Assembly (NCBI GenBank): GCA_001599355.1
Contig: BCGQ01000005.1
Location: 993,342 to 1,057,341 of the forward strand
Source of the DNA: Nakazawaea peltata
Lineage: Eukaryota > Ascomycota > Pichiomycetes > Alaninales > Pachysolenaceae
DNA length: 64,000 bases
Reading direction: 5' to 3'
Part shown: positions 1 to 64,000 of the stretch, one piece after another
Position numbering within the stretch: the stretch's first letter is position 1
Layout: each line of letters starts with the position of its first letter
The notes under the pieces: model-generated
What the model was told of the DNA's origin: nothing
Databases searched by the model: none
What the model saw: the letters and a program-made list of their open reading frames with translations, nothing else
Program-made: the position numbers and the translations under genes

Positions 1-884
1 TCAAACGGTTCCCAAAGTTCCCTATATTTGAAGGTATGATCATGAAAGGCTTTGGGTTGAGTCAGATTATAAGAGCTGGTAAGAACGTTTCCGCCGATTA
101 TCAACCTGGAGAAATCGTATTTGGATTAGTCGATTGGTCTGATTACTCGGTGGTTAAGCTGTCCAATTTATTCAATAAAGTGCGAGACCTTTCGATCCCA
201 CTCCATGTCTACTTGGATACTTTGGGATTCACAGGTTTGGCTGCTTATATTGGGTTGAAAAATGTGGGTAAACTTCAAGAGGGTCAATCGGTAGTTATTT
301 CGGCAGCTTCGGGAGCCACCGGTTCTATGGCCGTCCAATTGGCCAAAAAAGTATTCAAACTGAGGCGTGTCATCGCTATCACAAGTTCAGAATCGAAGTG
401 TAATTTCGTCAAGAGTTTAGGTGCCGACGTTGCAATCAACTACAAAGATAAAGATTATAGAGAACAGTTAATTAAGACCATAGGTAAAGATTACGTCGAT
501 TGTTATATGGATCTCGTCGGAGGAGATATATTAGATTCAATGTTGGAACTCATCAAGAATCATGGTATAGTTGTCGCATGTGGAGCCATCGTAGGTTATA
601 ATGATTGTGATAATTTGGGGGTCAAAAATCTCTCAGCAGTCATTACATGTAGGCTTACAATTCAAGGATACATTGTAGGGGATTTCAGTGAAGACTATTT
701 ATCTCTGATAGGAGTAATTGCAAATCTGTTAAAGGAAGGACTCATCAAATCAGATACTAATTCTACAATGACGATCAGAGATATCAAAGGTGATATTTCT
801 CAAATCCCCGAGGTTTGGTCTGAGTTATTCAACTCCAAAAATAAGATTGGGAAATTATTGACTAAGATTGCTGACCCAAATTAA
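1..884 (+). CDS. Zinc-independent medium-chain dehydrogenase/reductase, 5' end cut off by window edge
   Basis: The reading frame is open back to base 3, so the gene begins outside the window; the ATG at 36 is internal. About 290 codons remain of a family usually 340-375 residues long. A Rossmann NAD(P)H-binding region near residues 85-150 shows the AASGATGS glycine motif followed by a basic patch and a GADVAINY segment typical of the leukotriene-B4 12-hydroxydehydrogenase/alkenal reductase branch (yeast YML131W/YNL134C-like). No zinc-ligand cysteines are seen. By family this is an NADPH-dependent reductase of activated double bonds, probably cytosolic; the substrate cannot be told from sequence. 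A CT-rich gap separates it from the downstream kinase on the same strand. Confidence 0.8.
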   Translation, partial: KRFPKFPIFEGMIMKGFGLSQIIRAGKNVSADYQPGEIVFGLVDWSDYSVVKLSNLFNKVRDLSIPLHVYLDTLGFTGLAAYIGLKNVGKLQEGQSVVISAASGATGSMAVQLAKKVFKLRRVIAITSSESKCNFVKSLGADVAINYKDKDYREQLIKTIGKDYVDCYMDLVGGDILDSMLELIKNHGIVVACGAIVGYNDCDNLGVKNLSAVITCRLTIQGYIVGDFSEDYLSLIGVIANLLKEGLIKSDTNSTMTIRDIKGDISQIPEVWSELFNSKNKIGKLLTKIADPN

Positions 885-1371
885 CATTCTGCAGCTCCGT
901 TGCCACGGCTCTATTTCCAACCTGATATCCCCACTATCCATTCCCACGGCTACATTCCATAATTGTATATCCACGGCACTATTTTTCCAATCCCCCCCAC
1001 GCTATCTGTACCCTGCAGCCGCTCCTTGCTTAAACTTTCGTCTGTGCCACGTTATTGCTGGGCTTCGCTCAATAATCTCCTCTTACAGTATATTCCATAT
1101 CAGGAAATCCAACCTCTCTTCCACCATTTCCTTTTACAGTATCTTCCGCATCAGGAAATCCAAACCCTCTCCCAACGTTTCCTCATTCGGAAACAATTTC
1201 CTATCGCAGAAGTCCCAACTGGGTTTCTTTTCAAGCCTTTTTTCACTTCCTTCTCTCATGCTATGCGCACCTTCCCCCCAAAACCTCAATAGATTTTTTT
1301 TTTGTTTATGTATGGACCAATGCACCTTTATCAGAGCATCTCTTGTTGATACCGTTGAAGTATTGTAGTTG
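885..1371. other. Intergenic region with a two-copy 51-bp direct repeat
   Basis: This pyrimidine-rich stretch separates the reductase from the kinase. Two imperfect copies of a unit beginning TTACAGTAT lie at about 1083 and 1134 (period 51 bp), both containing the string CATATCAGGAAATCC or CGCATCAGGAAATCC. Open frames here have CT-biased composition and no recognisable protein, so I treat them as chance. Confidence 0.5.
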
Positions 1372-2481
1372 ATGGGACAGGAAGAGCAAACACGAGTGGT
1401 TCCACTGTTGAATATGGAGCAGATTAGAGCTCCAGGTGGTCCAAATACCGCCATCTACTCACCTCCAACGACCCCGCTGATGCAGCAACATGCACAATTC
1501 CCATCGGCGGCAAAGGAAGCAATAACAACCCCAACCGTGGTGGCGCCGGCGTCTCCACTGGGGTATCTCTTGACCCCGGTGACTCCTCGGAATGTGGATG
1601 AACTGTCTGTGGGGCCCACGAAACGTCTCAACTTACTTGCTGAGTTGGAGTTGAGCAAATGGGAAGTCCCGGGACTCGAATGGTCTGGAAATGAGCAACT
1701 TGTAGGGTCCGGGTCAAATTCAAATGTTTATTGTAGTGAAGTTCTGGATGTCGTACTTAAAGTGCCTCTCTCCAAGCTGAAGAATAAGATCATGAGACAA
1801 GAACTGATGACTATGGCTCAGTTACAGCAAGAAATAGGCTGCGTATCAGATGGGACCACAAGATGGCCCTTCATCAAGTTCTTTGGGATTAAATATCTTG
1901 GAGATGAAAGATTGTGTTTAGTTCTTGAACGACTGGAATCTGATTTACAGCATTATTTAGATGGTTGTGGTGTAGTTGCTGCTGGAGCCGGTTCCGAGAT
2001 CTTTATTGGTCGTGAAAGATGGTGGAATTTGTATCTGGATTTAAAGTTGGCTCTTGCAGAACTTCGTCTGCTGGATATTGTTCATTGTGATTTGAAAACT
2101 TCTAATATTCTTGTTCATGGTGATCATTTCAAGGTATGTGATTTCAGTTCTGCTAAATCCATCGAAGATTCATCACTTGACCCAGAAACCACACTTCAAT
2201 TTTTAGCACCTGAATTGTTACATCTTGGTAACAAATCGAATCATAATTTCTCGACGGATTTATACTCGGCTGGGTTGATATTGTTACATGCAGCTACCGG
2301 TCGTCAACCATATGAGGATTATCTTAGTAGTAGTATGATCAGATTAATGACTATGATCAAGGGAAATATGGTATTGGAAGTACTAGATCTGCATAGTGTT
2401 CATATTTTAAGACAAAATCCTGATATTTATGCAATTTTAAAGAGGATTCTTGTTCAGAGATGTGATTTGGATGAGTTATGA
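1372..2481 (+). CDS. ISR1: Isr1-like protein kinase
   Basis: A 369-codon divergent Ser/Thr kinase with a disordered, proline-rich N-terminus (about 1-95) and one kinase domain. I see a glycine-loop-like GSGSNSNVY, VLKV as the VAIK lysine, a catalytic loop VHCDLKTSN near residue 238, DFS in place of DFG, an APE (FLAPELL), and a C-terminal LKRILVQR segment. The IWW/RWW element before the catalytic loop, the DFS/DFT variant and the C-terminal block match S. cerevisiae Isr1, linked to regulation of UDP-GlcNAc and cell-wall precursor synthesis. Position supports this: ISR1, FHL1, PRE2, RPL11 and SNT309 lie together in both yeasts. The start is the ATG at 1372; the TTG codon just before it is not a start. 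Confidence 0.8.
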   Translation: MGQEEQTRVVPLLNMEQIRAPGGPNTAIYSPPTTPLMQQHAQFPSAAKEAITTPTVVAPASPLGYLLTPVTPRNVDELSVGPTKRLNLLAELELSKWEVPGLEWSGNEQLVGSGSNSNVYCSEVLDVVLKVPLSKLKNKIMRQELMTMAQLQQEIGCVSDGTTRWPFIKFFGIKYLGDERLCLVLERLESDLQHYLDGCGVVAAGAGSEIFIGRERWWNLYLDLKLALAELRLLDIVHCDLKTSNILVHGDHFKVCDFSSAKSIEDSSLDPETTLQFLAPELLHLGNKSNHNFSTDLYSAGLILLHAATGRQPYEDYLSSSMIRLMTMIKGNMVLEVLDLHSVHILRQNPDIYAILKRILVQRCDLDEL

Positions 2482-2525
2482 TTGGATAGCTGTCCTATCG
2501 ATACATTGAATTGGCCTTTCACCCT

Positions 2526-2640
2526 GGCAATACGATCATATACCGGCAATACCATAATATACCCGGCAATGCCATCATATACCCAGCAATGCCATCATAT
2601 ACCCAGCAATGCCATCATATACCCAGCAATACCTAATATG
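2526..2640. repeat. 20-bp tandem repeat downstream of ISR1
   Basis: Four to five head-to-tail copies of a 20-bp unit (consensus GGCAATGCCATCATATACCC) start at 2545, 2565, 2585 and 2605, with degenerate copies at both ends. It begins within 50 bp of the ISR1 stop codon, so it lies in or next to the 3' UTR. Confidence 0.85.
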
Positions 2641-3189
2641 TCTGCTAACACCTCAGTGCCATGATACCATAATATCCCCTAATATGCTAATACGATACCC
2701 CTAATACCCATACCAATTGTACCAGTCAATAATAATACCCAAAATCCATAATGGAAATAATATTTAATAATTTAAATGATGTTTAGAATATTGTAGATAT
2801 AACTTAAAGTGAGAATGTTCCCTTGATCTTTCCTTGATCTCACTCTTGATCATCCCTTGATATGACTGAGTGTATTTTCTAATTTTAGATCACTACCTAA
2901 ATTTAGATAATGATTTGATGAGCTAAATTTAGATCTATTTTATGTCCTTCGCTAACTCCCCTCTATCTGCCCATCGCTTTTGGTACCTCCACCATCTGGT
3001 CTCTGCGCAGTTTCGTTACATGCTCTTTCCTTCTCTCGTCCTACAACCAATTTCATCCACCTGTCAAATCCATTTTCTGGTTCAATAAATTCCGTCGGAA
3101 AAACGTCATTTCCGATCTTTTTCCGACAATTCCTTCTTGCCATAACATTTACAGATGAGATCATTGAGTAATTTGGATTCAGTTCAATT

Positions 3190-3520
3190 TGATTTTCTTT
3201 ACATTATTTCTTCTTTCCTTCGGCTCTTCATTCCTTCAGCTCTCGAATCATTCATCTCTTTATTTTTTCATCTCGTTGATATCTTCACATCTTCGGTTCT
3301 TCATTTTTGTCTTCCTCCCTTCTATCCCTCTCCCCTCTGTCTCTCTACCTCTCTGTCTCTCTCCCCTTCTCCTTTTCCTTCCACCCCCTTTCCACCCCCT
3401 TTCCATCCCTTTTTCCCTTCCTTTTCCCTTCCTTTTCCCTTCCTTTTCCCTTCCTTTTCCCTCCCTCTCTCTCCCTCTCTCTCTCCCTCCCTCCCTCTTC
3501 CCCCTGTCTCTAAAAGAAAT
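3190..3520 (+). promoter_or_regulatory. Polypyrimidine leader upstream of FHL1
   Basis: Almost pure C and T on the coding strand for about 300 bp, including four copies of an 11-bp CCCTTCCTTTT unit (about 3415-3460) and a run of CTCT dinucleotides (3461-3510). CT-rich core promoters or leaders are common before strong or regulatory yeast genes; that role here is inferred. Confidence 0.5.
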
Positions 3521-3627
3521 TTTTTGCTCTAAAAATTTTTCCTCCCATCACTTTAATCTCTTCACGTGGACAAGTTCAATCGTGGTGGGATCTTCAATCT
3601 ATTCACCTTCAAATATTCTCCGACACG

Positions 3628-6450
3628 ATGAACGAGTCTGATGGTCATGGTCATGGCCATTTCTCAGACTTGCAACTCAATGCATTGATGGGAAACTCCC
3701 CCTCTCAACAACCACAACTCGACGACAAACATGACCTTGATTCGACACTTTTCAACCTCTTGAGCAGTGAGGCAAACTCGGCAAATTCCACTCCCGAACC
3801 TCCTAGTCTAACTCAGCTTCTGAATCTGCAAGTCCTGCCTCCTGTGGTGGCGGCTCAGGTCGTTATGGCTAAGGGCGCTTCCCAATCTACTAAGAAACTG
3901 CTGCCTCCTGTAGTGCTGCTGAAGGTTATCAAGGCAAAGAGAGATCTTCTGGGCACATCCACAACCACAACAACAACAACCACTGACACAGATCCTCAAG
4001 ACGATCCTCAAGCTGATGACCTCGAACCTGAAGATGATGACGATTCCTCCAGAATCTCCCTGTATGCTCGTCTAGACTTCCCCAATTTCACGTTCTACGT
4101 CCAAACTTTACAAGTATTGCTTGGGCGTAAGATCGATAACGATCATGATAACTCAGTCGACGTCCATTTGGGCTCAACTAAGGCCATCTCACGTAAACAT
4201 GGTAAGATTTTCTACAATTTTGGTACTCAAAGATTCGAGTTGAGTATTTTAGGGCGAAATGGAGCCTTTGTAGACGAGACTTTTGTCGAAACTGGCGTCA
4301 CATTGCCATTAAAGAACAACACCAAGATCCAAATAGGTGAAATTCCATTCCAATTTGTCTTACCTACACCTAATTCCAAGACCAAGAAGAACTCCAAGAG
4401 GAAACAGATCAACCCATCGGATGCGATCAGCATGAAATCAAGCTTTTATAATAGCAGTAGTACGGCAAATTCACCTAGAGTTGGTAGACATCTTTCTACT
4501 GACTCTGTGAGTGCTAAAATCAAGGAAGAATCACCTTCGGGAACGGGAAATACCACAGCTATAACGACTCCAATAATACAACCATCACAGAATGTTAGTC
4601 AATCTCAGGCTCAGATCGTATCTCAACCTCAAGGTGAGGGTCTGACTCAACTTTCAGCTGAGACTTCAGGTCAACTTCAGACTCCATCTCTGGGCCAATC
4701 TCTGGGCCAGTCCCTGTCCCAAAGTCTCTCTCAACCCACAGACTCAAAGAAACCAAAAGAAAAACCTCCAAAGAAAGTCAAACAACCAAAGAAAGTTTAC
4801 ACCCTCGAAGAGATCCCAGAACAATACCGTACCAAACCAAACCATTCCTACTCTCATCTCATTGCTATGTGCTTGAAAGAAAGGTGTACAGAAAGAGGAA
4901 TGTCTCTATCGGAGATCTATAAAGCCATCCAAGAAATGTATCCATACTACCACTACTCCCCAGACGGATGGCAGTCCTCGGTTAGACATAATTTATCACT
5001 CAACAAGTCATTCAAGAAGGTTAGTAAAGAAGGTAAGGGATGGTTATGGGGATTGGATGAGGAATATTATAATGAGAAGGAGAAAATGGGTGCTTCTCCT
5101 GCTGGTGATAGCAAGAAATCCATTTCTAATACTAGCATTCAGGCTCAGTTAGCTGCTAATAGGGCTAAAGTGTATTCTGGCGCATCACCAAGTCCTGGGA
5201 CATCCACAAATACCGGTGGTTCTACTACTTCTGCTGCAACAACTACTTCCAATACTTCTACAGCTCCTGTTCCTGCTACTTCCACTCCCTCTGCCACTCC
5301 TGCTACTCCTGCTACTCCCTCTAAAGATTCTAAAGATTCAGACCTGTCAACTACTCCAATGAGTAAGCTTTCCGGTGACACAATGAAAGCTTTGAACTAC
5401 TTACAACAAGAATTAATAAGGTTAACTAAAGATCGTAAAGGTCTTGACAAGAAAACCACTACTCAAATCTTAACCCAAGCGTTGGCTATGACGATTTCTC
5501 AAGTAAACCAAGCAGCTAAGAACAGTGGAATGACCGGAAACCCATTGGTTTTATTAATCGATAAGAATCCTCAACATTTGACAAAGATTTTGACTGCTGC
5601 TTTGAATGCAGCTACTTATCAAGTGACAAAGGGTAAAGTCAAGCCTGGAATGGTTAATAATAATAATGTAGATTCACCGGGAGGATCAACACCAAAGAAA
5701 ACACCAGCTACTAAACCGGCTCTGTCACTGGCCTCCACACTGGCCTCCACTCCAGCTCCAACACCATCAAAACCACCTATTAATGACAAATTCCAACCTC
5801 CCCACGTGACTAATCCACTGCCTCTGCAATTGACTAAAGCTCTGACAACTACACCACGTCCAGCAGCATTTTCAAGACCATCACTGTACTCAGCACCTAG
5901 ATCTCTGGCCTCCCTGGGCTCTGGCCTGGTCTCTAACCTGGCCACTAACCCAGCATCCCCTGCCAACCTGACTCCAAAACCAAAAATCTCCAAACCTTCA
6001 TCTTATTCAGCACCTTCCAACGGATTTTCAGCCTCCGTTCCGTCGTTGAAAACGAAACCAAAGTCTCAAGATGTTTCTAACGACAGCATTGAAATGAACA
6101 AGCCATTCACTCCGGACGATCTCACATCCAAACCGATCTCAGCATCGGCAGGTTCTGTAGGCTCCACAGGGTCCATAGGCTCCACCGGGTCAGCTGCCTC
6201 ACCCTCTCCCGATCTCAACGACCCTCTCAACGACCCAGAAATCGATAAAGTCTTAGAATCCTTCTCAAGACAAGGAACCCCAGGCTTAGATGACCATAAC
6301 GAATCAGAACCAGTAGATTTAGACAAATTACTCGCCGAAGATGGCTATTTAAACGACGATCTGCTCCTCGAATCGGTCTCAGGAGTCAAAAGAACAGCAG
6401 ATCCTCACCACACCGACTCTCCAGAGTCCAAACTCCCAAAGTTAGACTAG
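3628..6450 (+). CDS. FHL1: Forkhead/FHA transcription factor Fhl1
   Basis: 940 codons with an FHA domain (about residues 145-248) and a forkhead DNA-binding domain (about 403-482, including PDGWQSSVRHNLSLNKSF and GWLWGLDEEY). The rest is Ser/Thr/Pro/Gln/Ala-rich and disordered. The FHA sequence (FTFYVQTLQV, AISRKHGKIFYNFGTQRFE) and the EIPEQYRTKP lead-in match Fhl1, not Fkh1/2. Fhl1 with Ifh1 activates ribosomal-protein genes; the FHA domain binds Ifh1. Its neighbours are the same as in S. cerevisiae (YPR104C next to PRE2 and RPL11A). CTG is frequent; read as Ala it restores the conserved AYARLDF start of the FHA (codon 4060) and makes the tail Ala/Pro/Ser-rich. Its long CT-rich leader is listed separately. 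Confidence 0.9.
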   Translation: MNESDGHGHGHFSDLQLNALMGNSPSQQPQLDDKHDLDSTLFNLLSSEANSANSTPEPPSLTQLLNLQVLPPVVAAQVVMAKGASQSTKKLLPPVVLLKVIKAKRDLLGTSTTTTTTTTDTDPQDDPQADDLEPEDDDDSSRISLYARLDFPNFTFYVQTLQVLLGRKIDNDHDNSVDVHLGSTKAISRKHGKIFYNFGTQRFELSILGRNGAFVDETFVETGVTLPLKNNTKIQIGEIPFQFVLPTPNSKTKKNSKRKQINPSDAISMKSSFYNSSSTANSPRVGRHLSTDSVSAKIKEESPSGTGNTTAITTPIIQPSQNVSQSQAQIVSQPQGEGLTQLSAETSGQLQTPSLGQSLGQSLSQSLSQPTDSKKPKEKPPKKVKQPKKVYTLEEIPEQYRTKPNHSYSHLIAMCLKERCTERGMSLSEIYKAIQEMYPYYHYSPDGWQSSVRHNLSLNKSFKKVSKEGKGWLWGLDEEYYNEKEKMGASPAGDSKKSISNTSIQAQLAANRAKVYSGASPSPGTSTNTGGSTTSAATTTSNTSTAPVPATSTPSATPATPATPSKDSKDSDLSTTPMSKLSGDTMKALNYLQQELIRLTKDRKGLDKKTTTQILTQALAMTISQVNQAAKNSGMTGNPLVLLIDKNPQHLTKILTAALNAATYQVTKGKVKPGMVNNNNVDSPGGSTPKKTPATKPALSLASTLASTPAPTPSKPPINDKFQPPHVTNPLPLQLTKALTTTPRPAAFSRPSLYSAPRSLASLGSGLVSNLATNPASPANLTPKPKISKPSSYSAPSNGFSASVPSLKTKPKSQDVSNDSIEMNKPFTPDDLTSKPISASAGSVGSTGSIGSTGSAASPSPDLNDPLNDPEIDKVLESFSRQGTPGLDDHNESEPVDLDKLLAEDGYLNDDLLLESVSGVKRTADPHHTDSPESKLPKLD

Positions 6451-6498
6451 ACTACATCCTCATTTTTAGCATTTCTAATATATTTATATATATATTTT

Positions 6499-7350
6499 TT
6501 AACCTTTAACGTTATTAAAACTTCCCTCCTTCTCCTTGGTCTCCCAGAATAACGGCCCAACATCATGATTGCCATGGAATACCCAACCGTTCTCGGTCAC
6601 GTGATACAAATTGATAGAACCACCAGAATAAGCGTCTCTATGAGCAGCAGCAAGAATCGATCTCTTACCCAAATACAACAGTTCTTCTACGGTCAAATCC
6701 CACTTATAATTAGAATCCAAGACACCATATGCAAAAGTCTGACCAGATCCGACACAAAAGAGGTCTCCCTTCAATCTGGTCCCGTCGGAATCGACATAGT
6801 AGATAGTTGGACCTTCCTTCTTGGTGTATCCACAAACCATAGTACCCATAGATAATCCCATTCCTTTGTATTGATACACCAAATTACCCAAGATCTTGGA
6901 CAGAGCCAGGACCGAGATACGTTCCTTCTCACGTAATTCGTGTAAACGACATTGAGTTCCTAACCAAGTCTCCCAATATTGACAATCGGCAGCTCCTCCC
7001 GCCATGGTACCCAATAAAAATGGGTTGATTTCAATCACTTTCTTCACCGTTTGCGAGGCAATCCAGTTACCTGCAGTGGCTCTAGAATCCACAGCTACTA
7101 CGATTCCACCTTGGAATCTGAACAGCAACGTCGTAGTACCGTGAGCAATCTTGATGGCACAATCCTTGTTTTGAGAGTCATCCGTGTGGGCTCTAAGGAA
7201 TTCAGCCGGTTGAGAAATAGGAGGCAAAGTGATGGAAGGTGCCAAGTTCAATCCGACGCCGGAATTGAAGAATTCTTCCTTGATCGAGTCGATGTCCTCG
7301 ACCTGTTTGTTCGCCGAGGCGTGTGTGTATTGAGAACTGATCGAATTCAT
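6499..7350 (-). CDS. PRE2: 20S proteasome subunit beta5 (chymotrypsin-like)
   Basis: 283 residues with a 71-residue propeptide ending in Gly71, then the catalytic Thr72 (mature Thr1) in HGTTTL. Asp88 (Asp17) and Lys104 (Lys33) of the active site are present, as are the family blocks [24 protein letters not shown], and [13 protein letters not shown]-like sequence. It is very close to S. cerevisiae Pre2 throughout. Three CTG codons (7123-7125, 6907-6909, 6901-6903) sit exactly where Pre2 has Ala (TLAFRF; RISVAAASK), which is strong evidence for CUG = Ala. It is divergent from RPL11 across a 313-bp shared promoter and convergent with FHL1 (48 bp apart). Confidence 0.98.
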
Positions 7351-7663
7351 CTCAATTGATTTTGATCAGAACACTTGGTGTTTGAAGTGGCGTTTATCAA
7401 TGGCGATTTTTGTCTTCTCTTTGGAGAGTCGTGCACAATACGAAAAAAGTGTAAATCAGCAGATTATCATTTTGTACATCGTTACACCACTTGCATCATA
7501 ACACCAGGGTATAACCCTATCGCGCAGCTCCCATCTCTGTAGGGGAAAAAATTTTCTACTCAACTTTTTTCATCTGGAAAGTTTTTCTTCTTGATATTTT
7601 TTTCAAATTTATTTAATTCATTCATACCATCAAGGATCAAGCAATAACCTAAAATTAGCAAAA
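7351..7663. promoter_or_regulatory. Shared PRE2/RPL11 divergent promoter
   Basis: A 313-bp gap between divergent starts. It holds CACC/CAGGG-rich and AACCCTAT strings (7490-7520) that could be ribosomal-protein gene elements, a T-rich stretch from 7550 on, and an A-rich leader just before the RPL11 ATG. No exact Rpn4 (GGTGGCAAA) or Rap1 consensus was found. Binding assignments remain inference. Confidence 0.4.
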
Positions 7664-8550
7664 ATGGTAAGCAGAAATGTTAATAATTGGAATACGAGAG
7701 ATGATAGAGCAGAGTCAGTCAAGGGATGAAGAGAGAACATGATGAGGATTCCAGTTGAATACCGTTTTTGAATCTAATTTTCATGGGAGTTGTGATGATA
7801 ATACATAGTAGGATATGAGGAAGGATAAAGACATGACTGAAAGCAGCATGTTTGAACAGATGAAGCTAAGAGCTTCTGCGTTTCCTGATTCTCTACACCT
7901 GTATTGATTCACTCTCTGATTTTAAGATTCAAGAATAAAAACTGTGACCCCTCGTAGTGTTCCTCTTAGTGCTTCTCTTAGCTCAGTAATCTCCGTATCC
8001 ACATCCTCCCACAAACCTCATACTAACACCACACCAGTCTTCCAATCCTATGAGAGAACTCCACATTGAGAAGTTGGTTTTGAACATCTGTGTCGGTGAA
8101 TCCGGTGACAGATTGACCAGAGCTTCCAAGGTCTTGGAACAATTGTCTGGTCAAACCCCAGTTCAATCCAAGGCTAGATACACCGTCAGATCTTTCGGTA
8201 TCAGAAGAAACGAAAAGATTGCCGTCCACGTCACCGTCAGAGGTCCAAAGGCTGAGGAAATTCTCGAGAGAGGTTTGAAGGTCAAGGAATACCAATTGAG
8301 AAACAGAAACTTCTCTGCCACTGGTAACTTTGGTTTCGGTATTGCCGAGCACATCGACTTGGGTATCAAGTACGACCCAGGAATTGGTATTTACGGTATG
8401 GACTTCTACGTTGTTATGAACAGAGCTGGTGCCAGAGTTGCCAGAAGAAAGAGATGTAAGTCTACTGTTGGTAACTCCCACAAGGTCACCAAGGAGGACT
8501 CCATCCTGTGGTTCAAGGCTAAATACGATGCTGATGTTTTGGACAAATAA
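7664..8550 (+). CDS. RPL11: 60S ribosomal protein uL5 (Rpl11), one intron
   Basis: The coding sequence is join(7664..7666, 8038..8550), 171 residues. The first exon is the ATG alone, followed by GTAAGC; the intron ends ACACCAG with a TACTAAC branch point at 8021-8027. The spliced N-terminus, M then SSNPMREL, matches the yeast Rpl11 start ending NPMRDLKIEKL, which fixes both splice sites. The rest is nearly identical to Rpl11 ([21 protein letters not shown]). Rpl11 binds 5S rRNA in the central protuberance of the large subunit. The single CTG (in EDSI-CTG-WF) lies at a position that is small or polar in relatives. Codon use is strongly biased, as for a highly expressed gene. Confidence 0.97.
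7667..8037 (+). other. RPL11 intron (371 nt)
   Basis: 5' splice site GTAAGC directly after the start codon, branch TACTAAC at 8021-8027, 3' site CAG at 8035-8037. The branch-to-AG distance is short. The interior contains C-box-like and D-box-like motifs discussed as a possible snoRNA. Confidence 0.93.
7735..7852 (+). ncRNA. Possible box C/D snoRNA within the RPL11 intron
   Basis: A C-box match ATGATGA (7739-7745), a C'-like TGATGAT (about 7793) and a D-box CTGA (7837-7840) lie in order, and AACATG (from 7736) can pair with CATGTT (about 7847-7852). The stem overlaps the C box, no clear D' box is seen and I could not match a guide to rRNA, so this is only a candidate. Confidence 0.2.
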
Positions 8551-8646
8551 ACACATTTCGTGTAATATATATCATATCATCTAATAAAAACCACGATAGT
8601 TAGTCATCTTGTAGTACATAGTTTTTTCGAAATCATAAATCATTAC

Positions 8647-9306
8647 TTATACATCACTATGAATTTGAGCCAACTCTAATTTAGCACATTCCACTCCAAC
8701 ATCGATACATCCCTTTAAACTTTCTTGCCATCTGGACTTCAAATACTCATCAGTAGGTTGATACTCAACTTGTCGTCTCTTCCGATCCAGCTTTATCTCA
8801 TCGACAGCGATTCTTTTCTTATGCAAAACACTTTCCACTTCCTCGTTATACAAAGCAAGAACATCATTATTAATCAACCATTTGTTCTTATGAGTCTCTT
8901 CACACACATTCGATAAAGTTAAAGATCTTTTTCTTAACAAAGAATGCGATAAAGATGAATATAAATTTTCGTAGTTCAACTGATTATCCTCGGTGGTGAG
9001 ATTTGAATATTTAGACATATCAATACCACCTAATGTAAAATCTTCTTCAAAACTAGACAGGTAAAAATCGTCATCTTCATATAATTCACGGAGCATCAGA
9101 GAATCTGCCACTTCGTCTCTGGTGAATCTGTTCTCCAACGAAGGGTGGATCTGCTGAGTATTCATTTCCGCAAATTCCCTCGCCACCATAGCGTTCACCT
9201 GATCTCTCAGTTGTTCCGATACTTCTTGGTCAAGATAGACTAAAGAGTCGTTAATTCTCATCAACACTTCGTTGCTATCGGGGGTTGCTTCTTTATCTTT
9301 GAACAT
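8647..9306 (-). CDS. SNT309: Prp19-complex splicing factor, BCAS2/Snt309/Cwf7 family
   Basis: 219 residues. The N-terminal NDSLVYLDQEVSEQLRDQV block corresponds to the D(S/A)LPYID start of BCAS2-family proteins, and the C-terminal half is a charged coiled coil (about 125-215) ending in a WQESLKGCIDVGVECAKLE segment like the W..LV.KN.EIE.A...LE of the family. Snt309/BCAS2 stabilises the Prp19 (NineTeen) complex that activates the spliceosome. Sequence similarity is modest, but the location next to RPL11 and PRE2 is exactly that of SNT309 (YPR101W) in S. cerevisiae. It is convergent with RPL11, with fewer than 100 bp between stops. Confidence 0.8.
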   Translation of the reverse strand: MFKDKEATPDSNEVLMRINDSLVYLDQEVSEQLRDQVNAMVAREFAEMNTQQIHPSLENRFTRDEVADSLMLRELYEDDDFYLSSFEEDFTLGGIDMSKYSNLTTEDNQLNYENLYSSLSHSLLRKRSLTLSNVCEETHKNKWLINNDVLALYNEEVESVLHKKRIAVDEIKLDRKRRQVEYQPTDEYLKSRWQESLKGCIDVGVECAKLELAQIHSDV

Positions 9307-10303
9307 GACTTGGACAGTTAGGTTCTCTTGTGTGGTGCCCGATGATGCTTGTGTAGTACACTGAATATATCTAGTTGATCAGATGTTTCTTTCTATTTGC
9401 TCTTGCCTTCGTTTCTTTAGCGCCTTAGACATTTTTTTACTCCGATCGGAATAATGTACGGATTCGGTAATTTTTTGAGCCGTTTCCGTGAAGGGAATGA
9501 GAAGTGTAGGGCATTTGGAGGAGTAAGAGGAAGGGTGAAGAAGAAGAAGAAGGAGGCCCTGTCACTCGTATGGCACTGATTTGTAAATGGCTGAGATGTG
9601 AGAGAGGCTGTGGTATAGATGAATGTCGCGACGGATCTGAGTATAGGAGAATGGTGGGGTAATAGCAGGTACTTTAGGTGATTTCATAAAGGAAAATATA
9701 AGGAGAAATTTATATGGAAAATTTGTAAAGGGATAAATTTGGTAAGGGATAAATTTCAAAAATCTCTGTAAAGGGGTTAATTTGTGAGGATAAAATTGTA
9801 AAGGGATAAATTTCTAAAGGGGTAAATTATAAGAAGTAAATTTGTTAAGGGATAAATTTGTAAAGAGATAAACTTTAAAAATCTCTTTAAAGGGGTTAAT
9901 TTGTAAGGATAAATTTGTAAAGGGGAAAATTATGGTTAAATTATGGGTAAATTAAAAGCGAATTATACACAGTAACCACTATACTGACTATTAGACTGAC
10001 CATCATACTGATCACCATACTGATTATCACATTTATCACTTACTACTACACTGCAATAATCACTAAGATAACAGCGTACTATCACATACTAACCATTATA
10101 GCATCCTCCAGCCTACTGTAGCCCCACTGTATTCTCTATATCCTCACCTACTCAATATCAACATTAATTATTATATTATTTATTATGCGTATTATCTAAC
10201 GTTCACTCATTATCTAAAGTTCATCATTTATGCATCATCTTTATGCACATCATCTATCTCATACCCCGCATCGTCCATTAATTCCGCATCGTCTATCGTT
10301 TTC
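9307..10303. other. Intergenic region with degenerate AT-rich minisatellite
   Basis: It holds the SNT309 promoter side (9307-9560), a degenerate repeat of GGGATAAATTTGTAAA-like units (about 9690-9960), then ACTATACTGACCATCATACTGA-type degenerate repeats (about 9975-10050) and AT-rich sequence up to the SSU1 stop. No gene is visible. Confidence 0.6.
9690..9960. repeat. Degenerate AT-rich minisatellite
   Basis: Many imperfect copies of a 15-22 bp unit with core AAAGGGATAAATTTGTAA, including two longer near-duplicates (about 9745-9790 and 9865-9910) containing ATCTCTKTAAAGGGGTTAATTTGT. It is non-coding on both strands. Confidence 0.75.
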
Positions 10304-11398
10304 CTAAAATATACGAGGAGTCTCATATATAATTGACCCGATCAAACAAACAATCACCGTAAGTATACAGGCCACTCCGTAAATGGCAGACAAAACTCTA
10401 AATGCACCGAATCCTTCGAATGAAGAACTGAGCTCATGACAGCAAACAGACATGGCTCCAATTGGGAAAGTCATTGCCCACCAGGCCTTGCTGAAAGCTA
10501 TTTTACCCCTGTAGATACAAGTCCATGTTGCAAACAGAGAGAGAAAGATCCCGAACGAGATCAAAAAGAGTCCCAAGAGGAAACTTGTAGAATGAGCAAA
10601 CTCTGCAATGATCTCACGGTTCTTGTAGTCTGAATATGTGAGTAAATAATGTTTGACATTCAACCCGTTATTGAGGATCCCCCAAGACCCTTGGGCGAGA
10701 AGTCCAATTGGAACCCAAGTGGTGAACATCAATTGTTTAGGAGGAAGCTTATAAAGAACTAATCTCCAGATATAGATGGCAATAATGCAGAAACCAAGAC
10801 AAAGAGAATTGGACCAAAGCATGAGTGATACAATGATAGTGATCATTTGTAAGTTGGCAGTTGGGAGTGATTGCAGAATAAGAGCTCCGGTGGCTGCTGA
10901 CACGGTTAAAGGTAATACAGGTAAAATCAACACCAGTTGAATTCCTTGTTCAGTGAATTTACTCTTTGTGAAAAGAATGAATACCAAGATCCATCCACAC
11001 AGTAATGCCAATGCTACATTAATCCACCATAAACACCAGATCCCGATAGCCCATTTCCCGTCACTCACGAAATGAGACATATTGACAATAGTGGACCAAC
11101 CCATTGAGTAAGCACCGAAAAATACAGCACTGGTGGGGTTTGTGAATACATCTGGCATATCCTCGGGGTAAAGTATGGCTTTCCCCAGGAACAAAGCGGT
11201 TGTAATCAAGAACAACATCAACGAGATACCCCACATTATATAACCACAGATCTCTAACCAATACAGTGGATATGGGAACCGGAAAAGAATTGCTGCTGCA
11301 ATTCCTGAACCCATGAAACTTATGAACCATACAGGATGGAAGTCCCTGAAGATGAGTTCTTTTTTAGATTTGACAGGTTTTTCAATCTCTTCGTTCAT
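10304..11398 (-). CDS. SSU1: Plasma-membrane sulfite efflux pump Ssu1 (TDT family)
   Basis: 364 residues with about ten hydrophobic segments and a short charged N-terminus, typical of the tellurite-resistance/dicarboxylate transporter fold. The opening FRDFHPVWFISFMGSGIAA, the NMSHFVSDGKW-like region and the WGILNNG segment resemble Ssu1, the sulfite exporter that gives sulfite tolerance. The HPVWF and GSGI motifs are the family's signature. It is a full-length reading frame with a clear ATG. Its promoter faces the 3' end of LTE1 over 700 bp. Mae1-type malate transporters are the alternative, but the overall match favours Ssu1. Confidence 0.85.
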   Translation of the reverse strand: MNEEIEKPVKSKKELIFRDFHPVWFISFMGSGIAAAILFRFPYPLYWLEICGYIMWGISLMLFLITTALFLGKAILYPEDMPDVFTNPTSAVFFGAYSMGWSTIVNMSHFVSDGKWAIGIWCLWWINVALALLCGWILVFILFTKSKFTEQGIQLVLILPVLPLTVSAATGALILQSLPTANLQMITIIVSLMLWSNSLCLGFCIIAIYIWRLVLYKLPPKQLMFTTWVPIGLLAQGSWGILNNGLNVKHYLLTYSDYKNREIIAEFAHSTSFLLGLFLISFGIFLSLFATWTCIYRGKIAFSKAWWAMTFPIGAMSVCCHELSSSFEGFGAFRVLSAIYGVACILTVIVCLIGSIIYETPRIF

Positions 11399-12103
11399 TC
11401 TTATTAGTAGGTGAGAGTCAGTTTAATTTTGAGTATAGTGCACTAGACACAATGTATAGGATTGTATAAGTGAACTTCACTTGTCTTATCGATGTCAGAT
11501 CTTCTTACAATAGCAATAGCCACTTTTTATATACTTCGAACCTCATTGAGCATCATATGCGGCTATTGCACCCTGCTTTTCATCAGCCACAATATCGCTC
11601 ATCAGCCATATTAGTCAGCCCCCGTATTATTCTCCACTCTTCGCCGCAAAGGAAAAAGCTTAAATTTCCCAATCTGGAGGGTTCGGTACGGGTTCTGAGT
11701 AAGCGACAGATGATCGGTTCGGGGAATGGTCATCGGCCAGAGAGAAAAACATACTTTAAATGGCTGCTCTGGTGTTTGCCGCGCGGGATCCCAGCTCCTC
11801 CCGCTCCATTTTCAGAGGTTATCTGTAACGGATGGTAGGTCCTACTTTGTGGCTAGTGCCTGCCGTCTGACAAATAGCGCCTTACCCGGCTCTAATTTTC
11901 GGCTTCATTCACTATGTAAGGGAGAAGGGGATAAATCCGGGGATAAAATTGGGGGTGGAATTTAATGGAAGTGATGCTTGATTACTCAGCTCAATCGTCC
12001 TCATCTCTATCCACTTATCCTAGCTACTTACCTGGCTACTCTACTAGTCCTACACCTTCTAAATATCTCATCATATTACATGCCGAAACCTAACTGTCTC
12101 ATG
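11399..12103. other. SSU1 upstream region
   Basis: A 705-bp gap between the SSU1 start and the LTE1 stop. It is GC-richer than other gaps around 11640-11830 (GCCGCGCGGGATCCC). I see no conserved reading frame, tRNA or repeat; it presumably carries SSU1 control sequence. Confidence 0.4.
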
Positions 12104-15100
12104 CTAGGCCTCTCCTATCTTCTCTATACAAATATTCATCTCCTCTTCAGTCAATGACTTAATATACAAACATTTCGAAACAACCTCGGTATCCACCTTA
12201 ATAGTATAAAGTTTAGACCACTCAAGACACTGAATAAGTGATCTCACCACAGTAGCAGAAGTACGGAATTTGGCGAAATTGATCAATTTAGGACACTCAA
12301 TTGCGTCTTCAATCAAACTTCTATCTACACTGGTAGTAGAGTCATTCGGATCATCCTCTTTGAAGAAATTAGGTCTTTCGGAATTAAATGTCAAATCAGA
12401 CAAATATAATCCCAAGAATGGAACACATCCTTTGGAAGGTGTAATTGAATTCAACTCTTTACGTAAATTGGAGAAGTTCTTGAATGGTGAAGCCAATTGC
12501 TCCAAATCCTGTAAAATAGCAACATCACTAGTATCTACTAAGGCCCAAGTCTTCTTCAATTTAGAAATCTTGGTAGAGGTCAATGCTAATATGATCTGCA
12601 TCACCGTAGAAAAGTTCTGGAGTTTCTTACAATGCTGGGCAACATGAATACATCTGGAGATGATGGTTTTTCTTTCTTGGATCGAACTTGTGAGCAAAAT
12701 TTCGGAGATGATCCAGTTGATCATTAAATTGAATCTACTGATCACCAAATTAATTCCCTTCCTTTTCTCTTCATCCAATAATAACTCGAGCCAACTATTA
12801 ATTGGTTCTACCGATTGTTGCCAACGGAGCTCGATCAATTCCTTCCAATCGACCTCCAATAATGCGTCTTTCTCAATTACTGTAAGTTGTTCAGCCAATT
12901 GTTTGGATCCATAACTCAAAATAAATGAAATATGAGTATTGGATTCCAAAAGTTCTTCAAGGGATGGCAGAAGTTTTGCTGGTTCTTGTGAGAATACACT
13001 TTCGGAATCTCCAGCTTCGACTGAAACTCTCTTGAATGGAGTTGATTCCATAATAGGAGTAGTGTCTCCATCTCTACGATCTACATTTTTATTATCTACT
13101 TCTCCCCAGTCATCTGTGTAAGTCAGCAATTGCTTAATAAGTCCCCTCTGAACAGGCTCTGGAGATTGAGGATTCGAAGAAATGAATAAATCTCTCACTT
13201 TACTCTCAAGTTTAACCTCATCAATACTGGACTCAATCGAATGCTCATCTTGCTCAGAATTTTCATCATTTAACCCGTAAACCACTCTTGCTTTGGACTT
13301 AGATGGACTCTTGGTGTATGTACCCTCTAACTTCATCAACAGAGCGGCAATTGGATCCTCAGAAAAGCTGTCATCAGGAATCAGAGCAAGTTCAGCAATC
13401 GCAGCAGAATCTAATCCAGGGAATGGCATGATTGCAGATGAATTATTTGAAGGAATCAAACTCATTCTCGACCCGGTCTCGAAATCACTGCCGAAAAATT
13501 CCTCATTTTGATCCTCTTCACCCCCAATCCTACTTAAAGTGCTTTCATAATCTCCAATTGAGCTTCCATCATCGACTGAATGAATGGAAAGGCTACTATT
13601 ACGAATCAGACGGCGATCTGAGGTGGAATCTACTAAAATACTATGGCCTTCATTTACCGAAAGACGATACTCTTTTACCAATTCGAAGAAAGAAGATGAT
13701 CCAGTCATCAGGATATTGGTCGTCGATCCGTAAACATTTGTAATGCAGAATGGAAGTTGTTTCATAGCTATCAAACGTTCATATTCATCTCTTTCTAATG
13801 AGACGTTAATATGGCTGGAATCTGCAACTTTGAGATTATCGAAAGAAGTTTTCTTTCTCAATTTTACAGGGGAGTCAACCGAATCAATTCGTTGGTGATC
13901 GGTAAACGAAAGAGCCGAATCGTAACTGACATACGATTTAATTGAGCCAGAACCATGAGCATTAGCTGGCAGAATCATAGAATATCTCGGGTTATTAATG
14001 TCACGTGATAATGTAGAATCATAGGAGATATAAGATTTGGTAGTGTACATTGAGATTCTGTGATCGTTTTCGGCAATATTTTCAGAAATGATTTCTGCAT
14101 CTTCACCATCGTTTTCTGCTACGTTATCGGAAATGATTTCTCTTGCATCATCTCCTGCATTATCGCTCTCGATCTTCAAATCATCAATCATCGAGGGCAC
14201 TATATTATCAACACCAACAATTTCCTTAGAATCAGATGTCATATTATTAAATGAGTCAGTCCAATTGAATGAAACAGAAGGTGCTCTAAAAGATCCCGCA
14301 TCTGACATATCCATAAATTGATTCAGTTGATTGTTGCCAAGATTCCTTGTAGGTGACATATTAAAAGTATCTTCATAACCATTATCTTCATTAAACCCAT
14401 CCAAATCGGTCAGAAGACTGAAAACACTGCGTCTTTTTACAGGGTCATTGAGCATATGCTTGGAGAGCCGACTTTTGAAACTCTGATCTCTTAATAAATA
14501 TTGGAATTCCTCAATGATCCGAGCACTAAGAATATCCACTCTTTCATCCAAAATAGGGACATTTTGCTGAGGGGAATCTTCGGTGAGCGTTGATTGAGAT
14601 AAATGCTTTACTGATGCGCTGGAGTTTGGAACTGTGGCTAAAATTTGTGACATATTTTCAATCAATGGCTTAAGTTGAGTATTCTCGGTCTTTTGCTTAT
14701 TGAAATGTTTCTTCCAGGATGAGACGTATTTGGAAATACCTTTATCGGGAGAAACGAATGATACTCTTTTTTGGTGGGCAGGGGCAACGGGCAGAGCTGG
14801 GGCCCGGGCCACAGGAGTCTGTTTGGAAGATTTATGACTCTTATTCCTCATCATAGGATGCTTCTCAGGTGTCACCGGAGCTATCTTATGAATCTTAGAA
14901 TCAGTAAATACACTTATATCACCATTAGTAATAAATCCCTGAGCATCTATACTCAAATTCTCATCCAGCAACTCATTCTTACTCAATCTCTTCACCCCTT
15001 CCAAAGGAGTATACTTAACTTCTTGTTGAATTATATTATGCAAAGATGGTTTTAATGGAGTACGAGGAGCCATCCCAGATGGCTTGGTCTCCATATAAGC

Positions 15101-16144
15101 CTTTTTCAACGAAAGAAGCGAGTCCTTAGGGTGAAGAAACCTCTTATCATTATCAGCGAAGATTTGGAAAGGTTTTTGTCTCTGCTTAGATCGACTGTTC
15201 CCATATAAGAAATTGGCCAAGTTCTTCAGTCTATTCTCACTATACTTTTGAAGCAAGAGATTACTGGCACTATTTGAATGCGAATTATATAAAGAAAGTA
15301 TACCTGAATTTCTGAAAGAAGGATCATATGTCTGTTGTAATCCCATTGTCGATAATCTAGTACTATTCATGTGCTCATACAGGTTCAAAGGGTACAGAAG
15401 TAACTCCTCTGGCTTAATATGTTCTAAAGGGATGGTTGACCAGTAAATAGAACATAGATTTATGTAAACTTTCTTCAATTCTACGATAATACGAGTTCCT
15501 AAATCGGTATTAGCTCTTTGTTCCATGGAAAGAGCGGTCGATTTGGACCTAGATAATGCAATTTCGGCAAGTTCGTTAACAAAAGAAACGAATTTGATCT
15601 TTAACTGAGTGTTATTAATGAAATCATCCTGGAAATAGTTCAAAAGCCAATGTCTGATAGTGACAAACGTCCGTACTAAGACCAATTTCCCAATCTCTAC
15701 AGATTTTGACTCGTCATTATGACCTATATCGAAAGTAAGTCTGAACGCCCAAAGGAAACGAGACATTAAAATGTCCAGTAACGCATCTGTCTTCAAAAAC
15801 ATACGATACGTAAGGAAGAAATCGAGTAAAAATTGGTAATCAATCGACTGAGGTGAAGTTAATTCTGTGATTAAAGCTGTTGGAGTAGCTGATACTAAAG
15901 AATTTCTCGATGACTTGTCATTAAATCTGATCATACTGCGATCATTCAGAACTGGGAACAACATCTCAGTATCAAATACCCCCGGGTTAAGTGTATCCAA
16001 TATTGAAAAAGTGTCATAATCATCGTCGATCTCTTGTTCGACCCCCTGTTCAACCCCCATCGAGGTTGATAACACTTCTGAGACCTCCATTTCGTCACCT
16101 CCTACAGCACTTGTTGTGCCGCTGAGTATGCTATTGTGGTCCAT
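12104..16144 (-). CDS. LTE1: Lte1, mitotic-exit RasGEF-domain protein
   Basis: 1346 residues from the ATG at 16144 (the frame extends 13 codons upstream only to a TTG). A RasGEF-N domain lies at about 88-180 (TELTSPQSIDYQFLLDFFLTYR) and a RasGEF/CDC25-like domain at about 1075-1340. The long middle is Ser/Asn/Asp-rich with likely phosphosites (SPTR, TPVK). The DPIAALLMKLEGTY motif before the catalytic region is characteristic of Lte1. In S. cerevisiae Lte1 sits in the bud cortex and promotes mitotic exit through Bfa1-Bub2/Tem1 and Kin4; whether its GEF domain is active is doubtful there. NUD1, the spindle-pole scaffold of the same network, lies 23 kb away. Confidence 0.9.
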   Translation of the reverse strand: MDHNSILSGTTSAVGGDEMEVSEVLSTSMGVEQGVEQEIDDDYDTFSILDTLNPGVFDTEMLFPVLNDRSMIRFNDKSSRNSLVSATPTALITELTSPQSIDYQFLLDFFLTYRMFLKTDALLDILMSRFLWAFRLTFDIGHNDESKSVEIGKLVLVRTFVTIRHWLLNYFQDDFINNTQLKIKFVSFVNELAEIALSRSKSTALSMEQRANTDLGTRIIVELKKVYINLCSIYWSTIPLEHIKPEELLLYPLNLYEHMNSTRLSTMGLQQTYDPSFRNSGILSLYNSHSNSASNLLLQKYSENRLKNLANFLYGNSRSKQRQKPFQIFADNDKRFLHPKDSLLSLKKAYMETKPSGMAPRTPLKPSLHNIIQQEVKYTPLEGVKRLSKNELLDENLSIDAQGFITNGDISVFTDSKIHKIAPVTPEKHPMMRNKSHKSSKQTPVARAPALPVAPAHQKRVSFVSPDKGISKYVSSWKKHFNKQKTENTQLKPLIENMSQILATVPNSSASVKHLSQSTLTEDSPQQNVPILDERVDILSARIIEEFQYLLRDQSFKSRLSKHMLNDPVKRRSVFSLLTDLDGFNEDNGYEDTFNMSPTRNLGNNQLNQFMDMSDAGSFRAPSVSFNWTDSFNNMTSDSKEIVGVDNIVPSMIDDLKIESDNAGDDAREIISDNVAENDGEDAEIISENIAENDHRISMYTTKSYISYDSTLSRDINNPRYSMILPANAHGSGSIKSYVSYDSALSFTDHQRIDSVDSPVKLRKKTSFDNLKVADSSHINVSLERDEYERLIAMKQLPFCITNVYGSTTNILMTGSSSFFELVKEYRLSVNEGHSILVDSTSDRRLIRNSSLSIHSVDDGSSIGDYESTLSRIGGEEDQNEEFFGSDFETGSRMSLIPSNNSSAIMPFPGLDSAAIAELALIPDDSFSEDPIAALLMKLEGTYTKSPSKSKARVVYGLNDENSEQDEHSIESSIDEVKLESKVRDLFISSNPQSPEPVQRGLIKQLLTYTDDWGEVDNKNVDRRDGDTTPIMESTPFKRVSVEAGDSESVFSQEPAKLLPSLEELLESNTHISFILSYGSKQLAEQLTVIEKDALLEVDWKELIELRWQQSVEPINSWLELLLDEEKRKGINLVISRFNLMINWIISEILLTSSIQERKTIISRCIHVAQHCKKLQNFSTVMQIILALTSTKISKLKKTWALVDTSDVAILQDLEQLASPFKNFSNLRKELNSITPSKGCVPFLGLYLSDLTFNSERPNFFKEDDPNDSTTSVDRSLIEDAIECPKLINFAKFRTSATVVRSLIQCLEWSKLYTIKVDTEVVSKCLYIKSLTEEEMNICIEKIGEA

Positions 16145-16926
16145 ATCAATGTTATGAAGGAAATTCACGGAAATTCGCGGCAAGTAGTTGACAATTGGGA
16201 CTTTTCAATTGAATAAATTTATGCTTGTTTATATTTTTAAGGTTTGTTTACGTTTTTTTGGGGGTGTTTTGAGCGGATTATTAAAAGTGGCTAAGAATAC
16301 GGGCGCTTGCGCAGGTTCTGTAAGACACAGGCCAGTGGCTACGGGCCACAAGCCACAAGTGCGCACTCAAGCGCCAATTGACAGGGATTTAGGGTAATTT
16401 TGCTTAGTGGCTTAACCAGGCCACTGGTAAACCAGTTAGTTCAACTACTGGGCCACCACCACTCCACTACTATACTTCTCTACTACTCCACGACTTCACT
16501 ACTTTAATACTCCACTATTCCACTAATACTCTACCTACTGCTCCACTGCTACCTACTCCACTGCTACCTACTCCACTGCTACCTATCCTCTACTCATTAC
16601 TCTTCTACACTTCCTCTACTTTTCTACTACACTTCCCTTACTTATTTCCCTACTTATTTTCCCTACTAATTTTCCCTACTAATTTTCCCTACTAATTTTC
16701 CCTACTTATTTCCCTACTTATTTCCCTACTTATTTCCCTACTTATTTTCCCTACTTATTTCCCTACTTATTTTCCCTACTAATTTCCCCTCTGTTTCCTA
16801 ACTATTTCCTTCTCTTACTGCCCTCACTGTACATTTTCCTTACCATTTCCTGCTCTTTCCTTATTTTCCCTACTTAATTTCCTGCTCTCCTATTCCTCTT
16901 GACTCCACTCCAACCCATCATCTACA
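16145..16926. other. Intergenic LTE1-TWF1 region with CT-rich tandem repeats
   Basis: This is the divergent promoter of LTE1 and TWF1. The LTE1 half has a T-rich leader and GCCAC/GGCC repeats (16320-16450). The TWF1 half is almost wholly short C/T/A tandem repeats (listed separately). Confidence 0.6.
16490..16800 (+). repeat. CT-rich tandem repeats before TWF1
   Basis: Two blocks are present: three copies of a 15-bp CTGCTACCTACTCCA unit (about 16540-16585), then about ten copies of a 13-14 bp TTTCCCTACTTATT/TTTTCCCTACTAAT unit (about 16625-16790). The coding strand of TWF1 is the pyrimidine-rich strand, as before FHL1. Confidence 0.85.
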
Positions 16927-17892
16927 ATGTCAACTCAAAGTGGTATCACCTGCTCACCTCAATTGATCGAAACCTTCAAAAAATACATAGATTCTTCCGA
17001 CAGATGTTTGATCATCAAGATCGAAAATGAACTGTTAGTACAAGGTCCTACCATCAAAGGTACCTCCTCATTAGAAGATGACTGGTCCACAATTCAGTCC
17101 AATTTGTCCGAATCTGACCCGCTGTTCGTCGTCATTAACAAGGGCCAGGCCAAAAATGAACATATTTTCATCGCCTATACTCCAGATTTCGCCAATGTCC
17201 GCTCCAAAATGTTATATCTGTCTTCTAAGAACACTCTTTTGAGAGAATTGGGGTTGGAATTCTTCAACCCTATCTTATTTGTGAATGATTTGGAAGAGAT
17301 CAGTGCTGATGGTTGGAAAGCCCAGTTACTGCATGAGACTCTGACTAATCCTTTGACCGAGGAAGAGCAAAGTTTAAGAGTAGTCAAAGAAATGGAGAAC
17401 TTGAGTGTCGGTTCGGCCCGTCGTACCAAATTGGTTAGTGATTCTTCTTCTACGTTCATGTTCGAGATTGACGAGGAATTGAAACTGAAATTGAGTGCTA
17501 TTGATGACGGAGAATTGATCTCTTGTTCTATTGACCCACTGACAGAGTCCATCTCTTCATCCCTTGACACATCTTTCACTTCCCCAGCTGATCTGATCTC
17601 CAAAATCTCCTCTACTCAACCTCAATATACCGTCTTCAAATCCAAAGGAAAGATTGCTTTTATCTACTCATGTCCATCTGGTTCTAAAGTCAAAGAAAGA
17701 ATGATCTACGCTAGTAATAAGAACGGGTTCGTCAATGAGCTCTTAAAAAAGACCTTATCGTTAGAGGTGCCGATTGTCATTGAAGTCGGTGATTTAGATG
17801 AGGTGGAGTTGTCGGTCTTTGAAGACACCGTTGTCGAGAAAACTACTACACTGACTAGATTTTCTAAGCCAAAGGGCCCTAGAAGAAGATAA
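16927..17892 (+). CDS. TWF1: Twinfilin
   Basis: 321 residues with two ADF-homology domains (about 5-140 and 180-305) and the short basic tail KPKGPRRR that ends twinfilins. Twinfilin binds actin monomers and caps or depolymerises filaments in cortical patches; the tail binds phosphoinositides and capping protein. In S. cerevisiae TWF1, SLX9 and TOM20 are consecutive genes in +, -, + order; here they keep that order and orientation, with the NDD1-like gene and NUKM between TWF1 and SLX9. Confidence 0.93.
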   Translation: MSTQSGITCSPQLIETFKKYIDSSDRCLIIKIENELLVQGPTIKGTSSLEDDWSTIQSNLSESDPLFVVINKGQAKNEHIFIAYTPDFANVRSKMLYLSSKNTLLRELGLEFFNPILFVNDLEEISADGWKAQLLHETLTNPLTEEEQSLRVVKEMENLSVGSARRTKLVSDSSSTFMFEIDEELKLKLSAIDDGELISCSIDPLTESISSSLDTSFTSPADLISKISSTQPQYTVFKSKGKIAFIYSCPSGSKVKERMIYASNKNGFVNELLKKTLSLEVPIVIEVGDLDEVELSVFEDTVVEKTTTLTRFSKPKGPRRR

Positions 17893-18009
17893 TAAATTGA
17901 TTATATAGATGTATACTGATTACCAAGCTATTTGTTTCCTTCTTCCCCTTCTATCTCTACCATGCTAGTCCCTACCTTAATCCTAATAAAACCAAATAAT
18001 GCTCAATCT

Positions 18010-19575
18010 TTAAAGTCCGTCATGCGAATTCCTATTGATGTGTTCTAAAATGCTATCTCTAAGAGTGGTGTCCGGTTGTGACATCGATTTCTCAGTAACA
18101 GGTCTCGTATATATGTTTTCCTTGTCCTCAAAAGTCGGTGTTCTAGACATCGTTTGTTTGGGAGGATAACTGGAAGCAGATGGGACACCTGTATATGTCA
18201 AAGAGCGACCCAATTTGTTTCTTTTGTTGTCATTGGAAGTCAAAATACCGCTCTTGGACCGAGTCTTTTTGTTCTTAAGCATCGATTTACGCATCAATGA
18301 GTTCACATCTTGGAACACAATCTGGAATTTCTTACCATTTGCATTAGTGGAAGCATTTTCGGCTCCCTTAATGAACGAAGAGGTTGCAGATACGGCCTTC
18401 ATCGGGGGCAATCCCTTGTCCTCCTTCTTGAACGTTCCAATTGGTGGAGGGAGCAATGGCTCTGACGGCACATTGTTATTGTTATTATTTGTATTCAAAC
18501 TAAGAGGAGTAGGAGACATCGCTTGATTCAGTTTATTCTTCTTCTTAGCACCTGGAGAAATAGATGAAAGTTTAATAGTAGACGGAGAAGAACATATTCC
18601 CTCGTTGTTCTCATTAGAAGTCATTTTCAGTGGAGGTGTGAAGTCAGAAGTGGCCGAAAGCTTTGATTTCTTAGACGATTTCTTGGAATTTCTCTTTGGG
18701 GTCTCAAATTCGGTGTTCTTTCTCTTCTTGGACAGCTTTTTACTACCCTTGGATGAAGGTGTGAGCTCTTTCAATGGAGAACCTCCATTCTTGAGCTTTG
18801 ATAATGCTGATGTTGGAATAGGTGTGGTGCTATTAGGTAATTCAAGGAAAGATCTCATAAGCTTAGTACCTGGAGTCTCTGGGAATAACAAAGGTTGACT
18901 TTGTGGGTTCAATTTGTATGGGGTTAACCGTTTATGAGCACTTAAGAGTAAATTCTGCTGCATTAATTTGGTTGGAGATTCAAAAAACGCACTAGCACCA
19001 ATTCCAGCAGCCGAAGATGAACCACTGGCATCTTGTCCCGTACCCCCATTCGATAAATTAGGAGTATCCATAAACAAATCATGTAAAAGTAACCCATTAT
19101 TCCTCGAAGTCAAAGGAGTGGTGGACAAAAGCAAGGGGAAATTGGACCCGCCAGCTTCCAGAAAATCGGCATCAAACCCACCTAACAATTTATCGATATT
19201 GACACCATTGAGATCACTTTGGTCCAGTTTTGAAGGCGATGAGAATTGGTTATTCAATTGCAGTTGAAGATGTTGATGAAGTTGCTGATATTGAGAGTGA
19301 GATCCAACGCTGTTAGAACGATTATAGGCCTCTAATTCCAGCGGTAAGGCACCGCCACTTCCTGTACTGAGTCTATGTCCAATACTGTTGCTTCTCGAGT
19401 TAGCGCCCATGTCTTGAAGTTGACTAGCAACACTTTGTTTAATAAGGGGCGTCCAGCCGGTATGTTGTTCCAACATGGCCGGGTCGTTGAGGTCGACATA
19501 GACCCCATTTGCTGACTCAATGATATGGTTGATGGACGGCGACGAAAACGTGAACTTATGGTTATTCTCTGACAT
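18010..19575 (-). CDS. Low-complexity protein resembling G2/M coactivator Ndd1
   Basis: 521 residues, mostly disordered Ser/Asn/Lys/Gln-rich with TP/SP sites. Short segments resemble Ndd1: KRLTPYKLNPQ (cf. SLTPYGRK), SPSTIKLSS (cf. SPTTIQLNS), KKFQIVFQDVNSL (cf. SKFQIIVANID) and a basic GRSLTYTG-like block. Ndd1 is recruited by Fkh2-Mcm1 to activate CLB2-cluster genes after CDK phosphorylation. In S. cerevisiae NDD1 is adjacent to NUD1, which is 20 kb away here, giving mild support. No folded domain is seen, so the call could be wrong. An NLS-like KKRK cluster lies near residues 270-300. Confidence 0.5.
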   Translation of the reverse strand: MSENNHKFTFSSPSINHIIESANGVYVDLNDPAMLEQHTGWTPLIKQSVASQLQDMGANSRSNSIGHRLSTGSGGALPLELEAYNRSNSVGSHSQYQQLHQHLQLQLNNQFSSPSKLDQSDLNGVNIDKLLGGFDADFLEAGGSNFPLLLSTTPLTSRNNGLLLHDLFMDTPNLSNGGTGQDASGSSSAAGIGASAFFESPTKLMQQNLLLSAHKRLTPYKLNPQSQPLLFPETPGTKLMRSFLELPNSTTPIPTSALSKLKNGGSPLKELTPSSKGSKKLSKKRKNTEFETPKRNSKKSSKKSKLSATSDFTPPLKMTSNENNEGICSSPSTIKLSSISPGAKKKNKLNQAMSPTPLSLNTNNNNNNVPSEPLLPPPIGTFKKEDKGLPPMKAVSATSSFIKGAENASTNANGKKFQIVFQDVNSLMRKSMLKNKKTRSKSGILTSNDNKRNKLGRSLTYTGVPSASSYPPKQTMSRTPTFEDKENIYTRPVTEKSMSQPDTTLRDSILEHINRNSHDGL

Positions 19576-20310
19576 TCTCGCTTCAAAGTCAAGGTGTTTA
19601 GCTCATCCGCTGTCTATCCCTTTTATGATTTGTTTACTTTTTGTGTTTAGTTTTTGTTTATATTTTTTCCTGAGCGTGGCCAGGTGAAATAGGGGGTTAG
19701 GTCGTGTATGGGAGGAGAATTTGAAGGGAGAGCAGGGGAGAGCAGAGAGGGAGGAGGGAGAGCAGTAAGGAAGAGAACGGAGCAGACATTTTAAGAAAAG
19801 AGAGGTTATTTGTGAAGGAGATAGAAGTTGTGATGGTATTGAATTTATTTATTAGTGGAATTGGTGTTTATTGTTGTTCCGTCATTTTCTTGTCTCACCC
19901 TCACGACTCAAAACTTCCTGCCTTATTTGACTCCTAACAATTTCAGTACCTTTTTCCTTACTGATTTTCCCTCCTTCGTATCGCTTAATAAACAATGCCC
20001 CGCGCAATCAAATCTGCATCGACCGTAGAGAAAATATAAAGTCGTGTATATATGACAGATTTCCATTTATGGACAGGAGGTTAAGTGCTCCATAAGGCCG
20101 ACGGTGAGAAGTAGTGGGTGTGCTAGACTTCACCATGGGACACTGGTCAGACCTCCTTTATATTCTCATCTTCTAATCCACATCCCCATCATCTACACTT
20201 ACTCAAATAATAAATAATTTAATAAATAAATAAATAATAATAAATAAAGCTAGATATAAACACTAGCTAATAAATAAAATGCTCACATATCGATCACATC
20301 CTGGCAACAA
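19576..20310. other. Intergenic region with a strong nested inverted repeat
   Basis: It contains the NDD1-like gene's promoter side, a purine-rich block (GGAGAGCAG repeats, 19710-19770), the nested hairpin element at 20071-20160, and a run of AATAAATAAATAA (20205-20280) before the NUKM stop. Confidence 0.6.
20071..20160 (+). ncRNA. Unidentified structured RNA or hairpin element
   Basis: Three nested stems are visible: AGGAGGT (20075-20081) with ACCTCCT (20151-20157); AGTGCTCCAT (20084-20093) with ATGGGACACT (20135-20144), one mismatch and one G-U; and GGTG-AG-AAGT (20103-20112) with ACTTCACC (20127-20134) around a 14-nt loop. No long reading frame crosses it. The strand is not determinable, since the pairing holds on both. 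I do not recognise it as a known RNA. Confidence 0.4.
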
Positions 20311-20919
20311 TTAATAAGCCCGATACCACATACGATGAATCTGAGTGTCCATCATCTTCTTCTGAAGTTGGAATACTCCATACATTAACAGCTCAGATGT
20401 AGGTGGACATCCAGGGACATACACATCTACAGGAACAATCCTATCGACACCTCTGACCACACTGTAAGAATAGTGGTAGTATCCGCCACCATTGGCACAC
20501 GATCCCATACTGATTACCCATCTCGGATAAGGCATCTGATCATAAACTTGTCTCAACAGAGGAGCCATCTTGTTAGTCAAAGTACCAGCCACAATCATAA
20601 TATCAGATTGACGAGGAGACAGTCTGAAAATGATACCTAATCTATCCTGATCATATCTTGGAGCGGACACATGCATCATCTCCACAGCACAACAGGCCAA
20701 TCCGAATGTCAGCGGCCAAAAAGACGACTTTCTAGCCCACATCTTGATCTTATCCAACGTGGTGAACGTGTAGTCCAAGGCATTTGTATTAGGTCTCTTA
20801 GATAAGACAGGTGAATCCACCGACATATTAGAAGGAGTGACATCTTTTGTGGAAATCAATCTAGTCCCACGCAGACTTAACCCAATTCCAGCATTCCTGA
20901 CTCCACTTCTGATCATCAT
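20311..20919 (-). CDS. NUKM: NADH:ubiquinone oxidoreductase PSST/NUKM subunit, mitochondrial
   Basis: 202 residues from the ATG at 20919: a short mitochondrial targeting N-terminus, then the NuoB/PSST core with [11 protein letters not shown] (two of the four N2-cluster cysteines), [20 protein letters not shown] and [11 protein letters not shown] (the others). This subunit carries iron-sulfur cluster N2 beside the quinone site. Three CTG codons (20620-20622, 20557-20559, 20389-20391) lie at the near-invariant Ala of FR-A-SPRQ, MAP-A-LR and SE-A-LMYG, the clearest CUG = Ala evidence in the window. A nuclear complex I gene excludes Saccharomycetaceae, which lost the complex. Confidence 0.98.
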
Positions 20920-21138
20920 CTTTGTTTTTACCAATGATTGGATTCAATCTTATTCCGTTCAATTAATAAACCTCGTCCCACTTAATTTTCGCACCACTTC
21001 AAAGTGGGGAAGTTAATTTGTAAATTGCTCTTTCTCCGCAACAATCCACATTATTTCGTAGTTTGCTAATTTGTATTTATTCGTATTTTGCTCATTTCTA
21101 CATCATCACTTCATATCAATGCTAAATTATCTATACAA

Positions 21139-21760
21139 TCACTGTAATCTTTCCATGTTTGTCTTTATAGTCTCTCTCAAGGCCTCAAAAGGAGATGCTT
21201 GATAAGTCTTGTCGGTCATAATCAATCCGAATCTCTGTCTCTCCAATTGTTCTACCTTTTTAGCACCTTTCAGCGACGTATGAGGATTTGGGTTATGATT
21301 GAGGGGTTTCTTTTCTGGAATAAAAGCATTACCCGATGCAAAAGGATTATTTTGAGGTTCTGGAGACTTCTCCAGAGTTGCTCCTTCAGGAAGAACATCC
21401 AAAAGATCTCCTATATTACCTTTCAATTGAGCCTTCAGTTTCCTCTTCATTCTTCTAAGTGTACTCTTACTCATACCATTACTCAAATTACCTGATTTCA
21501 GGTTCAATTTTTGCAAGAAATCGTTAGTCTTGTCAGATTGCTTCTCTTTCTTACTAATTCTGATCTGATGTAAAAATGGGTTAGCTTCCTTTTGCAAGAC
21601 ATTGACCTTCTGGAACTTGGCCAAAGAAGCTTTAGCCTCAGTTTTACCCGATCTAGAAGCCGCTTTCGATCTTAATGTCTGTTTCTTTTTAATAGCCTGT
21701 CATTTAGTTAGTACTCAAATCATCCCAACAATCTCTCAAATCTCCATTAATACTCACCAT
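21139..21760 (-). CDS. SLX9: Slx9, 40S ribosome biogenesis/export factor, one intron
   Basis: Coding sequence is complement(join(21139..21696, 21758..21760)), 186 residues; exon 1 is the ATG alone. The spliced N-terminus reads M then AIKKKQTLRSKAASR, matching Slx9's KKRNTLRSKAAAR, which confirms the exon. Conserved blocks follow: PFLHQIR, SKKEKQ, LNLKSGNLSNGMSKSTLRRMKRKL and a C-terminal NPF/SPFEALRETIK. Slx9 binds pre-18S rRNA particles and helps 40S export. It is divergent from TOM20, as in S. cerevisiae (YGR081C/YGR082W). Confidence 0.92.
21697..21757 (-). other. SLX9 intron (61 nt)
   Basis: On the minus strand it begins GTGAGT directly after the ATG, has TACTAAC as branch point and ends GACAG. 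At 61 nt it is near the lower size limit for yeast introns. Confidence 0.92.
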
Positions 21761-22009
21761 CTTCCTTATCCTTCAACGCCTCCTGTCCTCAACCTCATCC
21801 CTTCCAATTTGAGCCTTAAGCAAAAAAAAAAAAAATTTTACCCCCGGTCATCGTGAGCCATGTCAGCTGAACGCTACCCTCGGAAAACACACAAAGCACG
21901 TGACTTGAGCTAACCCACATTTTCGCAATGGGAAAATTTTTCTAATCGACGATTCATAAAGAGAAGGAAGGGCGTTTCAAGTGACACAGGATACTATATT
22001 GACGATAAG

Positions 22010-22546
22010 ATGAGTTCTAGATGGGCTATTTTCGGTGGTGTTGCCGCCGCTGCAGTTGTTGGATACTGCGTCTACTTTGATTACAGCAGAAGAGCCTCGC
22101 CAGAGTTCAGAAGAAAATTGAAGAAGAACGCTAAGAAGTACAAGAAGTTGCAAGTAGAGAAGGAGGAGACCGATAAGAAGGCCAAGTTTGTTGCCATTAA
22201 GGACAAATTGACTGCCTCTTTGAGCGCTGACCCATTGCCAACTGCCGATGAGGAGAAGCAAAACTACTTCTTACAACAAGTTGCTTTAGGTGAACAACTT
22301 GCTCTGCAACCAGGTGGAGAGGAAGACGCTGCCATCAGTTTCTACAAGGCTCTTGCCATCTACCCACAACCAGCTGAATTGTTGAGTGTCTTCCAAAAGT
22401 CGATTCCTGAGAACATTTACCAATTGATTGTCTTTTTAATTGCCGTTCAACCTCCTCTGTCTTTGGCCAACATCTTGGGTGAAGACTTCTCTGCCGTTGA
22501 CGGTAACATCCAAGTCATTAGCCCAGGTGAAGATGACGTCCAATAG
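22010..22546 (+). CDS. TOM20: Mitochondrial import receptor Tom20
   Basis: 178 residues: an N-terminal membrane anchor (about 5-25, FGGVAAAAVVGYCVYFDY) then a basic linker RRASPEFRRKLKK and the cytosolic helical receptor domain with the TPR-like FYKALAIYPQPAELLSVFQKSIPENIYQLI block, as in Tom20. It is an outer-membrane receptor that binds amphipathic presequences and hands them to Tom22/Tom40. Codon use is biased, as expected for an abundant protein. It shares a roughly 250-bp divergent promoter with SLX9. Confidence 0.96.
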   Translation: MSSRWAIFGGVAAAAVVGYCVYFDYSRRASPEFRRKLKKNAKKYKKLQVEKEETDKKAKFVAIKDKLTASLSADPLPTADEEKQNYFLQQVALGEQLALQPGGEEDAAISFYKALAIYPQPAELLSVFQKSIPENIYQLIVFLIAVQPPLSLANILGEDFSAVDGNIQVISPGEDDVQ

Positions 22547-22834
22547 ATGCTTTTTTTCTCAGCTATTTTCTCAAAACTGTATATATTTATTATATATGTC
22601 GGCTATGTTCCAGACAATTTTGCTATGAATAAATGAGTTCATTTGTAATACGATTTCTTCTCTATATTCGCTACGTTCTCTACATTCTCTACATTCTCCA
22701 TACAACTTATAACAATCAATATATTATACATCCGCAATGTAATCACCCTCCGATATATTCTCGTCTCTATATCTTACCATAGGGTGGAGGGAGAAGTGGA
22801 AGGCTCAAAAATTGCAACCCCGGACCTTCCGGAA

Positions 22835-23173
22835 TCAACTGAAATGGACCACAAGAGGCACAATAATAACAATCAAAAGAACAATTATTCCAATCACAAT
22901 ACATAATCTCATTTTCATGTCCTTCCACCACATCTGTTTTCTCACTCTGTTAGCGCCTCTTCTGAAACCTTGAGCACTCACCAGCAAATTGTCGGCCTTG
23001 TCTTGGATAGAGTCCAATCTCTCTCCTCTTTCGGCAACCTTGTTGATGTTGTCTCTCATGATATCAACAGTGTCATTAATCTGCTGCTGGATGTCCAGTG
23101 TTCTGGACTGTTGTTGTGTGTTGCTGCTTCCATTGGTTGGCACGTATGGGTCGTATGGTACTGAAGATGACAT
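22835..23173 (-). CDS. SNC2: Exocytic v-SNARE synaptobrevin
   Basis: 112 residues: a short Pro/Gln-rich N-terminus, an R-SNARE motif (about 28-85, with the central Arg in [20 protein letters not shown]), the membrane-proximal [14 protein letters not shown] and a C-terminal transmembrane anchor. It drives fusion of secretory vesicles and endosomal recycling at the plasma membrane with Sso/Sec9. In S. cerevisiae SNC1 lies next to a class V myosin gene (MYO4); MYO2 is 4.4 kb away here. No intron is needed, unlike S. cerevisiae SNC1. The SNC1/SNC2 distinction cannot be made because most yeasts have a single gene. Confidence 0.96.
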
Positions 23174-23530
23174 CTCGAACTATAAACTATTTGGATCAAC
23201 AGCGCTGATTTTTCTCGCAATGCTCTTTTATCGCCTTCAAATCAATCCCTGATCTTTCCTTAAACTTCTAAAAAAAACCTGACTAAATGTCATTTATTAG
23301 GTGTCCCTTTGCCTCCTTTTGTGATGGCCAATTGGGTTTTTGTGCACGACCTGATACGATGCACTTAATTTTTCTGGAAGTTTTATTTTCGTAATTTGCT
23401 CGGTTGTTTATATACTTTTCGTCCTTTTCCCGCTCCAATTGGAGGATGGAAAGGGACTTGAAGATCTGATATTACGTGACCAGATACTTCAGGATCAGAT
23501 ACTTCGAGATCAGGTTTAGGAACTCAAGAT
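23174..23530. promoter_or_regulatory. Divergent SNC/BOL1 promoter
   Basis: A 357-bp gap between divergent starts. A short repeat of AGATACTTC/AGATCAG strings (GATCAGATACTTCAGGATCAGATACTTCGAGATC, split here as two CAGATACTTC copies at about 23482 and 23497) lies just before the BOL1 ATG. Nothing else is recognised. Confidence 0.35.
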
Positions 23531-23896
23531 ATGTTCAGCCGTTTGGTAGGAAGATCTTTCACCAGAAATATGACATCAACTTCAGGGTTAGGAGAACTGG
23601 CAGGGCCTATTGAGCAAGCTATCAAGTCCAAGATCGAATTGGCGCTTAAACCGGTACATTTCACCATTGATAACGACTCTCGGAAACATTCTGGACATCA
23701 TGGTTTAAGAGGTGCTGATAATACGACGGAATCTCATTTCAGAATGACCGTGGTCTCATCGGAATTTGCCGGTAAAAACCAACCAACTAGACATCGTATG
23801 ATTTACAAATTATTAGATGAGGAAATCAAAGAGAAGGGACTTCATGCTATTCAGTTGAAGACCAAAACACCAGAAGAATGGGAAAAGACAAAGTAG
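23531..23896 (+). CDS. BOL1: BolA-family mitochondrial iron-sulfur assembly factor
   Basis: 121 residues with a presequence-like N-terminus (Arg/Ser/Phe-rich, about 1-14) and a BolA domain: GPIEQAIKSKIELALKP, the HSGHHGLRG loop with conserved His, SHFRMTVVSSEFAGK and RHRMIYKLLDEE. BolA proteins partner monothiol glutaredoxin 5 in passing clusters to lipoyl synthase and other mitochondrial enzymes. It is convergent with GCV3, whose H protein is lipoylated; the same convergent pair exists in S. cerevisiae (YAL044W-A/YAL044C), so orthology is firm. Confidence 0.95.
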   Translation: MFSRLVGRSFTRNMTSTSGLGELAGPIEQAIKSKIELALKPVHFTIDNDSRKHSGHHGLRGADNTTESHFRMTVVSSEFAGKNQPTRHRMIYKLLDEEIKEKGLHAIQLKTKTPEEWEKTK

Positions 23897-23949
23897 AATC
23901 ATGTTTATAGACGAAACGTATTTATTATTTAATTAACATGGTAGATAAA

Positions 23950-24489
23950 TTACTCTTGCTCTTCCAAGAATGCTTGGTATTCCAGCTCGGTCATCAAAGT
24001 GGCCTCGTTCAATTGGTCGGCACTCAGGATTCTCATCTTGGCGATCCAACCATCTCCCATAGGGTCGTTGTTGATCAACTCTGGGCTGTCGTTCAACTCC
24101 TCATTGACCTCGAGAACCTCACCATCGATAGGACTGTAGATCTCAGAGGCGGACTTGACACTCTCGACACTTCCGATGGAGTCACCAGCAGAGACAACCT
24201 CGTCACTTACCTCTGGCAACTCGATGTAGGTGGCATCTCCTAAAGCATCGGCAGCGTATGTGGTGATACCGATGAAAGTAGTTCCATCTGGGTGAGCAGC
24301 TACCCACTCGTGTTCTTGTGTGTATTTAACGGTGATTGGACCGGCAGAGTACTTGCTGACAATTGATTCCTTGTTGATTTGGTTGATAGTGGAGCTGAAT
24401 CTGAGGAAACCTTGGGCGGCAAACAATCTGGTTGGTTGGGCAATGGTAGTGGCGCCGAAAACGGCTCTTCTGGAGGCTAACAGGAACAT
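23950..24489 (-). CDS. GCV3: Glycine cleavage system H protein, mitochondrial
   Basis: 179 residues from the ATG at 24489 (upstream in-frame TTG rejected). A mitochondrial presequence (about 1-35, Arg/Ala/Phe-rich) precedes the GcvH fold: YTQEHEWV, GITTYAADALGD and the lipoylation site GSVESVKSASEIYSP with Lys112. H protein carries the aminomethyl group between the P, T and L proteins on its lipoyl arm; Gcv3 also serves as first acceptor in mitochondrial lipoate synthesis. It is convergent with BOL1 with 53 bp between stops. Confidence 0.97.
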   Translation of the reverse strand: MFLLASRRAVFGATTIAQPTRLFAAQGFLRFSSTINQINKESIVSKYSAGPITVKYTQEHEWVAAHPDGTTFIGITTYAADALGDATYIELPEVSDEVVSAGDSIGSVESVKSASEIYSPIDGEVLEVNEELNDSPELINNDPMGDGWIAKMRILSADQLNEATLMTELEYQAFLEEQE

Positions 24490-24779
24490 TTTAATGTGTA
24501 AATTCAATGACTTGCAAATCCAATAAACTATAGATATCGCCGTTTCCCCCTATATATATAGTTTTAGGCGGCCTAAATGGCTTTTTCCAAAGACGCGGGC
24601 TGAATTTTTGACCGAGTTTGTGGTTTTTTTGACTCTCGCGCAAAAAAATTGACTCTGATGGTTATCTAATTTTGACTCTGTTCGGGTGTATCCCCTTTTT
24701 TTTTGTATAGTACAAAATGGGCCAAGTAGCCGCATCTACATAGTGAGGAAGATAAATAAAAATAAAATAGATTCAAAAA

Positions 24780-26561
24780 CTAGGAAGTGGTAGAGGTAAC
24801 ACTGAAAGCATCAACATCGACACCGATACAACCGGCAAAACAGGCAGTCAAGAATGAGGCCATGAAACCAGTGAGCAAAGAACTCCATAAAACGGCGGTG
24901 ATATCCTTGGATCTTTCTGGCGCCAATCTGATGAAAATGGCAATCTTCTCAGCCAGAGTACCAAGGTTAGCGTAAGAACACAAGACGTAGGTTGCAAGCA
25001 TTTGAGATCTCTTACTGAGCTCGGTCATAGTCAACAACTCTTCATAAGCATTGTACTCATTGTAGATGAACTTGGTACCCAACAACTTGGAAACGTGGTA
25101 TACATCTTTTCTGGAAACACCAAGGAAGAAAGTCAGTGGGTAGAAAAGGTAACCCAAGATCATCTCCATGGTCAAAGCTTTGATCTTCCAGTATCCACCG
25201 AACCAGGTCAAGAGGGAGTCAAGTAAACTGACAGTAGCATTGATACACAACAAGTTGGTGAAAATAGCCAAACAAACCATCATACCAATCCAAGAACCTT
25301 GCGAGAAAGCATGGACCACGTTGTGAGGTTTATCGGTGGCATCTTTGTCGATATCGACTTTAACACCTCCCTTAGTAACTTGTTCCTCTGTCTCTGGGTA
25401 TCTCAACTTAGTTAAAGCCATACACAGAGGAATGGCCATGACGGCACTGGTTAACAAAGCTGCGATATTCAAACCAAGACCGGCATAAGAAACGATAGCA
25501 CCACCAGAAATAGTACTGAAACCAGTAGCAGACATGGTGTGGAATTCGGCGATAGTGGAATAGGGCAAGTATGGCTTCAATAAAATAGCGGCCTCACCTT
25601 GACCGATGAATGGAGCAGCTGCAGCAACAATAGCTTCGACACCGGAAAGCTCCATACCCCAGGTGAAAACGGCAGAAACCTTAAGGACAGCCCATTGGAC
25701 CCAACCAATGTAGGCCAAGACATATACAGTAGAAGAGAAGAACATGATTGCAGGGAAGACATTCATGGTGAAGTAACCTGAGTTGTACAGCAATTCTTCA
25801 CTAAATAAGAAAGTGCTACCCTTCTTAGCAAACTTCAAGAATATCTGGGCCTCCTGGGCAACCCATAAGAACAAGTCGTGACCAGCACCAGTTCTTAAGA
25901 TGAAAAGACCAAGGACAAACTGACCCAAAATAGCACTGAATACAGCCTTCCAATTGATCAGTTTTCTGTTATTGGAAGATAAGAAGAAGAGTCCGATACA
26001 AAGCCAGTAACCGATGAAACTGATCAATCTGTCGACTCTGGCACTTCCGTCTTCTGGGGCTTGGATGAAAGTAGCCAATAAATGCACGGTGATTAAGAGA
26101 GCAAAAGCAGCAACAGGTCTAAACTTTGCTGGGATGATTTTGTAAACCAAGTCGACACATGGGTTCCAAACCGACAGCACCAGAGTGACTACCAGCAGTG
26201 ATGGGACGTACCAAAAGATAAAACGCAACATGAAACAAGCATAAACACATGTTGGAATCAACCAATGAGGTCTATGTTTCTTCTGAACCAATATAGAAAT
26301 CCACCACAGGGTGAAGAAACATGCCCAGAATAAATGGACAAATGGTCTGAATTTAGGATAATACTTCTTGAAAGTCAGTTTCAATCCAGGTTTCTCCTCT
26401 TCAACAGTAGTTTCGAAATTATCCAACTCCTTCACTTTGAAGTGAGTGTGGTCTTTCTCGTTGGAGTCCGAAGAAAGGTTCTCTGGAGAACCATCCAGAG
26501 GAACATCTTCCATCTCATCATAAACAGATCTTCTAGAGTTTACGTTCTCAAGGCCTGCCAT
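24780..26561 (-). CDS. Concentrative nucleoside transporter (CNT/SLC28 family)
   Basis: 593 residues: a cytosolic acidic N-terminus (about 1-80), then about 10-13 hydrophobic segments with the three CNT blocks in order. Near residues 320-360 is GQGEAAILLKPYLPYSTIAEFHTMSATGFSTISGG, written here in parts: GQGEAAILLKPYL and AEFHTMSATGFSTISG, the nucleoside/cation-binding motifs of CNTs. A late SYANLGTLAEKIAIF segment matches the family's C-terminal SYALCGFAN-like block. By family it imports nucleosides coupled to H+ or Na+. S. cerevisiae lacks CNTs; many other yeasts keep one. An unusual cluster of GATAAG sites upstream suggests nitrogen control. Confidence 0.9.
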   Translation of the reverse strand: MAGLENVNSRRSVYDEMEDVPLDGSPENLSSDSNEKDHTHFKVKELDNFETTVEEEKPGLKLTFKKYYPKFRPFVHLFWACFFTLWWISILVQKKHRPHWLIPTCVYACFMLRFIFWYVPSLLVVTLVLSVWNPCVDLVYKIIPAKFRPVAAFALLITVHLLATFIQAPEDGSARVDRLISFIGYWLCIGLFFLSSNNRKLINWKAVFSAILGQFVLGLFILRTGAGHDLFLWVAQEAQIFLKFAKKGSTFLFSEELLYNSGYFTMNVFPAIMFFSSTVYVLAYIGWVQWAVLKVSAVFTWGMELSGVEAIVAAAAPFIGQGEAAILLKPYLPYSTIAEFHTMSATGFSTISGGAIVSYAGLGLNIAALLTSAVMAIPLCMALTKLRYPETEEQVTKGGVKVDIDKDATDKPHNVVHAFSQGSWIGMMVCLAIFTNLLCINATVSLLDSLLTWFGGYWKIKALTMEMILGYLFYPLTFFLGVSRKDVYHVSKLLGTKFIYNEYNAYEELLTMTELSKRSQMLATYVLCSYANLGTLAEKIAIFIRLAPERSKDITAVLWSSLLTGFMASFLTACFAGCIGVDVDAFSVTSTTS

Positions 26562-27538
26562 ATTTACTAAGTTTCTACTTTTGACAACCTTCTACTTGGA
26601 TGCTTCTACAATGACATATATATAATAAGCGACATCTTCGATAGTTGCATTGATTTCCTCGAAGTCTTATCTAATCTTATCTGGTATCGGCAAAGTGAAT
26701 AATTTTTACACAATAGGCGCATAAGGTTAATCTATGATAATTTTCCACTGCTAGTCAAAACGGGCATATGAGCGATGTGGGGCCCGCATGAAGAAGGGTG
26801 CAAAATGTCAAGATCAGTGTTATCTTGAAACAACGACTCAATCCGCAGGCCGTCGATATCGACCTGATCTGTATAGTGTTCGTTCAGCCCTTCTTATCGA
26901 TAAGCATATAGAATCTTATCTCGCTTTTGTTGATCTCTCCAACTGATATCTTGCATTTTAACTATCCGAGTACCCTTCATCTCAGTCGCATATTGTTTGT
27001 CTTATCCGAATTTGAACTTGAAAATTTTTTTCTCCGACTGTTATCGGTTGCGATAAGAATCGGAAGGCGCGAAGAATACCCAAAATGGATCTGAGGGCGG
27101 ATCGAGATAAGGGGGAAGGTGAACACGATGAAATATTCAACTCGTTATGGTTGGGAGCCCTTAGGATCTGTTGATATTGGAGAAGGAGATTGTCGGAACT
27201 GTTGAGGATGGAATCATCTTCATCACTTGACTCGGTGAACGTCTGACCCGGGCACTGACCCTTCCCCGACTCCCTTCCCCAACCTCTCATCTTATCTTTA
27301 CCCTTTAAAGGTAGTGCAGATTTTTCAAAAAATCCCGGTTATAGGTGATAACCCCTTTTTTGTGCCGATACCGGGGATGGTTAACCGGGGGTTTTCCGGG
27401 GTTGCAGGGGGAGTGGTCAGGTGATATTCCGGGGGCCACACCTAACACTTCTCAGCTCTACATTTTTAGCTCTACATTCTCGAATAATAACTAATATATT
27501 ATAAACATATAGAAAATAAAATATCGAATCCCTTACCT
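26562..27538. other. Intergenic region between MYO2 stop and nucleoside transporter start
   Basis: 977 bp that must hold the transporter promoter and the MYO2 3' end. The GATA cluster fills most of it; a G/C-rich GGGG/CCGGGG block follows (27330-27430). No gene is visible. Confidence 0.5.
26666..27296 (-). promoter_or_regulatory. GATAAG cluster upstream of the nucleoside transporter
   Basis: Nine exact GATAAG/CTTATC hexamers: 26666-26671, 26676-26681, 26893-26898, 26899-26904 (back to back), 26915-26920, 27001-27006, 27052-27057, 27106-27111 and 27291-27296. Chance predicts about 0.3 in this length. Such sites bind Gln3/Gat1-type activators in nitrogen catabolite repression. Confidence 0.7.
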
Positions 27539-30500
27539 CTACATAGTGGACTCTATCTCAGCATTCTTAGACACCAATTCCACAATACGTCTGACAGTTG
27601 GAAGGTTGAGGAAACTTGGAATGTACAGTTCCACCTTGTTGAACTCTCTCAATCCGACTTCTCTGAATGGATCCTTGAAAGTGCGGTCTCCATCGGCTCC
27701 ATTGATTTCTACAAAGTAAGAACCTTCTTCGTCGTCTTCCTTCACCTTCTTCAGCATAGCAGCCAAGACAACTGGAGAGATTGGAGTCTCGTAATCGGCA
27801 ACTTGGTATTGACTGATCAATTTCTTGATCTGAGATGGGTTCAAAGCGTAACAAATTTCGTAGATAATCTCGATGTCGTCCTCGGTGTTCTTTCTCAATT
27901 GTAATAACTTGGAAGTTTGGAACAAATGGATCATGTAATTGCTTCCCTCTTGGATCTCATGGGTCTTACACCACTCTTCCAATCTGGTGACATTGTAACT
28001 CAATTGCAAACCTCTCTTCCAACTCAAGAAGTTTCTTCTCATGATCAAGTCATTGAAACAGACGGCATCGATAAATCTCAATAATTCTATCACCACTTCA
28101 TTGATGACTTCTTCCTCAAAGAAGAACGACTTCATCGACCAATAAACGGTGTTCAAGAATGTCAACAAGTCGTCCATCTTGTACTGGACTCCCTGAGAGA
28201 ATACCTTGGAAAGGAATGGAGACGAATCGGCGGCGATAAACCCAGGTAATGCTTGTGAAAGAAGAACTGCACTAATCAGTTTCTTACCCAAATCTTTCTC
28301 CATCTTCTTCATCCACATGTTATAGATATTGTAACTCAACGACTCGAAGTCTTCCTTGACTACAGCGACCAATTTCAAGTATTCATCGTACTCAGCATCA
28401 CTCATCTCCTTCGAGATATCCTCGTTAGCAATGATAGTCGATTGAGCAAAGCTGACAAACGAGTACAACTCGTGAGTGTTGGACAACCAGAAGGCACCAT
28501 GAGAGATGACATCATCATCCTTCAAGTTGGCGACCAAATTCTGGATGATGCTCAACACTTCACCAAGGAAATCTTCACTCTCTTTAGTCAATCCTAATCT
28601 CCACATATCACTCAAGATGATAATGATGATTCTGGATGGGAATAATACTTCCTTTCTTGTCAAATCACTAGCAGCACTAGGGTTTGGAATCTTCAATCCC
28701 TTCAAAAGACCTTCGACAATCTCCTTGTGCAATGACTTGGAGTCTTGCAAGAGTTTCCATAACTCGTCATTGATAGCAGCAACATTGTTAGAAATCAACT
28801 CATCCTTTGATACTGGCATTACCGATACTGGTCTAGGGGTATAATTCTGGATAGGAGAAGACCATGGGGCGTTGCCATTTTGAGCAGAAGGAGACATCGA
28901 ATGACGGTTGGCAACGTTACGTTGCTTTGTTGGAGTACTAGAAGGAGCAGCAGACTTGGAGAATGCCAGTCTCTGTTCCTTGAGAGCAATGATATCCGAT
29001 TTGAGTTGGACAATAGTACTGTTCAACGACTCTTTCTCCGAGTCTCTCTCCAACAAATCCTTCTTGGCTTGGTTCAACTCGTCGATGTTCTTCTTGACCT
29101 CGCTTCTCAACTCGTCTTGTTCCTTGAGTAATTCTTCGATACGTTTCTGAGCTCCCGAGTAGTCTTTCTTTACTGAGTCCAATTCTTGAGTCAATTTGGC
29201 CACTTCTTCCATGTGTTCTTTGGCCTTTGAGTCGTACTTCTCGTTGAGTTCCACTTCTCTCAGGGAGTGGGTATTGGAACCTTCGGTGACCAACAGTTGA
29301 AGTTTCTCGATCTCGGTCATCAAGTTCTTGTTGTCCTGGATCTTGGTGGTCAAACTTTGAGTCAATTCGATCACCTTGTTCTCCAAATTGTACTGAACAC
29401 TTTGTAATTTGGCGACCGATTTCAGTTCCACCTTCAATTGTTTCAACTCCTTGACGGCATTACGACGACGGATCAGAGATTGTACAGTGACTGTAGCCTT
29501 TCTATAATTGAAGAAATCTCTCTTTCCTTGGTAAGATCTCCAGGCATTTTGAATGGTGGTGGCCGACTTCAAATGTCTCATCTTCAATGTCTCTCTTCTG
29601 GCTTTCAATCCACGGATGGCGTTCTGTAAAGTGACGATCGAAGTCAAAGTCTCGTTGAATTGACGTCTGGCGGTGTAACCTCTGACCAGAGTTTGGATCA
29701 AAGTGGCAGCATGGTCCTCGATTTCCTTGGTAATACGTGTTCTGGCCATCTTTCCTCTCAAGACGGTCTGCAAATCCACCATGGATTTACGGATCTCAAG
29801 GAATTGACGACGATAGTACACCAGTCTCATATTCTTCTGGATCATTACGGCACTCTTGTGCAACTTATCACTTCTCAATTTCTCCAAATAAGCCAACATA
29901 CCAGCTTTAAAGAAGATCTTGGTATTACCCAACTGGTACTTCTCTTTGGAATCGATAGTGTTGGTCAAGATACTTTGACATAAGCTGTTAATGGTGTCGG
30001 AACTGGCCTTACCACCTGCTACTTTCTCCCATTCTTCCGAGGCAACAAGGATATGGTATCTGTCGGCGAACTCCAGGTAGGTCCATCTGGATGGGAAACC
30101 AGCACAAGAGATTCTGATCGTTTCCAAGACACCACAAGCTCTCAATTGGGCCAAGACCATCAACGGGTCAAATTCCCAAGCCTTCTTCTGCTCGTTCGGT
30201 TTGATACAACGGATATAGTGGACATTAGTGGAGTTGATGGTCTTCATTAACTCAATCAACGAGTTCTTGAAGATCGAACCCAACGTTGGTTTCTTATTAG
30301 CGGCACTCAGACGACCTGGTTTGGCTGTTGCGGCAGCTGCCAGTTGAGCCTTCAGAAGAATCTCAGCATTACGGTCAACAGTACCTAAGACATCCTTCAA
30401 CAACTCGTTGGAAGTGGCCTTCAAAGTGTCTAAATGACCGTCAGAGACGGTATCTCTGTTCTTCTCGATGAACCCATCCTTGTCATAAGTGACATCCAAA

Positions 30501-32348
30501 GCATAATGCTTGACGATGAACTTGTTATTACCGAATCTTGGCTTTTGGAATACCTTATCAGTTGGAGGTTTACCCAAAGTTTGGTACATCTTATCGATCC
30601 AAGAGTCGTCATTACCGGCCGGTAAACGAGATTCTTCATCCAATAAGCCCAAGATACCAATCTTCTTCTCGATCAAATCGATACATGGCTGGTTATCGGC
30701 GAACTCGATGAAAGACCACTCAATTTGTTCCTTGACATACTCCTCCTGTTCCAATTTGAAGACATGTTGGTTGAACTCTTGTTGTAACTTTTCGTTGGCG
30801 TAGTTAATACAGAATTGCTCGAAGGAGTTCTTCTCGAAATGCTCGAACCCGTAGATATCCAATACACCGATGAAAGACTCGATCTTGTCTTCAACTTCTG
30901 GTCCACACAAATCACTATTGACATATTCGACCAACCAATCGAACAAAGCCGAGTAAATGTACTTGGCGACAGAATCTCTAGCCACAAGAGCTTGAGCATG
31001 AGTCAAATTCGATACAATCTTCTCGGAACGAGTGATAATCTGTTTCTTAACGATCCATCTGGTGAATTCGGAGGCATCAATACCCAATAACTCACAAGCC
31101 TTAACCAAATTAGGTTCATCACTGGACAAATGAGCGTCATTTCTGGTCTTGGTGACCTCGATATTACCGATGAACAACAAGGCAGCCAAGATTTGGAAGA
31201 TCTGAGCTTGCTTGGATTCATCGACTCCGATCAATTTCAAAGCATCGGTAGTGGCCTTGAACTCTTCCAGATCATCAATACCTTCAATGACAGGTTGACC
31301 ACCTTGGTTCAAATAATTGAAATCCTCAACTTTACTCAACCCCAATCTCTCCTTCTCGGTAGGATCCATCCCTGAGATCATTTGGTAGAAAATATGGTAA
31401 TTTCTCTCTGATTTAGGTTGGAAAACCAATCTGGAACGTTCTAAAAGATAAGTTCTGATACGAGCACCGATAATACTGGTCTTCTTATCGAATAAGATCT
31501 CCAAATACTTACCGAATCTGGACGAGTTGTCGTTTCTGGTGGTCTTGGCGTTACCAAACAGCTCCATAATAGGATTGGTGGCCAAAATCTGCTTCTCGGT
31601 GTCCGACATATCATGAGAAGTGGTGTCAGCTTCAACAGAGGCAAAGAATCTCATGATATATTTGGCACTCACAGTCTTACCAGCACCAGACTCTCCACTG
31701 ACAACGATAGTCTGGTTCTTCTTGTCTCTCTTCATACATCTATAAGCGTCTTCAGCAATGGCAAAGATATGAGGCTCTAACTCACCCCTTCTCTTCCCCG
31801 CATAGGCCTGTATTATATCGTGAGAATACAATTGGTCGACTCTTTGGAACGGATTCGTGGCTATCAACACAATACCCGAGTAAGTGTATATATTTAATTG
31901 GGAGTAACGGACCTTGATGGCGTTCAAGACGGCTGGCTCGTTCAAGTAGGACAAGCTGGTCAAATCTTCATTGGCCTCCAAGATAGGAGGGTTTCTCAAC
32001 TGAGGCAAGTCCTTATTACTCTCGTCCAACGAATCGGTGACGATCTCGATGTCCCGCCCATCTTCTGTTTGTAAAGTGATATGATATTTGCCATCTTTAT
32101 GAGAATTCGATTGGACCAGGCACCCTATCCAACCTTCTTGTTCGTCTGGGTACCAACAGCGGCTAGAGTAGTTAGTATATGAATGGGGGTAGTGGTGTAC
32201 CGGTGGCGCTGGCGCTGGTGGAGCTGGCGTTTGAATTGATCGAACAGCGGCGCGCGTCAGTAGTTAAGCGCCGATGGCAAAGGTCGATCAATTCGCGGTT
32301 TGGTACTCAAATCATCACTTACGTCCCAACCTCGAATGAAGACGACAT
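27539..32348 (-). CDS. MYO2: Class V myosin heavy chain, one intron
   Basis: Coding sequence is complement(join(27539..32162, 32323..32348)), 1549 residues. Exon 1 encodes MSSSFEVG plus two bases; splicing completes Thr and joins RCWYPDEQEGWIG, exactly the conserved start of yeast Myo2/Myo4. Without the intron about 53 N-terminal residues are lost. Domains: SH3-like (8-55), motor (about 65-770, P-loop GESGAGKT at 165-172), six IQ motifs (about 775-915), coiled coil (about 915-1075), DIL cargo-binding tail (about 1250-1500). It moves secretory vesicles, vacuoles, mitochondria and peroxisomes along actin cables. MYO, FRT and SNC genes also cluster on S. cerevisiae chromosome I. Confidence 0.97.
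32163..32322 (-). other. MYO2 intron (160 nt)
   Basis: Minus-strand GTAAGT at its 5' end (32317-32322), TACTAAC branch point about 8 nt before the terminal CTAG at 32163-32166. Phase 2 junction restores the conserved GTRCWYP. S. cerevisiae MYO2 has no intron. Confidence 0.93.
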
Positions 32349-33396
32349 GTTTATGGTGTTTGACGGTGTCTTCTCGAGTATGTGTCCTCAACTATTAACG
32401 ATCCGATGACGTTTGGTTTAAGGATCGAGTCGAATTTTAAAATGAAAACACTTTTTTTTTCGTAGTTTTTGGCACGTCAGAGAATTTTAGGCGTTGAAAG
32501 AGCAGGGGATGGGAGGAGGGGCTACGCATTGAGTAAGAGGTGGGTGGGCAAGGAGATGGGCAAGAGGTGGCCATGGAGATGGGCAAGAGGTGGCCATGGA
32601 GATACGGAGATGCGGATATGCGGAGACATGAGATATGGACACGGGGCTGACTTCAGGCCTGAACTGATTGAGAAATATGATGGGATCTACTGGTGTTTTA
32701 TAGTAAACACAAGTTTTAGTAGGGAAATTTAGAAGGAGTGGCAGGTTTAGTAGGGAAGAGAGGAAATGTAGGGGAAAGTAGTGGAAAGTAAGAAAAAGTA
32801 GGGAAAAGTGAGGGAAAAGTGAGGGAAAAAGTAAGGAAAAAGTAAGGGAAAAGGGAAGAAGAGAGGGAAAAGTAAGAAAATGTAAGAAAATTGTAGGAAA
32901 AATGTAGGAATTCACGCTGGGTGGTAAGGGCAAATCCTAGTAAATATTGACGATCTAAAGGAAGAGCCGAGGGAAGAGAAGAAGAAAGGAGAAGGTGACA
33001 ATCAAATCTGATTAAATGTATGAGATGGCTGGTATTGTGACCCTTAACTATCAGTGGCTGGTCATTCCAACCGTCCAATCCCCATACCCTAAATATACAC
33101 CCCTCTTGTCTCACCTATCAATTTATTGTTGATTCCCTATAAAACTCTCCACCAAATATCTGTATTTAACTTGTCTTTCACCGTGTTTTACTTCAACGAG
33201 TTTTCGCGTTTGTTTTTGAAACATATTTAAAGTTTAACTACTTCTTTAAGTAATTTAGGGGCTGTATTTGAAATGTATTCTCTTATTTCAAATATTTCCC
33301 AATATGGAGCTTTAAGGGCTCCCAATATCTCTTCTATTTTTAGCCTTATCTGAGACAACCAAACTTGATCTCTTCACCCCTAAGGCCTGTACAGAC
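32349..33396. other. MYO2-FRT divergent intergenic region
   Basis: About 1 kb. It includes a run of GGGCAAGAGGTGGCCATGGAGA-type repeats (two 25-bp copies at about 32547 and 32572), a purine-rich tract of GGGAAAAGTGA units (32740-32900) that is the MYO2-side CT-rich leader on the other strand, and an AT-rich block before FRT. The pyrimidine-rich frames on the minus strand look like composition artefacts. Confidence 0.5.
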
Positions 33397-34716
33397 ATGA
33401 ACATATCAGCCCCCTCGGGCGCCTCTAGAAGCAATGGACTGACGAGTAGAACAACTAGTCTTACCAATATGACTCCAAATAATGCATCGACTCGTCCCTC
33501 GTTGACAGTGCCCACAAGGCCAAGCTCTCAATATTTGGCCTCTCCCATCAGTCATCATCCTCGGTATCTCAAACATTCACGAGGAAGTAACGGCGGTTCT
33601 TCAAAATCACTGTCTTCGTCATCGTTGCTGTTATTAGCGATGTCAACTGGAGGTGTATCTAGTCCAGGTTCAAATCCAACACCCAACTCGACCCCAACTC
33701 ATAGCGCTCGTCCATCTGTTCTGCTTCCTTATGGGAGCTCTCAAAGTCTACTTAGAGTCGTATCTGATGAATTGGGTGCCTCTACTCCTAGAGCTAACAG
33801 TCTTGATGTGGCAAAGACCAAGAAACTAGATGAGTTTATTCGCATGCATAGATCTTCTGCCAGTGGTAGTGCCAACCATATTACTTCACCAATGAAACCT
33901 TCTAGATCTTTCAAACATACTACGCTAGAGAACGTCACAAACGATGAGGATAAGAAAAGATTGGTCAAGCAATTCTTCGATGACTCCAAGGCATCTACAA
34001 CCCCAATGAAATTGGACGGCTTGATCAATGCAGACACCTCAGAGCTCTCAGATAATGGCCTGCCCAAATCTGCTGTCGAGTTGAAACACCCCCAGCTGTT
34101 TGTCACTCCAGAACCCAATAGTGCTAGCTTTTTTGATGAGTTCAATTCTCTGGACTCATCCAAAGAGATGTCTCCTTCTGACGAATATAAGATAAAATCG
34201 ACAGCTGTCGATTCCACTTCTCCATCAATCGTTATTTCACTGCCTGGAGACCAACCCCCCTCCTGTCTTATAGAGAAAAAAATTTCGGAATTACAGGCAC
34301 AATCTATTTTGGATGTAAAGACCGCAGCTCATCAAAACGATATCTATTCCTCCGAATTATCTCAAATGATCGATCAGAAATTAAAAGAAATCACCTCACT
34401 AGACGAAAAATTGACCTCAACTTTTAATGACCTACAAAAAGGGCCTCTCCAATTGGACCCATCTAACTACACAAAGTATTCCAGTTGCGAAAAGTTGGAC
34501 TATTCAAATGCATTACAAAAAACAGATGATCTGTTACACAAATATAGAGGCCTCATCGCGGAACAAAAGAGCTTGGTCCGTGACATAGACGGCGATTTAA
34601 AACACCTCGAAATGATCACTATGGAAAAGCTCGCAAGAGCAAGATCCAATCGAAACAGAATTTTCATGTTTTCTCTTCTGCTTCTTGTTTCATTGGCCGT
34701 TTATTACTTGGTATAA
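33397..34716 (+). CDS. Tail-anchored ER protein, Frt1/Frt2 (Hph1/Hph2)-like
   Basis: 439 residues. The first 270 are disordered and Ser/Thr/Pro-rich with basic SRSFKH and TP sites; residues about 290-415 are helical, probably coiled coil; the C-terminus is a single hydrophobic segment (IFMFSLLLLVSLAVYYLV) with no residues after it, a tail anchor. This architecture, and the place divergent from a class V myosin gene as FRT2 is from MYO4 in S. cerevisiae, point to the Frt1/Frt2 family, ER proteins linked to calcineurin signalling and post-translational translocation under stress. Direct sequence similarity is weak. Confidence 0.65.
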   Translation: MNISAPSGASRSNGLTSRTTSLTNMTPNNASTRPSLTVPTRPSSQYLASPISHHPRYLKHSRGSNGGSSKSLSSSSLLLLAMSTGGVSSPGSNPTPNSTPTHSARPSVLLPYGSSQSLLRVVSDELGASTPRANSLDVAKTKKLDEFIRMHRSSASGSANHITSPMKPSRSFKHTTLENVTNDEDKKRLVKQFFDDSKASTTPMKLDGLINADTSELSDNGLPKSAVELKHPQLFVTPEPNSASFFDEFNSLDSSKEMSPSDEYKIKSTAVDSTSPSIVISLPGDQPPSCLIEKKISELQAQSILDVKTAAHQNDIYSSELSQMIDQKLKEITSLDEKLTSTFNDLQKGPLQLDPSNYTKYSSCEKLDYSNALQKTDDLLHKYRGLIAEQKSLVRDIDGDLKHLEMITMEKLARARSNRNRIFMFSLLLLVSLAVYYLV

Positions 34717-35087
34717 TCTCATGAATGAATGACTTGTTCTCTTTAAGATCCCCCTCACACTGTTCCCAATTAGGCAAAAAACCGTTGTCTGCTCCGGTTT
34801 TATCAATCTCTTCTTTACCGTTTTCGGCTTTCCAGCTTCGGAATTTTCCCTAATTTGATCTGAAAATATGATCTATATAAAATATAAAGCCAAGATGGGG
34901 GAGACAAGAGGTGGTTGAAAAATGTTAGTATATAAAGATATTGTCAGCTGCTCATAGCGAGATAATAAAGTGCTTAGTATAATATTTGTCAGGGTTGAGT
35001 ATTGAGATCTATTGCCCTTACCTTCGTCTCCATACCACCCTCATCCACTTCCACAAACGCCCCCTTTTTTTCCATATCCTGCTCAAC
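34717..35087. other. FRT-MNN4 intergenic region
   Basis: 371 bp between tandem genes. TATATAAA strings (34873 and 34930) could be TATA boxes for the downstream gene, and a CCCCC/TTTTTT pyrimidine leader precedes its ATG. Nothing else is seen. Confidence 0.4.
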
Positions 35088-37442
35088 ATGCTCATTCCCA
35101 GAAAGAACAATATCCCGGCATCTTTAGATCCTGTGATCTTGGCATATCGGTTGAGGAGATCGAGGAAGTTTCTTTTCCAAACATGTATTCTATCGGCTGC
35201 CTTCATATTGGTGTTCTTAATTTCGATCGACAGTGAGAATTTTAGCAAAGATGCACTATATTTGGCCGTTACACGGGACATGAACCCAACCGATCCCCAG
35301 GCACTTCTGGTTCGAACATTGTTCCCGAGATCAATGTATCCAGGGAGAATCATCCCCATGGTTGACCGCTTCAAGAATTTTGGTAAGCATGATCGTCGTT
35401 TGTTACCTGCTCTTTATATGAATCTCATCAATAAGGAATTGAAGGCCAATAAGACACTTCCCCTGGACTTCCTGTTACCTTTCAACTGGAATATGATGAC
35501 CGGGATTGTCGATAAGTTGATGGAAAATCCTTTATACAGGTCGGTGATCATAGATGGAACGTTATCTTGTGAAAAGTTCAAGAATAGCATCGAGTGGACT
35601 CACTATTTCCCTTGTGATGACTTCAAAGACAATAACTTCGAGGATGAATACGGATTGAAGCTCAAAATCAAGCAACCCATCGTCAAGTATTTCAAAAATG
35701 AAGACTGGAGAGTTCTTTTCGGAGAATTGTACTTGCTGCAAAATTCATATCTTCCAGGTTCAGTCATGTTGATGGGTGTTGGATTTCATAACTCTGGCTC
35801 ATTAAGAGTTCCAATCAAAAAAGTGTCTGATGGTAAACACGATTTGGTTATGGGACAAATCAATCACAACGACTTTGGCATAGTTAAATTGATTGAAGAT
35901 TATTTGAAAGACCACAGGAGTAGAGAGCGTGCTTTGGTCCAGGGAATTTCTGCTTTCGAAGAGGTTATGGCCTATCGAGATTTGCTCATTCACAATTCTA
36001 ATATTCAAATCCCCCTGCAATATAAAGTCGAGCCGCATGCTGAAAGAAATTCCGGTCCTCATGACCCTTTACATGTGGAAATGGAAATGTTCGAATGGAA
36101 TTTAGAAGAAGAAATTGGCAAGTTACCAGACGGAGACTCTTTCAAGGAGAGCTTCATTAAGTTCCGTGATCCCAAGTACAGAGAGCCAAGGAGATTTTAC
36201 GAAGCTTACTTGGAAGCACGAAAGGGAGATAGTGGTCACTTTGACTGGAGATTCTTCAAAGAGATCACTCACGATAACACCAGAATTCACCAAGCTCAAA
36301 CTCATAGAATGTTTAGAACCTGGTTTAAATTCGCGAAAGAGGTAGATATCCCATCTTGGATGAGCCATGGTTCTTTGATAGGCTATTATTTCAATGGGTA
36401 CACTATGCCTTTTGACAGCGACATCGATATCCAAATACCAATCCAGTCTCTTTATAAATTGGCCAAATTTTACAACGATATGATGGTGATCGATATGAGT
36501 GTCGATCATTATACGTCTAGTGAGTCATTGATAAATGGACCTGCAGAGGTTGGTTACAGAAGTTATCTTTTGGACGTCAACCCTAATTTTGCAGGCCGAA
36601 CCAAATACCAGTCTGCGAGAAATATCATAGATGCAAGATTCATAGACATAGAAACAGGTCTGTATGTAGACATAACGGCATTGTCTTTGACAGATCAGCA
36701 CACCGATTCTGATAACGAAAAGCAGCTTGAAATGTTGAAAAAATTCCAGAAGAAGGACAAGGGAAGATTAATGGAGTTATTGCATTATGAAGAGTTCTTT
36801 GAAGGAGTTAAAATGAAACCAGGAATCGCGCTGAATACAAGGCACGAAATTGGAAAGAATATTCAAACCAAGTATGAAGCTCTCTACGAAGATACAGTAA
36901 AGAAACTTGAAGATGCTATTGCGAAAGGTAAGAAGCTTGATCTTTTCTTCGGAATTATTAATTGCAAGGACAGTCATTTCTACGACTATAATGAGATGTT
37001 CCCATTGATCCCTACGGTATACGAAAACACAATGACTTATATCCCCTCTAACTGGCTCAAAAATTTGGTGATCGAGTATGATCCAATAGTGTTGGAATTA
37101 AAGAATGTCAGGGGTCACATCTTCCAAGATTCAATGAATATGTGGATTAAAGGGAAGAGATGTAGTGATCTCGAGTTCCCAACCAAATTCATCGAAGGGT
37201 GCCTACTGAAAGACCCATACTACAAAATGGAATACCTTAGAGTCGTCCCCTATATTGAGGCACACAAAGAATTGTTGGAACACATGTTGCCGTTCCCCGA
37301 TTTAAAAAATGATCTGAAAACGGCAAAGGACTTGACTGCTGACAATCATTACAGAAAGGAAGAGTTTTCTCCGATTTTCGACAAGTTCGATAAAGGTATA
37401 CTCATCTCTGAACCCTGGATCCTGGATAACATATTGCAATAA
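35088..37442 (+). CDS. Mnn4-like LicD-domain mannosylphosphate transfer protein
   Basis: 784 residues from the ATG at 35088 (an upstream TTG frame extension is rejected). A short cytosolic tail, one signal anchor (about 30-47, FQTCILSAAFILVFLIS) and a luminal body give type II Golgi topology. The LicD/fukutin region begins near residue 405 with HRMFRTWFKFAKE, WMSHGSLIGYYFNG and MPFDSDIDIQIP; the DSDID acidic motif is the metal/nucleotide-binding signature. Mnn4-type proteins are needed to add mannosylphosphate to cell-wall mannan. It lacks the long KE-rich repeat tail of S. cerevisiae Mnn4. Whether it is enzyme or regulator is unsettled in the family. Confidence 0.85.
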   Translation: MLIPRKNNIPASLDPVILAYRLRRSRKFLFQTCILSAAFILVFLISIDSENFSKDALYLAVTRDMNPTDPQALLVRTLFPRSMYPGRIIPMVDRFKNFGKHDRRLLPALYMNLINKELKANKTLPLDFLLPFNWNMMTGIVDKLMENPLYRSVIIDGTLSCEKFKNSIEWTHYFPCDDFKDNNFEDEYGLKLKIKQPIVKYFKNEDWRVLFGELYLLQNSYLPGSVMLMGVGFHNSGSLRVPIKKVSDGKHDLVMGQINHNDFGIVKLIEDYLKDHRSRERALVQGISAFEEVMAYRDLLIHNSNIQIPLQYKVEPHAERNSGPHDPLHVEMEMFEWNLEEEIGKLPDGDSFKESFIKFRDPKYREPRRFYEAYLEARKGDSGHFDWRFFKEITHDNTRIHQAQTHRMFRTWFKFAKEVDIPSWMSHGSLIGYYFNGYTMPFDSDIDIQIPIQSLYKLAKFYNDMMVIDMSVDHYTSSESLINGPAEVGYRSYLLDVNPNFAGRTKYQSARNIIDARFIDIETGLYVDITALSLTDQHTDSDNEKQLEMLKKFQKKDKGRLMELLHYEEFFEGVKMKPGIALNTRHEIGKNIQTKYEALYEDTVKKLEDAIAKGKKLDLFFGIINCKDSHFYDYNEMFPLIPTVYENTMTYIPSNWLKNLVIEYDPIVLELKNVRGHIFQDSMNMWIKGKRCSDLEFPTKFIEGCLLKDPYYKMEYLRVVPYIEAHKELLEHMLPFPDLKNDLKTAKDLTADNHYRKEEFSPIFDKFDKGILISEPWILDNILQ

Positions 37443-37946
37443 TTGATAATTCGCTCTGAAAATTCACGTAGTAGTGTGCACCGTATCAAAAACAAAATAA
37501 GATTCCTAAATCGAGGAATTTGGTCTTCCCGATTCGGAAGTTGTAAATCCTCGCTTGCGCAGCGTCTCCTTGCTGATCGTCCTGTCCACACAATAAAAAA
37601 GCTGCTGCCCTCGAAATCTCCTAAAAAGGCGATCACCCAAAGAGGGAAAAAATTGTACCACATCTTTTATAGATTTTTCAGCAGGGATAGTTATAGGGTG
37701 GAAGTAGAGAAGAGGAGAACTTCAGATCTGTTGCCGGCTAGAATCTCGAGATAGAGAGCATACTGATCAGATCTAGAGACCTGTTTATTGATTAGCTGAA
37801 GGAGTTTGAAAGTCCATTCTGAGTAACCACCTAGATCTTGGTTTGTGCCTCGGAGGATAAGACATCACCACTGGTTCATGGAGCTGCATTGATAGCCACG
37901 TAAGCACAGATACGTACACTTGAAAGAACAACACAACTTATAGAAG
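37443..37946. other. Intergenic region
   Basis: 504 bp between tandem genes. An open frame covers 37443-37754 but continues directly after the MNN4-like stop and has no recognisable features; I regard it as chance. Several AGATCT/CTAGATC strings occur near 37725-37830. Confidence 0.4.
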
Positions 37947-39176
37947 ATGTCTGGGTTAGGGATATTAATGGAGGAAAAAGATAACGAGAGCTATAAGTCT
38001 GAGTCTCATGATTCGCTTGAAGTAGGTGCCGAAGCCCTCTTGCCCCCATTGCCCCCATCGTCATCATCATTACCTTTGAAAGAGACAGTGGAACCGGGGA
38101 TACCAATGGAATCCGGAGCAGAGAAGGGTATAGTGCGAGAGAAATCGATGAGATTATCATCTGGAATACATGTTGAATCGCAACAGCAGGAGCAGCAGCT
38201 GTCACTTGTGCAGTCTCATCAGCTGTCCCAACCTCATACACCAAAAACTCCACAACAACCACAAATGCATAAGAAATCGGCATCCGATCAACAAAGTCCA
38301 CTCCATATAATAACTCAACCTCAAGAGAATCCTCAAAATCTGATTTCACCTCTTCAAGCCTCTCATCTGGCGACCAGCTCAATTTCATCCAAAGAGATCG
38401 TATCGCATCATCACAAAACACTATCGAACTTACAATCCCAAGATAACTCTACGGTGAATTCAACTCGTCAAGGAAGCGTATCAAGTATTGCTAGCACGAC
38501 GAGTACTTCTAGTAGTAAGGCAGTTATGAAGGGGATCAAATCGGGGTTGAAAAAGATTTCCTCGCTGTTATCGTCGACACCTAAACAAGAACAAGGTTTC
38601 TATTTCGAAGGTGATTCAGACGAGGCTCAATCAACAAAGCAGCTGTTCAAAAGACCATTCCTACCACGTCATGTGTCGAACTTATCCAATGCATCAAACT
38701 CGTCGTCGGTATCTTCGCTTGGTAACGGCAAACAGCACTCTCATTCCAACAGCACCGAGAGCAACCGTACTACCGAAAGTATGAATCGCATCTCGACAAC
38801 ACCAATGACTTCTCCGATCATCGCAATAAATGAAAAGTTCCGAGCCGGAACCGTGACGCTTTCGCCCACTTCCGAATACCAATTTCCTACGATCGTCAGT
38901 GGCGCAAAAACTCAAAATGAGCCGCACACTGCGACAATTGTTGATCTTGATAATTTCGATACGATAGATGATAAATTGCACTACATTGACTCGCTTAAGA
39001 AGCAACTGGAGAATGAAGAGGCGGCTTATAAATTAACTGAACGTCGCCTTATTAGCTCTGGCTGGTCCAGTGAAGCAGAGATCGACGAGCTTACAAAAAA
39101 ACGTCTTGCTGTTATGAAGCAATGGAAACAAAATATAGATCTGCTTGAGGCTTCTTTATATAGATATGACCAATGA
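37947..39176 (+). CDS. Uncharacterised Ser/Gln-rich protein with C-terminal coiled coil
   Basis: 409 residues that I do not recognise. Residues 1-200 are disordered and Ser/Gln/Pro/His-rich; a short basic patch (MKGIKSGLKKISSLL, about 193-207) could be an amphipathic membrane-binding helix; residues about 330-405 form a helical, probably coiled-coil end (KLHYIDSLKKQLENEEAAYK, RRLISSGWSSEAEIDELTKKRL, KQWKQNIDLLEASLY). The C-terminal block looks like the conserved part. It stands between the MNN4-like gene and NUD1 on the same strand. No function can be assigned. Confidence 0.7.
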   Translation: MSGLGILMEEKDNESYKSESHDSLEVGAEALLPPLPPSSSSLPLKETVEPGIPMESGAEKGIVREKSMRLSSGIHVESQQQEQQLSLVQSHQLSQPHTPKTPQQPQMHKKSASDQQSPLHIITQPQENPQNLISPLQASHLATSSISSKEIVSHHHKTLSNLQSQDNSTVNSTRQGSVSSIASTTSTSSSKAVMKGIKSGLKKISSLLSSTPKQEQGFYFEGDSDEAQSTKQLFKRPFLPRHVSNLSNASNSSSVSSLGNGKQHSHSNSTESNRTTESMNRISTTPMTSPIIAINEKFRAGTVTLSPTSEYQFPTIVSGAKTQNEPHTATIVDLDNFDTIDDKLHYIDSLKKQLENEEAAYKLTERRLISSGWSSEAEIDELTKKRLAVMKQWKQNIDLLEASLYRYDQ

Positions 39177-39389
39177 ATGAATTTCTTCCCCCTTCCCCCC
39201 ACCCTTTAACCCCCTTTTGACATCTCATCGCGCTAATTGAACTAACATTAGCAAAATATCACTTTTCACCAATCCTCAAATTATCACATCAATGATCAGC
39301 AAATTATCACTTTTCTGTTTACCTTTTCTTTGTTTACCTTTTTGATCAGCTCAACTTACCGCCGATAGTAAAAGTGATAGGTAACGGAG

Positions 39390-42317
39390 ATGAGTACGAA
39401 GGAGGACACGAACCCGAAATCCACGGCGCTGTTTAAACCACACTACAAACTTAATGCCAACAGCTCGGTGAACCAAGACGAGTCCCCAGTAAGTAAAGAT
39501 TTGTCATTAAGATTTCTGCAGATGAGTCTTCGAGAGCTGAATGGAGGGGTTCCGAAGCTTCAAGAGATGAATTGGATGCCTACGATATTGAAAGGACATG
39601 AATGGAAGGATGAAATGCCGGTAGTGGCTCAAGAAGAGGAGAAATCAGGCCAAAATTCATCCCAATCGCAACCGCCAATACCAAAAGAGACCGCCGATGG
39701 CTTCAATTCAGAAGATGATTCCGTGTTAATTCACGAGAGTATCAAACAAAATATGAATACAGATGAGAAAATGCCCGACTGGAAACGTGCAGCTTTGAAA
39801 GCTCAACAGGAGCTGTTACCAATTCAGCCTAAACTTAAACAAATTTTTGAGCCTTTGGAACATAATGAGAGTCAAGGACAAGCATTGGAAGTTCCTGTTG
39901 CGAACTTGGCGGACCAACAACAATCTACGCTTGATTCTTCAGCATTCAACACGGCATTCAAGTTATTTGGACAACATGACAGTTTCACATCGAACAAGTT
40001 GAGTCAGATCATCGACAATATTCAGCAGTCCAACCTGAGCGATAAAGCCGCCTTAGTACAGGCTCTGATTCAAGAAGAGTTGGACAAGAAGGTAGATAAT
40101 AGCTCGGTAAATGAACTGGATCTGACTATGAACAAAACTGAGGACTATATGAGAAACGCAGATGCACTTTTTGCCAATTTGAAAATGAGAGGAGCTCCAT
40201 TGGAAAATCTGAACTCGGTCAATTGGGGAAACACCACATCTACCACGGCTTCTTCGTCTTGGGAATATCAAGATACTTCATCGATACTGCACCAGCAATC
40301 TCCACCACAGCAGTATAATGTTGATGAGCCTTCTCTGGCATCACCTTCAGTTGGAGGTGGTGAAGATGATGACATGCGTCAACGCATACACGATGAAGTA
40401 CAACTGATATACAACAATACCTTCCCATATTTACAACCAGAAGACAAAATTATTACTCCGAAATTGAAGCGCAATACTGCTATCCATAAACCTTTCCTTC
40501 TTAAACCGGAAGATTTCGAGATGAGATTTGACACCGCAACCCAGAAATGGGTTCCAGCCGGTGATTCTCCTGTAGGCGATATATCTGTAGATGGTGGAGC
40601 GAACGATGAGAATGTACTGGCCTTAGATGCTATTAACGACTTGACTACGTTCTCTAGAGGTGATTTCGTGGGTAAGAATGAGATCCCATTGAGATCGGAA
40701 GTATCTTTTAAACTCCTGGAGATCGACAGGGCATCTTCTTCACTGTCATCTCGTGAAGATACCTTTGATAATAAGACTAAATCGAGATTATCACTGGCCG
40801 ACGTAACTACGGCATCTCAAATCCAGGACATTTCATTCTCAGAATCAAAGAGGAAATTAATTAATGTATTGAGTTCGGTGCAACCTTCAGGTGATTGGTC
40901 ATTACTTGAAAACATCGAATTGAGTAATCTTAGTATTTCTAACCTTAATGATTTCCACAGAATAGTGCCTAATATTTACGAAGTGAATTTATCTAATAAT
41001 AAGATCCATTTCCTCAATGGGTTGCCAAAACAAATAAGAGGCTTGAATGTGTCGACGAATTTGTTGGATAATCTTACATCTTTTGACCAATTCCAACAAT
41101 TAAGATATTTAGATATGAGTAATAACTCTTTTGAGTCGTTGAACGGATTATCTCAGTTGAACAATTTGACTGTCTTGAAGCTGTCTAATAATAGAATATC
41201 GTCCATTGATGGTTTACAGAAGATTGATACATTGTTAGAATTATATCTAGATAAGAATCAGTTGAGTGGAGAAATTGATTTCACGAGTTTCAAGTTCCCC
41301 GAATTACAGAAAATGATCTTGAATGATAATAAGATCACAAGTATCAGAGGATTAGAAATGGTTCCTAAATTAGTGGTTCTTAAAGTAGACGACAACGAGT
41401 TGAGAGAAATACATTGTGCGACATCACACCACAAATTGAAGAAGCTCTGTCTTAATAAAAATATGCTCACGACAATCCCCCATGAATTATTCCCACATTT
41501 GAGAGTCTTAAGAGTGGACGGCAATCAATTATCAGGAGAAAAAGTTTCATTTGAATATTTAGGATATTTGAGGGAATTGAGTTTCAAATCTCAAACAGAT
41601 CTGAAATTATTAGATCAACTTAATACCTATTTATGCGAGATCCAAAGTTTAGATTTATCGGGTACATTAAAATATAATTTCCCCACCTCCCCTAACCATT
41701 TCGGGAATATTAACGAATTGTGTTTATCAGCTATGGATCTTTCGTCACTTCCAGCTAATTTTGCCGAAGTCTTCCCGAACGTCAAAGATTTGAATTTAAA
41801 CTTTAATAAGCTCAGTGATATTTCCGGATTGGAAAAATTGACCAAATTGAGAAATGTTTACCTTGTGAGCAATTGTCTTGATGATTTCGAGATGGTCGTG
41901 AAAGCGTTATCAGGATCTCGGTCTAGTTTGAGAAGACTTGATTTAAGGTTGAACTCATTGAACAGAGGTTTCTACTCGTATATCTTCTCGTCCCAAGAGT
42001 CACCAGAATCGGGACATGACCAATCTGTTATCAGATTAGAAACCGTTGAAGATATCCAGAGTTTCGCTGTCCACTACAAATACATTTTGGATAGTGTAGG
42101 AGATGTGGATTCCGATTGGAATATCAGAGATAAGGCTCATTTGGTGGATTTAAAACTCGAACATAGTAAAAACCCGGCCAACAGTTTATACAGTCGGAGA
42201 CTCAACTACGAAGCAATCATCTTAAGGCTCTGCTCGTCACTTAAAGTATTTGATGGTAAACTCATCGATCAAAACGACAAAATAGATGCCAAAATCAGAG
42301 TGAGGGAGATATTATGA
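39390..42317 (+). CDS. NUD1: Spindle-pole-body scaffold Nud1 (leucine-rich repeat)
   Basis: 975 residues: an acidic, disordered N-terminal half with possible CDK sites, then a leucine-rich-repeat array (about 510-870) of SDS22-like 21-23-residue repeats (for example LRYLDMSNNSFESLNGLSQL, LKLSNNRISSIDGL) and a C-terminal LRR cap ending LKVFDG. This is the Nud1/Cdc11/centriolin plan. In yeast Nud1 sits on the outer plaque and recruits Tem1-Bfa1, Cdc15 and Mob1-Dbf2 of the mitotic exit network and anchors astral microtubules. LTE1, acting in the same network, is in this window. Confidence 0.85.
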   Translation: MSTKEDTNPKSTALFKPHYKLNANSSVNQDESPVSKDLSLRFLQMSLRELNGGVPKLQEMNWMPTILKGHEWKDEMPVVAQEEEKSGQNSSQSQPPIPKETADGFNSEDDSVLIHESIKQNMNTDEKMPDWKRAALKAQQELLPIQPKLKQIFEPLEHNESQGQALEVPVANLADQQQSTLDSSAFNTAFKLFGQHDSFTSNKLSQIIDNIQQSNLSDKAALVQALIQEELDKKVDNSSVNELDLTMNKTEDYMRNADALFANLKMRGAPLENLNSVNWGNTTSTTASSSWEYQDTSSILHQQSPPQQYNVDEPSLASPSVGGGEDDDMRQRIHDEVQLIYNNTFPYLQPEDKIITPKLKRNTAIHKPFLLKPEDFEMRFDTATQKWVPAGDSPVGDISVDGGANDENVLALDAINDLTTFSRGDFVGKNEIPLRSEVSFKLLEIDRASSSLSSREDTFDNKTKSRLSLADVTTASQIQDISFSESKRKLINVLSSVQPSGDWSLLENIELSNLSISNLNDFHRIVPNIYEVNLSNNKIHFLNGLPKQIRGLNVSTNLLDNLTSFDQFQQLRYLDMSNNSFESLNGLSQLNNLTVLKLSNNRISSIDGLQKIDTLLELYLDKNQLSGEIDFTSFKFPELQKMILNDNKITSIRGLEMVPKLVVLKVDDNELREIHCATSHHKLKKLCLNKNMLTTIPHELFPHLRVLRVDGNQLSGEKVSFEYLGYLRELSFKSQTDLKLLDQLNTYLCEIQSLDLSGTLKYNFPTSPNHFGNINELCLSAMDLSSLPANFAEVFPNVKDLNLNFNKLSDISGLEKLTKLRNVYLVSNCLDDFEMVVKALSGSRSSLRRLDLRLNSLNRGFYSYIFSSQESPESGHDQSVIRLETVEDIQSFAVHYKYILDSVGDVDSDWNIRDKAHLVDLKLEHSKNPANSLYSRRLNYEAIILRLCSSLKVFDGKLIDQNDKIDAKIRVREIL

Positions 42318-42468
42318 TGAGCAGATTATTAAATCAACATTTAATGAGCAAAATATCAAACATGTTCTAAAGTCTTAAACTGCTGAGCAAAAGATTGAAA
42401 AATCGTCTGATTTCTATCGGGTTTTGATCGGTCATTGAATGTATAGAAGTAGTATTAAAAGTATAGCA

Positions 42469-43039
42469 ATGGTATTAGGAATTAGTGCTGGAGCTCTTGC
42501 CCCAGTCCATTTATTGGCTTATTCGTTTGTGTAAGTGGAATTTATCCCATTTTGTATCAATTGATCCCCATATTAACTCGGTTAGATTCGGAGCTTCGAC
42601 TTTCCAATCGTTTGTTAGTGCTCCTATTGCTTTCAAGGTATTGAGTCGTAAAGAATTTGCGGTTCTTCAGAACCATATCTTCCCATCTTACTTCCTCGGT
42701 CAAACTTTGGCTCCTGTAGTCATCGGATTGACTGCTCCTTACACCATTCCAACTACTGGGTTAGCATTTTTGGGATTGTCTTCTTTGGGTGGAGCCATTA
42801 ACTATTTTTATTTGATGCCAAAGACCAGAGAGATTAAGGAGGCTCGTTTCAAGTTGGAAGCCGAAGAAGAAGCCAGTGGCATCACCCACAATGAAGGAGA
42901 TGAACCTACTGTTGCTATGAAGCTGTTGAATAAGCAATTTGGTAAGACTCATGGCTACAGTTTATTGTTCAATATGTTGAGTATCCTTAGTATTGGAGCT
43001 TATGCATTCCCAATGGCCAGATGTATCCGGTTGGTCTAA
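42469..43039 (+). CDS. DUF4149/TMEM205-like membrane protein, one intron
   Basis: Coding sequence is join(42469..42530, 42586..43039), 171 residues. Exon 1 encodes MVLGISAGALAPVHLLAYSF; splicing joins it in phase to VFGASTFQSFVSAPIAFK, giving the continuous HLLAYSF-FG-T motif of DUF4149 proteins. About four transmembrane segments are seen, the second around SYFLGQTLAPVVIGLTAPY. Unspliced reading gives a different, unsupported N-terminus (IYWLIRLCKWN). The function is unknown; fungal members are thought to be mitochondrial or endomembrane proteins. Confidence 0.85.
42531..42585 (+). other. Intron in the DUF4149 gene (55 nt)
   Basis: GTAAGT 5' site at 42531, TATTAAC branch (42571-42577) and TTAG at 42582-42585. 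It is the shortest intron in the window. Confidence 0.88.
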
Positions 43040-43064
43040 ATAAATATGAATAAATATATACAGT

Positions 43065-43607
43065 TCAAAAGTTAGGTGGGAAGAGTAAAGCAGCAACTTC
43101 TTGAGGTGACCGTTCTGTCGCCAATAAGTTATAACTTTGGACAGCATTCTTGGTATCGGAGACCTCGACTTGCATTCCAAGAGAAGTGAATCTTGCCTTT
43201 GTAGCCTCATGTAATACTCTTGATTTCGTACCTAATCCAATTAACAATAATTCGGGTTTTGGATCAAGTAATTCAAATAATGTGAAGATCGATCCTGATT
43301 CGGGGCTCTTCAATTCAAGCATGAAATTGTTATGGAGTTGGAATCCGTTTTTAGATAAGTTGGCCTCGAAAATCTCGTTATTGAGTAACACAGACCCGAC
43401 AATATCTCCATTTTTGGGTGATTTAATTAACGTTAGGTCCGAAAATATGATACTGTCCTCACTAATCATCTCGACATTATTCTTGGGCAGTTCGAGATCA
43501 CCTAATATATCTAACATAGATAGATTTTTACCGGTGTTTCCGGCTTTAAATGCGGGTGTCCGCACCAGGAGCGTTCTGGATGTATGAAATAATCGCCGGA
43601 GTGACAT
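43065..43607 (-). CDS. NDUFAF3-like complex I assembly factor (Mth938 domain)
   Basis: 180 residues: a mitochondrial presequence (MSLRRLFHTSRTLLVRTP) and a DUF498/Mth938 domain with PELLLIGLGTKSR and the C-terminal TKNAVQSYNLLATERSPQEVAALL block diagnostic of NDUFAF3. The family helps assemble the Q-module arm of complex I; the NUKM subunit of that arm is also in this window. It is convergent with the DUF4149 gene (25 bp apart) and divergent from MRPL51. Confidence 0.88.
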   Translation of the reverse strand: MSLRRLFHTSRTLLVRTPAFKAGNTGKNLSMLDILGDLELPKNNVEMISEDSIIFSDLTLIKSPKNGDIVGSVLLNNEIFEANLSKNGFQLHNNFMLELKSPESGSIFTLFELLDPKPELLLIGLGTKSRVLHEATKARFTSLGMQVEVSDTKNAVQSYNLLATERSPQEVAALLFPPNF

Positions 43608-43863
43608 ATAGTTGATTTTAGGGTGTGAATGTAGATGGTGATTGATAAGTATTTTGCCCTTGTAGTTGAGATTCTTGTGAGTTGAGGTGGGGTTGGATAG
43701 GTAGCCCTAGAAATTCCCATTTGGGAAATCTTGATTAGAATTACTTACAGCCCCTAACTTTCCAAATCTAGCCACCACTTTAATAACGAAAAATTTTCAA
43801 CATTTATCAAATGTTGAAGAAGACGAACGTTGGTTGAAGAAGGCAGTTCACGAGATATTAATA

Positions 43864-44286
43864 ATGCCAGTCAAAGCCATCTTAAAGAACTCGATTGCCA
43901 GAAATGGTGTAGGATCTTTCATACTACCATGCAAAAAGATCACTTTACAATACTGTAACTGGGGTGGTAGCTCTGAAGGAATGAGATTATTCTTGAAGCA
44001 GCGGTTATCGAAATTCGCAGCTAATCATCCAAAGATTGAATTTGAAGTTGTGAAGAAATCAGGACATCCAGTAGCTGCTGGTGTATACAGTCATGAGACC
44101 AAGCAAAAGGCTATTTGTGTAAGGAACTTGAACATTGATCAAGTGGAGAACAAGATCAAGTTATTGATAGAATCATCTGGGGCTCAACTTAAGAAGCATA
44201 AACAACCGGTAGAATCGTTGAATGCTAGTGTTAGAGGTATATGGTCACCATTCCATGTTGATCCAACTCATAGACATAAGATTTAG
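43864..44286 (+). CDS. MRPL51: Mitochondrial large-subunit ribosomal protein mL43
   Basis: 140 residues from the ATG at 43864, the same length as S. cerevisiae Mrpl51; the in-frame TTG upstream is not used. Near-identical blocks: [41 protein letters not shown], the [13 protein letters not shown] helix and [16 protein letters not shown]. It has the thioredoxin-like L51/S25/CI-B8 fold shared with complex I subunit B8; the length and ending fit Mrpl51. In S. cerevisiae it is YPR100W, beside the SNT309-ISR1 cluster that opens this window. Confidence 0.97.
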
Positions 44287-44813
44287 CATGGGGAGCGTGT
44301 ATATAATAAGAGAAGATTAATGATAGAGGGTGTAGAATATATGTAGGAGATGACACAGCTGGGATCTGAGAATTATTGATCTTCATTGGTCATGTGGATT
44401 GATCAGGCGCGAGGTAGAGGGATGATCTGACTGGCCCTCTTTCTGAGCCTGGGGTGGTCCGGATGGTGGGTAGCCTGGGGTCTGGGTGGCCTGGGAAGTC
44501 TGGTGGTCCGGATCCACCTTCTTATTACAGAATTCTCTCAAAATACACTACCCAATTTAACCTTTTTTACACGACTCCGCGCTACCCCTGATCGCCTCCA
44601 ATTCTAACTGAAACCAAAACGTAAACAAACCGGGTTTAACGGTAAGGAGTAACCAAGAAACAAGGTGGGGACTCAGTGGGACACGCTAATTTCACGTATA
44701 CACCGTCTCAGTTGAGTGCTAGACCCATTTAATCAACACCGCCGTCATTTATTTATTGTATTTAAGCACATTGCATCCCTCCCTCCCACTAAGCATCATC
44801 TCATCGTGGCGTC
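44287..44813. other. Intergenic region with G-rich block
   Basis: 527 bp. A G-rich stretch of GGTGGTCCGGAT and GCCTGGGGT-type repeats lies at about 44430-44515. The rest is ordinary promoter sequence with a pyrimidine leader. Confidence 0.4.
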
Positions 44814-46205
44814 ATGTTCAAATTGTTTTGGCCATTGACTCAGTTGAATACCCCAGCGGTATCTATACCGAACTATTTGACCGGGAAGCATGAGGACACA
44901 ATCGATTTACAAATCAAGTCACTTTTATACATGTTCAAGCGGTTCAATATCCCCAGATTCGGTCCGTTTTTGGAGATGACCGACAGCGGAGACTACAAAT
45001 TTGCATATATATACACTAATCTGGAAGATGAGGCCAAAAATTCTAAAGGAGACGAGAAATTGGACATGATTTATAACAAAAGTCTGTTCGAGCAGGTGCT
45101 TCTACAGGATGAACATCGTATATTGATAGACTATGTGAAGAACAAGTTCAGATCTATGTTGATATTGAGTGATTTTCCGAAGGAATTGAAGGTGATGCCT
45201 GAGTTATCGGAGGATGTCACGTTCAAGTTCTCGGTTTTGAGACCGAATGCTTCCAATGATGACTATATTCAGGTACTTTTGAATGAGAGTAATTTTTATA
45301 TAGAGCATAATGTTACCGATGAGCTCAAGATCGAGCTTATCACGTCGATTCTTTATGATCAGAGATCGTTGAAGAAGGATTCCCCATTGGATAAAGACGA
45401 TAGAGCCCATATCATAGCCAGTTATTTGAAGCTGTTGGCGTTTCATATCCAGGTGGAGAGGATTTATAAGGCTACATTGAGATCTAAGGAGAGGTTGAGT
45501 ATGCCTGAGCCTCAGTTGCTTAAACCAAAGACTCTTAAGGCTCTGCTGCAGAAGAATTTAGCTACTAAACAGTCATTTATCAAGTCCCAGCCCACTGAAA
45601 ATTCATATGTGACAAGGCCGGTTCCGTTGTTTTTGACGAGTCCTACTGTCAAGTATCAGAGCCCTGCTAGAAGGAAGAATGGATCTCCTATTTTAGAAGG
45701 ATCACCAGTATTGAAGGCATCTTCTGGAAAGAATGTATTTGATGAAAGTGAGGAGATCTCTAATATAGACAGCACACAGACTACTCCACAAACATCTCCG
45801 CGTGCTAGTCCACAAAGAACGTTAAGACTGTCACCTTCTAGGATGAAATTGAGGTCCACTAATGAATTACCTCCACCCGCTCTGTCATCTACAAGGTCAC
45901 AAAGTCCAACTCCAAGATTACTCAACAAAAAAGCTTCTCAATCGATATTGAAATTCGACTCAAAGTACCAAGAACAGTACCAACAGACATTATCTCCAGT
46001 GGTGGTGAGCAAAAGAAGATTGTCCAACAATAGTAGTAGTGCAAGTGATTTCTCCGACAACAGTGGACACTCGACGTCGATCACGAACTTCAGTCTTGAG
46101 AACGGTTCGCTCTCAGAGTTGGACAGAGATGCTTTGTATGACCAAAGTAGGGCCGCAGTACAGATTAGAATCGAAAGAGAACGCAATGTCATCAATTATA
46201 AATGA
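44814..46205 (+). CDS. Uncharacterised fungal protein with Ser-rich C-terminus
   Basis: 463 residues, not recognised. The N-terminal 235 residues look folded and mainly helical (FKLFWPLTQLN, DEHRILIDYVKNKFRSMLIL, ELKIELITSILYDQRSLKK), and the remainder is disordered, Ser/Pro/Thr-rich with many SP/TP sites (GSPILEGSPVL, SPRASPQR), suggesting CDK or MAPK phosphorylation. No transmembrane segment, signal peptide or known motif is seen. It is convergent with PRO2 (13 bp between stops). Confidence 0.75.
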   Translation: MFKLFWPLTQLNTPAVSIPNYLTGKHEDTIDLQIKSLLYMFKRFNIPRFGPFLEMTDSGDYKFAYIYTNLEDEAKNSKGDEKLDMIYNKSLFEQVLLQDEHRILIDYVKNKFRSMLILSDFPKELKVMPELSEDVTFKFSVLRPNASNDDYIQVLLNESNFYIEHNVTDELKIELITSILYDQRSLKKDSPLDKDDRAHIIASYLKLLAFHIQVERIYKATLRSKERLSMPEPQLLKPKTLKALLQKNLATKQSFIKSQPTENSYVTRPVPLFLTSPTVKYQSPARRKNGSPILEGSPVLKASSGKNVFDESEEISNIDSTQTTPQTSPRASPQRTLRLSPSRMKLRSTNELPPPALSSTRSQSPTPRLLNKKASQSILKFDSKYQEQYQQTLSPVVVSKRRLSNNSSSASDFSDNSGHSTSITNFSLENGSLSELDRDALYDQSRAAVQIRIERERNVINYK

Positions 46206-46218
46206 TCTATTTATTATA

Positions 46219-47538
46219 TTAGAAAGGAATTTTCTCGTGTTTGAAGACTCTGGCACCGCCAGCTCCCGCGTAGTCCCCGGCAATTTGTCCAGATCCTCTC
46301 ATTTGATAGTAGTAGCAGACCAAACCTTCGAGTCCGACTGGACCTCTGGCATGGATTTTGTTGGTCGAGATACCTACTTCGGTACCGAATCCGTATCTGA
46401 ACCCATCGGCAAACCTGGTCGAACAGTTCCAGTAGACACCAGCTGAATCGATACCTTTCAAGAACAACTCGGCGTTGTCTTTGTTCTCGGTGATGATGGC
46501 ATCGGTATGTTTGGATGAGTGCAGGTTGATATGAGCCATAGCTTCTCTGACGGAGGAGATTTCTCTGACGGCAAGGTCGAACGAGAGGAACTCTTTGCTG
46601 AAGTCTTCCTCGGTAGCTTCGACTACCTTGTCGTTGTTCTTCAACTCCTCTGGTAACTTCGCAAGAAGAGGACCATCGACATGAAGAGTGATATCTTTAC
46701 TTAAATAGGCCTTGAAAAGTTTAATATAATCACCATTGGAGACCAATTTCTCGTTGATAAGTAAAGATTCTACGGCATTGCAACCGGCCGGGTAGTTGGT
46801 CTTGGAGTCGATGACGATTTTCTCGGCTTTCTCCAAATCGGCAAACTCATCCAAATAAATAGAACAAATACCATCGGCATGCCCTAGTACTGGGATCTTG
46901 GTGTTGGATTTGATGTTTCTTACCAATTCGTTGGATCCTCTTGGGATGACCAAATCGATGTACTTGTCTTGGCTCAATAATTCGCCGACTTCACCTCTTG
47001 TGGAGATCAACTGGATGGCATTTTCTGGGGCCAGTGTCTTCTTATCGATGATTTCGTTGATGACATCGGCCATGGCTTTGAAAGTGTTAAGACTTTCCTT
47101 ACCACCCTTCAAAATAGCGGCATTTCCGGATTTAATGGCAAGAGCGGAGATGTTGGCGATAACTTCAGGTCTCGACTCGAAGATGATCAACAATACACCT
47201 ACTGGACAAGTCAATCTGAACAATTCCAACCCATCGTCTAACTTGGTAGCGAGGGTGACTTTATTCAATGGATCTTCTAAGGCGGCCACATCCAAAACAC
47301 CTTGGCACATGGTATCATACTTGTCACCTTTCGATAAGTCCAATCTCTTGATCAACAGCGAGGATAACTGGTTCTTTTCAGCCAGCTCCATATCCAATTT
47401 GTTAGCTGCTAAGATCTGGTCTTTGTGGTCGTGTAAACCTTGGAAAATTTGTCTTAAAGCATCGGATCTTTCTTCGTCAGATAAGGTCTTCAACACTGTG
47501 GATGCTAACAGAGCATTCTTAGCGATTTGTTCGGACAT
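46219..47538 (-). CDS. PRO2: Gamma-glutamyl phosphate reductase
   Basis: 439 residues from the ATG at 47538; upstream in-frame codons start only at a GTG. It has the aldehyde-dehydrogenase-fold family's blocks: CPVGVLLIIFESRPEV, NAAILKGGKES, LVIPRGSNELV, PVLGHADGICSIYLDE, and the active-site Cys in KTNYPAGCNAVESLL, ending with the substrate-binding STRFADGFRYGFGTEVGIST. It reduces gamma-glutamyl phosphate with NADPH to glutamate semialdehyde, the second step of proline synthesis. Confidence 0.97.
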   Translation of the reverse strand: MSEQIAKNALLASTVLKTLSDEERSDALRQIFQGLHDHKDQILAANKLDMELAEKNQLSSLLIKRLDLSKGDKYDTMCQGVLDVAALEDPLNKVTLATKLDDGLELFRLTCPVGVLLIIFESRPEVIANISALAIKSGNAAILKGGKESLNTFKAMADVINEIIDKKTLAPENAIQLISTRGEVGELLSQDKYIDLVIPRGSNELVRNIKSNTKIPVLGHADGICSIYLDEFADLEKAEKIVIDSKTNYPAGCNAVESLLINEKLVSNGDYIKLFKAYLSKDITLHVDGPLLAKLPEELKNNDKVVEATEEDFSKEFLSFDLAVREISSVREAMAHINLHSSKHTDAIITENKDNAELFLKGIDSAGVYWNCSTRFADGFRYGFGTEVGISTNKIHARGPVGLEGLVCYYYQMRGSGQIAGDYAGAGGARVFKHEKIPF

Positions 47539-47725
47539 TTTAACGGTTCTTACTATCACTTGTGATTACTTTGAACTTCTCATGACTAATCTCGAAGGGG
47601 TTGAAAAGTTTTTTGTATAAATTACTTGATATGGAAATTGATGTGTTACTACATTTGGAAGTTAATTTCAAATATATTATTTGTAATTTGCTAAGGATAA
47701 TTATTGGGGTAATTTTCGTAATTTG

Positions 47726-49369
47726 CTAAATACCCCAGATCTTGACGAGATGATCATCTCCAGCTGATGCAAAGATCTTACCATTGTAACCTTTACCGTT
47801 GATATTCCAATCGACAACGTTAACTAGACCACGATGAGCAGGAAGGGCGAAGATTAACTCTCCATATTGCCTATTCCAGATATAAATTCTACCGTCTTCG
47901 GAGCCACTCAAGACGACGCTTTCATCCCAGTTTCCAAATGAGCTTCTAATCACGTAATTACGTTGCTGTTGACCGATATAGATGCAGATTAGGCGAAGTT
48001 CGTCGATATTCCATAATTGGATTTCTTCAGGAGCCACATTGATAATACAAAATTTCGAGTCTTGTGAAGTTGTGATCGAAGTCAACCGTTTACCAATATT
48101 GATCGAAGCTGTTTTCAGTTTAGATACCAAATCATAAACTTCGAGATTATTGGTGTGAGTGATAGTGAGTAATTTCTTACCATCTCTGGTCACAGCTAGG
48201 TCGGCAATTCTCTCAGTGACATCCCAATTATACACTTCTTTACAGTCATTCTTACCCAATTTGAACCATACCATTTTCTTATCGGGAGAAGCCGAGATAA
48301 AACCTGAGGAATCAGGAAGCCATCCAAACGTCCAGATACGAATGGTATCTGTGAATTTAATCTTTTGGAGTTGTCTACCGGACTCGACATCCCAAAGTCT
48401 GAAATGTAAATCCATTCCGCAACTGAGAATATACTTATCATCGGGGGACCAACATGCGTATGTGACGGGTCTGGACGAGTCACAAAGTCTATGCTTGATG
48501 GAAAAGTTATCTTCCACATCGTAAATCAAAATGCTAGCATCTTTAGATGTAGAACATAAGTATTTCCCATTGTTACTGAACTTGACGTACCATACTTCGT
48601 TTTCATGGTGACTTAACTCGAATATACATCTAGTTGGAAAGCTGCTCTTATCAAATGCGAGGTCTTTATAAAGATGGACAACCTGACTTTGCGAATCATC
48701 TGCTCTTTCCAGTGGATTGTCCTTGAGATCGATCAACACTCTCGACCGTTGGAATTCAATCGATTGTTCTAACAATGTAAGCAATCTATGTTGAGGCAAT
48801 AAATATTCGGGAGAGATCCACTCGGTGATCTTATCGCATAATGCTTTACGTGACTCATTTGCAGAGCCAAGCCAGCCCAACTTCTGCAAATCCACACTGT
48901 CACTATCGGTGTCCAAAACTAGTGAGGATAAAAGCCGTATCTCTTCTTCTGTGACATTCAATGGCTGGAACTGCGTCCTCAAGAAACTTATAGCCTTCGA
49001 ATGATCCTCTTCCACTAATAAAATCTCCAAAAAATGCTCTCTCCTAAGAAGGTACTTGATCTTTAATCTGTCGTAGTCTGAAGTGGAGTTTATTTCACCT
49101 GTATGACGTACTGGTAACAACTTCAAACTGTCCACATATGATTCCGCTTGCTGGAATTCCCCCTCCTGAACAAATTGTAGGAACAATTGCACCCTCTCAT
49201 CATCTGAATTATCCTTGTGTAACGCCCTTAGTTGATCAGCTACCTCTGGGTAGTTCATATCGTCCAAGCATTGGGTGATCAAGCGTAATACTTCTGCTTT
49301 GCTGAATTGTCCATATTTGTCGTCCTTCTGAAGTTGTCTGGAGGCGTTATATGAGTTGATAGGTGACAT
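47726..49369 (-). CDS. GID7: GID/CTLH E3 ligase WD40 subunit Gid7
   Basis: 547 residues from the ATG at 49369 (24 upstream codons begin only with TTG). A LisH motif (about 20-50) and CTLH region (about 55-115) precede a WD40 beta-propeller (about 215-545; blocks such as SCGMDLHFRLWDVESG, SGSEDGRIYIWNRQYGE and ASAGDDHLVKIWGI at the very end). It is the yeast counterpart of WDR26. Gid7 dimers drive assembly of the ring-shaped ligase that degrades gluconeogenic enzymes, notably Fbp1, after glucose return. PDI1 follows; GID7 and PDI1 are also close on S. cerevisiae chromosome III. Confidence 0.92.
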   Translation of the reverse strand: MSPINSYNASRQLQKDDKYGQFSKAEVLRLITQCLDDMNYPEVADQLRALHKDNSDDERVQLFLQFVQEGEFQQAESYVDSLKLLPVRHTGEINSTSDYDRLKIKYLLRREHFLEILLVEEDHSKAISFLRTQFQPLNVTEEEIRLLSSLVLDTDSDSVDLQKLGWLGSANESRKALCDKITEWISPEYLLPQHRLLTLLEQSIEFQRSRVLIDLKDNPLERADDSQSQVVHLYKDLAFDKSSFPTRCIFELSHHENEVWYVKFSNNGKYLCSTSKDASILIYDVEDNFSIKHRLCDSSRPVTYACWSPDDKYILSCGMDLHFRLWDVESGRQLQKIKFTDTIRIWTFGWLPDSSGFISASPDKKMVWFKLGKNDCKEVYNWDVTERIADLAVTRDGKKLLTITHTNNLEVYDLVSKLKTASINIGKRLTSITTSQDSKFCIINVAPEEIQLWNIDELRLICIYIGQQQRNYVIRSSFGNWDESVVLSGSEDGRIYIWNRQYGELIFALPAHRGLVNVVDWNINGKGYNGKIFASAGDDHLVKIWGI

Positions 49370-49489
49370 TTTGTAGGTCCGCCACTTGATTGAATACCGC
49401 CTTATCTCTTTAATTAATAGATTGATTTTCCGATTAGGCAATTTTATGTTATAAATTATTTCCTAATTAGGAATGTGATGAGGAGGGTT

Positions 49490-49590
49490 GGGGGCACAAG
49501 AATATGTGGCTATACAGCATGTGGCTACACTGTATGAGGCTACACTGTATGTGGCAACAGCATGTGGCTACAGTATATGGCTAACTACAC
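49490..49590. repeat. GTGGCTACACTGTAT-type degenerate tandem repeat
   Basis: Five to six imperfect copies of an approximately 18-20 bp unit with core CATGTGGCTACACTGTATG between GID7 and PDI1. Confidence 0.7.
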
Positions 49591-49624
49591 TCAATATCCA
49601 ATCGTCACTTTTATTACATCGTAT

Positions 49625-51139
49625 CTATAATTCGTCATGGACACCTTCTTGAGATTTCTCCAAAGCTTTCTGGGCTTGTTTATGTTCATAACCAATGAAT
49701 GAGAGTAAACTTTCATAATCTCTTTGTCCTTCGTAATACTTTGGTTCTTCTCCATTTTTATACAAGACTAAAGTAGGGAAACCCTTGATATTCACCTTTG
49801 GAACTCTGTTGGCCTCGTAGTCTAACTTGGCGATCACAAATTCAGAGTCATTGGCTACTTTTTTGGCCACCAGATCGTAAATTGGAGCCAATCTTTTGCA
49901 ATGAGAACACCATGGAGCATAGTACTCAATCAATGTAGTTTTAGAGGTATCGCTCACGAGCTTTTTATGAGACTTTTTATCCAAAGTGATTACAGTCTCA
50001 TTTTCAGGGTCATAATCATCCAAATTTGGAAGCTCACGTTTAGTCTTAGCCTCTAACTTACCATCAAAGAAATCTTCGAGCCATGGCTCAATTTCTCTAG
50101 GTTTCAAACCAGAGTCCTGCGACATACCATATTTCAATCCACTTCTCAAATCGTCGATTCCAAACAGTGGGAACATGACATCCATTCCCAAATTCTTAGC
50201 ATGGATACCATATCTGTTGGCGTCTAAGGCAACAATGTTCAATTCACCTCTATGTTTCCTGGCTAAAGCTCTCATTAAAGGAGCAATTACCTGTCTTTCT
50301 TCATCGTAATTCAAGTAGAAGAAGAAGGCCAATGGCAAACCAGAATCTTGGTACATACCGATTGTATCTCCACCAACTTCACCGAACAAAGGCATAGCTT
50401 CGGTGGTGATGAACTGGGTAATATTAGCATTCTTGTCGCTCAAATCCAAAACGGCAATATCCTCATCGGTCTCTTCTTCCTCCTCATCAGGGTGATAAAC
50501 CAAGATTTTACCTCCCTTGACATTGAATCTCTCATTCAATGAATCTACCGACAGCTGAACAAACGTATATTTGTCACTGTTGTGTACAGCAAACTCTGTG
50601 AATGTTTGGTTAGCAGCCAGATCCACCTTATCAGACAAATAAACAATCACAGGGTTGAAAGCCGACTCGAGAATCTCGTCAAGTTTCTCGGCTTTCTCCA
50701 AATAATGAACATCTGGATCTGTCTTCTTGATCATGTACGAAGTGATATCCTCAGCAGTACGAGGGCCAGTATACTTAACTGGGATCGAGTTAAAACCCTT
50801 GTACACGTGCAATTGAGGATACAGTTGGACTCCGTTATCGAGACAGAACTCCTCATACAAAGTACAGTCGATTTGTCCAATCAGAATACCACGGTCATCC
50901 AAATTATCCGCGGCTTTCGACAACTCAGGCCCCAACTTCTTACAATGAGAACACCAGGGGGCAAAGAACTCCACCATAGCTAACTCATTGGTCGACAAGA
51001 AGGACTCAAAGTTATCCTCGCTTAACTGCGTAATCAATGATCCAGCAGGGGCATAAGCAGTGTTCTCTTCCTCCAGCTTCGACGCCAGTGAGGCAACAGC
51101 TACAACAGCAGCAAACACAGACAGTGCGCGTACCAACAT
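49625..51139 (-). CDS. PDI1: Protein disulfide isomerase, ER lumen
   Basis: 504 residues from the ATG at 51139. A signal peptide (about 1-22), four thioredoxin folds (a, b, b', a') and a C-terminal HDEL retention signal (stop 49625) are present. Both active sites read WCSHCK (Cys63/66 and Cys411/414) instead of the canonical WCGHC. Family: oxidises and isomerises disulfides with Ero1 and supports glycoprotein degradation with Htm1. The remaining catalytic surroundings (EFFAPW, YYAPW, cis-Pro regions GFPTLVLYKNG) are intact, so activity is expected, perhaps with a shifted redox potential. Confidence 0.96.
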   Translation of the reverse strand: MLVRALSVFAAVVAVASLASKLEEENTAYAPAGSLITQLSEDNFESFLSTNELAMVEFFAPWCSHCKKLGPELSKAADNLDDRGILIGQIDCTLYEEFCLDNGVQLYPQLHVYKGFNSIPVKYTGPRTAEDITSYMIKKTDPDVHYLEKAEKLDEILESAFNPVIVYLSDKVDLAANQTFTEFAVHNSDKYTFVQLSVDSLNERFNVKGGKILVYHPDEEEEETDEDIAVLDLSDKNANITQFITTEAMPLFGEVGGDTIGMYQDSGLPLAFFFYLNYDEERQVIAPLMRALARKHRGELNIVALDANRYGIHAKNLGMDVMFPLFGIDDLRSGLKYGMSQDSGLKPREIEPWLEDFFDGKLEAKTKRELPNLDDYDPENETVITLDKKSHKKLVSDTSKTTLIEYYAPWCSHCKRLAPIYDLVAKKVANDSEFVIAKLDYEANRVPKVNIKGFPTLVLYKNGEEPKYYEGQRDYESLLSFIGYEHKQAQKALEKSQEGVHDEL

Positions 51140-51396
51140 CTCGTTCTTTGGCTTCGAACCTCTTTTTTCACTCTCCAAGCTTTTCTTCACCTTTATATAC
51201 CCGCTGAATCTATCGGAATTAATTTTTTTCACTCATGCACTAAATAATACAATATGATAGACGCACGTAAAATGATACTGACAAGGAGATGGCGCACAGA
51301 GGGGCGACTTTTTATCTAAATGATCTGAGGGGTATTTTCAGTGCGCTGTTAAGTAAGGGGGGACTTCATTTATTATGAAAATAAGTGAGATTCTAT

Positions 51397-52911
51397 TTAA
51401 GTTCTTGGATGTTCGATATCGTCACCGATTTCGAGCATTTTTTGTTCCAAAAGGGTGGTCATCTGTTTACGGATTTCAGCATACTTAGGGTCGTCGTAGA
51501 CGTTGAACAATTCCAACTCGTCCTCTTGGCAGTCAAACAATTCCCATTCTTTTTCTTCACCGCCTTCCTTGGTACCTTCTAAACCAAAACCTTCGTTGTA
51601 CCAGTAAATCAATTTATATCTTTGGTCTCTTACTCCGTAATGAGCATACGCGTTGTGGTTATCATCACGGTGCATCCAGTACCGGTGGTAGGCCACTTGT
51701 TGCCAATTTACAGGGGTCTTTTGTTCTAACAACTGGGTGAACGATCTTCCTTGCATGTAGTTTGGAATGGTCAAACCTGCAATGTCCAAGAAAGTAGGGG
51801 CAAAATCAACGTTACTGATGATGTCGTTACATACAGTTCCTGGTTTGATCAATTTTGGGAATTTGATCAAGAAAGGCATTTGGAAAGAGTCTTCATACAT
51901 GAATCTCTTATCGAACCAACCGTGCTCACCTAAGAAGAAACCTTGGTCCGAAGTGTAGATAACTAAAGTATTCTCAGTCAATCCCTTCTCGTCCAAATAA
52001 TCTAACAATCTCCCGGTATTGTCATCAATAGATTGGATAGTACGCAAGTAACGCTGCATATATCTTTGGAACTTGAAGTGTCTCAATTCTTCTTGGTTCT
52101 TGAATCTGAATACCTCTCCGGTGGATTTGTCAATCAACTTGAAATTTTCCAAGTTCTTAGGTAATGGGACCTTTCTGCCACTCCATGCGGACTCACCGAC
52201 CTCTTCTTCACCTCCGTCAGGCTGAGCCAATCCGAGATCGAAATAAGTCAAATCGGCATCGACCCTCATTTTAGCTGCTGCTGCTGCTTTGGCCCTGTTT
52301 TTGTAGTCGTCATCAAACGACTCAGGAATTCGAATCTCTTCCTTGTACAAATCCCTGTGCTTTGGATGGCATTCCCAGGATCTATGAGGAGCTTTATGGT
52401 GGCACATCACAAAGAAAGGTTTATTAGGGTCTCTCTTTTCGATAAACTCGATACTTTTATCGGTGATAATATCAGTAGCATAGCCTTTAACTCTTATGTC
52501 CTTGCCCATTTCAATAAACTTCGGGTCAAAATAATCTCCTTGGCCAGGAACAACTGACCAGAAGTCAAAGCCAGATGGCTCATGGCGGACCCCTTCTCCC
52601 AAATGCCACTTACCAATCATTGCAGTCTGGTATCCACCGGTTCTCAAATGTTTGGCAACATTGGGAATTCTTTTGTTGATCTTGGAACTCAACGTGTGGA
52701 CTCCATTCACATGATTATAAGTTCCTGTCAAGATACTAGCTCTGCTGGGAGTACAAATCGAATTGGTGACGTAGCAGTGGTTGAATTTCATACCTTCTTG
52801 GGCTATCCGATCCAAGTTGGGGGTGTGGTTGATCCCAGCACCATAACAAGAAATAGATTTGGCCGCATGGTCATCGGCCATGATAAAAATGATATTAGGT
52901 TGGGAGGTCAT
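51397..52911 (-). CDS. Formylglycine-dependent sulfatase
   Basis: 504 residues with no signal peptide. The N-terminal metal site IIFIMADDHA (Asp13/14 in MADD) and sulfatase signature ICTPSRASILTG with Cys53, the residue converted to formylglycine, are intact; GKWHLG and a late TSDQGFFLGEHG complete the site. The 'DDHAAKSISCYG' type with N-terminal SICTPSR resembles bacterial and filamentous-fungal sulfatases of the alkaline phosphatase superfamily. Substrate is unknown (aryl, choline or glycan sulfate). Predicted cytosolic, so maturation would need a formylglycine enzyme or anaerobic-type SME. Possible old horizontal transfer; no compositional jump is obvious by eye. Confidence 0.9.
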   Translation of the reverse strand: MTSQPNIIFIMADDHAAKSISCYGAGINHTPNLDRIAQEGMKFNHCYVTNSICTPSRASILTGTYNHVNGVHTLSSKINKRIPNVAKHLRTGGYQTAMIGKWHLGEGVRHEPSGFDFWSVVPGQGDYFDPKFIEMGKDIRVKGYATDIITDKSIEFIEKRDPNKPFFVMCHHKAPHRSWECHPKHRDLYKEEIRIPESFDDDYKNRAKAAAAAKMRVDADLTYFDLGLAQPDGGEEEVGESAWSGRKVPLPKNLENFKLIDKSTGEVFRFKNQEELRHFKFQRYMQRYLRTIQSIDDNTGRLLDYLDEKGLTENTLVIYTSDQGFFLGEHGWFDKRFMYEDSFQMPFLIKFPKLIKPGTVCNDIISNVDFAPTFLDIAGLTIPNYMQGRSFTQLLEQKTPVNWQQVAYHRYWMHRDDNHNAYAHYGVRDQRYKLIYWYNEGFGLEGTKEGGEEKEWELFDCQEDELELFNVYDDPKYAEIRKQMTTLLEQKMLEIGDDIEHPRT

Positions 52912-53108
52912 TTTTCACTTCCTTGAACTATCTTCTCCAATTTTCAAACAATCCTAGTTACCCGATCCCTTATATATATTTTCAGATGCAGATCTCGGTT
53001 CCCCCGCAATTCATGCAGGGCGAAAGATTTTGAATTTTTCACACAGTTCTTTTAATCTTCAACGGAAATGGTGGAATTGAGTGAGTGGAAAAAAATAAAA
53101 AAAATAAT

Positions 53109-53189
53109 GGCTGGAAGGAGGTTCGAACTCCTGCCTCTTTCGAGACTCGATCTTGAGTCGAGCGCCTTAGACCACTCGGCCATCCAGCC
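53109..53189 (-). tRNA. tRNA-Leu(CAA)
   Basis: 81-nt class II tRNA on the minus strand. The acceptor stem is GGCTGGA/TCCAGCC, D-arm TGGCCGAGTGGTCTAAGG, anticodon stem CTCGA/TCGAG with loop CTCAAGA (anticodon CAA, G37), a long variable arm CTC-GAAA-GAG, and T-arm AGGAG-TTCGAAC-CTCCT. No intron. It reads UUG. The loop is CAA, not the CAG that would read CUG. Confidence 0.97.
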
Positions 53190-53314
53190 CAATTGTATGT
53201 TTGTTTTATTGGGTCCTGAACCATACTCGGAGTGGGACTTCTCTTATAAGTTATAGTTACAATTGACGGCGCTAAATTGGGATAGAACTACAGTTGATTA
53301 AGATATTATTTATT

Positions 53315-54189
53315 ATGTTAAAAGTGGTATTGGTAGGCGATCCCGGTGTCGGTAAAACCAAGTTGATGGAGAGTTGGACCGGGCAGGTAAACAAAGACAT
53401 CATCGCAACAGCGGTCGTACAAATAAATGGTATCGGGGCTCCCGCCAGTGTTCATATTTGGGATTTACCTGGAGATGATACATATGATCGACTTCGTCCC
53501 ATCTTGTATCTGGATGTGGATCTGGTGTTCATTTGTTTCCTGGTAGATCGAGTGGATACGATGATCAGTGTAGTCGTTCGATGGTGCCCGAGTTACAAAT
53601 GTACTGCCATGATGTCAATAAGGTGTTGATAGGATTGAAAAAGGATAAAAGACCTTGTCATAACACGACCGACATTGAGTCATGTCATCAAATGGCAGCA
53701 AATTTGGGTATTCCTTACCATGAATGTTCTCCTATGTTTGATGGGGATTTGAAAGGGATCTTAGAAATGGGCTTGAGGAGAGTTCCTATCAAACAAACAG
53801 AAACAGCAACAGAAATTCAGCAAATACCTCAAGAGCTTGAGATTCTTGATCAGTATCGTCATTCCAAACAATTAGAGCTCAATTCTGCCCCGAAATGCTC
53901 TTCATCAGAACCTCAATATCAATCCAGTTCACTGAGATCCCCCTCAGCCACTCCCCTAAGTGCCGACTCAATTTCTCCCTCAAGTAGCCCCTCAAGTAGC
54001 CCCTCAAGTGCCCCAGCCTATAGTATATCACATACCTCAACCATAAGATCTATAACCCGGCCTACTCTCACTCGAATGAGCTCCATGGGATCCCTCAGAG
54101 ATATTGTTGCCCAGCGCAAGAAACTCAGGAAACTGAGGGCTCAACTGTATCGTCGACACCATCGGAAATCAGCATGTTTCATAGTATAA
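53315..54189 (+). pseudogene. RHO4: RHO4-like Rho-family GTPase split by a frameshift
   Basis: From ATG 53315, frame 1 encodes a Rho N-terminal half (P-loop GDPGVGKT, WDLPGDDTYDRLRP, then FICF-CTG-VD), but runs out at 53627-53629. The rest (VPELQMYCHDV, LKKD, ECSPM, and a CAAX-type end ACFIV) is in another frame to 54189. Between VD (53546-53548) and the PE motif (53587) there are 38 bases where Rho proteins need 39, so one base is missing, in the genome or the assembly. Even ignoring this, the Gln of DTAGQ is Asp and the equivalent of Ras Gly12 is Pro. It precedes TRM2 in the same orientation as RHO4 (YKR055W) precedes TRM2 (YKR056W). Length (about 291 codons) also fits Rho4. Confidence 0.6.
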
Positions 54190-54195
54190 CACGCC

Positions 54196-54414
54196 CTATT
54201 TCTCTTTATTCGCATCATATTCGCTATTGTAGAAACTATCCCACAAACTGGCAACACTATCAAACTCTTTACCCACGGCAATACTGTTCTCCAATGATCT
54301 ATTTAACGCGTTCATTTCATTCAAGATCAGTTCCATCGAGGTGGAGATTTCCAGGATCAACAAGTCACGCTGTTTCTCGAAATATGACAACTCTTCTTTC
54401 TCAGGTTCCGACAT
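54196..54414 (-). CDS. DAD1: DASH/Dam1 complex subunit Dad1
   Basis: 72 residues, a small helical protein. SYFEKQRDLLILEISTSM, the ILNEMNALNRSLE core and SIAVGKEFDSVASLWDSFY match Dad1 (YFIEQRN, LNGLNISLE, SIAVGREFQSVSDLW). DASH forms rings coupling kinetochores to microtubules. It fits in the short space between the Rho gene stop and the TRM2 promoter. Confidence 0.95.
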   Translation of the reverse strand: MSEPEKEELSYFEKQRDLLILEISTSMELILNEMNALNRSLENSIAVGKEFDSVASLWDSFYNSEYDANKEK

Positions 54415-54965
54415 CTTATACTACTAAATCAACGTAAGCTCTATTCGACGAGTCCAAGCTCTTGCTTAATTTGAGATCCGGACAGATCTTTGTTATGTAA
54501 ACAAATATTTGCGCGTTGTGCACGACCAAAGCTCATCTGTTTTTTCGCTTAAAAATGAAAATTTTATCGCCTCGAGACATTTTGATAGTTCTTTAAGTAA
54601 AAAGTAGTCCAGGACCTTTGATGCATTTACTGGGGAGCTATAGAAGGTTCTTTCGATAGTAATTGTATCACTCTAATCCTGGTAGATCGAAATAAGCGCA
54701 TGTTTATCGGTGGGAGAATAGTATTTAGCGGGTTTAGTACCTGTTGGATTCGATGAGACTCTCACTCTACGAGCATCCATACATATATAAGGGGTTTCTT
54801 TTGTAGATATTGTGAAATGTAGATCTCTAACGTAGAAACTAGGACTCTATCTTGTCTTTGAGTATAAGCGCCTATTCAAATTCTTCGATTTTGATGTATT
54901 TTGGAGGCCACATGAAAAAAATTCAAACTATCTCTTCCAGACATCTATAACTCATCGCTGATCTC
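54415..54965. promoter_or_regulatory. DAD1/TRM2 divergent promoter region
   Basis: 551 bp between divergent starts. TATATAA is seen at 54783-54789 and a TTAAAAATGAAAATTTT A-rich element at about 54550. No gene or repeat is seen. Confidence 0.35.
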
Positions 54966-56384
54966 ATGTATAAAATACCTAGAAGTACGAGGGTTTTCTC
55001 TCGTTTCATAACTACTCAGACTTTAAAGGTGCCCAAGGGTTACAAGAATTACTTGAAAGAAATCCAAATAGATGATATCTCAACTAATAAATTGATTGTC
55101 GATGAGATCAACGATTTGGCCAAGCAGAGGGACTTGAGGTTACAGCTGAACCCAATAGACAAGATCAAGGAGTTTTGGTATAAAAGGCAGCTGCCATATA
55201 AAGAGGTGGATGTGGATATTATTCTGGTATCAAAAGTGACGGGACAAGGGATAGGTTATGTTGATGAGTTGCAAACTTTTGTCATGATTCCTTTCACTGT
55301 AGCGGGGGATTCAGTTACCCTGGCTTTAAGGAGACACTACGACTATTACATTGAGGGATATACAGTTAATTTGTTGAAGAAATCTAATGAGAGAGTGGAA
55401 CCTCGTTGCAAGCATTTTTCCGAATGTTCAGGTTGTCAACTTCAGTCCTCACCATACCATAGTCAGTTAAGCTACAAAAAGAGCATCATTGAATTTGCAT
55501 TTAGAAATCTGTTCAAATCGTCTAGATTTGACAGTTTGATTCATGAAACTGTCCTGTCTCCTTTGCATTACAAATATAGAACTAAATTAACACCCCATTA
55601 CTCGACCACGAAACTGGTTGGGTTGAACTCGGTTGATTCGGAGGTGCTTGACATTGAAAGATGTGAGTTGGCCACAGATATAGTGAACGAGGGGTACCTG
55701 TTAGAACGTAAAAGAGTATCTGAAGAGGAAGCTGAGAATGGGACTTTAGTTATTAGAGAGAACTGGGACCAAGGAAGAAGTTATGCTGTTGGTGCTAAGG
55801 ATTTGATCACCGAAAATGTCAACGGTTACCTTTACAAGTTCCCAATCTACACCTTCTTCCAAAATAACAACTCTATACTACCGGTTCTCCTAGAGTTTAT
55901 GGAGTCAAAGATATCCAAAAATTCATTTAAACTGTTGGTAGATACTTATTGTGGATCTGGGTTCTTCGGTATTCTGCTCTCCAAATCCTTTGAGCAAGTT
56001 TTCGGGATAGAAATTAGCTCCAAATCTGTTGAGTTCGCCCAGCAAAATGCCTCCTTGAATAATTTAGATAATGTCACTTTTATTGAAGGAACTGCGTCCA
56101 ATATTTTCGATCAAATGAAGGGTTTGGATCCTAATGAGACATGCATGATCATGGATCCTTCGAGAAAAGGATCTAATATGGAATTTTTGACCCAACTAGC
56201 TGAATTCAAACCCAAGATGATTATCTACGTTTCATGTAATGTGTTTTCTCAGCTGAGAGACTTACATCAGTTCCTAGAAGGATTGAATATGGATAAGGAA
56301 TACAAAGTTGAAAGCATTACGGGCTTTGATTTCTTCCCCCAAACAAGGCATGTTGAAAGTGTTATGGTTTTACAAAGAAGTTAA
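54966..56384 (+). CDS. TRM2: tRNA (uracil-54-C5)-methyltransferase
   Basis: 472 residues: a mitochondrial-like basic N-terminus, a TRAM-like region (about 85-130), the CKHFSECSGCQLQ cysteine cluster, and the SAM-binding domain with DTYCGSGFFG, MDPSRKG and catalytic Cys424 in VSCNV, then HVESVMV with the general-base Glu. It makes ribothymidine at tRNA position 54. The CTG at 56253-56255 aligns with the conserved Ala of SCN...ARD (S. cerevisiae SQARD). It also carries the RHO4 neighbour, as in S. cerevisiae. Confidence 0.95.
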   Translation: MYKIPRSTRVFSRFITTQTLKVPKGYKNYLKEIQIDDISTNKLIVDEINDLAKQRDLRLQLNPIDKIKEFWYKRQLPYKEVDVDIILVSKVTGQGIGYVDELQTFVMIPFTVAGDSVTLALRRHYDYYIEGYTVNLLKKSNERVEPRCKHFSECSGCQLQSSPYHSQLSYKKSIIEFAFRNLFKSSRFDSLIHETVLSPLHYKYRTKLTPHYSTTKLVGLNSVDSEVLDIERCELATDIVNEGYLLERKRVSEEEAENGTLVIRENWDQGRSYAVGAKDLITENVNGYLYKFPIYTFFQNNNSILPVLLEFMESKISKNSFKLLVDTYCGSGFFGILLSKSFEQVFGIEISSKSVEFAQQNASLNNLDNVTFIEGTASNIFDQMKGLDPNETCMIMDPSRKGSNMEFLTQLAEFKPKMIIYVSCNVFSQLRDLHQFLEGLNMDKEYKVESITGFDFFPQTRHVESVMVLQRS

Positions 56385-56636
56385 TAGCTTCCTCCAATAT
56401 CTAAACTTAATATATAGCACTAACTAATAAGGACTTCTATTTAGCAATACATTAAAAATTATCATGTCAAAAAAAAAAAAATAAAGCTGCATCATTGCGA
56501 AATGAACCCTCCTCGTTTTATAATTTTCCCTACTAAACTGAGGTTAGCCGAGAATTTAAATTAGGGCATCTCGGTGGGGAATTAATATAAATTAAGGACT
56601 TAGGTAGCTCAAATTATTGGACAAAGACCAAAGAAA

Positions 56637-57311
56637 ATGCCGCCAAAATACATTGACTCTGCCCTCACCTTGAAAGAAGGATTGACCCTCCTTACACTGG
56701 GTACTCCCAACGGTCACAAGATCACCATTCTTTTTGAGTTGCTCGGATTAGATTATTATTTAAAGAAGGTCGACTTTAGCGCTCAAGAGAATAAACAGGA
56801 CTGGTATCTTAAGTACAATCCGAATGGAAAGATCCCAACATTGTTGATCAAAGATGGTTCTGGAAGTGTCCAAGCTATCAGTGAGAGTGCTGCTATTATG
56901 ATGTACCTTACTGATAAGTACGACACTGAGCACAAGTATCACTTGCCTAAGGGTCACCCTCTCTATTATGAGCAATTGAACTGGATGTTCTTCCAAATGG
57001 CCGGTTTGGGACCAATGCAAGGACAAGCTGGTCATTTCGTTAAGTTTGCTCCTGAGAAGATCGAATACGGTATCAAGAGATACGTCACGGAAGTTAACAG
57101 AAATTATGACGTCTTGGAAACCAGATTGGCTCAAGTGGGAACAGGTTACGTCGTTGGTGACCAGATTACTCTCGCTGATATTTTATTGTGGCCTTGGGTT
57201 AACCTTCATGATTGGACAGAGGTTAGTCTTGATAATCGCCCAAAGACCAAAGAATGGCTCGAAAAATTGGGGGAGATTGAAGCTTTTAAGATCGGCAATT
57301 CCATCCCTTGA
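56637..57311 (+). CDS. Glutathione S-transferase (Ure2/Gtt-like)
   Basis: 224 residues: an N-terminal thioredoxin-like GST domain (about 15-95; NGHKITILFELLG, NPNGKIPTLLIKDG, ISESAAIMMYL with the ESxAI glutathione motif) and a C-terminal helical domain (about 105-220; WMFFQMAGLGPMQGQA, ITLADILLWPWV with the ADI motif). It matches the Ure2p-like fungal GST class, not URE2 itself (no prion domain). Substrate unknown. Confidence 0.9.
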   Translation: MPPKYIDSALTLKEGLTLLTLGTPNGHKITILFELLGLDYYLKKVDFSAQENKQDWYLKYNPNGKIPTLLIKDGSGSVQAISESAAIMMYLTDKYDTEHKYHLPKGHPLYYEQLNWMFFQMAGLGPMQGQAGHFVKFAPEKIEYGIKRYVTEVNRNYDVLETRLAQVGTGYVVGDQITLADILLWPWVNLHDWTEVSLDNRPKTKEWLEKLGEIEAFKIGNSIP

Positions 57312-58625
57312 TTTTTATTTTTTTGTATAGCAAAAAATAGATATTACAATCTAAATTGATTATTGGCTCATATATTAGAAACAATCCTTGAAAATTGACA
57401 GTTGAACTTATGATATAGATCTTTGTCTTCTAATTGTGGCAATTGATATGGCCAAGGTGTCATCATTTACTCTCTTCTATCCGCTACTGATAAGCATATT
57501 GTGACAGAGTGTTAAATAAGCTCGTTTACCTCGCATACTCACAATTTGCGAGTGAGTTTCAGATTGGAAATCTCACATACAAGCTACAATATATTACGTT
57601 ATCTCCTCCTCTCTTTTATTATGTCGATCAATATCCTTGAGTTTCAAAAAAAAAAGACAAACGCGTTCTGAAAATACGATTTCCAGAGAACGGGGAGACT
57701 TTACACTCATAATGAAATTGTGCTATCTGCTTTTAAACCTCTTAGGGATTAATGGGACATCTTTAGCACGCTAAAATTGCCTAAAACTTGGGCAAATTGA
57801 CACTCATTTTTGCCTCAATCGGGACACTTAATCTGAGCGACGATCTCTTCAATTAATTGAGTACACCTCAGCAGTTCACTTTACTTGCCTTCGCGTGAAA
57901 CAGAGTAGAAAAGAAATCTAGCTCTACAGACAAGCTCCGCTCTTGTCTTGTCTCCCCATTTGCCTGATCTTAACGTTATTGCTTAAAGCTCCCAATTAAA
58001 CTTTTTAGTTTTTTTAATCCTCATCTACGATTATCACCGACTCTTGATTATGCACCTTTAAAAGTGAACCAGTGATGTGTCATGCAAACTGCAATAATGT
58101 GCATGTATGTGAAAAAGCAATTTTTTGCTGTGAGAAAACCACCGAAAAAGGGAAAAAAGTATTATGAATGATTTGTCTTTGTCAGCTTAATTTGCACCAA
58201 AAATTGAAACTCTAGATACCCACTCACGTTTTCGTTGGTTTTCTTTTGTTAAAATTTTATGTAGGCACAATCCTTGCTCAATTTCACGGGATATATATTG
58301 GTAGATTTTTCCTTAACTTTCTTCGATTTATTGACTTTTAGAAACTTAGGTTTAGTTTGGGACATACTTGGAACAGCTTGTAAGTCTTTGATTAAACCTA
58401 ACAGCTTGTAAGTCTTTGACTAAACCGAATTTGTTCATATTAATCAGTTATGTTTGATCTCCGACTCAATATATTATAGAGCATTCAAATGTAGGCTGTA
58501 ATTCAAACAGTCCAAAACAGGCTGCTTTCTGTCAGCCAAAGTGATAGGTATAAATTTGGGCCATTTCCCCGGTTTCCAAGATTTTACTCCTACCATGCCT
58601 CAATAACCGCACAAAAAATATTGAA
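57312..58625. promoter_or_regulatory. Long adhesin promoter region
   Basis: 1.3 kb of AT-rich sequence with no gene. Features: two 27-bp copies of AACAGCTTGTAAGTCTTTGAYTAAACC at 58372-58398 and 58400-58426, poly-T near 58012, and AGTGATAGGTATAAAT near 58540, a possible TATA. Such long promoters are typical of regulated FLO-type genes. Confidence 0.5.
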
Positions 58626-61600
58626 ATGTTGCTCTTCACTCTTGCAATAGTAAGGGTATGGCTTGCGGCACAGCTTGTGGCGCAAGTATTTGCTGATACC
58701 TTTCATACTGAAAGTTACGGTTGTTCTATATCTGTATCTTATATCGCTGAAGGATTTGAAGTTCAATTCTACAATTATACTTATCATGATTTAAAGTCAT
58801 ATGCTAATATCACCTTTATGGCAATTGGATATCTCGATGAAGATAAAGGGCCTAGCACTGTTGGAGTTTTAGATCCTCTTTTCTCTTATTATCCAAGTGA
58901 AGAGTATCCTGATGAAGCAGATACCATTTTACCTCTTTATGGTGTTGACATAACCATTACTCATTTTGTCGCGGAGTTGAAGACTTATTTTTATGCCCGA
59001 GAGACTGGAAGATACTTATTTGAATCTACCAGAGCTGATGATGCACTTCTAGTGTTTATGGGTCAAGGTTCTGCATTTGAATGTTGTCAAGACGAAACTT
59101 ACGACATAAATAATGACACTATAATCTCAGATGACTATTTGGCCTCTACGATCAGATACAATCATACTGAGGAGTACACTGTGGAGCCTGCTTATATATA
59201 TCTTGAACAAGGATACTACTATCCTATGAGAATGGTCTATCTGAACAGAGGTAACTATGGTGTCTTGAATTTTACGATAACCACTCCTTCTGGGATTGTC
59301 CTTAGTGATGACTTTCAGGGTTGGACCTATTTGTTCGATAACTCAGATTCAGAAGATGTCTGTTCAGAAACTACTGTCACTGAAAGATCGACTACCATCA
59401 CAACACACTGGACTGGTTCATTCACTTCCACTACCACTACGGTCCTGAGCAACGGTGATGTTACTGAAATCGTCGAGCTTCCACCAACCACCGCGACAAC
59501 GACCATTCCATGGACGGGAACCGGCACTTCCACCACAACTACCACAGACTCAATTGGTGATGTTACAATTATTGTTGAAACACCTACCCATATAACATCA
59601 ACGGTAACTACCACGCAACCTTGGACAGGTTCAGAAACATCTACCACCACTACAACAGATTCTTGGGGAGATGTCACTGTCATTATCGAGGCCCCGACTC
59701 ATCTTCCATCGACTGTTACTACAACTGAACCTTGGACTGGTACCGAGACATCTACTACCACTGTCACTGGCCCTGACGGAGATGTTACAGAGATTGTCGA
59801 GACTCCTACTGATACACCTTCCACAGTCACTACTACCGAACCTTGGACTGGAACTTTTACCACAACAACCACAACCACAGACTCTCTTGGTGATGTTACC
59901 GTCATTGTTGAGACGCCAACTCACTCACCATCTACTGTTACAACTACTGAGCCATGGAGTGGCACTTTCACTTCTACTACTACTATCACTGGTCCAGATG
60001 GAGGTGTCACTGAAATTGTTGAGACGCCAACTCACTCACCATCTACTACTGTTACAACTACCGAACCTTGGACCGGGACTACCACCTCTTACTATACCAC
60101 TACTGGTCCGAACGGAGACGTAACCGTCATTGTTGATACCCCCGCCATGACTCCATTCACTATTACTAGGACTACCCCTTGGAGTGGAACTTTCACTACT
60201 ACTACTACCACTACAGATTCCCTTGGTGATGTCACCGTGATTGTTGAAACGCCAACTGAAATGCCATCTACTGTCACTACTACCGAGCCTTGGAGCGGTA
60301 GTTTCACCTCCACCACTACCACCACTGGCCCAGAAGGAGATGTTACTGTTATAGTTGAAATCCCCAGTGAGATTCCAGCTACCACGACGACTACGGAACC
60401 TTGGAGTGAAACAGTGACATCTACAACCACTACCACCGGTCCAGACGGTGGAGTCACTGTCATTGTTGAGACTCCGACTAGCATGCCTTCCACTGTTACG
60501 ACCACTGAGCCATGGAGTGGAACTTTTACATCCACTACTACCACCACTGGCCCAGATGGTGGAGTCACTGAAATCGTCGAGACGCCAACTCACGAACCAT
60601 CCACTGTTACTACCACTTCACCTTGGACCGGCACTTTCACTTCTACTACCACTACCACAGGTTCAGATGGAGGTGTTACTGAGATTGTCGAAACTCCAAC
60701 AAGTACCCCATCGACTGTCACTACCACTTCCCCTTGGACAGGTACTGAGACATCCACTACTACTACTACCGGTTCAGATGGGGGTGTTACTGAGATTATT
60801 GAAACCCCAACTCACAAGCCATCTACTGTCACTACTACAGAACCTTGGACTGGAACCACCACTTTGTACTCTACTCCCACCGGTTCTAATGGAGATGTCA
60901 CAGTTATCGTTGATACCCCAGCCACTACTCCATTTACAATCACCAGAACAACCCCTTGGAGTGGAACCTTCACCGCTACTACCACTACAACAGACTCTCT
61001 CGGAGATGTTACCATCATTGTTGAGACTCCAACAAGCAACCCATCGACTGTAACTACCACTTCGCCATGGACTGGAACCGTCACATCCACTACTACTACC
61101 ACAAATTCAGATGGCGGTGTTACGGAGATTATTGAAACCCCAACTCAAAAACCATCTACGGCTACTACAACTAGTGGCTGGTCAGGATCTAGTACCACTA
61201 CCAGCACTACCACTGGTACAAATGGTGATGTCACCGAATTCGTTGAAACACCAACCCACACCCCATCAACAGTTACTACTACTAGTGGCTGGACTGGAAG
61301 CAACACCATAACCAGTACTACCACTGGTACAAATGGCGATGTCACTGAGTATGTTGAGACTCCTACCCACACTCCATCTACTGTAACTACTACCAGTGGG
61401 TGGACTGGAAGTAGTATCATCACCAGTACTACTACCGGGACAAACGGTGATGTTACCGAGTTTGTCGAGACCCCAACTCACACTCCATCTACAGTTACCA
61501 CAACCAGTAGATGGACTGGATCAAGCACTATTACGAGCACTACTACCGGTACTAACGGTGATATCACTGAGTTTGTTGAAACTCCAACTCATAAACCGTC

Positions 61601-63236
61601 TACTGTTACTACAACTAGTGGCTGGTCAGGATCTAGTACCATTACCAGTACTACCACTGGTACAAATGGTGATGTCACTGAATTTGTGGAAACACCAACT
61701 CACACTCCATCAACTGTTACCACCACTGATCCTTGGACAGGTTCCACCACTTTGTACTCTACTACCACTGGCTCTAACGGAGATGTCACAGTTTTCGTTG
61801 ATACCCCAGCTTCTACTCCATTTACTCTTACAAGAACTACTCCATGGACTGGAACCTTCACATCTACCACTACAACTACTGATGAGCGTGGTGATGTCAC
61901 AGTTATTGTCGAGACTCCTAAGAAGTCCACTGTCACAACTACTACTGGATGGACTGGAACCAATACGATTACAAGTTATGCAACTGGACCAGACGGTCAT
62001 GTCACCAAGTACATTGAGACGCCAGCTCACACTCCTTCTACTGTCACAACTACTAGCGGATGGACTGGAACAAACACTGTCACCAGCTATGCCACAGGAC
62101 CTAATGGTGATGTCACTGAGATTATCGAGACTCCAACTGGTTTCCCAACTGATACTGTCACTACCGAATGGACTGGAACTAATACTGTTACAAGTTACGC
62201 AACCGGCCCAGATGGTCATGTCACCAAGTACATTGAGACTCCAACTCATAATCCATCTACTTCCTCTATCACTACTCCTTGGGATAAGTCTTACACGACT
62301 ACTTCTTCTTCTACTGAACCAGATGGTGATGTAGTCGTTTACATTAAGACTCCAGTATCCAAGGGTCAGACTATTAGCCTCACAACTCCTTGGGACAAGC
62401 CATACACTTCCACGTCGTATGCCACCAACCCAGATAACGGAGTCGTCACCGCTATTGTAGAGGTTCCTATGAGCACTGCCACTTTCACCACTCCTTGGGA
62501 CAAGCCATACACTTCTACTTGGTATGTTACTAACCCAGATGACGGAGTTGTTACTGCCATTGTAGAGACTCCAGTCCATACTTACAGCTTGACAGAGACC
62601 TGGAGTGGAGATTACACCAAGACCTCCACTGCTACTAACCCTGAAAACGGAGATGTCACTATCATTGTTGATGTTCCAGGTGCCACTACCACAACTACTA
62701 CTTTGCCTGCTAAGGGAACTATCAGCACTAGAGTTATTACTGTCGAAACTCAAGCAGATGTCACTAACACTGTGGTAGAGCTTATCACCTGTGCTCCATC
62801 TACTTCTAAGGGCAATGTTGTTACTGTTACTTCGACTATGTGCACATGCACTCTCAATCAAGATGGATCTGCTCCTTCTTGTAGTGGATCTTCTGATTCG
62901 GGCTCAGGCTCAAGTTCAAGTTCCGGCTCTTCAGGAAACTCGGGTTCATCAGGCTCGGGCTCTTCGGGCAACTCTGGTTCTTCTAGTAACTCCGGAAGCT
63001 CAGGTAGCTCAGGTAGCTCAGGTAGCTCCGATTCCGGTTCTTCGGGATCTTCTGGAAACTCGGGATCATCTGGCCCCTCAGGGTCATCTGGTTCCTCTGG
63101 TTCAGGCTCCTCTGGATCGTCAAGTTCTGGTTCCTCGGGCTCCTCCGGTGTCACCGTATTCGAAGGTGCTGCCCCAGCCTTGTCTGCCCAGTCTGGTCTC
63201 TTGGCTGCTTTTATCCTGTTCCTCTTCTTCTACTAG
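58626..63236 (+). CDS. GPI-anchored repeat adhesin with GLEYA-like N-terminus
   Basis: 1536 residues. Signal peptide (about 1-23), a ligand-binding domain of the GLEYA/PA14 (Flo/Epa) type (about 25-240; CSISVSYIAEGFEV, AYIYLEQGYYYPMRMVY and Cys pairs), then about 30 tandem repeats of about 37 residues (about 250-1355) with the TVTTTEPWTGTFTSTTTTTG pattern, a Cys-rich TCAPSTSKGN/MCTCTLNQDG segment, a Ser/Gly stalk (about 1418-1500) and a hydrophobic C-terminus with GPI signal (SAQSGLLAAFILFLFFY). Repeats near the end are divergent (TPWDKPYTST). Family: cell-cell or surface adhesion. Lies next to the telomere, where such genes expand. Confidence 0.95.
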   Translation: MLLFTLAIVRVWLAAQLVAQVFADTFHTESYGCSISVSYIAEGFEVQFYNYTYHDLKSYANITFMAIGYLDEDKGPSTVGVLDPLFSYYPSEEYPDEADTILPLYGVDITITHFVAELKTYFYARETGRYLFESTRADDALLVFMGQGSAFECCQDETYDINNDTIISDDYLASTIRYNHTEEYTVEPAYIYLEQGYYYPMRMVYLNRGNYGVLNFTITTPSGIVLSDDFQGWTYLFDNSDSEDVCSETTVTERSTTITTHWTGSFTSTTTTVLSNGDVTEIVELPPTTATTTIPWTGTGTSTTTTTDSIGDVTIIVETPTHITSTVTTTQPWTGSETSTTTTTDSWGDVTVIIEAPTHLPSTVTTTEPWTGTETSTTTVTGPDGDVTEIVETPTDTPSTVTTTEPWTGTFTTTTTTTDSLGDVTVIVETPTHSPSTVTTTEPWSGTFTSTTTITGPDGGVTEIVETPTHSPSTTVTTTEPWTGTTTSYYTTTGPNGDVTVIVDTPAMTPFTITRTTPWSGTFTTTTTTTDSLGDVTVIVETPTEMPSTVTTTEPWSGSFTSTTTTTGPEGDVTVIVEIPSEIPATTTTTEPWSETVTSTTTTTGPDGGVTVIVETPTSMPSTVTTTEPWSGTFTSTTTTTGPDGGVTEIVETPTHEPSTVTTTSPWTGTFTSTTTTTGSDGGVTEIVETPTSTPSTVTTTSPWTGTETSTTTTTGSDGGVTEIIETPTHKPSTVTTTEPWTGTTTLYSTPTGSNGDVTVIVDTPATTPFTITRTTPWSGTFTATTTTTDSLGDVTIIVETPTSNPSTVTTTSPWTGTVTSTTTTTNSDGGVTEIIETPTQKPSTATTTSGWSGSSTTTSTTTGTNGDVTEFVETPTHTPSTVTTTSGWTGSNTITSTTTGTNGDVTEYVETPTHTPSTVTTTSGWTGSSIITSTTTGTNGDVTEFVETPTHTPSTVTTTSRWTGSSTITSTTTGTNGDITEFVETPTHKPSTVTTTSGWSGSSTITSTTTGTNGDVTEFVETPTHTPSTVTTTDPWTGSTTLYSTTTGSNGDVTVFVDTPASTPFTLTRTTPWTGTFTSTTTTTDERGDVTVIVETPKKSTVTTTTGWTGTNTITSYATGPDGHVTKYIETPAHTPSTVTTTSGWTGTNTVTSYATGPNGDVTEIIETPTGFPTDTVTTEWTGTNTVTSYATGPDGHVTKYIETPTHNPSTSSITTPWDKSYTTTSSSTEPDGDVVVYIKTPVSKGQTISLTTPWDKPYTSTSYATNPDNGVVTAIVEVPMSTATFTTPWDKPYTSTWYVTNPDDGVVTAIVETPVHTYSLTETWSGDYTKTSTATNPENGDVTIIVDVPGATTTTTTLPAKGTISTRVITVETQADVTNTVVELITCAPSTSKGNVVTVTSTMCTCTLNQDGSAPSCSGSSDSGSGSSSSSGSSGNSGSSGSGSSGNSGSSSNSGSSGSSGSSGSSDSGSSGSSGNSGSSGPSGSSGSSGSGSSGSSSSGSSGSSGVTVFEGAAPALSAQSGLLAAFILFLFFY
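59385..62695 (+). repeat. ~111-bp coding tandem repeats of the adhesin
   Basis: About 30 imperfect 111-bp units; several neighbours (about 61265-61690) are near-identical GWTGSSTITSTTTGTNGD copies, pointing to recent expansion, while the N-terminal copies are more diverged. Confidence 0.9.
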
Positions 63237-63928
63237 AAACAGAGAACTGATCTATCCCAAAATGCCTGCATAACTTTAATTGTTTTGTCTAGGTATTGTC
63301 CCAGCCTCCCCTTTTTGATTTTGGTGATAGCTGTGAAGTTATCACCTTCTTTTTTAACATCAGTACTGCAAACACAACTAAGGTGATCAAAGTCAATCTT
63401 TGTTTGCCTTCACTGTCTTGCATTTTTCAACCTTTCTTCAGGAGGCTTATTATTGAGTAATAAATTATATTGTATTAATTTCTTGTACTACTGTATTAAA
63501 GACAAATCATTATCATTTAGTTGTGTGCTCTATATTAATCTTCCCAATTGAGCTAGAGAAATTTGTAAATTGCAGACAACACATAAAAAGTGCGCACAAC
63601 AAAGCATTTTACGATTCTTTAATCATTTTATCAAATATAATTATAGAGTTGATGGATTTACAGAAGTGCATTTGAGTATCAGCACTCCTAAACATCACTA
63701 ACAATAACAATATATCTATATCACTACCATACATCATTTAATAACTAAATGCATCCATTGTACAACTCAGGATCATTTAATTAATACATAAATAATTATA
63801 TATACCATATAAAGTATAATTAATCAAAATATTAGAAAAGAGATAAATAAATATTAGTAAAAATAAATATAATTAATATAATCAAAAAACACCAATTACT
63901 CAACAGTAAAGTGATGCATTGGTGTATT
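63237..63928. other. Subtelomeric AT-rich region downstream of the adhesin
   Basis: AT-rich sequence with no gene. A perfect 7-bp stem with a 10-nt loop (GGTGATA 63323-63329 / TATCACC 63340-63346) sits in the likely 3' UTR. Poly-AT stretches (63780-63890) run to the telomeric repeats. Confidence 0.5.
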
Positions 63929-64000
63929 GGTGTTATGATGTTTACTTGGGTGTGTTGGTGTTATGATGTTTACTTGGGTGTGTTGGTGTTATGATGTTTA
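63929..64000 (+). repeat. Candidate telomeric repeat, 28-bp unit
   Basis: Two full identical 28-bp units (63929-63956 and 63957-63984) and 16 bases of a third reach the window end. The unit starts GGTGTTATGATG and ends TTGGGTGTGTT. It is G/T-rich on the strand running toward the right end, and contains the GGTGT/GGGTGT core seen in long telomeric units of Candida and Kluyveromyces species. A degenerate start (GGTGTATT) lies at 63921. Confidence 0.75.

Follow-up and report, generated by a model that had tools for sequence, protein, structure and literature searches.

CUG codons as probable alanine codons in a 64 kb nuclear window of a budding yeast

The 64 kb stretch of DNA analysed here (hereafter the window) very probably belongs to a nuclear contig from a budding yeast with the CUG-Ala code (NCBI table 26), in which CUG is translated mainly or wholly as alanine. 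Alanine as the first choice for CTG was supported by three lines of homology: alignments to chains of solved structures, columns of prokaryotic homologues, and Pfam scores. On the same comparisons the leucine reading is clearly rejected and the serine reading rejected less strongly. An earlier reading made from the sequence only had held that serine and leucine fit the CTG positions worse than alanine, and this was borne out in the chain alignments, the prokaryotic columns and the Pfam totals. All eight of the codons that it named (three in NUKM, three in PRE2, and one each in TRM2 and FHL1) proved to be in-frame CTGs, with strand and position as given.

Reassignment of a sense codon in a nuclear genome is very rare. 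CTG accounted for 221 of the 15,551 codons in 31 ORFs of the window, and a standard translation would therefore misplace ∼1.4% of residues. Many of the window's proteins would carry incorrect residues if translated with the standard code, and expression of these genes in a standard host would require recoding. The sequence-only reading had gone further, to every leucine at CTG in automated annotations of this genome being wrong; that may be too sweeping, and a translation table for this code (26) exists.

CTG sites in alignments to solved structures

Nine proteins of the window were aligned to chains of solved structures with each CTG masked as X. Fifteen of the 37 alignments shown were entered, the rest being extra or nearly identical chains. 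The entered rows stop two blocks before the end of the 29te alignment and one block before the end of 2h5g, 8tz1 and 3tij, and the myosin rows used are among the matches listed. When counted against the first reference, 27 of the 74 CTG codons in the nine genes had no aligned residue. Across the 47 aligned sites alanine was the commonest of the three candidate residues (Ala 12, Leu 4, Ser 4). Within the same alignments, the other Leu codons were matched by leucine at 163 of 298 sites and by alanine at 12, GCN codons by alanine at 114 of 227, and Ser codons by serine at 84 of 237. Alanine was commoner at CTG than at other Leu codons (Fisher p = 8e-6), and leucine was rarer (Fisher p = 8e-10), its odds being 13 times lower. 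Serine was likewise rarer at CTG (4/47) than at Ser codons (Fisher p = 1e-4), while the enrichment of alanine at CTG over Ser codons, taken alone, was modest (p = 0.024).

In a likelihood comparison over the 47 sites alanine was the best residue for CTG, with serine 9.0 bits and leucine 15.4 bits lower, and it came out on top in 1861 of 2000 bootstraps. Among codons with at least five sites, 55 of 57 returned their standard residue; the exceptions were CTG and AGC (11 sites, 1.3 bits), and CTG alone of the 57 departed clearly from the standard code. A model derived from the window's own codon rows placed alanine ahead of serine by 11.0 bits and ahead of leucine by 46.3 bits. Where the surroundings were strongly conserved, the 12 CTG sites were matched by seven Ala, two Gln, one Met, one Thr, one Ser and no Leu, as compared with leucine at 48 of 65 sites for the other Leu codons.

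These counts bear first on the standard code, under which CUG would be leucine and the sites noted above would be chance substitutions or alignment noise. The four leucines among the 47 sites, together with a few Pfam families (see below), are what this explanation can draw on; set against them are the depressed odds of leucine at CTG and its absence from the strongly conserved surroundings, and we assign it a very low probability.

The rate at which alanine was matched was lower at CTG (12/47) than at GCT (54/103) or GCC (51/104), and fewer CTG codons fell into alignable columns (47/74 vs 227/297 for GCN); CTG is placed at less conserved positions. A mixture of alanine, leucine and serine (0.50/0.15/0.35) fitted the CTG sites 7.2 bits better than pure alanine. 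Such a fit is what favours an ambiguous CUG, read as alanine plus a real share of serine or leucine in a lineage still settling into a new code, and competing CUG tRNA genes are found in four of five Ser2-clade species (PMC5951914). However, the gain could stem from the lower conservation at CTG sites, homologue columns reveal constraint rather than decoding, and in the strongly conserved surroundings alanine was the commonest residue with leucine absent. We consider ambiguity very unlikely, and decoding mainly or wholly as alanine remains our preferred reading.

Prokaryotic columns and Pfam scores

Prokaryotic loci were taken as best matches, at most 30 per search, with a match in 110, 113, 42 and 102 of 120 genomes. 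Over 20 CTG sites in these best-match loci, alanine scored +8.7 bits, serine −8.4 and leucine −18.3, that is, 17.1 and 27.0 bits below alanine, respectively. The PRO2 loci had been searched with the table-26 translation, and one of the six search patterns carries alanine at site 59; because this pattern had selected some of the homologues counted there, the count was repeated without the site (19 sites: alanine +7.0, serine −8.1 and leucine −16.9 bits), which left serine 15.1 and leucine 23.9 bits below alanine. With PRO2 removed entirely, the values for the remaining 15 sites were +5.7, −8.6 and −12.5 bits for Ala, Ser and Leu.

Among all residues, the order at CTG in the best-match columns was Ala, Gly and then Ser, and the best of Ala, Leu and Ser in each of the 20 columns was alanine in 12, leucine in four and serine in four. 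By gene, alanine was the top residue of all 20 in NUKM and CNT only, of five genes, and CNT sites 476 and 536 were Leu/Val/Ile columns that stand as single cases for leucine. The standard residue was recovered for 45 of 48 codons in these best-match columns, the exceptions being CTG, AGT (0.2 bit) and ATA (six sites, 1.5 bits). A context test was applied to alanine versus leucine only, as the sign of its Ala-versus-Ser contrast was wrong in three of six Ser codons. At CTG it put alanine 8.2 bits above leucine, and the sign of this contrast was right in all nine Ala and Leu control codons; the top residue in the test was Gln, not alanine, by 5.2 bits.

Rescoring of 36 Pfam families gave totals in which alanine lay 62.2 bits above leucine (23 families higher, five lower, eight equal) and 43.7 bits above serine (20 higher, six lower, ten equal). 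Without two overlapping LRR families, the corresponding leads were 63.6 and 33.2 bits. The totals leave out the WD40 ORF at 47,726–49,441 (two CTG codons), any ORF lacking a family, and families that overlap another as secondary matches; CTG is absent from the sulfatase and mL43 ORFs. Five families favoured leucine, by 0.2–3.3 bits (LicD, RasGEF_N, LRR_8, Nucleos_tra2_C and FHA), and six favoured serine, by 0.1–1.0 bit (Pkinase, GCV_H, Aldedh, Thioredoxin, Thioredoxin_6 and FHA). The standard code was rejected on all three homology tests.

Serine decoding of CUG (table 12; the Ser1 or Ser2 clade) comes closer, in that serine ranked second in the chain-alignment likelihood and second of the three codes in the Pfam total and was the residue of the first reference at MYO2 site 157 and PRO2 site 68, in addition to the six families just listed. 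It nevertheless fell below alanine in the chains, the prokaryotic columns and the Pfam totals alike, as well as being scarce at CTG relative to Ser codons. This reading was rejected on the three tests, and we judge it highly improbable.

Individual genes

The complex I PSST subunit NUKM (20,311..20,934, minus strand) has CTG at residues 21, 75, 105, 126 and 182, and its Pfam Oxidored_q6 score was 95.0 bits with alanine, 89.2 with leucine and 93.1 with serine. Three of these codons had been put forward as family alanine positions, with differing outcomes. Residue 182 (20,389..20,391, minus) was alanine in all three chains and in 32 of 34 bacterial best-match loci, and residue 126 (20,557..20,559, minus) was mostly so, with Ala, Val and Ala in the chains and alanine in 30 of the 34 loci. 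Residue 105 (20,620..20,622, minus) was alanine in all three chains used, but the bacterial best-match loci carried mainly other residues (Pro in 19 of the 34, Gly in nine, Ala in five and Phe in one). As for the remaining two, site 75 was Met or Val in the chains and Met in 31 of 34 bacterial best-match loci, and site 21 lay outside the aligned region. NUKM shared 86% identity with chain 9iho and 81% identity with chain 6gcs, which we take to be from Komagataella and Yarrowia, respectively; chain organisms (S. cerevisiae, Komagataella, Yarrowia, human) were presumed from entry and molecule names. These identities indicate no more than a fungus with complex I.

The proteasome beta5 subunit PRE2 (6,499..7,350, minus strand) has four CTG codons, and its Pfam Proteasome score was 175.6 bits with alanine, 164.6 with leucine and 167.8 with serine. 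The three codons suggested as family alanine positions, at residues 76 (7,123..7,125), 148 (6,907..6,909) and 150 (6,901..6,903), were all matched by alanine in the PRE2 chain, as was the fourth, residue 224 (6,679..6,681), which is beyond the sites first named; all are on the minus strand.

The TRM2-like tRNA (uracil-5-)-methyltransferase (54,966..56,384, plus strand) has 11 CTG codons and scored 85.3 bits with alanine, 80.5 with leucine and 84.0 with serine in Pfam. Its proposed alanine site, residue 430 (56,253..56,255, plus), was alanine in three of the four alignments shown, of which two involve the same protein in variant forms; the fourth has Ile.

The FHL1-like forkhead/FHA protein (3,628..6,450, plus strand) contains 27 CTG codons. 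For the in-frame CTG at 4,060..4,062 (plus; context ISxYARLDF), there was no usable homologue among the structure matches listed, which cover other parts of FHL1, and the Pfam FHA match begins downstream of it. An internal duplication had also been cited for alanine, and it does have GCG GCT in the first copy (3,850..3,855, plus) and CTG CTG in the second (3,916..3,921, plus), both in frame. Its evidence for alanine is weak, because turning GCG or GCT into CTG costs two or more substitutions per codon whichever residue CTG encodes, and because another FHL1 tandem repeat pairs CTG, in three copies, with the leucine codon CTC in the fourth. On these two grounds the duplication was rejected as proof of alanine.

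tRNA genes and known CUG codes

A tRNA-Leu(CAA) (53,108..53,189, minus strand) was the single tRNA gene detected in the window; there was no tRNA(CAG) in the 64 kb, an absence that in one window is uninformative on the genome. The G3:U70 pair is the alanine identity pair of tRNA. From published work on the clade, CUG would be read by a tRNA-Ala with its anticodon mutated to CAG, and the ancestral tRNA-Leu(CAG) would be gone (PMC5951914).

The organism most likely belongs to the Pachysolenaceae (Alaninales); its membership of the CUG-Ala clade is suggested by the code itself. That code is already known, and the present result agrees with publications from 2016–2018. In the literature found, CUG-Ala occurs in one small yeast group only, comprising Pachysolen, Nakazawaea and Peterozyma (table 26), for which tRNA genes have been reported along with mass spectra for key species (PMC5951914).

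The CUG-Ser codes (table 12; Ser1, Ser2) resemble the present case in that the same codon is reassigned, there too by a tRNA(CAG) derived from a different tRNA gene (PMC5951914), but differ in that serine fits worse than alanine at the window's CTGs. For the published CUG-Ala clade the evidence comprises tRNA genes and, in key species, spectra; here it is homology. Compared with the code of Pachysolen tannophilus, Nakazawaea and Peterozyma, the window has the same codon with the same new residue in nuclear budding-yeast genes, and the other tested codons are standard, as they are in table 26, with no difference seen.

Content of the window and alanine at CTG sites in solved structures

The window comes from a nuclear contig of the yeast, with ordinary eukaryotic genes recognized by Pfam all along its length, including those for proteasome, ribosomal L5, RasGEF, cofilin/twinfilin, complex I subunit, MAS20 (TOM20), myosin, thioredoxin-type PDI, STD1/MTH1 and forkhead proteins. 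Alanine decoding of CUG had been proposed from individual codons in NUKM (complex I PSST subunit), PRE2 (proteasome beta5), TRM2 (tRNA (uracil-5-)-methyltransferase-like) and FHL1 (forkhead/FHA-like); each of these was found to be CTG, in frame and on the strand indicated. The internal FHL1 duplication (GCG GCT at 3850-3855, CTG CTG at 3916-3921) was as described.

Ten window proteins were compared with the sequences of solved structures after all CTG codons had been masked as X, so that the alignments were independent of the answer. Alignments over CTG sites were obtained for nine of the ten, with none over those of FHL1. Counting one residue per site, taken from the first reference entered, the 47 CTG sites faced Ala 12 times, Leu, Ser, Thr and Lys four times each, Gly and Gln three times each, and any other residue less often. 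As controls from the same alignments, the five Leu codons besides CTG faced Leu at 163 and Ala at 12 of 298 sites, Ala codons faced Ala at 114 of 227, and Ser codons faced Ser at 84 and Ala at 29 of 237. Relative to other Leu codons, CTG was enriched for Ala (p = 8e-6) and depleted of Leu (p = 8e-10); relative to Ser codons, the enrichment for Ala was weaker (p = 0.024) and Ser was depleted (p = 1e-4). Where at least 80% of neighbours within three residues matched the reference, the 12 CTG sites gave 7 Ala, 2 Gln, 1 Met, 1 Thr, 1 Ser and no Leu, with controls of 48/65 (Leu at other Leu codons), 43/52 (Ala at Ala codons) and 43/59 (Ser at Ser codons). NUKM site 75, a CTG with Met or Val in the chains, counts against Ala.

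Likelihoods for the meaning of CTG were obtained using BLOSUM62-derived rates, with divergence fitted per residue. Ala ranked top, ahead of Ser by 9.0 and of Leu by 15.4 bits, and came first in 1861 of 2000 bootstraps over sites. The same treatment returned the standard residue for 55 of the 57 codons with at least five sites, the exceptions being CTG and AGC (11 sites, 1.3 bits). Modelled on the window's own codon rows, Ala led Ser by 11.0 bits and Leu by 46.3.

Prokaryotic columns, Pfam scores and results against pure alanine

Prokaryotic homologues (best-match loci: NUKM 34, GcvH 30, CNT nucleoside transporter 30, ADH-like protein 30, PRO2 63) covered 20 CTG sites, scoring Ala +8.7, Gly -2.6, Ser -8.4 and Leu -18.3 bits. 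One PRO2 site may be biased, since one of the search patterns had Ala at that position; leaving this site out gave +7.0, -1.7, -8.1 and -16.9, and leaving out all PRO2 sites +5.7, -0.5, -8.6 and -12.5 bits, respectively. Three of 48 codons returned a non-standard residue: CTG, AGT (by 0.2 bit) and ATA (6 sites). Among Ala, Leu and Ser, the best residue was Ala in 12 columns and Leu and Ser in four each. CNT 476 and 536, with Leu/Val/Ile columns, favour Leu, and the top residue overall in the GcvH, ADH and PRO2 columns was other than Ala.

Summed over 36 Pfam families, scores were 4306.1 bits with CUG as Ala (table 26), 4243.9 as Leu (table 1) and 4262.4 as Ser (table 12). By family, Ala scored higher than Leu in 23, lower in 5 and equal in 8, and higher than Ser in 20, lower in 6 and equal in 10. 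PRE2 showed the largest single gain of Ala over Leu (11.0 bits), and LicD, RasGEF_N and LRR_8 scored 2.4-3.3 bits higher with Leu. The structural, prokaryotic and Pfam tests partly share window proteins and are therefore not fully independent.

Several results run against pure alanine. Ala matched at CTG sites about half as often as at GCN sites, a smaller share of CTG than GCN codons fell in alignable columns (47/74 vs 227/297), a context test placed Gln, not Ala, top at CTG, and an Ala/Leu/Ser mixture of 0.50/0.15/0.35 fitted 7.2 bits better than Ala alone. We read the lower match rate and the mixture fit as suggesting that CTG lies at more tolerant positions, as might be expected of a reassigned codon returning first where little harm is done. 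Judged from these comparisons, CUG very probably means alanine in the window. The only tRNA gene found in the 64 kb is a tRNA-Leu(CAA) (53108-53189, minus strand; 82 bases, T runs downstream, no intron reported).

Genes of unusual CTG content or structure

The FHL1-like gene (3628-6450, plus strand) carries 27 CTG codons, twice the 13.4 expected (p = 7.6e-4), many within Ser/Thr/Pro-rich stretches. A gene for a GLEYA-domain, ALS-like cell-wall protein, in which 111-base (37-residue) units are repeated in a long array (58626-63236, plus strand), has 3 vs 21.8 expected at the window rate (p = 1.3e-6). A sulfatase with an SGSH-type C-terminus (51397-52911, minus strand) has none in 504 codons vs 7.2 expected (p = 0.0018); a search for it in 21 Pseudomonadota genomes gave no hit at E <= 1e-40, which says nothing either way on bacterial origin. 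A Ras/Rho-like small GTPase gene (53315-54189, plus strand) appears spread over two reading frames, the first with the GTP-binding start (Pfam Ras 4.6e-12) and the second with a GLKKDKR part and CaaX-like end (Ras 7.8e-4, which falls short of the curated cut-off); the gene may have decayed or undergone a frameshift, or the break may stem from an error in sequencing or assembly.

Relation to the known CUG-Ala code

The sequence-only reading of CUG as Ala was right, with Ala first in the structure alignments, prokaryotic columns and Pfam totals. The finding is already known in kind, since the code, the clade and table 26 have been described. According to a citation in PMC5951914, CUG-Ala was discovered in 2016 in Pachysolen tannophilus; the description of an Ala clade that includes Nakazawaea and Peterozyma followed in 2018 (PMC5951914), five species are assigned to it in a 2019 paper (PMC6692504), and the reassignment is treated as established in a 2024 survey covering 1,154 strains (PMC11540330). 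NCBI code table 26, in which CTG=A, takes its name from Pachysolen nuclei, and in the taxonomy the order Alaninales comprises one family, Pachysolenaceae, with Pachysolen, Nakazawaea and Peterozyma.
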